NCBI RefSeq assembly: GCF_003073045.1
Contig: NC_037596.1
Coordinates: forward strand, 6,777,416 to 6,841,415
Source of the DNA: Pomacea canaliculata
Taxonomy: Eukaryota; Mollusca; Gastropoda; Architaenioglossa; Ampullariidae
Reading direction: 5' to 3'
DNA: 64,000 bases
The notes beneath the pieces were generated by a model that was given only the letters and a program-made list of their open reading frames with translations, was not told the origin of the DNA and did not search any database. Positions 1-64,000 of the stretch are shown piece by piece (position 1 is the first letter of the stretch; each line of letters begins with the position of its first letter). Position numbers and translations under genes: made by a program.

Positions 1-694
1 AGGTCGTTCTGTGAAGAAAATGAAAACCTTTTTGTTGGATTTTTTTTTTTTTGTGTGAAAGTTAGTAAAACTAGTGCAAGTAGGCTTGTGCTTAATTTAT
101 TGTTTGAGTGTGTTTGTGTGTGTGTTGAGGATGTTTTTCTGCTACTTTTGTGCGATTTAAGCAGGAAATAAAGTATACTCTTTGAGAAGTTTTTGTAACA
201 CTATGATGATTACAACTTTTGGTTTCTGATGATGCCACTCAGCAGTTGACATATTATCATTGTTTAAAATTATTGCTGAGCAGAGATGGTGATGGTGTCT
301 GTCATGAGACATCACAACCTCTCTATAGAGTATAGTTATCCCTATCTCTATTCCTACCTGACTGAAAACATGTTTTCTTTCCTATATTTGTTTACATTGA
401 TGATGTCGCCCTATCGCCCATCGGTCCCTTCAGTCTGTTCGTGCACGTGTGTTTGTTTGTGACAGAGAGAGAGAAAGACAAAAGGAAATGTGATAGTTTG
501 GGAGAGAGACAGAAGTGAGAATACGTATGGGAGAGTGTTATTGCTATACTGTGATGTGTTGTAATTCTAAAAATATTGTGTAGGCTATTGTTAGGAGTAA
601 CAACTGTATACACGTGTGCATTCTTTACTAAAATGTTAATGAGAATAAAAACTAGTTCATTAACCATAATAATAGAAAAAGCAGTGAAAATTAC
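1..694. other. non-coding, left edge (probable intron 4 of IgA)
   Basis: No coding exon or known repeat was recognised here. It contains a T run near the start and short GT/GA-rich patches. It lies directly 3' of exon 4 of the minus-strand IgA gene, whose donor is at 694-693, so it is probably intron. The Ig domain 3 exon seen in IgB and IgC is not in this stretch and must lie left of the window or be missing. Confidence 0.5.
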
Positions 695-3388
695 CGATTG
701 AATACCAATCCCGCCCATCTGTAAATCGTGCATTGTGGACACCTCCTCCTGGAGAGATAGACACAGAGAAGGTATAACGCCCTTCTTGTGTTGGTAAAGT
801 GGAGTTGAACTGACAGAAACCTGAAACCTTCACTTCGCTCTCTGTTATTAGGTCCGTCGTTGGTGATGTCATCATGGGGGCAGAGTCCAGGATGTCTGTC
901 ATCGACTATATAAATATAACAAATAGCACAAACATAATAGCAACTCATTTAGAGAATACAGAGACACAACCAAATTGTATAATACAAAGGTCGTCATATT
1001 TCAATTAGTAAGCTTAATAAACCCATGATTTAATCTCTTTTCTAATTAATCTGATCATGAAGGTCAAAAGGTCACTTTTAACACTATTTTTTTCACTTTC
1101 ATCGCTTTTTTTTGTTGTGAGTTTCAAACACACACACCACCTTCATAGGAGGGAGTAACAAGCAGCCTGCAACCAATACTCAATACACAGTTACATTATA
1201 CTGTATCGTTACACACATAGAATTGCGATACGAGAGAACATTTTGTACTAATACACTTCAACTGAGTGTACCAACAGTGTAATAGATTAATTGATGGATG
1301 GAATGAGCGATGTAGAGAAGTACGAACAAAGAAGCAGGTAAATGGAGGAAGATAAAATAGATACAAGCCTACAATCGTTTATACTCTATACATACACCAT
1401 TGGTGAGTCGACAGAGCTGACACGTGTACAGCCTTCGGGAGGAGTAGACTCGACCGATGACACATGACACACTGAGAGACCCTGAGGTGGTGACCGCTCG
1501 GCACGACACATTCTCAGGAAGATCTTACAGAAATTAGCAAGAACATGATTACTTCAGTGTGTGCGTGTGAGTGTGAATGACTCAAAAAAGAAGAAAATCA
1601 GAGAAAAAGAGAGACAGAGACAAATAACAGAGTGAGGCACACGAGCGCAGAGAAACCAAGAAATAATGCACGGCCATGTTTTTATAAAATAAAGTTAAAA
1701 CAATCAGCAAAAATAGAAAGCGTTATGAAAGGGAAATAAATAAAAGAAACAACAAACTCAAACTTGGTCACGTGTATGTCTGCGTATCTACTTACACGCG
1801 AGATAGAGAGGAGTTAGAGTATGTGTGTGGGTGTGAGGGGTTGCAATAAAGTTTTAAGTAAAAATTTTAAGTAAAATATCTCATAAAAATGTTCAAGTGA
1901 AAGTGGAATTAACGAAGAATTAAGAGAAGTAGATAATAGAAGACATCAAAATAAAGTTTGTATTGAGTGACATAAAAGATGTGGTCACATTTATCATTAT
2001 GTATGCTTAGAAATAAGCAGCTTCATATAAATGTCAGGTCTATGATTCTAGTCTAGAAATAAAAACAAAAATTTGAGGCTAAACTCTATGAAGGGTATAA
2101 CAGGAAAATATAGAGCTTTCGTACAGCTTCACTGATATTGTTTGAAACTAAACACGACACGACACAGACTCAACACAGAAAGCCGGAAAATAACGAGGAA
2201 GAGCAAACTTCTCATTAACCTGTAATTCCGAGAAATAAAAATAAGATAAAAGCCTTTTCTATCATCAATCTTTCGTACAAAAAAAACAACAAAAAAACTC
2301 ACTGCATTGGTAAGAACACTGACTTAAGTGTTTTCTAACCTGACACATTTTTGTAAAATAATGGAGGATGTTTTACAAGTATGTGACGATGACGGTCCTA
2401 TAAACCTTTTCAGTCGTTAACATAATTCACGAAGCTAGACTAATAAGAAACACGTACACACGAAGTTGAGCTGATAGCAGTCTAACATGGACCCACTCAT
2501 CTCGTTACACGAGAGGCTCCCGTTCACCAGCTGCACCGACTCCCATATCTTCGTGTTGTTCACAGCATTCACAACCATCATTCTCTGACCATCCACCATC
2601 CTCAAGAGGAAAAGTCCGCCAACTTCAGTGGAAACATAACATGTACCAATACTTTGTGGACACGACACCAGCAGATCGGAGTCCTGTGAGTCGCCAAATT
2701 GCACTCGCCACTGAACAGGACCGTTGGCTCTGCAGGTGAACTTTGTGGTTTGTCCCCAAGTGACGTCATAGATACCGTTGTCCCTGCACGGCTGGAGAGT
2801 TATACCTGTGGAGTACAGGGTGACAGTGGATTATTGGTTGGGGATGACAAAGCAGGTTATGATGAAAGGATGACAGAGCAGGGTATAAGCAGAGGGTGTC
2901 AGAGCGGGTTAGAAGTCTACAAAGTTTATATTCTATAAAGATAACTCGACTCTTTCAGAGATAGTCTTTCGAATAACTCACATCAGGTGACAACAATGTG
3001 CATCATAGCCATTCTTTCAGATACGCAGACAAGTAACTGACGGACACCCGGACAGACTGTCTGCCATACTGAAAATGAGTTACTTTTAACCGAAATACAA
3101 ATGAATAAAAAGAATACATTTAGGATTTTACAAACCTTTTCCCAAAACTGGCATGAAAGAAACTAAAAATTAGCTTATTGCAATTAAGATGAGAGCTGCA
3201 GAAAAAGTACACTAAAGAGAAAATACTCACGTCAGCTTCAGTTTACCTTTTTCTTTGACTTCATTAGCAGTGGTTTCTAGAAATCTATTCCATAATAATC
3301 ATTGTACGTTAAGTTCTAGTAAAATATGGGATATACCTTCGAAAAAGGACAATCCAAGCACAAGAGCAAGAGTGTGGACTGTGTTCAT
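695..3388 (-). CDS. IgA: secreted/membrane protein with Ig-like domains, family I, partial
   Basis: Four exons on the minus strand: exon 1 at 3337-3388 (signal peptide, starts MNTVHTLALVLGLSFFE), exon 2 at 2458-2805 (Ig-like domain 1), exon 3 at 1396-1523 and exon 4 at 695-905 (together Ig-like domain 2). Introns are phase 1, 1, 0 and then 1 after exon 4, all with GT donors and AG acceptors, exactly as in IgB and IgC. Domain 1 shows the Ig pattern KFTC, a Trp in VQWRV, and a late Cys in NGSLSC. Domain 2 begins LPENVSC and continues VSCVIGRVYSSR, then in exon 4 SGFCQFNSTL. The start is the only Met before the hydrophobic stretch. Exon 5 (domain 3) and any anchor lie outside the window. The family resembles the Ig part of gastropod Ig-containing recognition proteins, but no lectin or fibrinogen domain is seen. 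Role in recognition is inferred; the gene model is well supported by its paralogs. Confidence 0.8.
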
Positions 3389-3745
3389 TATCCAAATTCC
3401 AGGAGTGACTCTGACTACCTTGGTTATTTTTTTTGTTAATTAGTGTTAGGTAAATCCACCTACATATTTGTTCTACACCTCGAGCACAGTTGCTATCAGT
3501 TAGACAGGTCCATACTGTTGCTGTTAAAATAGGAAAGACTTTTTTTCAGAAGTGAAACGAGGAAAGAAATTAGTCTTGATGGCTCAAGCTACACAATACC
3601 TTAATATGTTCCTGGTACGAACTTCGCTAAGTCGACCTTTCCGATGTCGAATTAGTCAGTCCCTGGCCTTTACTATTTACAGGACATTCAACACGGAAGC
3701 TTTTCCTAATCGTTGAGAAAGACTACATTTCAAAGGACAATTACT

Positions 3746-4233
3746 TTACTCATGAAGAAGTACAGACAAGAAAATCATCGCTAAAATTCCACCTACAATG
3801 AAAGGAAGATATTCATCCTTGGCATCTCTAAACGCTTGATTCAAAGCTTTGGCACAGACGTTTACATATCTATAGATATATCCCTGATACACAAACACAA
3901 ACGAACACAAGCACAGACACAGATGATGTAAACTAAATACTATATGTATGGGATCTTTGACTGAAATGTGAAGGAGGGTATGAGAATGACACAAGATAAG
4001 ATCCGCACGAGGTAGACATTCTCTTCAGGGGACGGAACAACTGTTGTACTCGCTTGTTGGTGTTTAGAAGAGTTACTGTCCTTGAATATGCATAAACATT
4101 TAATGTCGAGCACAAGCCTGTTGTCGTGGCGACATAGATACAAATGTCCGAAAGACAAGATTTCTGTCTTTACACGTATAAAAGATGGCTGCCTCATTTC
4201 ATACATTCTATTCTGCACAGTTTTTCAAACTGA
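3746..4233 (-). pseudogene. possible relic of a family II-like gene (C-terminal part)
   Basis: On the minus strand, 3970-4215 reads ...DIKCLCIFKDSNSSK... followed by a Ser/Thr-rich stalk. The DIKCLC motif recalls the LECKLC end of the family II ectodomains. A separate open frame at 3749-3870 ends in a hydrophobic tail (FIVGGILAMIFLSVLL) and a stop, like an anchor exon, with a usable AG acceptor just before it. I found no consensus donor linking the two pieces and no signal exon, so this is either a broken gene or chance. It lies just upstream of IgA exon 1 on the same strand. Confidence 0.3.
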
Positions 4234-7200
4234 AATAAAAAAATTAAATATCAACATTATTTTAAATTAGGAAATTAATATTAATAAAAACCATATCGAC
4301 AATATGTATGCAAATATAACTGAAGCATATAAACTACAGATAAGTTAATAAAGGTACGAGAGAGATTCTCTCGCTGTTTCTCTCTTTCTCTCTAAAACAC
4401 ACACACACACACGCACGCGCGCACCCTTTCTATACATAAATGGAAGAGATTTATTTGCCAAAATAAAAATGAAATAATTGCGACAACGACAGGTTAGATA
4501 CACCTGAGAGAGGATGTAAACTCCTTTTCGTTTGACGTTTTCTGGAGGTAAATAGAACAACTGCTTTTGTATTCGTTAATTGAAGGGGAAAATAGGTGCA
4601 CGAACCATTTAACCATGTGAATGGAACCCATATGAACTATTTAATCACATGTCCCCGTGATGATGCAGGTTCACGAGGGACACGTAGGACATCGCATGGT
4701 ACGAACTACCTTCCCATTACAGCTTTCACAGCAACATCATCATCAAGTGATGATCGAGTAAACACAACTAAACTTGCAATGTTTGCCTTATTCCCATCTA
4801 GTTGCTGAGTTTATTGCATGTTTGTCGAGACTTTATCAAATACTTTTTTTCTGTTGCTGTTGTGATCACATAGCATAACAGTAAACTTTACAAGGACTAT
4901 TAATGACATTGAAATTAATATTTGGCCATGGACTTACTCCAGTCGTCAAGGATGATTCGCCTGTGGATTGAAATCCGGGATCAGAGAGACATTGCCATGT
5001 ATTCATTCGCAAAAACTTGTTTAAAGTAACTTTTGTCTATCTATTGAATGAGATACTGCATCATCCCATTGCTTTTTATTTGGGTCTGGTTTTATAGACT
5101 AACACTGAAGGGAATTTTCAGCTAAATTCTGGAGATCATGTGATTTTGTGTACATTGCGCTGTGTACGCTCTGTCCTTCTAAGGATTTTGTTTTTACTGA
5201 GAACAAAATAGGTGAATGGTGGTAAGAATGATTCGTGAAATTGGTAAATTAATCAGTGGACATAAAATTATGTTTAATAAATGTAAATTTTATAACTCTA
5301 TGTCCTAGCGCTTGGCACTTTACAAGTAATGATATTATTAAAAAAAAACTGTATCGAGTTTGCATACCTTCCTGCCCACACTACTGTTCTAGTCATAGAA
5401 CAGATCTCGTATCATGTATTATTTTCGTTGCTTGTAAAATAAAGCTGTGCTCTTTTCATAAATATTAACTTTATTGATCTGTCGTTACTGCTACACGTGA
5501 AGCCTTTTGCCTGGTTTTATGATTGACACAATTCCTATTTTGAAGCTCATATGGGTACTAATAGGACCTTGACCGTGCTGCGCCTCTCTAGCTGTAATGT
5601 ATTAGCAATTTCTAGGGTTTGCCACCATACCTAGCCTCAATGATGCAGTAGTCCCTGACAGAGGATTCGAGTCAGCATGTGTGATATGAGGCACGAATAC
5701 TGACGACAAATAATAGGTAGGTAATCATAAAAATAATGATGTATGCAAAGTCTTGTTAAAATTTAAGTATTTTGTAAATGATACACACTTTCTGTGTGAT
5801 ATGTCACAAAAGGTGGAGTTTCAGGCCAAAAAAAAAAACGACTATATTAAGCAAAAATCGGATTTTTAAAGCTGCAGAAGGAGTTCAAATAAAGTTTCTT
5901 ACAGACTTACAGGAAAAACTAAGACGGAAAAGTGGAAGGCGACATATCAAAAAAAAAAAAAAGATGGATGTGTGTCTTTGTATAAGCTATATAGATTTTG
6001 TTGTTTCTATGTCCTGAAAGACCTCAAGATTGGTCTTGGATACGTTTAAGTTGCGAGGGACTCAGCCAATCAGAGAGCTGGGATTATTTTTGTTTGAAAT
6101 AACGTGGGATTTTGACTTTCTGTACAAGATAATGTTTGTAGACTTGTATCTCGAAAATTAAAGAGGGGATATTTATTCTCCCGGATGTGGGGAAATAGTA
6201 TCTCCCACTGAGCTTTACCTAAGTATTAGAAAAACATTTTCACTCCAGTAGTCCTTTAATCGTAGCTGACCTCTCGAGTGGAGCCAGTACTCGGCCATGT
6301 CTCATAAAGAGCATCAGTCACTGGCGGTCCGCTTATGTCCATTCTGTGGGCTTGTTGAGACTGTGTATGTGCGTCTTAATGCTCGTGAGTGTTAGGAGGG
6401 GTTATTACTGATGTGACACGAGGTTCCGAAAACTGCGAAAATTAAATATCATATCATACGTTATGGGTCGTCCTTCCTCGTCTCTGATATTTTTCTCGTT
6501 CTCATGATATTGTTTGTCAAGACTTGCTTTAACTATCGGGGTTTTTTTTTTAATGTTGACTTGTCATGATTAATGTTCCGTCAAACTTGTTAGTCTATTG
6601 TTTGTTGACGAGATATTTCTTATCGGTTTCAGGTTGAGAAGAGGTGGACTTCTGCTGGTGCTCAACAAGGCTTAAAGATTATACTAGACAGGCTGTGTCA
6701 ATGTGTCATATTTTGTTTCCCAAATTACTAAAGTGACTGGTGTTCTAAAATAACTGCCTGTGAGAGCGAATAACAATGAAACATCTTTGGGATTAGCGTG
6801 TCTGGTAAGTAAATACTGTTACTATTTGTGGTCTTTTGTTTATTCTAGTTAGTTGCTGTTGTTGTTACTGCTAAAGCTGAGAATAGATTAAATGTGCCAA
6901 TATGTAGTATCAGTCTGTTACCAATAGTACATACATCATTTGGTATCAGAAAAAATTCGGATAGCAGTTATCGTGATCCTTTTTTCTGAAACTCAAGAGC
7001 ACTCTCTCTGTATCTTTCTTGTTCTAAATGTCTCTCTTCCTGTCCATGCCACGTCCTCAAAGGTTAGTAATAGGCTAGGTGACATCGCGATTTGCCTCTG
7101 TTTCATATTCTGGGAAGTCTCATGATGTCGACTCCGGATTGACTTTATCGAGATGTTTGTCTGGTCTCCCGTTGAGTACAGAAATGGAAACTGTTTTTGA

Positions 7201-7500
7201 AGTATTTTCACTACTGACATAATGTACTTTTACTGCTGACATACTGCGTTCTCCTGACGTGAAATCACCTTCCAGATGGCGGTCGAAGCTATCAAATATC
7301 ATCAAGACATTTGTCTTAGGTAACAGAGACAATCGCATCGACGCACTTGTATGCAGGCTTTTTCTATGTTTAATATAGAGTCCATATCATTTCTCAAACT
7401 GCCATATGATACCCGGCCCGCTATGTCGGGTATACATTATCATCTGGGTCGAATGGGGAAGCAAACATTATATTACTTGGCGAGAGGGGCGTGATCATTT
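4234..7500. other. intergenic, nothing recognised
   Basis: AT-rich DNA between IgA and G1. It holds a CT/CA-rich patch at 4360-4425 and A or T runs near 5340, 5828, 5950 and 6541. A 72-residue minus-strand frame at 7120-7338 has no recognisable domain and no paralog here. No exon matching either gene family was found. Confidence 0.4.
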
Positions 7501-7909
7501 AATTATAATTATAGGTTAATATGTGTGCGTGTGTATGTAGTGCGTAAGCATTACACTACTTGGAAATCGGAGGGGCAGCGAGTGTTGGGGAAGGACAGTT
7601 GCCCAGTAGTGGTGAAGGTAAGAGGAGAGAGTAGATGGGCACCACCTTACAAAAAGCTGGCCCCAACTAAAGGTCTCCAGCAGAAAGGATATATGACGAC
7701 CTTTATCCTTTTGTGGGCGATCCCTATCCCGATGTGTCACCCAAATGAACTTATATATACTTGCAGAGAATGCTTGTATAAAATATTCGCATCTTTTGAC
7801 ACCTGCTTGGAAAATTATATGATCAATTGTTAGCTGGTGCATTTAGCTTTAGGTGTTTGATAAGCAGAATTACTTTTTCACAGTTGCGGCACAGCTGTCT
7901 TCAGTATTA

Positions 7910-8110
7910 AGGAAAGGGGGGGGGGAAGTAATTAGTAATGTACACCGAGCGAGTAACTAAGACTATATCACGGCAAGGTAGCCAGGCCTGTAGACAGATG
8001 CCACATGCAGACAAAGAACAGCGTGCCCGAGACGAGAGCTGAACCCAGGACAGCCAACCCTCACTGTGTTGGTGACAAGCGCCAACCTTTACGCCACCTG
8101 GCCGCTCTGC
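7910..8110 (-). repeat. tRNA-derived SINE
   Basis: Read on the minus strand, there is a polymerase III A-box match, TGGCGTAAAGG (8086-8096), followed 39 bases later by a B-box match, GGGTTCAGCTC (8036-8046), as in a tRNA head. The body then runs left to a C-rich tail (about 7916-7926). The same body is present at 17318-17535, from the B box into the shared tract ending near 7990 here, so this is a dispersed family. Exact ends are uncertain. Confidence 0.7.
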
Positions 8111-8124
8111 TCGACGCAGGCATG

Positions 8125-9685
8125 CTTGCAAAGGGCCGTATGCGGCCCGCGGGCCGCATGGTTGCATGTTTGTTCTGTGGAGTACGGTAAATTTTCTGAC
8201 AGCTCGGTCGAGCAGGGCAAGCTTACTGTGCCTCTTTACAAATAGCAACTTGTAAATCCAGTAACTCTTACCAGCTAACGAGCGATTATGCTAGTCCACT
8301 GGTACTGGTTGTCGAGGGAAGGCATGTACTTAGCGTTGGCTCAGAGGCATTAGTTTAGGAATCTCTCTGTCCCTCAATCATTTCATGTATAATCTATCTT
8401 TTACGCTTCACATGATAGTGTGTGTGTGTGTGTTTTTTTGTACTCACGTGATCTGTTGTGAAATGCAGACGATATGTACCCCACCCAGGCCTGTCATAGT
8501 TGTACCTATTTTAACCTGTTCATGTTTTCAGTGTCAACCATACAATTTAAGTCTAAATACAGCGTCGTCAATAGCGATTGATTTCTTTAATTTCTCACTC
8601 TTTCTTCTCTCTCTCTCCGTTCGCACGCTCGAACATCTGAAATCTGACGATGACAGACTCTCAAGATTGTCTGCCTCAGATTGACTCAAATTATAAAACG
8701 TAGACAATAATTTTAAATATAAACACTGTTAAGAGTTAAACCTGTTAAGAGTACTGCACTTTCTGGCACTAGTCCATTAAAGTTTGTAAGACGAGCGAGT
8801 TACAAACTCATTGACAAGTACTGACTTGCACTCTCTTCGATAAGCGACGGTTTCATACACTCACTCATTGTTCGGGCGTAAAAATAACAGGCTGCACTCC
8901 TGACTGTCCTACTCAAGATGCACTGGAGGACTGTTGTCACGTAGTGTAGTTGTCACAACTGTAGGAAGGTTTGCGTTCGGATATTTCTGTATGTAATATC
9001 TGTCCTCAGGGAGTGTTCTGCGATTACTCTGGTTTCCTCCCTTTTCCACGTAGTGTTAAAACATAACCACTTTTCAGTTAAATCAGCCAACAAACCAGTG
9101 AAGAACAGTGTAGTTGGAGATTTTTCAGTGTTATAACCTGGCTGAAAAATAGTAAGTACAATAACATTTTGTAGCTTTCTCACTATGCTAAGAATAACAC
9201 ATTTTTTCCGTCGAAAATAACTGTTAGGGTTATTTTATTGTGACTGTTAGGTCACTGATATTTCTCACAATCATAAAACTATAAAGCATAAACAAATATA
9301 TAAAATGGCATCTTATTTTACGTACTTGCTCTCATACAAGAGAGAAAAAGAGAGAATAGGCAGTAAGCAATATTGTGTTTCTGTCGTCTGTTTATAGATC
9401 GTTTTTCTGTTTCTCAAACTAGTACCAAAGGGAAGTATAATAGCTCTTACAGTACCTGGTCGTCTAATTCTTTCCAAGGGAGGTAAACGCTGGACACTCC
9501 GTTTTTAATACACTTATTTCCCTTGTTCCGCAGCAACAGACTACATATTTCACACTTCAAAACAAAACAAAAATAATAATAAAAATAATAATAAAAGAAA
9601 TAATAAAACTGTACCTGATAATATTTAAAGCAACAAATTAATAAAATATTTTTATTTCCGCATTTATAAATTGTGATATTGTTCG
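8125..9685. other. intergenic, little recognised
   Basis: A GC-rich palindromic patch at 8138-8162 (GCGGCCCGCGGGCCGCAT) looks like a fragment of the hAT-type MITEs seen elsewhere in the window, but has no boundaries. A short GT repeat lies at 8416-8432. The remainder is AT-rich with no supported exon. Confidence 0.35.
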
Positions 9686-10530
9686 TTTCAGGTCAGGTCA
9701 GGTCAGTCCCATGCCCGGTCCGGGCGTAGGGGGGACCGTCCGGCAGCAGCAACAGATAGAATTTTCCACCCGGTCCTGTCTTGAGCAGATGAGAGCAGGT
9801 CCGGCATCTCGCGTTCGGTCCATTCTTTGATATTGGTGACCCAGCTTTTCCTAGGACGACCACGACGACGGCTCCCTTCGAGGGTTCCTTGTAGGATCGT
9901 CTTGGACAGGGTGTTGTGGCGGGTGACGTGACCGAACCAGGCGAGCTTGCGCCGCTTCACTGTTGCCAGAAGGGGCTCATGTGGACCCACGAGAGAGGTT
10001 ACGGTGCTCCGTACGTATTCGTTGGTCTTGTGTTCGCGGTACGAGATGCGGAGCAGCTTTCTCAAGCACTTGTTCTCAAAGGCCTGGAGTTTCTTTTCCG
10101 TTGCGGCAAGCAGCGTCCAAGTTTCGCAGCCGTAGAGTAGGATTGACACTACGAGGGACTTGTACAGCCTGTGCTTGGTACTGAAGCTGATTGAGTTGCT
10201 CCGCCAGATCCTGTCCAGCCTGGACATTGCTTATGTTGCCATACCAATCCTGATACGGATCTCTGCTGTACAGCAACCATCTCTAGTCAGGGTGGCACCC
10301 AAGTACTTGAAGCTGTTGACCTCCTCCAGTTTCTGGCCGTTCATGACGATGTTGCCGCTGCTGTCGTTGGTGGAAATAATCATTACTTTGCTTTTTTCTG
10401 AGCTTATTTCCATGCCATAGGCCTCCGCTCGCCTGGAGAGTCTGTCCGTCAAATCCTGAAGTTCGTTGTTACTGCCTGCCATGAGGTCAATGTCATCTGC
10501 AAAGCGGATTGTTCGTTTAGTAGTATGCAA
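9686..10530 (-). mobile_element. RTE-like non-LTR retrotransposon (LINE), 5'-truncated
   Basis: Two overlapping minus-strand frames (10231-10530 and 9703-10227) encode the end of a reverse transcriptase. The first contains the catalytic motif IRFADDIDLMAGS and the thumb region (EEVNSFKYLGATLTRDG). The second contains SLVVSILLYGCETWTL, RKLAWFGHVTRH and GRRRGRPRKSW, the typical C-terminal region of RTE-like LINEs. The frame changes between the two, so the copy is dead. Everything 5' of the active site is missing. The 3' end is a short tandem repeat (TGACC about three times, near 9690-9707 on the plus strand), as these elements often have. It stops 55 bases short of the G1 start codon. Confidence 0.85.
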
Positions 10531-10585
10531 ATATGTAGTATCGCAGTTAACACGTGATCTTCACGCCACGAGGCAGGAGGCAACA

Positions 10586-13500
10586 ATGAAGCTTATTCCT
10601 TTGCTCATCATTTTCACTTTATTCCCTAAAGGTTTGATGTTGATAGTTTAAAATGATCAAAACATTATATTTACTTGTTTATAAAGTAATTTATTGAAAC
10701 TTGTTTGATCTAACGTGGTTACTGTAACACAGATACGTTTTTTACAAGTAGGTCAATGCACTAGACCAGACCTGGGCAAAGACCGGCCGGCCTTCTCTCT
10801 CTGATTGGCCCGCCCGCTGGCGAAGGGATAGTATATATACTATATATAAAGTACTGGGTAAAACTGAGTTAAATATATTACTCCGGCCCTCTAACACCAT
10901 CCCAATTTCTCATGCGGCCCCTTGGGAAATTAATTGCCCACCCCTGACTAGACAGTGATTTAGAGGAATTGAACGTGTTTATCAAAACTTTCCATTGTTA
11001 ATTTTTTATGAACTCTGACTCTTGAGATCTCAAAAAGCCATTCGTTAGTAGATCGTTTTGTTTAGCCTTCTTTCATATACATACTTTTTAGTTTATACAT
11101 ACATTGCTTTCAAAGACTTTGATGTCTGTAGTTTGGTGTTCTTACTTTATACTTTTTGTATCAAGGTTTGTGCTAGCATGATAAAGGTTTGCTTTGTTTA
11201 TTAGTTTTTGCAAACCTCTAGTGTTTGTATTATTTGTTACTAGTCTGCTGAGGCAGAACAGTTCTAATGGGTTTGTAATGTAATCATTTTAACTTTAATG
11301 ATCTTAAGAAATCCAAAAAGTATGGGATTCAGCTTAAATGTGTCTGTGACCAACCCAAAGTACGAGCTGAGCTCTGTTAGGAGTGATGTGCAGAATTTTT
11401 TTAAATTTCATTTGAAAATGGTTGTGTCCAGTTTTAGGATACTTAAAATCAAATTTTATATGGTATAAAACACACGCCGAAATGTTTCTTACTTACCCTA
11501 ACATAACACTTCTGACAGTTTTTAAAGGAAGCAGTATGTTACAGACTATTGATGAGATTAATTTTTAGTGCTATAAGTTGTTTACTTGTCAGAAGTTTGG
11601 AATGCGTGATTAAGTCCGCACATATTTAATCAAATAAAAGCCAAAACACCTTATCAGTGTTCACTTACGAATATTCTTTATGACATGTTTAAAATCATGT
11701 ATTACTTGCAAAAATCAGGAGCAAATTATAATGAACATCAGTGTGTCGTAAGCCTTTGTTGGGTTTTTAATTCCGGACAAAACCACAGAATAGGGCTTAC
11801 GTGTCTGTGGACTGTTCCACGTATTTAACCAATCATGTGAAATAATTCTTTTTTTCACTATTCGATATATTGAAGATATTTCTTCAGTTGGTAATTATCT
11901 TTCTCCTTTCTTAGATTTTGACTATTTTCATAACTTCAGTTGACAGTGCCTTTCGTTGTGATGTAAAAAATAGGGGATACAAGTACGAAAGACGAACATC
12001 TTAAGGAGATAAATCACTACACAACTGTAAACTAATTAATCCTATTCTTTTTTCAGCAGACTCCTTTTTTAGTTTGGAATTTCAGATCATAAAGTATTAT
12101 TTAAAAATATTTTTATTGTTTCAGTATTTGCGTCAAACTCAGATACGTGCTGCGCCCAACGTTTAGACGACAAGATAAATGTAACCTGCACCTTCGACGA
12201 GACCAACTCTGATGGCTCAACTGCTCGGAAAACCCCTTTAATTGAGGTCACCTTCATTAACAAAAAGACAGTTTCTGTGATATGTCCACTTAATTTCCAA
12301 AATTACATAAATGGAGTAGGGAGCTGCAGCTGTACCAGACCATCCTCATCATCGGCTTTCCGCTGCACTGCATTGCTTGCGAGCAACAAAAAAGATGTCC
12401 GAAAAGTAGTTTGGAAAAGTGTTAGTGGGCAGGAGATGGATGTCTCAAAACTATACCAGACCTGTAACACTGCATCATTGAGTAAGTATAAATCAACATT
12501 CAAATAAGAAAGAATTTCGTTTAGAACAACAACAACAGCAACAACAACAAAAATTTGCTAACACACCTTGCCGGTGTCTCGATCGGTCTTAATTTGTCTC
12601 CTTTTCAAGCAAGGCACTAGTGCAGCGGTTCTCAACCTTTTACTTGTGACGCCCCCCCTGACGAACACCAGTACGTCCGCGCCCCCCTTAGTCGAACGCC
12701 GCGTCGAGGAAATCAATGAAATTCAACAACGGAAGAACAAAGTTCGTATCTGCAAGAAGTATAACTGTTAATGAAATTTTACTAAATCAAATTCTGCGGT
12801 GCTAATAAATATTATTTTATTGGACTCTCACTTTGATTAATGAGAAGGTTGAGCCTGCTCGCTGTTACATAGAGAAGCGAACCTGGGTGCGATGTTCGTA
12901 CCCACTGCTATTCGCAGCTCAGCCTCTGCGTCCACACGACTTCTGTATTGAGACTTCAGTGCTGCCAATGCTGAAAATCCTTGCTCACACATATACGAAG
13001 TTGAAAATGGCAGAAAAAATTTCATTGCTTTCTCAGAAAGCACCGTTAACGCTAATCCATAATTTTGGCACTGGTGTTATTTGGAAGACCATTTTCAGGG
13101 ATTGGTCACTCGAAAGGTCGATGCGGAGCTCTTCTTCTTCCGTGGACAACCCGCTTGTGCTAGGATCAGCCAGAAATGGATTACGAATCCAATCGTATTT
13201 AGTCACATCAATTTCAGCGAAGTAATGCTGAAACCTTTCTTGCAGTCCGTTTAGATGGGCAATAATTACATTCTTCACCTGATCAAGATTCAAGTTGTCA
13301 GCCTTGCACTTACACAAGCACGGAAACATCAAAAATATTTTCTTGACGTATCTTTTGCGTCCACAACGAAATTGTTCGGACGAAAGCATTCATCTTGTCA
13401 GTTGTTTGTAATATGGTGGTGTCTTAACCTTGCAGAGAAGTATTCACAACGTTCAGCTTCTCAAATATGTCCGATAAATATATCATTAGCAGCAGTCATC

Positions 13501-14345
13501 GGTCGTTCTTCAGCCCCCACTCCGCACTGTCTGGTCATGGCCTTCTGTCAAGGAACTAGAGTACTAGGACTGAGAAGTGCGAGGGCGAAAGGGTGTGAAT
13601 GATGGACGTTTCCTGAATGAGTGCCGTTTAGATGTTTTTTTTTTTAAAAAAAAAGAGAGACGTGTGACTGGAGAGGGAGAGGGGAGTCAGCGATGAGAGA
13701 TTGGTGGAGAGAGAGGGCAAAAGGCGAGAGGAGGGAGATTGGAGGCTTAATTGTTGAGAGGGGGATTGTGTTTTGAGTTTTGGAAGTGAGAAGTCACTGC
13801 ATGCCGAGAGAGTGTACTTGAGTAGGGAGAAGAGATTTGGAGTTTGCTCGCCCTCACCACTCGGCTACACAATCTAAGCTAATTTCACTAATACCAGTAT
13901 AAGAAACTTTTAAAAAAGGACCACCTTCGCGACCCCCTTGTAGGCACGTCGCGACCCCCCAGGGGGTCGCGCCCCACAGGTTGAGAACTGCTGCACTAGT
14001 GGAAGTCATATAATAGCTTATAGTTGATACCAGTATACGACTACCACTACCATCACTTCTAGATTCCATACTCCTCTGCTGATGTATTATAAATGAAGAT
14101 GGAAATGGCATAAACTGTGTTGGTGTGATTGTGTGTTGCTGGCTGTCTGCACATGCACACAGAATGTGTTGTTTGTGTAACTTCGTGTGTATACATACTT
14201 ACAAATAATGTGGTTAATTTTACGTTTTTTTCCATATTGTCCAGGAGATAATAACCGCTCTATTTCCAATGCTCCTTATGGACCCGCTGTGGTATTCCTA
14301 GTCATTGTAGCTGTGTTGGCTGTATGGTGCTAACCAAGACATTTG
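10586..14345 (+). CDS. G1: small cysteine-rich, probably GPI-anchored surface protein, family II
   Basis: Three coding exons: 10586-10631 (signal peptide MKLIPLLIIFTLFPK), 12125-12481 (ectodomain) and 14245-14345 (anchor, TAA at 14331-14333). Both introns are phase 1 and the sum is 492 nt, 163 residues. The ectodomain carries paired cysteines (SDTCCAQR, INVTCTF, VSVICPL, GSCSCTR, FRCTAL) and probably folds as a compact Ig-like or cysteine-rich domain. The tail RDNNRSISNAPYGP then a hydrophobic stretch ending in VWC* fits a GPI signal; a single transmembrane segment is the alternative. A donor 12 nt after the stop (TTTG/GTGAGT) and an acceptor at 14827 give a 3' UTR intron, as in G2. Intron 2 hosts a hAT element. 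A LINE ends 55 bp before the ATG. Function unknown; ligand or receptor at the cell surface is inferred. Confidence 0.8.
10767..10946. mobile_element. hAT-type MITE (family shared with 30221-30418)
   Basis: The element starts CAGACCTGGGCAAAG and ends TAATTGCCCACCCCTG, imperfect inverted termini of hAT type. It is flanked by ACTAGAC on both sides (10760-10766 and 10947-10953), close to the 8-bp duplication expected. Its interior matches the 30.2 kb copy closely (CGGCCC-rich head, TCTCATGCGGCCCCTTGGGA near the end). It lies in intron 1 of G1. No coding capacity. Confidence 0.85.
10954..12124 (+). other. intron 1 of G1
   Basis: AT-rich intron sequence between the signal exon and the ectodomain exon. 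The acceptor at 12123-12124 is preceded by a T-rich tract. I saw no other exon or repeat in it. Confidence 0.6.
12623..13993 (-). mobile_element. hAT transposon, internally decayed (ZBED-like transposase)
   Basis: Terminal inverted repeats CAGCGGTTCTCAACC and GGTTGAGAACTGCTG are flanked by a perfect 8-bp target duplication, CACTAGTG (12615-12622 and 13994-14001), the hallmark of hAT. Minus-strand frames at 13033-13389 and 12837-13043 encode the C-terminal part of a ZBED/SCAN-type transposase: LNGLQERFQHYF, then the dimerisation region FLPFSTSYMCEQGFSAL. The frame changes between them and the N-terminal catalytic part is missing, so it is dead. It sits in intron 2 of G1, antisense to the gene. 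Confidence 0.92.
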
Positions 14346-14827
14346 GTGAGTGGAAATATTTAGGGTTTCTTTCTCCTAACGTGTCTTATTTTTAAAAATA
14401 TTCATTCCGTATTATAAGCGTACAAGAAAAAAGTGTTCATTTATTTCATTTTGTTTACTTTTACTTCCACTAGTGATACACAGAGTGATGACAACTGTTT
14501 CTAGGCAAGTTGTGTGACTCAAAGCTCAAGAAAATATTCCAGATAGGATTCGTTGACATTATTTAAAGACAAAACACATTTTCGTTTGACATACATAATT
14601 TTTTTTAAATCGGTCACGTAACTTGGACAGCCTCTATCATGTTTATAAAGTATATTTAAGCACCTCTTATACATCGTCACAAAGGCTCCCAAGCATAAAA
14701 TGAATAAAATAACAATATCTTTGAATTTATAACTACATTACCAAGTCATCAACAAAGTGTTTTAACCATTTCACACTGTTTTAAAAGATTCTGTTTACTG
14801 AAGAATATTTCTTTCTTCTTATTTCAG

Positions 14828-15320
14828 GTGCTTAATCCATGAAAGTAAATGCTCGACAAAGCAACGACTGACTGGCAGCCAAGAACTGTGTCAACTTCAT
14901 TAGATACTTTTTCTCATTAATTTGTATTTAAATGCATTTAAGAGAGGTTAAGATCCATGTCAAAACATCAGCAGTTTCAAAGATTTAAAATCACTAAACC
15001 GTCCTGTCAAACCAGTCAATCATTGATCACTTTTGATACAGTTTACAGATTATAAAAATCAGTTCACTTCCTTTATAATGTGATGGGTGCTACCTCATTT
15101 GTGCCACGCTTGTTATAAGTATTACAATAGCATTCGAACAGCTATGCTTTGATCTTAGGAGGACATTGTCAAGCACTCAGGATATTATTGCAGCTTCATC
15201 AGCAAGAGTTCAAACATTGTGTGAATCAAAATATAGAATGTAAGAAAGGTATCTTGCTATATAGGGCTTTAGAGTACATAGTAAAAGATAGGGATATAGA
15301 GAGTTAAATAAAACAATTTC
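14828..15320 (+). other. probable 3' UTR exon of G1
   Basis: Begins after a TTATTTCAG acceptor and is non-coding. AATAAA at 15307-15312 is a candidate poly(A) signal. Supported by the parallel 3' UTR intron in G2. Confidence 0.5.
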
Positions 15321-17112
15321 ACTAAAGTTTTGAACAGCTTTTGTGGTAATTATTATCTGTGTGCATTTATGTCCTTTGTAAGTTCCGTTTTGTTCTATTT
15401 ATCTCTTCATTTTTAATTTTATTAAAAATACAAAGCTTTATAACCTCACCCCAGGGCAGTGCCCTCCCTTGCTTCATAACTACCCCCCCTGTAGAAACTA
15501 AAACTCTCGCAAAAGTTTGCTTTTTCTTTTTAGTGACTTGTTATTTCCTCTATTTTTCTCTGACTTCTCCTCTCCATCTTTCTCTCTCTCAAAGAATTTG
15601 AAACTTGACATTAGAAGACGAGTAAAAAAAAATGGAAGGGAAGGGTATCCGGAGACTGCTGAGCACATCGTGGACAAAGATGGACTAAGATGAACTAAGA
15701 CAAAGGGAAAATACACATTTCAACACACACTCCAGCCACTCCTTGCGAAATACGAGTTACTGTGACGGAACGCAGAAAGAAGGATCAGCAGCAAACATTT
15801 TGGTGTGAACTACTTCGAAAACAGGCCTCATCTGCTTCTCTTCTTACATCCTCTTGCTGTTTAAATCGCAAGGATAAGGGACTTACATAACACCTTATAT
15901 AAATGGTAAACTGTTCAGTTTTTAAAAAGTATGTAAAGGGGAGTTGTAGTGGTTGTATGCGTAGTGCATTTGGAGGAAGAGATGGCCCCTGCCTTCCGGA
16001 ATTTTTTTCATAAATCAGATTGCAAATGCTAGTTGTTGATCAGTTTTGTTTTAGCAAGTTTCAATGGGCCTCGAACCATGGACCTGCTCTACGGTCGAGC
16101 GCACTATACCAGGATACGGATTCTCTGCAAACAACATTACACATTCTGTTTACATGTGGATGTCGTGTAAACAAAGAGCAGTCTCACAGAAAGAGGGTAT
16201 AGTGACATAGTAATTGGAAGTGAAATGGACGAAAGCTCTTGTGTCTTTGTTTTTAGTTGCAGGTACTCTTGTTTGGAACAAGACGTCAAGCCAACGTATG
16301 ATTTGTTTATGTTATGAGCTGGGAATACATACTAGTCAGGAATATCAAAGTACTTGACTATTGTTCAAGGAGAGAGATATTAGTCAAGGGGGAGTTAACG
16401 CAGAGAGCGAGCACTTAAACTCTATCAGTTATTCATTCCTTCGTTCTCTCAATATCTCTTTCGCTCTCTTATTTTTTCCTCTCTCTCTCTCATTCTCTCT
16501 CTCTTCCTCTGTGGTTGTGTTGAGGTCATAGTATAAAGAAGATACAGGGAGTTCATATGCCTGATGTCTGTTCGAGTGTGTGGGTGTTCGCGTGTCATAA
16601 AATGACAGCTTGTATCTTGCTATGACAATATCTCTCTGTTATTGAAATCTGACGGAAATATCAACACTGACGACAGGAAGATCTCTCTTTGCAGCTTATC
16701 GAAAATACCTGGCTTCTCCTGAACTAATATCAGTTTTGATTTGACATGGCAATCTTAAGATTAGTGGTGTGCAAATTTATTTGTATTACTTTAGTGAAGT
16801 TCTATTTAAGGTAAACCACTAGTACCCCAATGCGGGAGTAATAATATTTTTTCTATTCTCCAGATATACGCCAAAAAAAAGAAAGAAGAAGCAAGAAGAA
16901 GAAGAAAAAGAAGGAAGAACAGAAAAGAGGAAGTAAAATAAATGACGACAGTTATGTTAAATGTTAATGTTTTCCAATCCTTGTTGCCCCCGAGTGTGAG
17001 CTCTCTTGGTGACTGTCTAGTAGAACCTGCTCATATCCATCTCATTGGTTGCAGCAACAAAAACCTTTGTTACCGGTCAGTTAATGAAGTGAAACTGAGG
17101 ACAGAGAAAGTA
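15321..17112. other. intergenic G1-G2, simple repeats
   Basis: Contains a CT-rich tract (about 16435-16510) and a GAA/GAAG-rich tract (about 16872-16925). No family I or family II exon was found. A tRNA-like fragment at 16055-16125 is listed separately. Confidence 0.45.
16055..16125 (-). repeat. possible tRNA-derived SINE head, degenerate
   Basis: On the minus strand TGGTATAGTGCGCTCGAC is followed by ATGGTTCGAGGC, positions that fit an A-box and a B-box of a tRNA-like head. No body or second copy was identified in this window, so the call is weak. Confidence 0.35.
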
Positions 17113-20100
17113 ATGCTTCACAGTATTTTCGCACATCTGACACTCCTGCTGATATCACCATCATGGAAGCAGTCTATAGTCCTTTCAGATGCCATAGACA
17201 GCTCTTCACCCAAAGGTAAGAGTTCATTTACATATGCAATTATTATCTAAAAACATTGAAAGAGTAGTCATATCCAGATACCCCGACTCAGTGTTTAGAG
17301 CAGAAGACAGACGAAGGTACCACTTGTTTTTTCGCTCTCTCATCATCAGAAGGTTGAGAGTTGGGGGAACAGGTGTTTTACGCCGAGCTAGCAACTATGG
17401 CTATATCGTGACAAAGCAGCCAGCCCTGTAAACAGATGTCACGTTCAGAGGAAGAGCACTACCCGAGACGAGAGTTGAACCCAGGACAGCCAACCCTCAC
17501 TGTATTGGTGAAAGGGGCTATCTTATCACGAGAAGGGCAAGACACGTGTGTCTGTAGTGTAAAAATAGAAGCACCTGATAAAAATGCTAATTTTACTGCT
17601 TGAAACTTAAGAGTCAATGTTTATAAAATTCAATAGAAGTGCATTTAAGTAGTATAGTTCTTATGAAGAACAAGTGTTCATGAAAGCTTTACAAATGCAA
17701 TTAAGAGTGAAACATTTTATTCCATGCACGTACCCTCTCAAAGTCTCTAATCAATGCAGACACACGCCACCTCCACCACTAGTTTGTCCCCACATTACCC
17801 ATTCCACCTTATTACAGCCTGTTTTACAGCGCACCATCACCATAGCTGTGTGTGTGTGTGTGTGTGTTTTGTTTGAGCTTGTCAAAGTATCAAGTCCCAA
17901 GCTGACTGACTATTGAAGTTACGCCAGGTCTCAATCTTAGCCCCTACCTTATCAGAAAATCGTGTGGTCCCGTGCGTGTCAGCGCTGTATGGTGTGGTCG
18001 AGGACGGGAAAGGGGAGATTATCGAGAGGAATTATATTGATTATATTTGAGCAGATGGCACGTGGCCAACTAGGAACTCCATAGTGCTTAATTAAACGTG
18101 ATCAGCTATACGAGATAAAATAAGACTCATTCTGACTACAGTAACGCAGCTGCAAGGTTTATCCTACCCATGCTGGAGTAAAGTATAATATTTTTTATTT
18201 CAAATTAACAAAGTTCTAAATGTCTACTAAATGCCGAAATACTAAAACGCTTAGGAAAAGTGTGGGCCCTCCAAAGCTGATGATTTTTTCGTACATAAAG
18301 TTTGTATGTGGTGACACGTTCCAGTAACAAGCAAGACAGACTTTGAAGGCTGATAAGGCATGTGTCATGGCTTCACGCTGGTGTGGTGGACACAAACCTC
18401 CTAATGTCATTGGAATGTCGGACGGGATCAAAGTCTATTCATCTTGTCACAATCACAACACCCCCTGCAGAATGTCAGTCAACTTGTGAGTCTGTGTCTT
18501 CAAGAGGGGTAAGCAATGTCTATTCAGTTTTTAGCCTTCTTTTTGTGTAAAAGAGATTTCAAGACTACTTTAGTCTTTGTAAATGTTAAAGTCTTTTACC
18601 TTTGTATCAATATTTAATAACAGGATAAGAAAAAGGCAGTAGATTTTCGAAATATATTATTCAGTGTGGCTGCGTATTTATCTTTCTGTCCCTCTTATCT
18701 CTTCTTTATTGTTTTACTTTTTTTTTTCCTTAGTCGTTTTATTCAATTTTGCTTCTTTGTCCTCTTTTTAGTAAAGTTTTAGTACCACTCCTTTCCATCA
18801 GGACAAATTTTTCGGAAGAGGGCGGGGATGGTGCGGTAAATCTACTCACAGAACGGACCCGACGTCTGCACTCGTCGAAACATTTACTTCCGTGCGGTAT
18901 GTAAGTGCAGGACCTAGTGTTTAAAGAATTAGTGCTACTGACCTAGGATTTACAAAAGGATAAACAATTAAGGTAAGGAGTCTACAAAATAAGTACAAGT
19001 AGATGTACCACAAAGCTAAAAGTAAATAAATAATTCAATAAATATGTGTTATTCACGCTAGGCGCTGAAGAAACAGATAAAAAGACCACTCCCCTATAAA
19101 CTAACCAAGGGAGGAAAGTCCATTCTCTAACAAAGACTAGTTATCTGACAAAGTGGAATAGTTTAATACATATCATATCACTTTCTTATAATATATCGGC
19201 TTACGTCATAGGTTGATCGATGCTATGTAAACAGAGGGAATGGAGGGTTGGCTCGTGTACAACTTTTCAGAGGGGTGTGCGGGGTGAGGCGTGGAGTTGT
19301 GCCTTTAATGAACCGCCAGTTGGAAAAAATAATTTTAGCTTTGTACACCGGTTGATATTAAAATCTGGTATGGAATTGCATGCCGTTAATAAACTGCTTC
19401 TAATGAACATCGTGAAAGGGATAGTTTAGTTGTTTTGCAACGGTTTACATTAGTCTCGGGTGTGGAGCAGACGACGAAGGGCGACTGGCGAGGAGACGAA
19501 GGGGGTCAAGTAAGGTCATTTGTTATTATTTTGTTTTATAGCTCCTCCATAGTTGTGCCTATTGGGATATTTTATATATATTTTTAATTCATAAAATTTT
19601 AATTTTACCATTTTAAAATTAAAGCAAGAATTTTTTTATTTTATGCGGACTTTTTTGTCAGCCACCATTTGAATTAAAATGGCCAGTGTACTTGCTTCTG
19701 CTTTATATTTTTCACAGCGTTTCAAAAAGGTTATGTCTTATTTTTCGTACCCTCTTTACGAACACTATGTATACACTGAAAATATTTAGTTAAATTATTT
19801 CAGTATCGTATAAATGTTCGAAGTTTAAACAAGTGAGGATTCGTGATTGTCAAACACGGAAGGCTAATTTTGCAGAACTTATTTGTAGTAGCTACTATAG
19901 TCTACTTTACACGATTGTCATTTTTACCAGTGCTCCACATTCCTTAATATTCTGTCTTGAATATCATGTCCATCTTTTTTCCTTCGGTCTCATCCCCTAC
20001 TTCGAGAGTGAGAACTGCAAATGTAATGAATTACTACATGTAACAAACTAAGAAAATGAAGCAGATAAATATAGCAACTCACGAAAAAAAGTAGAAAAAA

Positions 20101-21290
20101 ACTATGGATAAATTGAAGACAAGTAAACATTATTTATGTAACATGAATTTGAATACTTTCAGGATCAAATTTTTCTTGGTGGTGTGATGCTTTTCTGCTG
20201 AAATTCAATCTCATCATTTGATCATATTTTGAGCTATATTAATAAAATGAACTCCTACATTAATTAACAAGAAAGAAAATTATTTGTACTTTTTTTTTTT
20301 AAAGTTTTGATTTTTAGTCATCCAGATATGTAAGTAAAAATCTACGGCAATTTTTTGAAAGATACACTGTCTGCGAACTATAAACATTAAAGACTACTTA
20401 ACCCTGCAAAAGTTTAAATAGCAGGATCGGCAACTACCAGCTAATAATAAGGTAGACTACTTAAAAAAAAGAGACATTTTCACGGACAAAGATCAACTCA
20501 AGTTAAGAAACCTTTTCCATGCACTTTAGAATACATAATAAATAAACCTTTTTCTCCTTTAATCATTATCTTTATTTTATTTCAGCTGGAGCTGCAGAAT
20601 GCCAGATTACCTGCCCAGAATATTTTCGTGAGGGAGAGGAGAACACGGTGATATGCATCATAACCAGATCGGCAACAGATGACAAGTGTGTGGACCTACA
20701 TGCTCGTCCACATTTAATGTTTACCAGCAAGTCAAAAGATAATTATCCTCTATGCATTTATTCCAAATCCAGTAAATGCGGCGTGTGTGAAGATATCAAT
20801 GACAAAGAAACCAAATGCATTTTTAAAGTCTTTGGAAACAGAACTCTGGAAGGGGGCGACCTGGAGTGCAAAGTCTGTTCTCTATGGGGGTCTAGTAAGC
20901 ATGAAATGAATAAAGGAATCTGCAAGAAACATCAAAATAGGTAACATAACATGAATCAGAGTATTTCCATGGCATTACATTGGCTGCATGAAAAATGCAT
21001 CGCCTTGATAGAAAATGGAGAACACTGAAAACTCTCTCTATATACTCAACTATCTCCTTTCACTTTTACCTTCCCTGATAAACTAGGAACCCTTTCATTT
21101 CTGGCGAGCTGGGGTAAGTAAAGGGATATAAAGTGACTAAATTTAAGTTTTATGTGCCTAAGGGCAAGTGAAAAATTATTTGTTTCAATCTTTTTCTCAT
21201 TTCAGTTAACGGGGCCTCTTCCTACACGGATACATTGTTGCCATTATTTGTTCCACTTGCTGTGATAGCGTGGAGGCTGTTGTAGAAGAA
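17113..21290 (+). CDS. G2: small cysteine-rich, probably GPI-anchored surface protein, family II
   Basis: Ectodomain exon 20586-20894 and anchor exon 21206-21290 (TAG at 21283-21285) are well supported. The donor at 20895 (TCTA/GTAAGC) rather than the end of the open frame gives phase 1 and a continuous tail NGASSYTDTLLPLFVPLAVI...LL*. The signal exon is less certain: 17113-17215, starting MLHSIFAHLTLLLIS, ends CCCAAAG/GTAAGA in phase 1 as in the other genes. With it the protein is 163 residues, the same as G1. Cysteine pattern: AECQITC, TVICIITR, YPLCIYSKSSKCGVCED, TKCIFKVF and a final LECKVC shared with G3. Another donor 5 nt after the stop starts a 3' UTR intron whose acceptor precedes 21381. 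The start exon could be wrong. Confidence 0.72.
17318..17535 (-). repeat. tRNA-derived SINE, same family as 7910-8110
   Basis: Minus-strand B box GGGTTCAACTC (17472-17482), with the same flanks as the 8.0 kb copy (GAGGGTTGGCTGTCCT before it, TCGTCTCGGG after it). The A-box region is degraded. It lies in intron 1 of G2. Confidence 0.65.
17536..20585 (+). other. intron 1 of G2 (or intergenic if the signal exon is elsewhere)
   Basis: AT-rich, with a GT microsatellite at 17849-17866 and several T runs. A plus-strand ATG frame at 18362-18550 has a donor-like GTAAGC after it but no hydrophobic start, so it was not used. Nothing else is supported. Confidence 0.45.
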
Positions 21291-21380
21291 GTGAGTGTTT
21301 ATACATTTACATTTCTTTATCTTCGTTAATTGTTCTTGAATTACCAATGGCTAAAATATATTTTTTTTTCTGACACACAG

Positions 21381-21480
21381 GACAAAGCTTGTACAATTTC
21401 TATTTCTTTGGTATGTGGAAAATCAAGTTATCTCCCATGTTCATAAGAAAGACTGATCAATCTTGCGAAATAAAACTCTC
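21381..21480 (+). other. probable 3' UTR exon of G2
   Basis: Follows an acceptor (TGACACACAG) and contains AATAAA at 21469-21474, a likely poly(A) signal. Confidence 0.5.
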
Positions 21481-24400
21481 AGTAGCAATTAAGTTATTCA
21501 CATAACATTGTTTTCAACATTCTCCACAAAAATAATGTTAACATGAAAGCACTTTATCAATACATCTATAACATACCGTTGACAAAGTATAGAAATCTAC
21601 AAAGGGCGGTAGAGAATGATAATTTGTCCTCAGATAGTTGCTTACATCAAGACATAGTAGATGGAAGAGATATTGGTTTTTTGTAAAGAGTAAAAATGAA
21701 TCAACTAACTTTTTTGTCACAGTAGGTGTTTCTGGCAGTGACAATGAGACTTCTACTGGATAAACTGAATTTATTCGATTCCCTTTTATATTCGTTTAGT
21801 CACAAATTTAGGTAAACAACTTGATGAAACCCTGAATAAAGCAGAAATAATTGCCTTTTCCAGTTTGTTTCAAGTTCATCCCATCTATAAACTGATTACA
21901 TTTACAGCGACGTGAAGCATTCGTCGAACAAGGATTGGCTGGGAGGAAAGTGTTTTGTTTGTTTGCTTTGTTTCAATTTTATTTACCTGATCATAGTGTG
22001 CTTTTAAAGTATTTACCCTCGTTTTTTCTAAAGTTTTGTGATTTTACTTTATTGACCGTGTAACTGTGTTGTCGGCTGTGTTTGCCACGAGGGTGAGTGT
22101 GATTACTAGTGTGTACGCGGGTGGACGTGTGAATAGGCGGTTGAGTGGTTGTGACAGGACAAAAGTCGGGTGTAAGCGAACAAGTAGAAGTGTCCCCTCT
22201 CCTCTCGGCCGAGTTAGGCCCATCCTTCTCCTCGCCTCATTCGTCGGAAATTATTTTTATCGAATTTGTACAGTTTGCCATGCTCTCCTGACAGAGGCTC
22301 AGTACTTACCAATGTAATCTCTTTACCTCCTTCGCGCTAAATCTTATTTGCTTATTTACTTTGGACACATCTGTCTGCTTTATTGTTGTTAAAAGGAAAT
22401 GCACTCAGAAAAAAGCTAAATACTAGAAACAAATCTGCATGCAGTGTTTATCAGGACACTTGTCTTAGTTAAGACTCAGTAAAAGTGTTGGAAATATGAA
22501 AATAAATATTCTACGTTGAATGTAACACTTCAGAGAAATTTGACTGTAATATTTTGACTGGAATTATTTAAGATTTTGTTCACTGAAAGGTGTACAAAAA
22601 TGGACTTCAAAGGAATGTTAGCAAAAAGTAAATTTCTGTATACCTGTTACAAATGTAGTTTACTGGTATTGTTCCATTGGAATTTGATATTTCCTACCTT
22701 CTACAAGTGGCCTTTTTATAACATTTTATGCGTATAGGTTAAAACAATGGAATGAGCGAAATAAAATGACATTTGATATTTACCTGTTGTACATAGTCAT
22801 AAATTTTATTTTATTATTTGTGAGGTCTGCATTAGAAGTAAATGTCGTATGCGATGGATTGCTAATTTTGCTGCAAAACTCACAAAAAGATATGAGTAGA
22901 TGTTGACACTTCTGCAGTGCAGATAAGCCATTCTACCCAAAAACAAATTCCAAAAATGAGTCTACAATTTGATCTTAAAATGTATTTACAAATGATGAAG
23001 TAAATGTTTATCAAAGTAGTTCTTCGAAAAAAGCCACATGAAACTTGGCAGTTAAAATATTTAGGTTTGCTGTTTACTTTCTCCAAGCCTTCCTATGTGT
23101 ATGTAAATAAATTTTAACAAATGCTGAGGTTTACTTTCCCATGTCCCCGCATATTAAAATTGTAGTGAATAACCTAATTTTACAATTAAGATTCCTCGCT
23201 TTTAACATGATTATGAGCCAAAAGCTCACAATAATGTGGACATTTCTTTTAATCTCTGCTCTTTCCACAAAATACTTTTGCATTTATGATGCCAGAGCAT
23301 TAATCTCTATTGTGTGTATGGTATTGTTTGTAGTTTTAAATCAAGAGAACAGAATATTGGTATGCAATTAACTTTCAGGTCATTGTATTTTGCAGGAGTT
23401 TTTCCCATGCATTAAATGCTTCACTTTGGTAGACCAATGCAACTAAAAGTACCTTTCCATCATTTATTCGCGACAATGACAAAACCATTATCTTTAAATA
23501 CTTTATTTTCTCCGACCTGTGCTCCTTCTGCTTTTTTGCTGTGCTAAGGATGAAGATTTCTTACTGAAACAAGACCACAAAAATTGAACAAACATTGATA
23601 AAATGTCTCTTTATCTCCCTTCAACACAACAAAAATTTCAGTGAATAAATGGGCTTAGCTAGAATTTGAAAGGATTTAGTTGAGTGAATTTGTAACAGCT
23701 GGAGAGGAGAAAAAGAAAGAGAGGAAGGAGACAGAGAAAGAGCAGAATGGAGGGAAATGCCGGATCTGGGGGTTGGTGAGCAAGGTCCCACTTATAGCGC
23801 CTGGCAGGATGATAACCCCGGGAGATGGAGATAATTCGTAGTTTTCCCAATCTTGAAAACTCTAAGAAGTCAAATCGCCTCCCTTTTCAACTGACTAAAA
23901 ATAAATTCTATTTACACATTACTTCTATAACCAGTCTTTCCCTGATATGTTTCCCTCATGTCACAAAGCTGTACATGACATGTTTATCGCAGTCCATTCC
24001 CTAGAATTACATACATTTGCTATTGTCCTATGTTTTAAAATTTTTATTCAGAAGTTGTTCCACTATTTACAGTATTACAATATTATGTCATTTATTATCG
24101 CGGTTGTATGCCGGTTGGAAAGGCCCCACAATTCTATTTGCCGAAGGCCCCACACCCAACACTTGAAGGGAGAGGTGATGCATATTTTGACATGCGATGA
24201 ATGTATTACAAAGTGAAAGAAAAAAGAGATAAGGACAATAAAAAATAAACATTAGTTACAAGTAGATTAGAAACAGAAGATCACGAAAAAACTTGTTTGG
24301 GGAACTGGCCTGTGTCCTCTGCTTGGTCATAACTTACATAAACCGTTGCGACCTTCAAGGTGTGAGTGGTATTCCCTGTTTTTTTCTCTTGCTGCACACG

Positions 24401-25753
24401 AAAGTAAAATAAAAGTGTCCGTGCACGACCGACGATACGGACTCGCAGTAGAGGCCGTTCCTTCCCTCGGCAGGAGGAAGGGAAAAGTACACCGCTTCAT
24501 CCTGACAAGGTGTCTGATTAACATATGTTCATTAGCTTCTTTCGTTTAAAAGAAAGTGACGACATCCGGATCGTTAGGGAAATATAAGGACGAATTGCAA
24601 TTTTTAGGAGAAATAGTTACCAGAAGGAGGGATGGTAATGTCAGAAGTCGCGTAAACAGAAAAAAAAAACAGTCTGTTGACTTTTAATGGTCACAGTTTG
24701 CCAACATTCATATTAAAATTTTCGGCACAATTGCCCATACCGTTTATTCCTGCTGTCTGGTCATCGTTCTCATTTCGAGCAGGCAGTTCCAGATTTTGTT
24801 TTAATAATATAGTTATTCGAGCAAGCTTGTCTCCCTTCTCTCTGTAACTGAGTACAGTCAATATTTTGACACTTGACTCAGGAACAGTCTAAAGTAAACA
24901 CTAGAATAAAATATTTTTTGTCAGTGAGAGGGTAAAGGCAAAGTGACCAACATGTACAAGCTGTTTAGACCACTTTTCTGCAATGACCTTGATTGTTCCC
25001 ATTACATTTTGATGTGGAGAATATTGACTTACCAAATCAGTTGTTTCATTTTCTGGGAAAGAAAATTGTTTGTTGAACATGACAATATGAGCAATTTTTC
25101 TTCAACTGACTATAAGATATGCATAGTTTTTCTGGAGTCGCTGTGACAAATACTAGTCATAGGAACTCTTCAGGATAAGAGGGTAACTTATTTTGTTTTC
25201 CCAAGGCTTTATCTTTAAAATTTAGCATAATTACATACCTTACTTACATTTTGAGAATTATTTTTTAAGTAAACTTAAACCTATCATAATGAAAAAAATG
25301 TTGCACTCTGGTTACCCATTATGAAATAAACACACTAGAAATTAATGTTTCAGGCTTAGTAAACAATTAATCATTTCCTGAAAGCTGCATCCAGGCAGCG
25401 AACACTCTTACCTTTAATTTGTGCAAGAACATGTAATTAAAAGCTATTGCACAGCACCCACGACTCTGCTATGTTGAAGAAAGTACAAGTACCCCCTCAC
25501 TTATGTCCAACTGAGGGACCAGCTTATTTGTGGGGTAGTTGCCCATTGCCTACGTCCTCACGTTCAGATGCCGTGGTAAGTATAAGAATAAATATTAAAC
25601 TGAGGTTTCAAGGGCAGAGAGCAAGTACATTGCATTGTTTACCTCACACTTAGGCATCCTTAATTGTTGCACTGTTCCTTATTAATATTATAATTAAAAA
25701 TGCCGGGTTGGTTTAAAATTACATAATGTGCCTATAAAGACCCAATCACTTAC
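21481..25753. other. region between the 3' ends of G2 and IgB
   Basis: Mostly AT-rich with no supported gene. It must contain the missing 3' exons of IgB (anchor or tail) if that gene continues as exon 5 predicts. The best candidate is listed at 24338-24391. Purine-rich tract at 23700-23755. A hydrophobic minus-strand frame at 23659-23850 is the antisense of that tract and is not called. Confidence 0.4.
24338..24391 (-). CDS. candidate downstream exon of IgB
   Basis: On the minus strand a GTGTGCAG acceptor is followed by 54 nt and a strong donor (TTTAT/GTAAGT). Entering in phase 1, as exon 5 of IgB leaves it, the exon is open and encodes a charged stretch, REKNREYHSHLEGRNGL. It also exits in phase 1. 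A membrane-spanning exon would still be needed before it and was not found. No counterpart was found near IgC. Confidence 0.22.
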
Positions 25754-29192
<3,439 letters not shown>

Positions 29193-29779
29193 TGTGGATT
29201 CCTGGATTAGCTGCAGTTCCGTGTTGGTGTGGCTGCTGATGTACAATCCCTTTCTATGTGACTGGACAGCTCAAGCAAGGCTAGTTGTGTAGTAGACCTA
29301 TACAAGTGTGATGTAGATGTCACACAAGGTCAATGAACAGTCAGATGACACTTACCAGAGTTACCTTTCGAAACTTACATCCAGATCACGTGTCGCAAGT
29401 AAAACAAGGAACACTGTCACCAAGCTCAAGTAGACATCTTCCTTGTCAGAACTGTACTTAGTGTTTGATCTTAGAATTAAGACTAACCTACATAGTAAAA
29501 GCTGCAGTTACTTTTGGTGAAGATTCATAGTTTTTATAATGGTTTCAGTCACGTTATTAATTGATACAAATATTTATGGTTATTAATTCATTTACGATTA
29601 GCAAACTTCAGGCTCAATTTTTATCATGCCACAGAAGAGATTTTATGATAAGGGTGTGATGAGAGGTACACGTTAGTTGAGTGTCAAGGTAGCTAATGAT
29701 ACTCTGTAGTCGGGTGACTGTTGATACCGAGATAATGTGCACCCGGCGTCTGATCACCATGCCAAGTATATACATCCAA
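29193..29779. other. upstream region of IgB
   Basis: No exon or repeat was recognised. This should hold the IgB promoter and 5' UTR, but no clear TATA box or other element could be assigned. Confidence 0.35.
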
Positions 29780-30700
29780 GGGTACTTTTCCAGACTTCTG
29801 TAAAATATCTTGGTGTGTATCTTGATCAAGCGCTTTCCATAAAAAACATGTTAGCTCCATTTACCGAGCAACTTTCTTGCAACTTTCAGGGTTGCAAGTA
29901 ATCTGTTGGAAAATACTTCTACTAGACTTGTCTTTGCACTGGTCACTTCGCGACTTCTGCAACTCTGGGTCATTTTCTTGTACATTGTTTCTCTGTGAAA
30001 CCGGATCTTTTCCGTGCAAAGAGTTCACAACAAGGATGCTCACCATATTGTCTTTAAATCAAAGCATGCTCACATTACACCATTGACAAGGAAGCTACAT
30101 TGGTTGTCAGTGAAGTTTCGTATACTTTACAATATAGTCACCCTAGCTTGTCGCCATTTTGAGGGCAGAGTGACAGCTTATTTTTCTGCGACATTCTCTA
30201 CAAATATTTTACCTCTAGGCCAGACCTGGGCAAAGGCCGGCCCGCGGGCCGGATCCGGCCCGCCTCCTGTCTCTGACCGGCCCACCCGCTGGCCCGCCCG
30301 CCAGTATACACTACATATACAGTATTGGGCAACACTGAGTTAACTATATTAGTCCGGCCCTCTAAGACCATCCCAATTTCTCATGCGGCCCCTTGGGAAA
30401 ATTAATTGCCCACCCCTGCTCTAGGCGTTTCTTTTCCTCTAAAGAAACGATACTGACCGTCCCTACGATTCACGGGTTTATATTTATATGTACTAGCTGT
30501 TTACCTTCCCTTCAACCGAGACATATATTATCATTGTTAGAATATAACCAGCGGCTGAAGAATCACTTGCTCACTTGTTCCTTTGAGTGAAGGTATGTTG
30601 TTTAGATAATATATAATCTTATACTGTTTCCTTGTATCATAGTTTGTACAATTTATGTGAAGCGCTGGGTGCCATTAAGAAATAATTATATTATTATTAC
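29780..30700 (+). mobile_element. L2/CR1-like LINE 3' fragment, interrupted by a MITE
   Basis: Plus-strand translation shows the end of a reverse transcriptase (SVKYLGVYLDQAL) and the tail region HITPLTRKLHWLSVKFRI...LACRHFEG, a motif common near the C-terminus of L2/CR1-group LINEs. After the hAT MITE at 30221-30418 it resumes with SLLEYNQRLKNHLL and ends in a short AT-rich repeat near 30690. The frame is broken several times. It is 5'-truncated and inactive. Confidence 0.75.
30221..30418. mobile_element. hAT-type MITE (family shared with 10767-10946)
   Basis: Termini CAGACCTGGGCAAAGG and TTGCCCACCCCTG, with a perfect 8-bp target duplication CTCTAGGC at 30213-30220 and 30419-30426. It is nested in the LINE fragment and so is younger than it. 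Confidence 0.93.
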
Positions 30701-33344
30701 AAACCGCTCTAACACACTCACATGCATACACAAGTAGAATTATGTGTATGTTTCTTATGTTGGAGTGTGCGTGCGTACGTCCGTGCGTCCGTGTGCGTGT
30801 GTGTGTGTGCACGCGCATAAAGCTTTTTAGAGACATCAGCAGAACATGAATTTTAAGATTTTGACACAAGACACAAACATAAACGCACAAAAGCACACGT
30901 ACATACAGATAAAACACACACACACACTCACACACACAAGCATACACTCAGAAACATAAACATCTCCTGACAACAAAATTCTTCCTCATGTTGTAGAGGA
31001 AAGTCACCGCCAAGAGGACTGGTCTTACATCTGACACTGATCACTTATCAAGTTGCTATATGTCGCTTCGTGTAGCTAGTTTAACATTTCTTAGAAGCAC
31101 TTTTCATTTTTAAAGAACATAAACAAGACTGCCAAATACATGAGACTGATCAGATTTTGTCTCTAAGGGACTAGTACAAACGTGCTTTGAACAGAAGACC
31201 ACAACATTAGACATCTCATGTACATGTTTATACGTGTTTATTGAAACGTGCATTAAAGCAGTAACGTTATAGGATAACACGAGAGAGATTTCGAACAAAG
31301 TTTTATTTGAAAGAGCTTCCCTTGTCAAATGCGTTCATACAGATTCTACCTGCACAAAAAAAAAAAAAAAAAAAAAAAAAAACAAGGATAGAGAAAGGAC
31401 AATTTCCATAAAAACAAATTGGGTATAATGAAACGATGTAAGTATAATTACCATTATTTTAAAAAAAATCAACGTTTATGCGCACTCATGTTGCACACTT
31501 AGGCAATTTTTAAAAATCTTACCACAAAGTATTTTATGCACTCTTATCGTACTAATCTTTCTGATAAGAACAGATATTGAATGTGCTATTGAAAATAAGT
31601 TTTGAGCTTTTAAAATATAAATATACAGGCAGCACAACAGAAAGACAAAACGGTAGACAGAAAGGAACACCGGCAGAATGACAGACAGAGTGAAAGATAG
31701 GCAAACAAATTTGTCATTGAAATTTAAAAAAAAAATGATACAACGAACAACAACCCCCCCCAAAAAAAAAACAACAAACAACAAACAAACAAAAAACCAA
31801 AATGAAAAAAAAAAGAAAAATGTAAAAAGGAGAGAATAAAAGAAACAAAACATCAGAAACAATGGAAACGAAATTCCATAAATGCAAACTGAAAAGCCTG
31901 GCCGCTCATTTTTTTCTTTCTTTTTGCCGTCCAAACACTTCACTCTCCAACAACCAAAAGGTGAGGGCACAAGCTTTACCTGTACTTTACCTAACCCCTT
32001 CCTGTACGTGCCAGGGGTCGTGACCTTCCAGCGGTGACTTTCGTCGTGCCGCCTAACGCTTACGAAACCTCGACATGGAAGATGTCCGCGTATGAGGTGA
32101 CAGCACAAGTGGAGTCGTATGATTACAAACAATACTCTCACAGCTCGTATATAAGAGGAAGTCCGCTTCCGAAAATGGAAATCATTTCCAGCATTGTCAA
32201 CTGGCGATTTCCGGAGGACCGATCATATTGCTTTTGAAATTACAAGTTTGGTTTTTCCGTGGTTCTGAAGACGGCTCCGTCAGCTTTGAATGTGATACCT
32301 ACAACTTGTAACTTTTTCCTTTTCAACATAATTATTTAAAAAATATAATCATAGTTTTTGTATGAAATAAAAATATGCGCGTGCGTGCGTGCGTGTGTGT
32401 GTGTGTGTGTGAGGGGGAGGAGCGTGATGTGGATGCTGTGCGAACGTGTGCGTGCGTCTAAGTGCGTGTGGGGTCGAGTGAGAGTTTTACTGTGTTTTTG
32501 TAGATGTGCTAAAGCTTTGGTAGTGTTGTTGTTTATCATACGTTGCCATCTCTAACAACATTGAAGTGAATTTTACAGCAAAGATATTCCACAATTTTGC
32601 TGCCGACAGCAGAATCTATTCTGGGTTACAAAAAGAAAATCCACTGTTTATAACAGTTGCCTACTGCCGAGAGAGGTAGGTCTACAAACCTGTCTCTATC
32701 TACTTAAATAATTTTACAGAATAATAAATAGTAAGCATATCTCGCAATTTGTGTTAATAATATTCAACATTATTAAACATCCTGTTAACACATGTGAGCT
32801 GATGTGGATGTTGCTCTATATTTTCTTAGGACTTGAACTTAGCTGCATTAACTTACCTTTGTAGCGCACATCTTCCACGTATGAAGAGAAATTTATTTAT
32901 TTATTGTCAGCCTGGAGACATTTTTCCCAATAGCAAAATCAAATACTGAATAATATTTAGATGAGTTGGTTTAACTTACAAAAAGATGTTAATTTTCAAA
33001 AAAATCACAGTGAAAAACTGTTTTGTTTGCGACCCTACACCCCTTTAAACATTGGTGTTCTGAATTTTGGTGAGGTCTAGGTTTTATTTACTGTGAGGTC
33101 ACAATAGCAATCCTTCATTAGCATATACACTGTACTTGAATTTCTGACACTGGCTGCTGCCTATAGAGACGTAGAGTTTCTCGTTAAAAAGTAATTAAAA
33201 CCCCCTTCTCAGTTTGGTAACAAACTATGGGGAGCGCTAATTTTAAAATCCGAATACTGAAAATGAATTTTCATAATCTTAAATTTCGTTAAACTGGAGT
33301 GATGACACCCCCAAAAAATATATAAAAATGATTCAATTACATAC
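30701..33344. other. intergenic between the LINE relic and IgC exon 5
   Basis: Holds GT/CA repeats (30770-30830, 30912-30935 and 32380-32412), a poly(A) run of about 30 at 31353-31382 and A-rich low complexity at 31745-31830. IgC must continue into this stretch, since exon 5 ends at a donor, but no anchor exon could be supported. A minus-strand acceptor (ATTCATTTTCAG, near 33270) would lead after four codons to a stop, which would give a secreted form. Confidence 0.4.
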
Positions 33345-36300
33345 ATGGTACACCGGCAGTGTAGAGTGCTCCTGGAATCTCCTCTCTCTCCCACACAACA
33401 TCACATCTGACCCAGATGTTGTCATCGGATACACTCAAGGTTTGTGAATAATGATATTCGTGTGGGTTGCCATCGTCCTTCTCGTTGTTGGCTGGCACCA
33501 TGATGTGGGTCTCATTCCCCACGAGCATCCGCAAATGTCCTATAGGCTGTCCCAAGTGAGTAGCAGTGCACGTGCAGTTGACTTGTGTCTGTCCCTGTGA
33601 ACAGGGCAGTGACTTGCATACAAGTCTTGGCGCTGAGGGTCTTTCTGCAGAAGAAATAACATTTTTTATTCGTTTTGTCTTCTTTCATAACTCCCTTACT
33701 TTGGCTGAATCGCAACAGTGGTGTTATTCTTCATTTTTTGTGTAATCAAGATTACATTGTATTCGACAAACAATCTTTAAAGTTTTTGTGTTTTAGATGT
33801 GTCTCAAAAGTTTCAATAAACGCCCACTTAATTGCTTATTCATAAGAGTCAAAATTGTTTGCATAATGCGCCGCTGGAAGACTAGACCGCCTCAAAACAA
33901 AACACACGAAAACAAGACAAGAACAATAAAGACATTTAAAGCCTTAGAAAAATCGAATTGGGGTCACCATTTGGTTTTAAAATAGCTGCTCGGAATACTT
34001 TTGTATTATTCGACTCTGAAAAATATATATATATATTGTGTATGTGTATGTAACAACTATTTTGTACCTTAAGCTGAGGAAATGAGGGAAGCATGTCCTG
34101 CAAAAGCGCATATACAATCAGTGACATGCTACAATCAAATTTTTCCGGGCTATGGTTTCGATGTCGTTGCCATCCCACTGAACTGAGCCAGAAAAAAGAT
34201 GTGTCACGTGAGGCAAAGTCATCATCTTTGCTTGGATTTCTACACTTGTTTTCGTAGGCAATGAAGCAGACAGCCTTCACTATATATATTTGCTAAAAAG
34301 TGTCGCCATAAACATGAATTATTATTTCTTTAATTTTTATGCTTCTGCAATTCAATAGCTAATGAACTGGGAAGTCATATTAATTTTTGTTAAGAAGTGT
34401 CGCCATAAACTTGAATTATTATTTCTTTAATTTTTATGCTTCTGCAATTCAATCGTTAATGAACTGGGAAGTAGCATTAATTGTAGTAAGTGTCGTTATG
34501 TTTCGGGCGGGGAGGGGGGAGAGATCAAAAGAACAATGCCTGCATTGCTGTATTAGCTGTGCCACTCATTACTGTTACAAAAAGGAAGAAGATAAGTACC
34601 GACTGAGTACCACTTCTGTTCCTTTGTAAAATTGGCGGAGTAGGTCAATCCTCCTGGGAAGACAACCACTTCAAAACCATAGTTTCCTTCCTCTGCTGAC
34701 AAAGTAGAGTTGAACCGACAGGAACCCGACATCTTCACTTCGCTCTCTGTGATGTAGTCGTTTGTTGCTGATGTCACCATGGTTTCTGTTCCCAGGCTTT
34801 TTGTTTCTGACTTTGTATGAAAATTACAATAAAAACTGGAAGTTTACAACTAATACATTATCAAAATTAAAAGTACTACTGCTATTACTTCCAACCTAGA
34901 TTTATGCTGCTGAATGTGGGTATTTGTATTGTTTGCTTCTGTCGTGCACACGTATATATATATATAAAATACGAAGAAAATCATGGAGATTCTTGAACCA
35001 GACAGACGAACAGAAGAAAAGAAAGAGGACAGACTAGGCAGAGTGTGGAGGGACACAGCGGAAGTGGTGGATGGAAAGATGGAGAACTAAAGGTCATAAT
35101 CAGGATGGAGTGACTGACAGAATCAGCAGCAACCTTCGCTAATATATCATTCACCTGTCTGTATTCAGTACGTACATCTTTCAGTCGAAATAGTTGACAG
35201 GTGTAAACGCCCCGCGAGGAGTAGACTTTCCCAATGACACAGGACACAAGGACAGACCAGGATGTAATGTCTGCACGACATGACACGTCCTCCGGGAGAG
35301 CTGTTTAGCAATCGATGAGAGTAAGAATGAGTATTTTAGTGAGTAAAGAAAAACAGGAAACGAAAGAGAAGTTAGAGCGAGGAAAAGAGGAAAGTAAAAC
35401 GACACGGCGCATGCAGAATGAAGAACATAGCTTGTGCAATTTTTTATAGGGGAATGGGGGAACAACATATTTCTCCAGCTTTCTTATTGACTGAAGACTT
35501 CACAACTTGACCACATCCATATACTCCACAATCCTGCCGTCTATATTATGTGCATTGTGATTTCGTATCTGTGTGTATCTCGAGAACTGTACAGGGTATT
35601 TGCTCAGATTTATACCGACCTTTCTTCGGAAAAATTCCTCTAGTCCTTTAATGAAATGGCTGACTAAAGAAGCACATCTTACACACAAGGTTAAGGCCAC
35701 AGCTTGCTGACAGCAGGTCTCCGGACGTCTCCGTACACACGAGGCTCCCGTTCACAAGTTGTAACAGCCGCCATATCTTTGTGGTGTTGACGACATCAAC
35801 GATCACATTTCTCTGACCGTTCATCGCATCAGCCACGAAGAGACCGTGGAAGGTGGTGGAGGTGTAGCAGTAGTTCTCGTGGCACTCCGCCAGCAGCTCC
35901 GAATCCTGGAGGTTTCCAGGCTGTTCGTGGAATTCCACTCGCCACTGAGCAGGCCCGTCAGCAATGCACGTGAAGTTCGTTTTTTGTCCAAGCGTGACGT
36001 CAGTGATTGTATTGTTCCCGCATGGCAACACTGTCACACCTGTTATTCAAGAACAAAGGGGAGTTAGCTAACTGACAGAACTGCTTAAGTGAGACACGCT
36101 GACTAAATATAATATGGGAAATGTAGGAGAAAAACAGACCTTACCATACGAAAAAAAGAATGTGTACATGACTCCACATACACGAGAGAGAGAGAGAGAG
36201 GGAAAGAAAGAGAGAGATAAGCGTCTTATTTAGATGAATGCAATTGATTTAATAGTCCAAGCACGGTTTTGTCTTGTTCTGAGATCCTGGAATAAGTTCA

Positions 36301-36467
36301 AAAGTTATACTTAAATGATGATTACATGCCTTTTGTTAGGGAAGGGACGGGTTGTCAAGCACCTTTTAAGTCATTATTCAAAACGTAAAATTTTCGAGGA
36401 AAAAAATGACTTCACCTTCAGATATGGACATCCCAAACACAAGCAGAAGAGTGTGTATTGCTTTCAT
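33345..36467 (-). CDS. IgC: three-Ig-domain secreted/membrane protein, family I
   Basis: Five exons on the minus strand: 36416-36467 (signal peptide MKAIHTLLLVFGMSISE), 35683-36039 (domain 1), 35176-35300 plus 34600-34810 (domain 2) and 33345-33644 (domain 3). Phases 1, 1, 0, 1, 1 match IgB. Domain 1: TNFTC, Trp in AQWRVEF, ENYCYTS, NGSLVC. Domain 2: LPEDVSC, VSCVIGKVYSSRGVYTC, then SGSCRFNSTL. Domain 3: VNCTCTATHLGQPIGH and IWVRCDVVW. Several N-glycosylation sequons (for example in GNNT, NTTK, NGS). No internal stop. It stands head-to-head with G3a (start codons about 1.5 kb apart). Its upstream half (exons 1-3) belongs to the duplicated array; the two relics to the right derive from the same gene. 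The 3' end is unresolved. Confidence 0.87.
34298..34491. repeat. two-copy tandem repeat, unit about 96 bp
   Basis: The stretch starting AAGTGTCGCCATAAAC occurs at 34298 and again at about 34395 with only a few changes. It lies in intron 4 of IgC. Confidence 0.85.
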
Positions 36468-38003
36468 TGTCAAGATGTGCGGATCTTAAAGCTACCTGTT
36501 GGTCCTGAAAACCTTGAGGCAACAGGACAGCCCAGGGAGGATTGTGCTGTAAGCAGCTATAGACAGTCCACCCAATGTTTCTCCAAACGACGGTAGACAG
36601 GTCAGTCAGCTTTCTGATGTGCAGCTATAAAACTCAGAAGCAAAATAGGTGTTCGTAAAGTCTAGAGAAGATCCAGGCTTGACATACGAATGACATCCAT
36701 GCGCAGTTACACACTTTTTGACTTACACACATCCTTGTCATGCCGAAAGCGAAAAAGTGGAAGTAATTGCAGTGCACATTCAAATCACGACCTCGTATTA
36801 CTGGACTGCTGGCAGACAACTTAAACGACGCATGCTTGTACAAAGCTTCCGGTTTTGTCACATTCATTGTTTAGGCTCGCCGAGACTAACAGCGAATTTC
36901 GCAAGAGGCTAAGCACTGGTCTTGGCAGACAGTCCACCTGTACAAGTCCGTGTTCAAACTGCACAAAATCTCTGACAAATGGCGTCTCTATTGGAAATTT
37001 AGCTTATCGTTGAACTTATTATGAACCTGAAGGGTAGTTATATCTTACGAAAGCCAAACCAGTGAAAGCAGGGAAAGTCACAAGTAAAGTTCTTTCAAGA
37101 CTATACATGCATAAAACAAAAAAACTTCGTTTAATAGCGCTCTTGACAATAACTCCAAGTTACAAGTTAGTATGTCCTCCTTTCCAATGATTCTATCGTA
37201 AATTTCGAGTTTTTGTGTGTTCTGCAACTGTGTTATAAAATGATCATTAAAAAAACTTCTATAGCTATCAAACCTTTTCTGAGCTTGTTTGCTTTCTTCC
37301 AGAATATTTTCATAAGTCATAACTGCTTCTTTATTCACAAGTGTGAAATCTTCTTTGTCATTCACATAATATTTTTTCCGCTTTGTGTTTTCTTACTTGT
37401 AGTCATAGATTTTGGCTGCTTTCTGTAAGCATACCTCGCTAGGAGTTCGATTCTGGGTAGGAGATCCTATATCCTGCTACACCGGAGTGTCTTTAAAAAA
37501 TGACAAGAAATAAAAATTTGGTTAAAAATTAAATGTCCACAGTGAAAACTTAACTCGAACCTTCCGTAACTCGATTTCTTCATCGGTCTCTTAAAGTTTC
37601 GACTTTTATACAAATTTAATTAACCCTAACCCTTTATATACAAATTTTAAAAAAAGTCAAACTTAAAAGTCATACATATATATGAAAAGACTTGTTGAAT
37701 CTTTTGTCTTTCAGTTGATACAATCCTCTGTATAGCATGAGCTTATCTTCTTTTACAAATGATAATAAATGTTCGGTTACTGATTATGTCAATACGCTCC
37801 GAGCTCTTCTAATCAGTCGTCCCTTGACGGGTATCGATACAGATCTGTCGTTGGGTTCAGAGGGGAAAGGAATCAGGGCTGGCAACTCTGTTGCGTTGTT
37901 GCGTAGGTAGAGTAGGCTCCCCTGCTTCTGCACAACCGTTAACGAAGACAGAAAGTACATTCCACTCAGGAAGTCGCCAGGGTGCAACTGTCACCAAAAA
38001 GTT
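36468..38003. other. divergent intergenic spacer IgC / G3a
   Basis: About 1.5 kb between the two start codons, presumably with both promoters. Conserved in units 2 and 3. It includes the unrecognised minus-strand frame at 37078-37395, a tRNA B-box-like GAGTTCGATTCTGG on the plus strand near 37445, and two CCCTAA units near 37625. No core promoter element could be assigned. Confidence 0.5.
37078..37395 (-). CDS. unrecognised conserved open frame, repeated in all three units
   Basis: Open frame of about 100 codons on the minus strand with protein-like composition, including YYVNDKEDFTLVNKEA, YENILEESKQAQKRFDSYRS and EIYDRIIGKEDILTC. Related sequence is present at 46580-46900 and 54600-54880 but disrupted there. 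I do not recognise the family. It may be a fragment of a gene or of an old mobile element carried along in the duplication; expression is unknown. Confidence 0.4.
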
Positions 38004-41000
38004 ATGGGATTTCAGATTATATCATTGTTCGTCTTCTCTCTAATGCCATTAAGTAAGAGTTGTGTGCTTTTATTGCTAGTGTTACTCAATATTTCTTTTT
38101 ATACGTACTCGCACTCCAACACTAGTTGCGAAAAGTGCAGCATTATTGAAATTATTTTTATTTATGATTACAATTGGCATTGTTCGACAATGCCTTTCTG
38201 TGTGTTTGCATATGCAGATGTGTATGTGAAGTGTAAATAAATATTATTACATTTTATCCATAAGTACGTTTATACAGTCTAGCCTTTAGTGTCTTATTTA
38301 GATCTATTTCATTTTGTTTGCAGCATGGGGGCTTGGTGTGGAGTTAAATTGTCCAGTCACCTTCAGTAGTGGCATAAACAACGTTACTTGCAAGATCAAT
38401 AAGACAGCCATTGAAAATGCTGATTGTAGTTACATGCAAAGGTCGGTTACATTTGACTTTAAGGTGAAATCTACTACAAGCACCGTGTGCTATATTGCAT
38501 ATAACACTTCACAAATCTGCACTGAAGACTCACATACAGAGGATTGCTTTTGTAATAAACAAGTTGGTGATATTTTGGAGTATGTATATATTTTCCAGTA
38601 CAACAGTTCTGTACACAAACATGGAAGTTTGGAGTGCAAACTTTGCATTTTACCAAAATTTCACCTTAATGAAACAACCACTGATGGCTGCAAAAACTTT
38701 ACAGAAGAGGGTGAGTGAAATTTGTATAATTTTGATTCAGCATTCTATCTCTTGTTTGGCATTAATGAAGCAGATTAAATTACAAATTTATAAACCTGTG
38801 TTCAGACGGGTGCGCCGAACAATTCATTCCACTAGATGCTGGACTGCAGACAGTGTTGCAAGCTTACAAGGCTGTTTTGAATGTACTGACTGGGATGTCT
38901 TTTTAGAAGCATGTCCTAATCTGAACGACTTAGTAAACACCATCTCTTCATATATCACCGTTTGTGTAGATTGCACCATTCCATCAAAACAGTTTGTGCT
39001 TTATCCTAACAACAAACCTTCGGTGACTAAGATCCTGAAAGCAGTGCTTAATAAAAAGAAACATGTGTTCTTCACGGGTTCTGCCCACGACAGAAGATTG
39101 GTACATAGAGAGGTCCGTGATGCTATCCGTCGGGCCAAGGTGAAGCACAAGTCAAAAATAGAGTCTCAGTTTGCTACAGGTAACATCCGAGGAGCTTGGC
39201 AGGGACTCAACAACATGGCCAATATTGTCGATCGGAGTAAGAGGTCAAAAGCCAAAATCTCGATCTCAGGCGTTGACAGTACGGCCCTGCCTAATGTTCT
39301 TAATGCTTTCTTCGCTCGTTTCGGGACTCATGACTTCTCAGTGCAAATTAAAGATGTGCTTAGTTCTCTTCACCCTGTACAGAAGGTTGAGATTTGTCAT
39401 GAACAAGTTGTGGAGCTCTTTCAGCGAGTAAATATTCGCAAGGCGTCCGGTCCGGATGGAATTTGTGGCAGGACATTACGTTTCTGCGCGCACCAACTTG
39501 GAGGCATTTTTCAACATCTTCAGCGCTCTATGGAGTCACTCTCCATCCCAGCCGCTTGGAAATTGTCTACCATTGTCCCAGTTCCGGAGAAAGTTTCAGC
39601 TCGGCATCTCAATGACTTTAGACCAGTGGCCTTAACATCGTTGGTCATGAAAGTATTTGAGACAATCATCAAGGCATTGATTCTTAAAGCCACTAACAAT
39701 TGTCTTCATCCCTTGCAATTTGCATACCGGTCCAAACGAAGTATTGATGATGCTAAACTGTTCATCCTCCACATTTTACTCAAACACCTGGAGAATCCTC
39801 AAGCCCATGCTCGACTGTTGTTTGCTGATTTCTCGTCGATCTTCAACACTATTCAGCCACATATCCTAGCTAGAAGACTCCTAGACGAGTTTTCCCTTGA
39901 CCATTAGCTGATGTCATGGATCATTCACTTTTTGGTTGACAGGCAGCAACGAGTTCTTGTCAATGGCACTTTTTCCGACCTAATCACCACGTGCACCAGC
40001 TCACCTCAGAGCTGTGTTCTATCCCCGCTTCTGTTTATTCTGTACACCAACAGTTCTCGCAGTCGTCATGAGGGTCACTATCTTGTCAAATTCTCTGATG
40101 ACACTGCACTACTGTCTCTCCTTAGCGGGCCAGTGCATACCCACGGTGTAGCTTTGGAGGAATTCATTGTCTGGTGCGATGACAACTTTCTAGAGCTTAA
40201 TGTGAGTAAGACGAAAGAGATTGTCTTTGATTTCCGTCGGAATTCTTCACCATGTTCTGTGAGTGCCATCAATGGCAAGGAGGTGGAAATTGTTTCTGCT
40301 TTTAAATACCTGGGCACCATCTTCGATAGGCGACTTTTCTGGGATGTCGACACTCAACATGTCGTGAAGAAGGTTCAACAACTCCTCTTCCTTCTTCGGA
40401 AGCTGAAGTCTTTCTCTGTCTCCCACCAATTTCTTCAGCTTTTTTACAAATCGCACAAAGAGAGCGTACTGTCCTTCTCGTTTATTTGTTTTTACAACAG
40501 AGAACCAATGCTCTAGGGTATGAAATCTATTAAACTACCTTACCTTTCTGCATAATGCGTAGTTATGGTGATCTCTGTATGATATTTGGTAGGAATGCAT
40601 ACCAGTGAAAGGAAACAAGCTGTTTTAGTTCCTTTCAACAGACAGAGCAAGTAATTTGGTTGTTGAATCTCTTAAATCAGTTCTACTTTGAATCTAACCC
40701 ACAATGTAGTTCACTTCATTCGTTACTGATTGTAAATATTGTATTAATATCAATAATTATGTATATATAAACAATGAGATAAGTACAATCTTTGAGGAAG
40801 GGCTGATACTTTAATGTGCATGTGTGACTGACTGCGTGTATGTGTGTGTTTGTTTAATTTTTTTTTTGTTAGTCATGTTGTCAGGAGAGGAGAATTCTCC
40901 TCGTAGCAGGGGACACATTAGCAGAACTGGACTAATTGTTGCTTGGATTTCACTGTTCAGGCAGCTACTACTTATGCTCTGTAAGTGATAATTTTCTCTG

Positions 41001-41306
41001 TGTTATCATTTACAATCATTGGAAATTCCTATGACACATGTAGTTTTTGTTTCTGATTTATTTTTAAAACTTAAAATAAAGAGAAGAGTTATGATATATT
41101 TGATACAGATTTGGTCATTTCAGTTTATTCATACCTTTATCTAAAGTTTATTCATAGTGTAATTCCTGATAAGTGAATAGTAGTTTGATTGTTGGTACTA
41201 TTCAGAGGATGGGTGGCTGGATGTATGTGCCCAAAGTTGGTATAGTTTATGAAGTTATTTTGATCTAAAACCAACATAATTTTTATGCCATCTTTTTTTT
41301 CCAGAA
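38004..41306 (+). CDS. G3a: small cysteine-rich, probably GPI-anchored surface protein, family II
   Basis: Four exons: 38004-38052 (signal peptide MGFQIISLFVFSLMPL), 38324-38710 (ectodomain), 40885-40980 (anchor) and 41305 onward. All introns are phase 1. The stop TAA is formed by splicing: T at 40980 joins AA at 41305-41306. The protein has 177 residues. The ectodomain has NNVTCKINKTAIENADC, STVCYIAYNTSQIC, EDCFCNKQVGD and ends GSLECKLC, with several sequons. The tail HISRTGLIVAWISLF...LLLML is hydrophobic to the very end, typical of a GPI signal, with Ser/Gly-rich sequence before it. Intron 2 carries a Rex1-like LINE, shared with G3b but absent from G3c. It is paired head-to-head with IgC. 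Ligand or receptor role inferred only. Confidence 0.85.
38786..40830 (+). mobile_element. Rex1-like (CR1-group) LINE in intron 2 of G3a, 5'-truncated
   Basis: Plus-strand frames 38790-39907 and 39911-40516 encode the linker and reverse transcriptase. Visible motifs: ASGPDGICGRTL, NDFRPVALTSLVMKVFE, motif A LLFADFSSIFNT, motif B with SPQSCVLSPLLFILY (Ser where Gly is usual), and motif C VKFSDDTALLSLL. A single TAG at 39906-39908 splits the domain. The endonuclease is missing, so it is 5'-truncated. Boundaries come from comparison with the empty intron of G3c; I saw no clear target duplication or poly(A) tail. Same strand as the host gene. Confidence 0.85.
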
Positions 41307-42765
41307 AAGATCAGGGGACACTACATCAGAACACAAAACCAACGACTTTGTATAGAGTACTGTTTGCCACCCGTGTAAGACACTAAGAACACTTCTTACA
41401 ATTATAAAGCAGCTTAAACTAGAGTGACCTGGCTGTACTGTTGAAGTCCATCCTTCCGTATACCTTGTCTATCCTTAAGGCTCACTTTTTGTGGGGAAAG
41501 ACAGTCCTTTTAAAGTATAAACAGGCATTTGTAGTCTTGGTTAAATTTCACAACAATAATAATAATCAGAAAAAAAGAAAGTTTCTGGGATAATTTTGAT
41601 ATGTTGTTGCTGTGAAGTGAGAAAACTGTACTTACACTAATGTACAAGCACAGCACAACTCCCTACTCTGTCCATGGAGCCACATGTTTCAAACTCTACA
41701 GGTCATCAACATTATTTCAGGACCCAGACTCATACTCACCTTTTTGTCAAGTCTTTCTCCCCATCAGTCTTAGCTTATCAACCTTCGAATGGTCCTGTTC
41801 ATTGCTCTTGCCATGAGATAGCCTCTGTTGCTGACATGGCGTAAAAAACCTACTAACAATCAGGCAGTGAATGAAGTCAGATATATTTTGTGGCTGATGA
41901 AAATGCTGATTTAATTTTTGTTGTTGCTGTGATTATTTGTAACTGAAGTTGTGAAAATGATGATTTATTGCATCTCTCTGCTTCTCAATGATGATTTAGC
42001 CCACCACTTGCCTTACACTTTATATAGAAAAATACTTTTGAAGTTAATGTACTTAAAAAGTATACTATTTTGAACTGTTTTGAGTAAAATTTGTGAACTG
42101 TATTTGCTTTGTGGCAATTATTAAAACAATTTTTATAAGGAAATATTGGTGCTTTTTTACATTTTTGCTTTATGAAAGCAGTTTACAACCCTTTCTCTGC
42201 TAAGCTGTTAGACGGGAAAAAATCTCTGTTTGCGTGTTGAATTTTTAATTTTTCTTTTAGAAATAAATAAAATTTTTATTATGCGATGTGGAAGAGAGTT
42301 CCACTGCTTAGCAGCACAGAGGGAGGACGCCCGTTGTCCGTATGTGACTGTCTGTGTGGGAGGGAGGATAGAATGTCGGCGTCCGATGAGGAGTGAAGGC
42401 TTCGGTCAGGAGTGTGGACATACTAAAGAGAAGGCATCTTATACTGGGTCATGCATCGACCTGATGATCAGTAAGTGCAGTCAGTCGATGTTTTAAAAGA
42501 ACTCTTGTCTTACCAGTCTTCTCAAACTTGAGCGCAGATGTCCATCTTCGCGCCAGGGGAAACTGTGTGCGCGTGTTTTCACATCCTCGGAAACGATATG
42601 GAAACATATATCACTTAGAATAATTGCGTTTGGTACAGTGACTACCTTCTGCTTTACTTTATAATATTTACTTTACTTTATAATAAGACTTCCAGTATTG
42701 TATCAGCTGCAACCATTTGTGTAAGTAAGAAGTCTGAAAGCTCCGATATACTTTTTAGGTCGTTG
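41307..42765 (+). other. 3' UTR and downstream of G3a
   Basis: Non-coding and conserved in the other two units. A stretch at about 42290-42440 (CCACTGCTTAGCAGCACAGA and onward) also occurs at 51960-52100 and 61110-61240. In the third unit it is preceded by a longer body, which suggests an old dispersed repeat older than the array. Poly(A) candidates lie near 42262 (AATAAA). Confidence 0.5.
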
Positions 42766-43229
42766 GGAAGTGAGTGAAAATCATGGAGATTGTTGAACCA
42801 GACAGACGAACAGAGGAAAAGAAAGAAGACTGACTAGACTGAGTGTCGAGACACAGCGGGAGTGTTGAATGGAAAGATGGAGAACTAAAGGTCATAATCA
42901 GGATGGAGTGACTGACAGAATCAGCAGCAACCTTCGCTAATAGATCATTCACCTGTCTGTATTCAGTGCGTACATCTTTCAGTCGAAACAGTTGACAGGT
43001 GTAAACTCCCCGCGAAGAGTAGACTTTCCCGATGACACAGGACACAAGGACAGACCAGGATGTAATGTCTGCTCGACATGACACGTCCTCCGGGAGATCT
43101 GTTTAGCAATCGATGCGTGTAATTATGAGTATTTCAGTGAGTAAAGAAAAAGAGGAAACGAAAGAGAAGTTAGAGCGAGGAGAAGAGGAAAGTAAAACGA
43201 CACGGCGCATGCAGAATTAAGAACATATA

Positions 43230-44104
43230 CAGTGATACCTCGGTTCTCGAACTTAATTCGTTCCGGGAGGACGGTCGAGAACCAAATTGTTCGAGAACCG
43301 AAGCAATGAAACCCATAGGAAATAATGGAAACTGGATTAATTCGTTCCAAGCCCCAGAAAATGCCTATTTACTGGCCTAATTTGTATATAATATGTAGAC
43401 AAACATGAGTCTCAACAAGAAATAAGAAATAAAAGTGTATTTATTAAAACAAAAACAAAACAAAATAAAATGTACTGTACAGTACAGTACAGTAAATTGT
43501 GTTTCATTTACTGTACCTGTACCAAACTTTATGGCAGGAGGGAATGAATGTGGAGGGAGGAGGGAAGGGGGATGGTTATTGTTTTGAAGGGGAGTCCTCT
43601 TCAATAAAAACAGAGGGTAACTGCTCTTCGGGTGTTTCTGTTCTCTGTATCTTTTGCTGAGGAGAATCAGAATCTTGCTCTGCAGTTGCTTGTCTGATTT
43701 CTTAACGGAAGAATTTGTCAATTGTTTGCTGTTTTTTTCTCCTTTGCAAAATTTTGCGGAAAGTGGACATAACATTGTCATTAAAAAATGTTAACTGCTC
43801 TATTTGCTACCACTTTATCAGGTGATGTTGTTCAACAAAATTTGCGATTCTGCCCATTTTGCACACATTTCATGACTCTCTCCACAAAAACGTGACTCTC
43901 TCTCTCTCTGCACTCACACTGATGACGCAAGCAAGGCGCGCTGGGCCGAAATGAACGCCATTCGTCCAACTCGGCTCATCTCGGACGTTCGGATGTTCGA
44001 GTTCCAAATATTTGTTCGGATTCCAAGACAAAATTTTCTCGAATTTCCTGGTCGAATACCGATTTGGTCGAAAGTCAAGGCGTTCGAGAACCGAGGTATC
44101 ACTG
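43230..44104. mobile_element. pogo/Tigger-like DNA transposon, non-autonomous
   Basis: Inverted termini CAGTGATACCTCGGTTCTCG and CGAGAACCGAGGTATCACTG, flanked by TA on both sides (43228-43229 and 44105-44106). A second internal inverted motif (GTTCGAGAACCGAA) lies near the left end. The minus-strand frame 43377-43781 is Lys/Gln/Pro-rich with no recognised transposase domain, so it is probably a deletion derivative. Absent from the other units. Confidence 0.88.
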
Positions 44105-44106
44105 TA

Positions 44107-44640
44107 TTTGCAGTTTTTTAATCGGGGAATGGGGGAACAAAAGGAGGGAATCGCTACCAACAAATGCAATACTCATAACAGCGTAAGAAGACCACAAATC
44201 GACTTTACAGCATCATAACCCACCCACCCCCAACACACACACGACACAACCGACTGTCAACTAGAGTTCAAACCTGTGTTTAGGTCGTCCCCTGGAGCGT
44301 CCGTATGTAACGGGACAAGGTTTAACTAGGTTTTGTATTGAAAGTGCGATTATGAGAAAAAAAGAAAATAGGAGGGGTTAGGGAAATGAGGAGCGAAACT
44401 TACTCATACCTGAGGACATTGGTATAAAGAGGAGCTAACGATATGAGAGCTAGCCATTGACCGAAAGCAGGCTCAGACCTAATAGTTCAGTTTATAATCT
44501 AGAGGTTTCTCTTCTGTATACGGTCGTCAGCAGATGAAGATTACTCAAATTGTCAATAAAACTTGACAAGGGTGCGCAACACACTTAAAGAGGTAGTAGG
44601 GTACATTTTTTCTGGTGATTGGATGCTGCAGAACATATTT
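44107..44640. other. segment shared by relics 1 and 2, absent from the IgC unit
   Basis: From GGGGAACAAAAGGAGGGAATC through a region ending near GGATGCTGCAG. A near-identical stretch is at 52885-53395. In IgC the flanking sequences are joined directly at 35455-35465, so this is either ancestral sequence lost from IgC or an insertion before relics 1 and 2 separated. No coding capacity seen. Confidence 0.65.
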
Positions 44641-45640
44641 CTCCAGCTGTCTTATTGACTGAAGACTTCACAACTTGAGTATATCCATATGCTCCACAAT
44701 CCTGACCTCTATGTTATGTGCATTGTAATTTGGTATCTTTGTGTATCTCGAAAACTAAACAGGGTATTGTCCCAGATTTATATAGGAACAAAAGGGAAGT
44801 TAGCTAATTGACAGAATTGAGAACAGAGAGAAAATCGTCAGCGATCTAATTTAGATAAATGCAATTGATTTAATAGTCCAAGCACGGTTCTGTCTTGTTC
44901 TGAAATCCGGGAATAAGTTCAAAAGTTATACTTAAATGCTTATTACATGCATTTTGTTGGGAAAGGGAGGGGCTGTCAATTATATTTTAAGTCATTATTC
45001 AAAACGTAAAATTTTCGCGGGAAAAAAAATAACTTCACCTTCAGATATGGACATCCCAAACACAAGCAGAAGTGTGTGTATTGCTTAAATTTTCAAGTTT
45101 GTGAATATGGGGAATGCCGCAATTAAAGCTACGTGTGGGTTTTGAAAACCTCGAGGCACCAGGACAGCTCAGGGAGGAATGTGCTTTCAGCAACTATAGA
45201 CAGTCCACCCAATGTTTCTCCAAGCGACTGTAGACAGGTCAGTCAGCTTTCTGCTGTGCAACTATAGAACTCAGAAAAAAAAAAAAGGTGTTTGTGAGGC
45301 ACTTTTTTTATTTCTTTAATCACATCCTTGTCATGCCGGAAGAGAAACAGCGGAAGTAATTGCCGTGCACGTTCAAATCACGATCTCATATTACTGGACT
45401 GCTGGCAGACAAACGACGCATGATGTGTAAAAAGCTTCCGGTTTAGTCACATTCATTGTTTAGACTAGCCGAGACTGACAGCAGAGAACTTCGCAAGAGG
45501 CTAAGCATTGGTCCTGGCAGACAAAAGACAGCAGTCCACCTATAGACGTCCGTGGTCAAACTGCACAAAATCTCTGACAAATGGCGTCTCTATCGGTACT
45601 TTAGCTTTTAGTTGAGCTAATAAGGAACCTGAGGGGTATA

Positions 45641-46550
45641 CAGTGGTACCTCGACATACGAGTGCCCTGACATACGAGTGTTTTGAGATACGAGCCGCCG
45701 AGCGAGCGATATTTTGCTTCGAGATAAGAGCAAGATTTGAGATACGAGAAATCGCACACTACACCGCTGCACACGACCCCAACATGCGGGGAGGATGTTG
45801 GTGTCGTGTGCAGCGTCTAACAGTTTCTCCCACCTCAGACTAGACCTCAGTCTGTGTGTTTGTTTCCCTCGTTTTCGAAGCATTTTTGATAAGTTGGGTT
45901 CGCGTTTTTTTGCTTTTTGTACATTTAAAAAACATTATCCCATTTATTTTTGTAACCATGGGTCCGAAGAAGAAGATGATGTCTATTGAATTAAAGCGCG
46001 AAATCCTAGAAAAACCAGAGCAAGGTGTGCGAGTAATTGACTTGGTGAGGATGTACGGGTGTAGCACATCAATGATATGTTCTGAGCTTAAACAGGAGTT
46101 GATAAAGGGTACAACGCCAGCTAGGGGCGTTACAATAATTTCTAAGCTCCGGACTTCTCTCCATGGAAAGATGGAGAAACTATTGACTGTGTGGGTGACA
46201 GAGAAGCAGCTTCAAGAGGAACCTTAACACAAAGCATCATGTGTGAGAAGGCACGAGCGATTTACGGTGATTTGCTGAAGCAGATCCCACTCACTTCCAC
46301 AAACGAAGAATTTAATATGTTTTTATAGAATATGTATTTGTTATTCATAAATAAATGTTTCTTCTTGTAAATACACTTTTTCTTATTCAAAAACACTTAA
46401 CAAAAACAACTGAGGTGGTGTTTTGGGAGCTGGAACGGACTAATGGCATTTCAATGAATTTCAATGGGGAAAATTGCTTTGAGATACGAGCAATTTGACA
46501 TACGAGCAAGGTTACGGAACGAATTAAACTCGTATGTCGAGGTACCACTG
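45641..46550 (+). mobile_element. pogo/Tigger-like transposon with CENP-B-type N-terminus, internally deleted
   Basis: Inverted termini CAGTGGTACCTCGACATACG and CGTATGTCGAGGTACCACTG, with TA target duplications (45639-45640 and 46551-46552). A frame from the ATG at 45958 to 46227 starts MGPKKKMMSIELKREILEK and continues VIDLVRMYGCSTSMICSELK, a psq/CENP-B helix-turn-helix as in Tigger transposases. The DDE domain is missing, so it cannot move by itself. It lies in unit 2 only, between relic 1 and G3b. Confidence 0.92.
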
Positions 46551-46552
46551 TA

Positions 46553-47514
46553 GTTATATCTTATGAAAGCCAAACTATTGAAAGCAGGGTAGGTCACAAG
46601 TTCTTTGAATACTATACATGTATAAAACAGAAAACTGTCGTTTAATAGCGCTTTTGACAATAACAATAATAAGTTACAGGTTAGTATGTCCTCCTTTCCA
46701 ATGATTCTATCGTAAATTTCGATTTTTCGTGTGTTCTGCATCTAATTGCTATAAAATGATCATTAAAAATACTTCTATAGCTATCAAACATTTTTTGAGC
46801 TTGTCTGCTTTCTTCCAGAATATTTTTCTAAGTCCACATTGCTTCTTTATTCACAGGTGTAAAATCTTCTTTGTCATTCAAATAGTATTTTTTTCCGCTT
46901 TGTGTTTTCTTACTTGTAGTCATAGATTTTGGCTGCTTTCTGTAAGCATACCTCGCTAGGAGTTCGATTCTGGGTAGGAGATGCTATATCCTGCTACACC
47001 GGATCGAATGTCTTTAAAAAAAATGACAAGAAATGAAAATCTGGTTACAAATTCAATGTCTACAGTGAAAACTTAACTTGAACCTTCAGTAACTCGATTT
47101 CTTCATCGATCTATTAAAGCTACGACTTATATACAAATTAAATTAACCCTAACCCTGTATATACAGATTAAAAAAAAGTCAAACTTATATATGAAAAGAC
47201 TTGTTGAATCTTTCGTCGTTCAGTTGATACAATCATCTGCATAGCACGAGCTCATCTTTTTTTTACAAATGATAGTAAATGCTCGGTTACTGATTATGTA
47301 AATACGCTCCGATCTCTTCTAATCAGTCGTCACTTGACGGTTATATCTGTCGTTGGGTGCAGGGGGGTGGGTGGGGGTTGGGGAATCAGGGCCGGCAACT
47401 CTGCTGCGTTCTTGCTGTAGGTAGAGTAGGCTTCCCCTGCTTGTGCAAAGCCATTGTCAAAGAAAATACATTCCACTCGCGAAGTCACCAGGGTGCAACT
47501 GTCACCAAAAAGCT
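46553..47514. other. spacer upstream of G3b
   Basis: Counterpart of 37020-38003, with the disrupted copy of the unrecognised frame at about 46580-46900. A G-rich patch (GGGGGGTGGGTGGGGG) lies near 47362. No exon is supported. Confidence 0.5.
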
Positions 47515-50500
47515 ATGGGATTTCAGATTATATTATTGCTCGTCTCCTCTCTAATGCCATTAAGTAAGAGTCGTGTGCTTTTATTGCTAGTGTTACTGAA
47601 TATTTCTTTTTATACGTACTCGCACTCCAACACTAGTTGCTGTGTGAAATTTTATATTTGTTTTTGGTTATGCAGCATGTGTGAGAATCTGTAAGAAAGA
47701 CAGTGACCGAAGCGGCCAGGCATACATGAAACTTTTTTATTTTCCTGCCTTTCTGTGTGTTTGCATATGCATATATGTATGTGAAGTGTAAATAAATATT
47801 ATTACATTTATCCATAAGTACGTTTATGCAGTCTAGCCTTTAGTGTCTTATTTACATCTATTTCATTTTGTTTGCAGCATGGGGGCTTGGTGTGGAGTTA
47901 AATTGTCCAGTCACCTTCAGTAGTGGCATAAACAACATTACTTGCAAGATCAATAAGACAGCCATTGAAAATGCTGGTTGTAGTTTCATGCACAAGTCGG
48001 TTACATTTGACTTTAAGGTGAAATCTACTACAAGCACCGTGTGCTATGTTGAATATGACACTTCACAAATCTGCACTGAAGACTCACATAAAGAGGGTTG
48101 CTTTTGTAATAAACGAGTTGGTGATATTTGGAGTATGCATTTATTTTCAAGTACAACAGTTTGAACACAAACATGGAAAGTTTGGCGTGCAAAACTTTGC
48201 ATTTACCTAAATTTCACCTTAATGAAACAACCACTGATGGCTGCAAAAACTTTACAGAAAAGGGTGAGTGAAATTTGTATAATTTTGATTCGCATTCTAT
48301 CTCTTGTTTGGCATTAATGACCAGATTAAATTACAAATTTATAAACTGTGTTCAGACGGGTGCGCCGAACAATTCATTCCACTAGATGCTGGACTGCAGA
48401 CAGTGTTGCAAGCTTACAAGGCTGTTTTGAATGTACTGACTGGGATGTCTTTTTTAGAAGCATGTCCTAATCTGAACGCTTAGTAAACACCATCTCTTCA
48501 TATATCACCGTTTGTGTAGATTGCACCATTCCATCAAAAACAGTTTTGCTTTATCCTAACAACAAACCTTCGGTGACTAAGATCCTGAAAGCAGTGCTTA
48601 ATAAAAAGAACATGTGTTCTTCACGGTTCTGCCACGACAGAAATTGGTACATAGAGAGGTCCGTGATGCTATCCGTCGGGCCAAGGTGAAGCACAAGTCA
48701 AAATAGAGTCTCAGTTTGCTACAGGTAACATCCGAGTAGCTTGGCAGGGACTCAACAACATGGCCAATATTGTCGATCGGAGTAAGGGGTCAAAAAGCCA
48801 AAATCTCGATCTCAGGCGTTGACAGTACGGCCCTGCCTTATGTTCTTAATGTTTCTTCGCTCGTTTCGGGACTCATGACTTCTCAGTGCAAATTAAAGAT
48901 GTGCTTAGTCTCTTCACCCTGTACAGAAGTTGAGATTTGTCATGAACAAGTTGTGGAGCTCTTTCAGCGAGTAAATATTCGCAAGGCGTCCGGTCCGGAT
49001 GGAAATTTGTGGCAGGACATTACGTTGTCTGCGCGGCACCAACTTGGAGGCATTTTTCAAACATCTTCAGCGCTCTATGGATTCACTCTCCATCCCAGCC
49101 TCTTGGAAATTATCTAACCATTTGTCCCAGTTCCGGAAGAAGTCTTAAGCTCGGCATCTCAAATGACTTTAGACCAGTGGCCCTTAACATCGCGGGATTG
49201 GTCATGAAAGCATTTGAGACAAATCATCAAGCATTGATTCTTAAGTCACTAACAATTGTCTTGATCCTTGCAATTTGCATACCAGTCCAAACGAAGTATT
49301 GATGAATGCTAAACTGTTCATTCCTCCACACTTTACTCAAAACCTGAGAGAATCCTCAAGGGGACCCCCCCATGCTCGACTGTTCGTGTTTGCTATTCTC
49401 GTCTGCCTATTCAACACTATTCAGCCACACCTATCCTAGCTAGAAGTCTCCTAGACGAGTTTCCCTTGACGCATCAGACTTCGAATGTCATGGATCATCC
49501 CACTTTTTGGTTGACAGAGGGCAGCAACGAGTTCTTGCAATGGCACTTTTTCCGACTTAATCACCACGAATGCACCGCTCACCTCAGGGATGTGTTCTAT
49601 ACCCGCTTCTGTTTATTCTGTACACCAACAGTTCTCGCAGTCGCCATGAGGTCAACTTGTCAAATTCTCTGATGACACTGTACTGCTGTCTCTCCTTAGC
49701 GGCCAGTGCATACCACGGTGTAACTTTGGAGGAATTCATTGCTGGTGCGATGACAACTTTCTAGAACTTAATGTGAGTAAGACGAAGGAGATTGTCTTTG
49801 ATTTCCGTCGGAATTCTTCACCATGTTCTGTGTGTGTCATCCATGACAAGGAGGTGGAAATTGTTTCTGCTTTTAAATACCTGGGCACCATCTTCGATCG
49901 GCGACTTTTCTGGGATGTCGACACTCAATATTTCGTGAAGAAGGCTCAACAACGCCTCTTCCTTCTCCGGAAGCTGACGTCTTTCTCTGTCTCCCACCAA
50001 TTGTCTTCAAACCAGCTTTTTTTAACAGAGACTCGCACATAGAGAGCGTACGTCCTTCTCGTTTATTTGTTTTTTACAACACGAGAACTCCACATTGCTC
50101 TAGGATATGAAATCTATTAACTACCTTACCTTTCTGCATAATGCGTAGTTATGGTTGATCTCTGAATGATATTTGCTAGGAATGCATACCAGTGAAAGGA
50201 ACAAAGCTGTTTTAGTTCCTTTTTCAAACAGACAGAGCAAGCTTTAATTCGGTTTTTGAATCTCTTTAAAATCAGTTCTACTTTTGAATCTAGCCACAAT
50301 GTAGTTCACTTGATTTCATTCGTTACTTGATTGTAAATTATTGGTATTAATTCTATTATTGTGTATATATAAACAATGAAAGATGAGGTACATCTTTGAG
50401 GAAGGACATGCTGATATCTTAATGTGCATGTGTGATGACTGCGTGTAATGTGTGCTTGGCTTTGTTTTTAATTTTTTGTTTTTGTTTTGTTTTTTTTGTT

Positions 50501-51000
50501 AGTCATGTTCGGTCAGGAGTTTGAGAATTCTCCTCGTAGTCGGGGGACACATTAGCAGAACTGGACTAATTGTTGCTTGGATTTCACTGTTCAGGAGGGG
50601 CCGGTCCCTCCGAGCTACTACTTTAGCTCTGTAAGTGATAATTTCTCTCTGTTAGTCATTTTTTACAATCATTGGAAATTCCTATGACACATGCAGTTTT
50701 TGTTTTTCTGATTTGCTATTTTTAAAACTTAAATAAAGAGAAGAGTTATGAAAAATATTTGATACATGATTTGGTCATTTCAGTTTTATTTATACCTTTA
50801 TCTAAAGTTTTACTCATAGTGTAATTCCTGAAAGTGAATGTAGTATTTTGAATTGTTTGGTACTAGTCAGATGATGGGGGGCGATGTATGTGCCCAAAGT
50901 TGGTATGTTTATTGAAGTTATTTTGATCTAAAACCAACATAATTTTTATGCCATCTTTTTTTCAGAAAAGATCAGGGGAAACTACATCAGAACACAAAAA
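47515..51000 (+). pseudogene. G3b: copy of G3a, frame-shifted (decay or sequence error)
   Basis: Signal exon 47515-47563 is intact (MGFQIILLLVSSLMPL). Ectodomain exon 47878-48263 keeps its splice sites but is 386 nt, so out of frame; differences from G3a are mostly one-base gains and losses after about 48130. The anchor exon near 50525-50635 carries extra bases in its hydrophobic part (around 50597), as does the flanking intron. Intron 2 holds the same LINE as G3a. Upstream and downstream stretches match G3a far better, so poor base-calling across 48.1-51.3 kb is a real alternative to true decay. Confidence 0.7.
48345..50450 (+). mobile_element. Rex1-like LINE, second copy (duplicated with the gene)
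   Basis: Aligns along its length with 38786-40830 and has the same left junction (TTCAGACGGGTGCGCC), so it was copied with the gene and did not insert independently. Many short indels break the frame; fragments such as KASGPDG, FRPVAL and FKYLGTIFDRRLFWDVDTQ remain readable. Confidence 0.85.
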
Positions 51001-52405
51001 CCAAAGACTTTGTATACAGTATGTTTGCCACCGTGTAAGACACTAAGAATCACTTCTTTACAATTATAAAGCAGCTAAAACTAGAGTGCCTGGCTTTGAC
51101 TGTTGAAGTCCATCCCTTCAGGATACCTTGTCTATCCTTAAGACTCAACTTTTTGTGGGGAAAGACAGTCCTTTTAAAGTATCAACAGGCATTTGTAGTC
51201 TTGGTTAAATTTCAAAATAAATAATACATCAGAAAAGAAAGAAAGTTTCTGTGATAGTATCTTGAATATGTTGTTGCTGTGAAGTTAAGAAAACTGTGAC
51301 TTACACTAATGTACAAGCACAGCACAACTCCCTAATCTGTCCATGGAGCCACATGTTCCAAACTCTACAGTTCATCAACATTATTTCAGGGCCCAGACTC
51401 ATACTCACCTTTTTGTCAAGTCTTTCTCCACATCAGTCTTAGCTTATCAACCTTCGAACGGTCCTGTTCATTGCTCTTGCCATGAGATAGCCGCAGTTGC
51501 TGACATGGTGTAAAACACCTACTAACAATCAGGCAGTGAAGGAAGTCAGATATATTTTGTGGCTGATGAAAATGCTGATTTAATTTTTGTTGTTGCTGTG
51601 ATTATTTGTAATTGAAGTTGTGAAAATGATGATTTATTGCATCACTCTGCTTCTCAATGATGATTTAGCCCACCACTTGCCTTATACTTTATATAGAAAA
51701 ATACTTTCAAAGTTAATGTACTTAAAAATTATACTATTTTTAACTGTTTTGAGTTAAGTTGTGAACTGTATTTGCTTTGTGGCAATTATTAAAACAAGTT
51801 TTATAAAGAAATATTGGTGCTTTTTTTACATTTTGCTTTATGAAAGCAGTTACAAACCTTGTTCTGCTAAGCTGTAAGACGGGAAAAAATCCCTGTTAGC
51901 GTGTTGAATTTTTACTTTTTCTTTTAGAAATAAATAAAATTTTTATTATTCGATGTGGAAGAGAGTGCCACTGCTTAGCAGCACAGAGGGAGGACGCCGG
52001 TTGTCCGTATGTGACTGTCTGTGTGGGAGGGAGGATAGAATGTCGGAGTCCGATGAGGAGTGAAGGCTTCGGGCAGGAGTGTGGACAGACAAAGGAGAAG
52101 GCATCTTATACTGGGTCATGCATCGACCTGATGATCAGTAAGTGCAGTCAGTCGATGTTTTAAAAGAACTCTTGTCTGACCAGTCTTCTCAAACTTGAGC
52201 GCAAACGTCCATCTTCGCGCCAGGGGAAACTGTGTGCGTGTTTTCACATCATCGGAAACGATATGCAAACATATATATCACTTAAGATAATTGCGTTTGG
52301 TACAGTGACTACCTTCTGCTTTACGTTAGAATAAGACTTCTAGTATTGTATCAGCTGCAACGATTTGTGTAAGTAAGAAGTCTGAAAGCTCCGATATACT
52401 TTTTA
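51001..52405 (+). other. 3' UTR and downstream of G3b
   Basis: Counterpart of 41307-42765, including the repeat at about 51960-52100. Few indels after about 51.3 kb. No additional gene seen. Confidence 0.55.
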
Positions 52406-52609
52406 GTGAGTGAAAATCATGGAGATTGTTGAACCAGACAGACGGACAGAGGAAAAGAAAGAGGAAGGACTAGGCTGAGTGTCGAGAAACAGTCGGAGTA
52501 GTGAATGGAAAGATGGAGAACTTAAGGTCATAATCAGAATGGAGTGACTGACAGAATCAGCAGCAATCTTCGCTAATATATCATTCACCTGTCTGTATTC
52601 AGTGCGTAC

Positions 52610-53978
52610 ATCTTTCATTCTAAGCAGTTGACAGGTGTAAACTCCCCGTGAAGAGTAGACTTTCCCGAGGACACAGGACACAAGGACAGACCAGGATGTA
52701 ATGTCTGCTCGACATGACACGTCCTCCGGGAGATCTGTTAAGCAGTCGATGAGTGTAATCAGTATTTCAGTGAGTAAAGAAAAAAGAGGAAATGAAAAAG
52801 AAGTTAAAGCGAGGAGAAGAGGAAAGTAAAACGACACGGCGCATGCAGAATGAAGAACATAGCTTGTGCAATTTGTTAATCGGGAAATGGGGGAACAAAA
52901 GGAGGGAATCGCTACCAACAAATGCAATACTCATAACAGCGTAAGAAGACCACAAACCGACTTTACAGCATCAAAACCCACCCACCCCCAACACACACAC
53001 GACACAACCGACTGTCAACTAGAGTTTAAACCTGTGTTTAGGTCGTCCTCTGGAGCGTCCGTATGTAACGGGACAAGGTTTAACTAGGTTTTGTATTGAA
53101 AGTGCGATTATGAGAAAAAAAGAGAATAGGAGGGGTTAGGGAAATGAGGAGCGAAACTTACTCATACCTGAGGACATTGATATAAAGAGGAGCTAACGAT
53201 ATGAGAGCTAGCCATTGACCGAAATCAGGATCAGACCTAATAGTTCAGTTTATAATCTAGAGGTTTCTCTTCTGTATACGGTCGTCAGCAGATGAGGATT
53301 ACTCGAAATGTCAATAAGACTTGACAAGTCAAGGGTGCGCAACACACTTAAAGAGGTAGTAGGGTACATTTTTTCTGGTGATTGGATGCTGCAGTACAAG
53401 AATTTCCCCAAATCGAAGTGAATACCCCTGTTTCATTCTCCAGACATACGGTCACAAACTATTACCATGCACAGAAAGTAAGTCACATTCGTGATGCCAC
53501 AATATGCTTAATAAACATATTTCTCCAGCTGTTCTATTGACTGAAACTTCACAACTGGAGCATATCCATATACTTTGCACAATCCTGACCTCTATGTTAA
53601 TGTGCATTGTAATTTGGTATCTTTGTGTATATCGAAAAACTAAACAGGGTATTGTCCCAGATTTATTATAAGAACAAAGGGAAGTTAGCTAATTGACAGA
53701 ATTGAGAACAGAGAGAGAGAGAATCGTCAGCGAGCTAATTTAGATAAATGCAATTGATTTAATAGTCCAAGCACGGTTCTGTCTTGTTCGAAATCCGGGA
53801 ATAAGTTCAAAAGTATACTTAAATGCTTATTACATGCATTTTTGTTGGGAACGGGAGGGGCTGTCAATTATATTTTAAGTCATTATTCAAAACGTAAAAT
53901 TCGCGGAAAAAAAAAAACAACTTCACCTTCAGATATGGACATCCCAACCACAAGCAGAAGTGTGTGTATTGCTTAAAT
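52610..53978 (-). pseudogene. relic 2 of an IgC-like gene (exons 1 and 3 only)
   Basis: Exon 3 at 52610-52734 is open and 125 nt like IgC (LPEDVSC, VSCVLGKVYSSRG). The dead signal exon at 53927-53978 shares with relic 1 both the lost ATG and the early stop. Domain 1 is missing with the same junction as relic 1 (near 53665). The two relics therefore descend from one already-broken copy. No pogo element is present here. Confidence 0.85.
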
Positions 53979-55488
53979 TTTCAAGTTTGTGAATATGGGG
54001 AATGCCGCAATTAAAGCTACGTGTGGGTTTGAAAACCTCGAGGCACCAGGACAGCTCAGGGAGGAAATGTGCTTTAAGCACTATAGACAGTCACCCAATG
54101 TTTCTCCAAGCGACTGTAGACAGGTCAGTCAGCTTTCTTGCTGTGTGCAACTATAGAACTCAGAAAAAAAAAAAGGTGTTTGTGAGGCACTTTTTTTTTT
54201 ATTTCTTTAATCACATCCTTGTCATGCCGGAAGAGAAACAGCGGAAGTAATTGCCGTGCACGTTCAAATCACGATCTCATATTACTGGGACTGCTGGCAG
54301 ACAAACGACGCATGATGTGTACAAAGCTTCGGTTTAGTCACATTCATTGTTTAGACTAGCCGAGACTGACAGACAGAGAACTTCGCAAGAGGCTAAGCAT
54401 TGGTCCTGGCAGACAAAAAGACAGCAGTCCACCTAACACGTCCGTGGTCAAACTGCACAAAATCTCTGACAAATGGCGTCTCTATCGGTACTTTAGCTTT
54501 TTGGTGCAGCTTTATACAGGAACCTGAGGGAGGGTAGTTATATCTTATGAAAGCCAAACTATTGAAAGCAGGGTAAGTCACCTAGTTCTTTGAATACTAT
54601 ACATGTAATAAAGAAAACTGTCGTTTAATAGCGCTCTTGACAATAACCTCCAAGTTACAGGTTAGTATGTCCTCCTTTCCATGATTCTATCGTAATTTCG
54701 ATTTTCCGTGTGTTTCTGCATCTAATTGCTATAAAATGATCATTAAAAATACTTTTATAGCTATCAAACATTTTTTGAGCTTGTCTGCTTTCTTCCAGAA
54801 TATTTTTCTAAGTCATAATTGCTTCTTTATTCACAGGTGTAAAATCTTCTTTGTCATTCACATTGTATTTTTCCGCATTGTGTTTTCTTACTTGTAGTCA
54901 TAGATTTTGGCTGCTTTCTGTAAGCATACCTCGGTAGGAGTTCGATTCTGGGTAGGAGATCCTATATCCTGCTACACCTGAGTGTCTTTAAAAAATGACA
55001 AGAAATGAAAATCTGGTTACAAATTAAATGTCTACAGTGAAAACTTAACTTGAACCTTCCGTAACTCGATTTCTTCATCGATCTCTTAAAGCTACGACTT
55101 ATATACAAATTAAATTAACCCTAACCCTGTATATACACATTTAAAAAAAGTCAAACTTATATATATAAAAAAGACTTGTTGAATCTTTCGTCTTTCAGTC
55201 GATACAATCATCTGCAGAGCATGAGCTCATCTTTTTTTTTTACAAATGATAGTAAATGCTCGGTTACTGATTATGTAAATACGCTCCGATCTCTTCTAAT
55301 CAGTCGTCACTTGACGGGTATCTGTCGTTGGGTGCAGGGGGGTGGGGTGGGGGTTGGGGAATCAGGGCCGGCAACTCTGCTGCGTTGTTTGCCGTAGGTA
55401 GAGTAGGCTTCCCCTGCTTCTGCAAAGCCATTGTCAAAGAAAGTACATTTCACACATTTCACCAGAGTGCAACTTTCACCAAAAAGCT
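53979..55488. other. spacer between relic 2 and G3c
   Basis: Counterpart of 36468-38003. Carries the disrupted third copy of the unrecognised frame (about 54600-54880). Scattered one-base indels relative to unit 2 at 53.5-54.7 kb. Nothing else recognised. Confidence 0.5.
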
Positions 55489-58400
55489 ATGGGATTTCAG
55501 ATTATATTATTGCTCGTCTCCTCTCTAATGGCATTAAGTAAGAGTCGTGTGCTTTTATTGCTAGTGTTACTCAATATTTCTTTTTATACGTACTCGCACT
55601 CCAATACTAGTTTCTGAAAAGTGCAGCATTATTGAAATTATTTTTATTTATGTTTACACTTCATTGTCATTGTCCGACATAGATGACATGTTGCGATTTT
55701 GTGTTATGGATAAAAAAGAGGTTTTGAAAGAAGAATGTCATAGCTTGGCAACTGTATGGCAGTGAACTCTAGGTGGTTCAATGTATTAAAAAAAAAAAGC
55801 TGGCTACGCAGGGTGATGGCCAACCTTTTACTTACACTGGGTTTGTTCACTGAAAAGTCAGATACCCATTACCAATGGGTGTGCAGGGAGATTTTTCCGC
55901 CACAGTGCTGACCACGGTGTGTAACAAGAAGCTTCTGCTAAATTGTTGAGTACTACGATCATGTTACCAGTCTCGTCAATACAGCTGCTGAATGAAATTG
56001 TATATTTGTTTTTGGTTATGCAGCATATGTGAAAAAGACATTGATTGAAGCGGCCAGGCACACTTGAAACTTTTTGATTTTACTGCCTTTCTATGGGTTT
56101 GCATATATAGATGTGTATGTGAAGTGTAAATAAATATTATTACATTTTATCCATAAGTACATTCATACTTACAGTCTAGCCTTTAGTGTCTTATTTACAT
56201 CTATTTCATTTGAGAATTTTGTTTGCAGCATGGGGGCTTGGTGTGGATTTAAATTGTCCAATGACCTTCAGAAGTGGCATAAACAACATTACCTGCAAGA
56301 TCAATAAGACAGCCATTGAAAATGCTGATTGTAATTTCAAGCAAAACTCGGTGACATTTGACCTTACAGTGAATTCTGTTCCTCGCACTGTGTGCTATGT
56401 TGCATATGACACTCCAGAAATCTGCACTGGAGACCAACATCAAAAGGGTTGCTTTTGTACTAAACAAGTTGGCGATATTTTTGAGTATGGATTTATTTTC
56501 CAGTACAACAGTTCTGAACACAAACATGGAAGTTTGGAGTGCAAACTTTGCGTTTCACCTAAAACACTTAATGTAACAACCACTGATAGCTGCAAAAACT
56601 TTACAGAAGAGGGTGAGTGAAATTTATATAATTTTGATTCAGCATTCTATCTCTTGTTTGGCATTAATTGACCAGATTAAAATTAAAACGACTGAAAATT
56701 TGATTCAGCTTCTTTTGTCTGATAAAAAGATTTTTAAAACTAATAATAAAAGTGGTATATTTAAAGTTATCAAAATATGTGGCATGCAGATATACAGGAC
56801 ATTACTGCTTTTAGTGAGTTATGACATCAGAGAAATAAGAAGTGCTTGAGCCTTTAAAGAACCTAAGGCAGAGTGCAGTAATTTGGTAGTGTACACAAGC
56901 CTGGATGGAATGGAGAATTGGAGAATATGGAGAAAAGAATTTGTATTATGTTGTTTGCATGTCTGGAGTATGAGTTGAGCTGCATCATTTCAGAATTGTT
57001 GGAGCTTGTTAGTAAGGTACAGAGAACTGCCAGACAAAAGAACATTACACAGGGTGAGGAGTAGGTTGCTGTAGCCTAGAATTCCTAAGAGCAGTACGTC
57101 ATTTACTAGTGGTTTATTGGTTGAGAGCTCAACATGTAGAAAGCGGAGATCAGTCAAGATCAGTATTTCTTATCTCATTTTGCATAAAGTAGAAGTGATC
57201 ATCTACAAGTAACACTGTAGCTACCTTTTTATTTGACAGTGACATACCTCACTGTAGACACTGAGCTTAAATGCAGATAAGAAACATTTCTGAAAAATTT
57301 ATAGTTATTATTAATAATGAGTTAACTGTTTACATAGCTTTTAACTAAACTTAAATTCTACATCTTCAAAACAGTTGTTCATGTTTAACCTGCTGTTTAA
57401 GGGGCCTGGCATGTACTTGGATGCTATGATTGAACAATAGTATCCCTTACTTCTTTTTTTTTCCTTTCCATCACTTCATTGTCTTCATTTTCACAAGCAT
57501 TTTATCATACGATGAGACACTTTTATTATCGTTTGACATTAAACATGGTAAGGTTAACTTCACCTTTCATGTGCCATGCTTTGGCCATGCTTTAAAGTGA
57601 CAGACTGCATGTATGTGTGTATGTTTGTTTAATTGTTTTTTGTTATGTTGACAGGCGAGGAGAATTCTCCTAGTAGCGGGGGACACATTAGCAGAACTGG
57701 ACTAATTGTTGCTTGGATTTCACTGTTCAGGCAGCTACTACTTATGCTCTGTAAGTGATAATTTTCTCTGTGTTGTCATTTACAATCATTAAAAATTCTT
57801 ATGACACATGTAGTTTTTGTTTCTGATTTATCTTTAAAACTTTGAATAAAGAGAAGAGTTATGATAGATTTGATACAGATTTGGGCATTTCAGTTTATTC
57901 ATACCTTTATCTAAAGTTTATTCATAGTGTAATTCCTGATAAGTGAATAGTGGTTCCCAGTCACTTAATCCCCAGACACTTCATCCCCGACATTTAATCC
58001 CCGACACTTCATCCCCTAGACTTTTAATCCCCAAGCACTTAATCCCCAGACACTTAATCCCTAAACTAAATCCTTAACTAAAAAAATTATGAAGTCAGTG
58101 AAAAATTTAATTGAAATTCAAATTCAAATCATGCTTTTAACTTCAACGTCATTTGAACATCTACAACATTAGTTAAAGTTCATATAAGCTAGTAAATTTA
58201 ATGTTCTTCAACAATATATACAGTATATACGTATGCTCGAAGTAGGGTAGAAGTTCCGGCATGCGATCATGTTGTGGCATTGACTCTGCTAGCAATTGGA
58301 AGGAATCAACAATGTCTTCTTCACGTACATAGGCAAGTGCTGGGAGGCATCTGACCATTCCACGTCACTCGTCGTCTTCATCGTCACTTCTCATCGCCAG

Positions 58401-59811
58401 TTCAGTGACTTTGCATAATACCGCTTGACTTCAACGAAAGTAACATCCCGTTACTTTACATGACTAAAAGCGGTCATCGCAGCTTTCTCAAAGTCTGTTA
58501 CTATAGTCTCTGGGGCTACATTAGGCATTAGCTCTCAAACTTCATCCAACAATCTATTATAGGTTGCACTTGATTTATAAGGATTAAGTGTCTGGGGAGT
58601 AAGTGTCGGGGATAAAGTGTCGGGGATTAAGTGTCGGGGATGAAGTGCTTAGGGATTAAAAGTCTAGGGGATGAAGTGCTTAGGGATTAAAAGTCAAGGG
58701 GATGAAGTGTCGGGGATAAAGTGTCGGGGATTAAGTGTCGGGGATGAAGTGCTTAGGGATTAAAAGTCTAGGGGATGAAGTGTCGGGGATGAAGTGCTTA
58801 GGGATTAAAAGTCAAGGGGATGAAGTGTCGGGGATGAAGTGTCGGGGATGAAGTGTCGGGGATTAAGTGTCGGGGATGAAGTGTCTGGGGATTAAGTGAC
58901 TGGACACCGTGAATAGTAGTTTTATTGTTGTTGTGCATTGACATTTTGCCTAACATTTGTTTTTTATTATATAATGTTGGATCTTTTTCTGCTCTTTACA
59001 CCTTTTTACACACTTTTATTTAACTTGCTCTGTTTGCTTGCCTGTCTGTCCATATATGGATTTTAATTTGTAATCAGTTTTCACCCACTTTCTATTGTCC
59101 TAGATGTCGGAAATTTTCACCAGTTATTCAGTTCTGGTGACAAGGCAATATTAAAATATTTCCAGCTGTCCACAAGTAGTAAAATTATTTGGTTTCTAAT
59201 TTTTAGGAACTATAGTTATCTTCCCTAATTCGGCCTACAAGTAGGAAATAAATTAACAAAGAAAATTTAAAAAAAAATATATAACAAAATTCAAAGAGAG
59301 CTAAAAGCTTGAAATAAGGAACACTTTTTAAAACACACTTTTAATTAAAAAATACTAAAAAAGGTAAAATAATCTTTATCATTAGGTGTTAAGATTTTCT
59401 TTAATGCATATAACTTAAAATGCAAAAGTGTGAGAGGCACTCTAGGAACTCAAAATACTCCAAGACCCCTCACACTTTACATTTTCAGTGTAATCTAAGT
59501 TCATCCCTGGGGTATCATCAAAGGGAATTAATGCCAAGGTGGATCGAGAAAGAACTTGATAAACATATAGGAGTTGTCTGGTCATTTCATGCAGAATCTG
59601 TTCGCTACGACTGCATGTAGGCTTTGTGAACCATTGCATTTATCCAGTTGTTAACCCCAACAACCATTTTAGTTGACTGACATAGCCACTTATCTCTTGG
59701 TACTAGTCAAAGGATGCGTGGATGGATGTATGTACCCAAAGTTTGTATAGTTTATGAAGTTATTTTGATCTAAAACCAACATAATCATTATGCCACCTTT
59801 TTTTTTCAGAA
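55489..59811 (+). CDS. G3c: small cysteine-rich, probably GPI-anchored surface protein, family II
   Basis: Four exons: 55489-55537 (signal peptide MGFQIILLLVSSLMAL), 56229-56612 (ectodomain), 57655-57750 (anchor) and 59810 onward, where AA completes a TAA stop split by the last intron (T at 57750). The predicted protein has 176 residues with no internal stop. Cysteines and flanks match G3a (NNITCKINKTAIENADC, GCFCTKQVGD, GSLECKLC), but the loop regions differ: SYMQRS is NFKQNS, KVKSTTST is TVNSVPRT. Intron 2 lacks the LINE found in G3a and G3b, so this is the unoccupied allele of that site. Intron 3 carries a MULE-like element and about 760 bp not seen in the other units. Intact and probably functional; ligand unknown. 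Confidence 0.87.
57951..58908 (-). mobile_element. MULE-like DNA transposon with repetitive subterminal arrays
   Basis: Both ends contain CAGTCACTTAATCCCC in inverted orientation, and the element is flanked by an 8-bp duplication GTGAATAG (57943-57950 and 58909-58916). The ends are arrays of 14-16 bp units of the type GGGGATGAAGTGTC / GGGGATTAAGTGTC (about 58590-58890 right, 57968-58075 left). The minus-strand interior encodes pieces of a MULE transposase: RCLPALAYVREEDIVDSFQ, LLPYFEHTYI and PETIVTDFEKAAMTAF, the last fitting a DDE Asp. Most of the gene is missing. Lies in intron 3 of G3c only. Confidence 0.85.
58917..59705 (+). other. intron segment unique to unit 3
   Basis: G3a and G3b join GTGAATAGTAGTTT...TTGTTGG directly to TACTATTCAGA-like sequence, while G3c has about 760 bp more between these points. 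I saw no terminal repeats. An A-rich patch lies at 59265-59285. It may be ancestral sequence lost from the other copies, or an insertion. Confidence 0.5.
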
Positions 59812-61852
59812 AAAAATCAGGGGAAACTACATCAGAACACAAAACCAACGACTTTATCTAGAGTACTGTCGCCACCTTGTAAGACAATAAGAACACTTCT
59901 TACAACTATAAAGCAGCTTAAACTAGAGTGACCTGGCTGTACTGTTGAAGTCCATCCTTCAGGATACCTTGTCTATCCTTAAGACTCACTTTCTATGGTG
60001 AAAGACATCCTTTGAAAGTATAAACAGACATTTGTAGTCTTGGTTACATTTCAAAATAATAATAATCAGAAAAAAAGAACGTTTCTGTGATAATCTTGAT
60101 ATGTTGTTGTTGTGAAGTTAGAAAACTGTACTTACACCAATGTACAAGCATTGTACAACTTCCTACTCTGTCCATGGAGTCGCATGTTTGCTATAAAACT
60201 TTTATTCCTCTCCTATTCCAAACTCTACTGTTCATCAACATTATTTCAGGGCCCAGACTCATACTCACCTTTTTGTCAAGTCTTTGTTCACATCAGTCTT
60301 AGCTTATCTAGAGTCTAAATGTTTCACCTGATGTAATATGCCCTGTTTATTCAAAGGCTTCTTAGTTTACATAACTAAAAAAAGAATACTCTATATCCTC
60401 TTCCAATATCATTGTCAACTTTCGAATGGTCCTGTTCATCGATCTTGCCATGAGAACCTTCCGTAGTTGCTGACATTGCGTAAAACACCTACTAACAAGC
60501 AGGCAGTGAAGGAAGTCAGATATATTTTGTGGCTAATGAAAATGCTGATTTAATTTTTGTTGTTGTTGTGATTATTTGTGATTAATGTTGTGAAAATAAG
60601 GATTTTATTGCATCATGTAAAAGACCTTCCATCACTCTGCTGCTCAATGGAGATTTAGCCTTACACTTTGTATGGAAAAATACTTTTGACGTCAATGTAC
60701 CTTAAAATTATACTATTGTGAACCGTTTTGAGTTAAAGTTGTGAAATATATTTGCTTTGTGGCAATTATTAAAACAATCTTTATAAAGAAATATTGGTGC
60801 TTTTTTACATTTTTGCATTATGGAAGCAGTTTACAAACTTTTTTCTGCTGAGGTGCTAGAGGGAAAAATCCATGTTGCATGTTGAATTTTTAATTTTTCT
60901 TTTAAAAATGAAATTTTTAATATTAAATAAACATAATTTCTATTTTAAGTATTGTCTTTTATATGTGCTGTTAAACGTATTAATGTTGTGAAATGCTTAA
61001 AAAAATTGATATCACCAATAACACCAAGGGATAGTACTTTGTGAAAAGATATGTTTTCAGTGAACATTTGAATGCAGCCTTGTAGTCCCAGTGCGAATAT
61101 GATGTGGAAGAGATTTCCACTGCTTAGCAGCACAGAGGGAGGACGTCCGTTGTCCGTATGTGACTGTCTTTGTGGGAGGGAGGATAGAATGCGGGAGTCT
61201 GATGAGTAGTGAAGGTTTCGGGCAGGAGAGTGGACAGACAAGATGTCAGTAAAGTAGTGATGTGAGGAACATTCAAAGAATCCATAGCACAGAGTTGAGA
61301 GGTTGTAGTTTATTTTAGCTTGAACTGGTACTTACAGACACCTGAGAATAGCAAGAACAAACTTACCGACTATCTTTTTCTCGGAATTTTATGATCTGCT
61401 AGATTACAGGAACAGAATCAACAGACGCAGTTCTTCTTGGAGTTATTAATATGCCCTTTGACAGCTCGTCTCATCTTGACAGTGTCAACAGATCAGAAGC
61501 GCGCTTCACACTTTATATTTTTTTTCTAGTCCATCTCGCAGCCAACTCACAAAAGAGAAGGCATCTTATACTGGGTCATGCAACGACCTGATGATCAGTA
61601 AGTGTTTTTATAAGAACTCTTGTCTGACCAGTCTTCTCAAACTTGAGTGCAGATGTCCATTTTCGGCGCCAGGGGAAACTGTGTGCGCATGTTTTCACAT
61701 CCTCAGAAACGGTATGCAAACATATATATCACTTAGGATAATTGCGTTTGGTACAGTGACTACCTTTCTTCTTTATTTTAGAATAAGACTTCTAGTATTG
61801 TATCAGCCGCAACGATTTGTATAAGTAAGAAGTCTAAAAGCTCATCTATACC
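59812..61852 (+). other. 3' UTR and downstream of G3c
   Basis: Counterpart of 41307-42765 with extra insertions, among them about 110 bp near 60315-60410 and about 320 bp near 61235-61555, neither recognised. The repeat at 61090-61240 here has a longer 5' body than in units 1 and 2. No gene supported. Confidence 0.5.
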
Positions 61853-61860
61853 TTTTAGGC

Positions 61861-62318
61861 CAGGGGTCTCAAACTCAATTTACCCGGGGGCCACTGGAGG
61901 CAGAGTCTGGATGAGGCTGGGCCGCATCAGGTTTTCCACAAGAAAAGCTCTTACAAAAACATTCCAATGTTATCAAATGTCTTATTTTTTCATCTTATTT
62001 TTGTGTTAAAAAATTAAAATAAATTAACAAATTCATAAGAAAAAATAAATCAATCAGTAATAAATAAATTGAAAATGAAAATATAATAATAATACAGCAG
62101 TGTCACTGGTCAAGATTTATGGCCAACCGCCCGGACCATCCAGAGGACAGTTGACAGAAACTGGAAGTTGCAGACTAAGGAGCGAGAGAGGGGAAGATAT
62201 AACAGTATCAAACTCGATCGGGCCGCACTAACATGAAACTTTGATATTGAGGTGGGGGCCGCAAACTTTTGTCCCGCGGGCCGCAGTTGGCCCGCGGGCA
62301 GCAAGTTTGAGACCCCTG
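61861..62318. mobile_element. hAT-type MITE, distinct family
   Basis: Termini CAGGGGTCTCAAACT and AGTTTGAGACCCCTG are perfect inverted repeats flanked by an 8-bp duplication TTTTAGGC (61853-61860 and 62319-62326). GC-rich subterminal parts and an AT-rich core, with no coding capacity. It interrupts the terminal junction of unit 3. Confidence 0.94.
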
Positions 62319-62339
62319 TTTTAGGCCGTTGGGAAGTGA

Positions 62340-62500
62340 GGTGTTTGATACCTCACTTTTTTCTGTGCTAGATTTGTGAAAACCCATCTTCTCTCCTCAT
62401 CTTCAACCCTTGGGAAGACTGGGTAAAGGTTTTGGCGCCACACGGGTATCGAACCACAGGGTTCGGAAACTTGCCCTCTAACCACTCCGCTTCTAACCAT
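62340..62500 (-). repeat. tRNA-derived SINE
   Basis: On the minus strand, A box TGGTTAGAGGG (62474-62484) and B box GGTTCGATACC (62445-62455) at tRNA spacing, in a head beginning GGTTAGAAGCGGAG. The body runs left towards GTTTTCACAAATCTAGC. Not the same family as the 8.0 kb SINE. Confidence 0.75.
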
Positions 62501-62903
62501 ATACTTTGTCTTTCCAGACTCTTTAAGACATCCAGATATTTGGTGTGCAATCTTCACGTGAATTATTTGACGTCACTGAATGGGTTTTGACCTTTTTTGT
62601 CTGGAAAAGGTAGAAGTGGGCGGTGAGCAAGTTTTCCATGCAGATGTATATTCACACTCACATTCATAACGCACTCTTCACAAAACGTTACAGCGAGCAT
62701 CTCGACTTCTAGCGCGAGAAAACAGATGATGGCGGCCGTGGGATCTAACAGGAGTGTGAGCCTATTCCAGGCTGACTTAGATACTCATGATCGCTGTTGA
62801 TCTAGTTGTATGAAGTCAGTGACTGAATAAGGAAAGTAAAGTATTTTTTATGCTAGGAACTCGTCATCAGTGTCCTAGATGCAGCATTCGCAGCTTAGAA
62901 ACA

Positions 62904-64000
62904 ATGAGATCAACTGCCTTCCAACTGTATGCAGCTGTTTCAATCTTTCTGGCTATGGCGCCGCTAGGTAAGTTAAGGCACTTTAATTACATTTAAACTG
63001 TAAACAGCAGCTGCAATTATTCATACCAGCGATTTACTTTCCATAAAATGCCAGATCAGGTAGCCGCACCCATTGTGACGGATTGACGCTCCAGTGGCAG
63101 TTAACGGGTTCGTTAATTTTACATTCCAGCAGATACTTTCTTATAAGTGTTAATAGCAAAAATTACCAAAATTTAGCTAGGCTAAACGCTGAAAACAAAT
63201 TTTAGTCCACAGAAAACTCCCAGGAACTAAGTGAAAAGAAAGAACAAATTTGATATGCCACGTTGAACGGAAAGAATGTTGGATTTGACAAGGGAGGCAA
63301 TCCGGCTGAAATGCTTTCATAACTCTTGTCCCTGGTATCTTCCCTTGATTTTCTCCTGTCCTTTTCTAAATTCCTTCTCTTCTCTCAAAGAGGTCGTAAT
63401 TTTACAGTTTCATTGAAATTTGGTAGTTTCATATAGACCTATTGTATAGAATTTCCCTTTAATTAATGAATGCTTATAATTTGCTCCAGCAGATTGTAGA
63501 GGGGCTTTAAGAAAAAAGAGAGAAGGTGGTGGGTGGTCCTTCCATCTTGTGGGCACGAATGAAGTACACGCAGCTCTGCGGCAATCTTTCGTCTAAAAAC
63601 TTCAGAATTTGTTATTTTGTCCTTTTGCCTTGTTATAAAAGCAGTTTCAAGAAACCCAGAGGTCCTAAACATGAGTGAATAAACAAACACCAAAAATTTG
63701 CATGAAACAGTGCTACAGTCTGATGAAAAATTGTGCTGGAAGTGGAATATAACCCATTATATGTTTGCTATCTTTGAGATATGAAGGTTGTAATTTTCAA
63801 TGCTTAATTTCTTTAGTCAATTCTGCAGTAAACAACAACAAATAAAAAGGCTTATAATGGAATATTTTATGTAAAACTTCATGTAGCTCTTTTGTTGATG
63901 ATTATGGTATTCAATCGCTTGGTCTTGAGACCTTGAGGGCTTCTCTGCAGTTGTTTGATATGATTTTGTTTTGCTTTATATTTTTCTTGCAGTGATGGCA
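62904..64000 (+). CDS. G4: 5' part of another family II-like gene, cut by the window edge
   Basis: Signal exon 62904-62967 encodes MRSTAFQLYAAVSIFLAMAPL and ends G/GTAAGT in phase 1, exactly like the other family II signal exons. An acceptor TTTTTCTTGCAG ends at 63992 and the next exon begins with eight bases in the window (63993-64000), reading V-M-A in phase 1. The rest is to the right. Family II membership fits by position, strand and exon phase, but the ectodomain is unseen; a family I gene on the plus strand is possible. Confidence 0.6.

What the first reader, a model, noticed from the sequence alone, without database searches (positions are those of the whole stretch)
695..64000. Interleaved locus of two surface-protein families, partly as head-to-head pairs
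Three intact three-Ig-domain genes and two relics lie on the minus strand, and six small cysteine-rich, probably GPI-anchored genes lie on the plus strand. In the 35-62 kb array each family I copy stands divergently next to a family II copy; IgA and G1 are also divergent, though further apart. Members of both families start with a phase-1 signal exon. Known precedents for clustered variable surface genes are gastropod immune loci with polymorphic single-pass membrane genes, Hydractinia Alr and Botryllus fester. A receptor plus small anchored partner kept as a unit would be new. Presence of both families is seen; partnership is inferred.
Basis: partly seen in the sequence, partly recalled or inferred. 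Interest (0 to 1): 0.85.

Follow-up and report, generated by a model that had tools for sequence, protein, structure and literature searches.

The report
Snail chromosome with paired receptor genes
The window is a partly decayed edge of a much larger set of fast-changing cell-surface genes on one snail chromosome, where a small anchored protein gene repeatedly sits next to a larger receptor-like gene; what the pairs recognise is not known.

Summary
Both families are real, but the head-to-head pair is not the unit. The window lies on C7 of a 440-Mb genome that fits the apple snail Pomacea canaliculata. Family I elsewhere includes five-Ig, single-pass receptors with a tyrosine-bearing tail (IgD); 13 of 15 tail matches lie 3.0-7.0 kb 3' of a family I exon (by hand). 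The window's IgA-C show only domains 1-3; D4, D5, membrane exon and tail were not found. The two relics share one loss. Family II is small and cysteine-rich, GPI-like (by eye) in the window, often membrane-spanning elsewhere. G1 failed the membership test, G3b is broken, only a signal exon of G4 is inside. At 9.65-10.54 Mb, 19 of 24 family II genes have family I next downstream on the same strand (shuffles average 7.4 such neighbours; 0 of 20,000 reach 19); divergent copies mostly lack D3. In the window divergence is not beyond chance. Partnership is plausible, not shown: partner correlations are modest. Closest precedent: Botryllus fester/FcoR pairs (PMC12065747, passages read).

The parts
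1..3388 (-). IgA: signal exon 3337-3388, D1 2459-2806, D2a 1399-1521, D2b 693-890; D3 is -299 to 9, nearly all left of the window
25752..29192 (-). IgB: signal exon 29132-29192, D1 28173-28514, D2a 27158-27280, D2b 26236-26433, D3 25752-26057
33343..36467 (-). IgC: signal exon 36416-36467, D1 35684-36040, D2a 35176-35298, D2b 34598-34795, D3 33343-33645
   Evidence: D1 model matches Ig V domains (low confidence)
42974..45090 (-). Family I relic 1: signal exon without start codon 45039-45090 and D2a 42974-43096; no D1, D2b, D3 found
52610..53978 (-). Family I relic 2: signal exon without start codon 53927-53978 and D2a 52610-52732; same loss as relic 1
20585..21285 (+). G2 (family II): cysteine-rich domain exon 20585-20938, GPI-like last exon 21206-21285; signal exon uncertain (one candidate at 17113-17215)
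38004..40988 (+). G3a (family II): signal 38004-38052, domain 38326-38709, GPI-like exon 40885-40988; reverse-transcriptase ORF in the intron between
47515..50640 (+). G3b (family II), broken: signal 47515-47563, domain 47880-48262 with frame break, damaged GPI-like exon around 50555
55489..57758 (+). G3c (family II): signal 55489-55537, domain 56231-56611, GPI-like exon 57655-57758
62904..62967 (+). G4 (family II) signal exon; its domain starts at the right edge (63998-64381)
12124..14333 (+). G1: cysteine-rich domain 12124-12483 and GPI-like exon 14245-14333; membership of family II NOT confirmed, no signal exon found
34976..61859 (.). Tandem duplicated array carrying IgC/G3a, relic1/G3b, relic2/G3c; the newest step probably copied about 38.2-47.6 kb to 47.7-56 kb
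   Evidence: 83-96% identity

Best explanation
The window is the decayed edge of a chromosome-wide array (C7, probably Pomacea canaliculata) of two linked, fast-evolving surface-protein families. The usual unit in the largest cluster is a tandem pair: a small gene with one cysteine-rich ectodomain (family II, ending in a membrane exon or a GPI-like exon) followed on the same strand by a receptor gene of up to five Ig domains with a membrane exon and a tyrosine-bearing tail (family I). I think the pair works as a recognition module on snail cells: family I signals through its tail, family II is its ligand-binding or cis partner, and diversity comes from duplication of the pair. Shown: the families, the domain order, membrane exon and tail of IgD, the spread of D4/D5 and of tail matches, linkage, tandem excess, cysteine-keeping fast evolution of family II. 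Inferred: splicing, expression, signalling, physical partnership, immune or self-recognition role. The window's own copies are derived: family I cut to three domains (secreted or dying), family II GPI-like, and the head-to-head array copied mostly with a dead partner.
For: Genome context: II matches on C7 56 of 57, 42 of 42, 55 of 57, 12 of 14; I exon matches on C7 119 of 125, D3 77 of 82 and 87 of 91; tail 15 of 15. IgD: D1-D5, membrane exon 71610-71750 and tail in window coordinates, the membrane exon being the scan's top hit; I-set above Pfam cut-off. By comparing by hand, 13 of 15 tail matches lie 3.0-7.0 kb 3' of a family I exon on the same strand; the other two are at 27.10 and 27.47 Mb. 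Pairing: 19 of 24 II genes in cluster 2 have I next downstream, same strand; 19 tandem II-I neighbours, shuffles 7.4, 0 of 20,000. Separate genes: 3 of 4 D1 exons scanned outside the window have a candidate signal exon (L060, L064, L069; not L061; the same filter missed IgC's known one), and several II genes have their own membrane or GPI-like exon. Beyond the two main clusters 13 of 17 II matches lie within 100 kb of a D3-like match (rotation mean 2.0, 10 of 10,000 reach; matches up to E 1 used). II duplicates with dS under 0.6: dN/dS 0.33-1.22 in 11 of 12 pairs (the twelfth 2.94 with under one synonymous change), all aligned cysteines kept in 12 of 12 (pairs overlap in members).
Against: No expression, binding or polymorphism data. 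Partner co-divergence is modest: rho 0.61 (n 18; 87 of 20,000 shuffles) for one query pair, 0.39 without the four closest pairs (1,692 of 20,000); 0.41 (921 of 20,000) for a second; adding a pair left out at first lowers these to 0.57 (124) and 0.36 (1,284); shifted-partner controls reached 0.46 and 0.58. Block duplication alone gives adjacency without function. Cluster 1 shows no tandem excess (3 against 4.9) and family I at C1:31.71-31.73 Mb had no II match beside it. IgF's tail exon has in-frame stops upstream of its conserved end, so not every copy is intact. The fold of family II is unknown (AlphaFold pLDDT 30; no Pfam or PDB relative above threshold). Shuffles do not allow for shared descent.
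Confidence: 0.45

Rival explanations
1. Two unrelated surface-protein families share a duplication-prone chromosome. Pairs recur only because a block holding both was copied again and again; there is no functional partnership.
For: Array duplication is plain; the dead relic was copied along with G3; modest co-divergence; runs of family II without I at 6.71-6.74 Mb and of I without II at 6.85-6.91 Mb.
Against: 19 of 24 in one tandem orientation in cluster 2; D3 found in 17 of 19 tandem partners but 1 of 7 divergent ones (Fisher p 0.0008, tallied by hand; copies are not independent and two II genes count in both groups); co-location in distant clusters.
Confidence: 0.35
2. The window's three-Ig genes are working secreted proteins (soluble decoys or opsonins) derived from the five-Ig receptors, and the GPI-anchored G genes are their surface partners.
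For: IgA-C have open exons, kept splice sites and signal exons and pairwise dN/dS 0.25-0.40 (dS 0.9-1.5, near saturation); in IgB and IgC an in-frame stop follows D3 within two codons; no convincing membrane exon was found by the scan that found it in IgD.
Against: IgD also has a stop just past D3, so this is not special; missing 3' exons equally fit truncated, dying copies.
Confidence: 0.4
3. The families serve reproduction (gamete or seminal recognition) rather than immunity.
For: Fast evolution with kept cysteines and near-confinement to one chromosome fit reproductive proteins as well (inference).
Against: Tyrosine-bearing tails point to signalling receptors; no evidence on sex or gonad.
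Confidence: 0.15

Closest known systems
Botryllus schlosseri fester family / fester co-receptor (FF/FcoR) pairs (PMC12065747, passages read)
   Same: Two multigene families; each member of one encoded next to a cognate of the other; one partner is a multi-Ig type I membrane protein with a long tyrosine-motif tail.
   Different: FF has Ig + sushi + three membrane spans; FcoR has V-Ig, sushi, two C2-Ig. Here no sushi domain in IgD, five Ig-like domains, and a one-domain cysteine-rich partner. Homology was not tested.
Biomphalaria PTC1 (GRC) and PTC2 clusters (PMC7494358, passages read)
   Same: Gastropod clusters of diverse single-pass membrane genes, some members lacking the membrane span.
   Different: PTC2 proteins are reported without known domains; family I here has Ig domains and lies in more and larger clusters. 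Polymorphism and parasite resistance not tested here.
Molluscan FREP/CREP (FREP recalled; CREPs and a lectin with two Ig domains plus SRCR in P. canaliculata mentioned in PMC9178244, passages)
   Same: Ig domains in snail defence proteins.
   Different: No fibrinogen, C-type lectin or SRCR domain in IgD; membrane exon and tail present.
Hydractinia Alr genes (recalled; signalling motifs mentioned in PMC12065747 passages)
   Same: Clustered recognition genes, some with tyrosine motifs.
   Different: No second small family paired with each gene, as far as recalled.

Membership tests
Immunoglobulin superfamily (family I) | Ig-fold domains | tested here: met
   D4 of IgD (I-set 28.8 against 23.7 bits) and of L054 (Ig_3 34.9 against 30) pass Pfam cut-offs; D1 model, pLDDT 50, best PDB matches mostly antibody V domains, none at E<=0.001. 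Five D1-D3 pieces of the window scanned alone: no Pfam match above cut-off.
Immunoglobulin superfamily (family II) | Ig-fold domain | tested here: inconclusive
   Profile comparison with D1-D5 found nothing, but its sensitivity was low also among D1-D5; fold model unusable.
Botryllus FF/FcoR | Members of two families encoded side by side | tested here: met
   19 of 24 in cluster 2; not so in cluster 1 as a whole
Botryllus FF/FcoR | Sushi domain | tested here: not met
   None listed for the 746-aa IgD at E up to 1
Botryllus FF/FcoR | Co-expression and role in fusion/rejection | not testable with these tools
   No expression data
FREP/CREP | Ig domains plus fibrinogen or C-type lectin domain | tested here: not met
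   Neither listed for IgD
Biomphalaria PTC/GRC | Hyperdiverse alleles linked to schistosome resistance | not testable with these tools
   One haplotype only
ITIM/ITSM receptors (consensus recalled) | [ILVS]xYxx[ILV] or TxYxx[VI] in the tail | tested here: inconclusive
   IgD and IgF tails hold TEYVEV, which fits the recalled TxYxxV (IgF's exon has in-frame stops upstream); IgD's other tyrosines (MYANI, EYINT, IYTSADL) do not fit a strict ITIM. Letters of the other 13 tails were not available.

The most novel reading that the evidence does not exclude
Apple snails carry a chromosome-wide system of paired recognition genes: each unit couples a small, fast-changing anchored protein to a five-Ig receptor with a signalling tail. 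It arose independently of the fester/FcoR pairs of sea squirts, so paired recognition supergenes have evolved more than once.
Probability: 0.3. Interest if true: 0.85.

Novelty: new variant of a known kind. Interest (0 to 1): 0.6.

Why it matters
If the pairs work together, a caenogastropod snail would have a large germline receptor repertoire built from two-gene units on one chromosome, a direct comparison for sea-squirt and cnidarian self-recognition loci and a candidate for how an invasive snail recognises infection or self. It gives testable predictions: co-expression in haemocytes, binding within pairs, and haplotype differences in pair number.

Tried and rejected
Structure of the family II domain from three window sequences: pLDDT 30, not used. 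Profile comparison of family II with D1-D5: nothing, but not informative because D1-D5 barely find each other. A faint thyroglobulin type-1 resemblance around the CWC motif of family II (2 of 29 members, best E 0.019; two IGFBP chains at E 0.54 and 0.78) is a lead only. The idea that in cluster 2 the II domain is simply the first domain of the I gene was set aside: separate candidate signal exons (3 of 4 scanned) and separate ends, though no transcript proves it. Membrane exon for IgA-C: candidates were weak beside IgD's. IgA-C tail: none. Searches counted G1 as family II before one search removed it; this touches cluster 1 and the window only, not cluster 2. One search scored 121 of 233 candidates, so family I counts are lower bounds. 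The signal, membrane and GPI scans are hand-made filters without a calibrated error rate: the signal filter missed IgC's known exon and the GPI filter missed G3c's known exon, which lies in its range. Co-divergence used 15 of the 19 tandem pairs of cluster 2 besides the query pair, plus three of cluster 1; two pairs were dropped for lack of D3 (II at 10.482 and 10.525 Mb) and one (10.349/10.368 Mb) was left out at first and added, which lowered both correlations. Matches with E up to 1 enter the distant-cluster test.
Full report
What the window is. Size and chromosome-like contigs fit Pomacea canaliculata (440.07 Mb, 14 chromosomes; PMC6129957, passages); the species is an inference.

Family I. 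IgA, IgB and IgC each have a phase-1 signal exon and exons D1, D2a, D2b, D3 on the minus strand; D3 of IgA is left of the window. Copies to the right (IgD, IgE, IgF, between 72 and 93 kb in window coordinates) and in a second cluster show further Ig domains, D4 and D5 (D4 was matched for IgD but not for IgE or IgF, D5 for all three). IgD continues with a membrane exon, a linker exon and a tail exon of 145 aa; IgF shares them in part, but its tail exon has in-frame stops before the conserved end. The tail query found 15 places, all on C7; set against the map by hand, 13 lie 3.0-7.0 kb 3' of a family I exon on the same strand, the other two at 27.10 and 27.47 Mb. D4 passes Pfam's I-set cut-off. 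The D1 model is of low confidence but its best PDB matches are mostly antibody V domains, none at E 0.001 or better. For IgA-C neither D4, D5, a convincing membrane exon nor a tail was found, with IgD's membrane exon as positive control in the same scan.

Family II. G2, G3a, G3b and G3c match a profile built from 28 members, which include G3a and G3c; G1 does not. The 29-sequence alignment has C9, P10, C22, C78 and C106 invariant. Window members end in an exon that looks GPI-like by eye; no GPI predictor was run. Of the 28 loci scanned, 10 by my reading are followed by a membrane exon (near 6.62, 6.66, 6.68, 9.66, 10.35, 10.41, 10.45, 10.47, 10.519 and 10.525 Mb); G4 and three others look GPI-like (6.69, 6.74, 10.14 Mb); the rest had no clear end within 1.5 kb, and the filter missed G3c's known exon. 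No known fold was recognised. Recent duplicates (dS under 0.6) evolve fast: 11 of 12 pairs have dN/dS 0.33-1.22, the twelfth 2.94 on under one synonymous change, and all aligned cysteines are kept in every pair; the pairs overlap in members.

The array. Self-comparison shows blocks at about 35-43, 43-53 and 53-62 kb with 83-96% identity. Relic 1 and relic 2 share the same lost start codon and an upstream indel, so the simplest reading is that family I died once and was then copied with its G3 neighbour. G3b is broken too. So of three head-to-head copies only IgC/G3a has both genes open.

Is the pairing real? Family II matches are 56 of 57 on C7, family I exons 119 of 125. In cluster 2 (9.65-10.54 Mb; 35 family I exon groups, 24 family II) 19 family II genes have family I directly downstream on the same strand; shuffling labels gives 7.4 tandem neighbours on average and none of 20,000 shuffles reaches 19. 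Divergent neighbours: 7 against 3.9 (3.1% reach it). Cluster 1 has no tandem excess (3 against 4.9); its divergent count (4 against 2.1) is reached by 7.3% and its convergent count (5 against 2.6) by 3.5%. In cluster 2, D3 is found (tallied by hand) in 17 of 19 tandem partners but 1 of 7 divergent ones; two of those seven do have a tail match (near 10.39 and 9.80 Mb), so not all are dead, and two II genes (9.816 and 10.349 Mb) count in both groups. Far from both clusters 13 of 17 family II matches lie within 100 kb of a D3-like match, 2.0 expected on rotation.

Are I and II separate genes there? D1 has a candidate signal exon of its own in L060, L064 and L069 of cluster 2, not found in L061 of cluster 1; the filter also missed IgC's known one. 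Several II genes end by themselves. So most likely yes; no transcript was available.

Do partners co-diverge? For II at 9.816 Mb and its partner, similarity to the other pairs correlates at 0.61 (n 18, 87 of 20,000 shuffles), 0.39 without the four closest. For II at 10.137 Mb and its partner it is 0.41 (921 of 20,000), and one shifted-partner control is higher, 0.58. Adding a pair first left out gives 0.57 and 0.36. Suggestive at best.

Mechanism. Most likely a surface recognition module: family I signals, family II binds or modulates. The tail of IgD and IgF holds TEYVEV, which fits a recalled switch-motif consensus; IgD's other tyrosines do not fit a strict ITIM. Partnership is inferred. The window shows derived copies: three-domain family I, perhaps secreted, and GPI-like family II.

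Literature. In the rows listed by searches (for instance 20 of 250 papers, 12 of 136) I saw no title on these families in Pomacea; unlisted rows were not seen. I read passages of PMC7494358, PMC9178244, PMC12065747 and PMC6129957 and only listings of the rest. The Botryllus review describes FF/FcoR pairs encoded side by side and expressed together, so the idea of adjacent receptor partners is not new; a gastropod version with these domains was not seen in those rows.

Noticed in passing
window 38468-40516 and 48740-50042: Reverse-transcriptase ORF (RVT_1 in the 38.8-39.9 kb piece) of a LINE-like element in the intron between the domain and GPI-like exons of G3a, with a decayed copy in G3b; no matching stretch in G3c, so it probably entered before the G3a/G3b duplication.
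   Followed up: partly
window 9703-10560 (-): Another reverse-transcriptase-like ORF remnant by eye; DUF6451 match in the 9.70-10.23 kb piece.
   Followed up: partly
window 43230-44110 and 45640-46550: Insertions with terminal repeats that look by eye like small DNA transposons, one inside relic 1; no Pfam match for the 45.96-46.23 kb piece.
   Followed up: partly
window 12600-14010: Insertion inside the G1 intron with inverted ends, hAT-like by eye; no Pfam match for the 13.03-13.39 kb piece.
   Followed up: partly
window 57955-58061 and 58578-58903: Minisatellite of about 14 bases and its inverted partner in the region after the G3c last exon.
   Followed up: no
C1:31.71-31.73 Mb: A small group of family I exons on another chromosome, with no family II match beside it.
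   Followed up: no
C7:8.29-8.41, 22.8, 24.2-24.5, 26.3-26.4 Mb: Mostly weak D3-like matches in further places on the same chromosome, with no family II match there or 125: perhaps older branches of the family.
   Followed up: no
C7:9.656 and 10.349 Mb (L025, L023): Close copies of a family II gene (dN 0.03) 700 kb apart on opposite strands, each with a lone divergent D1 exon about 2.05-2.08 kb away: a head-to-head block copied with an incomplete partner.
   Followed up: partly
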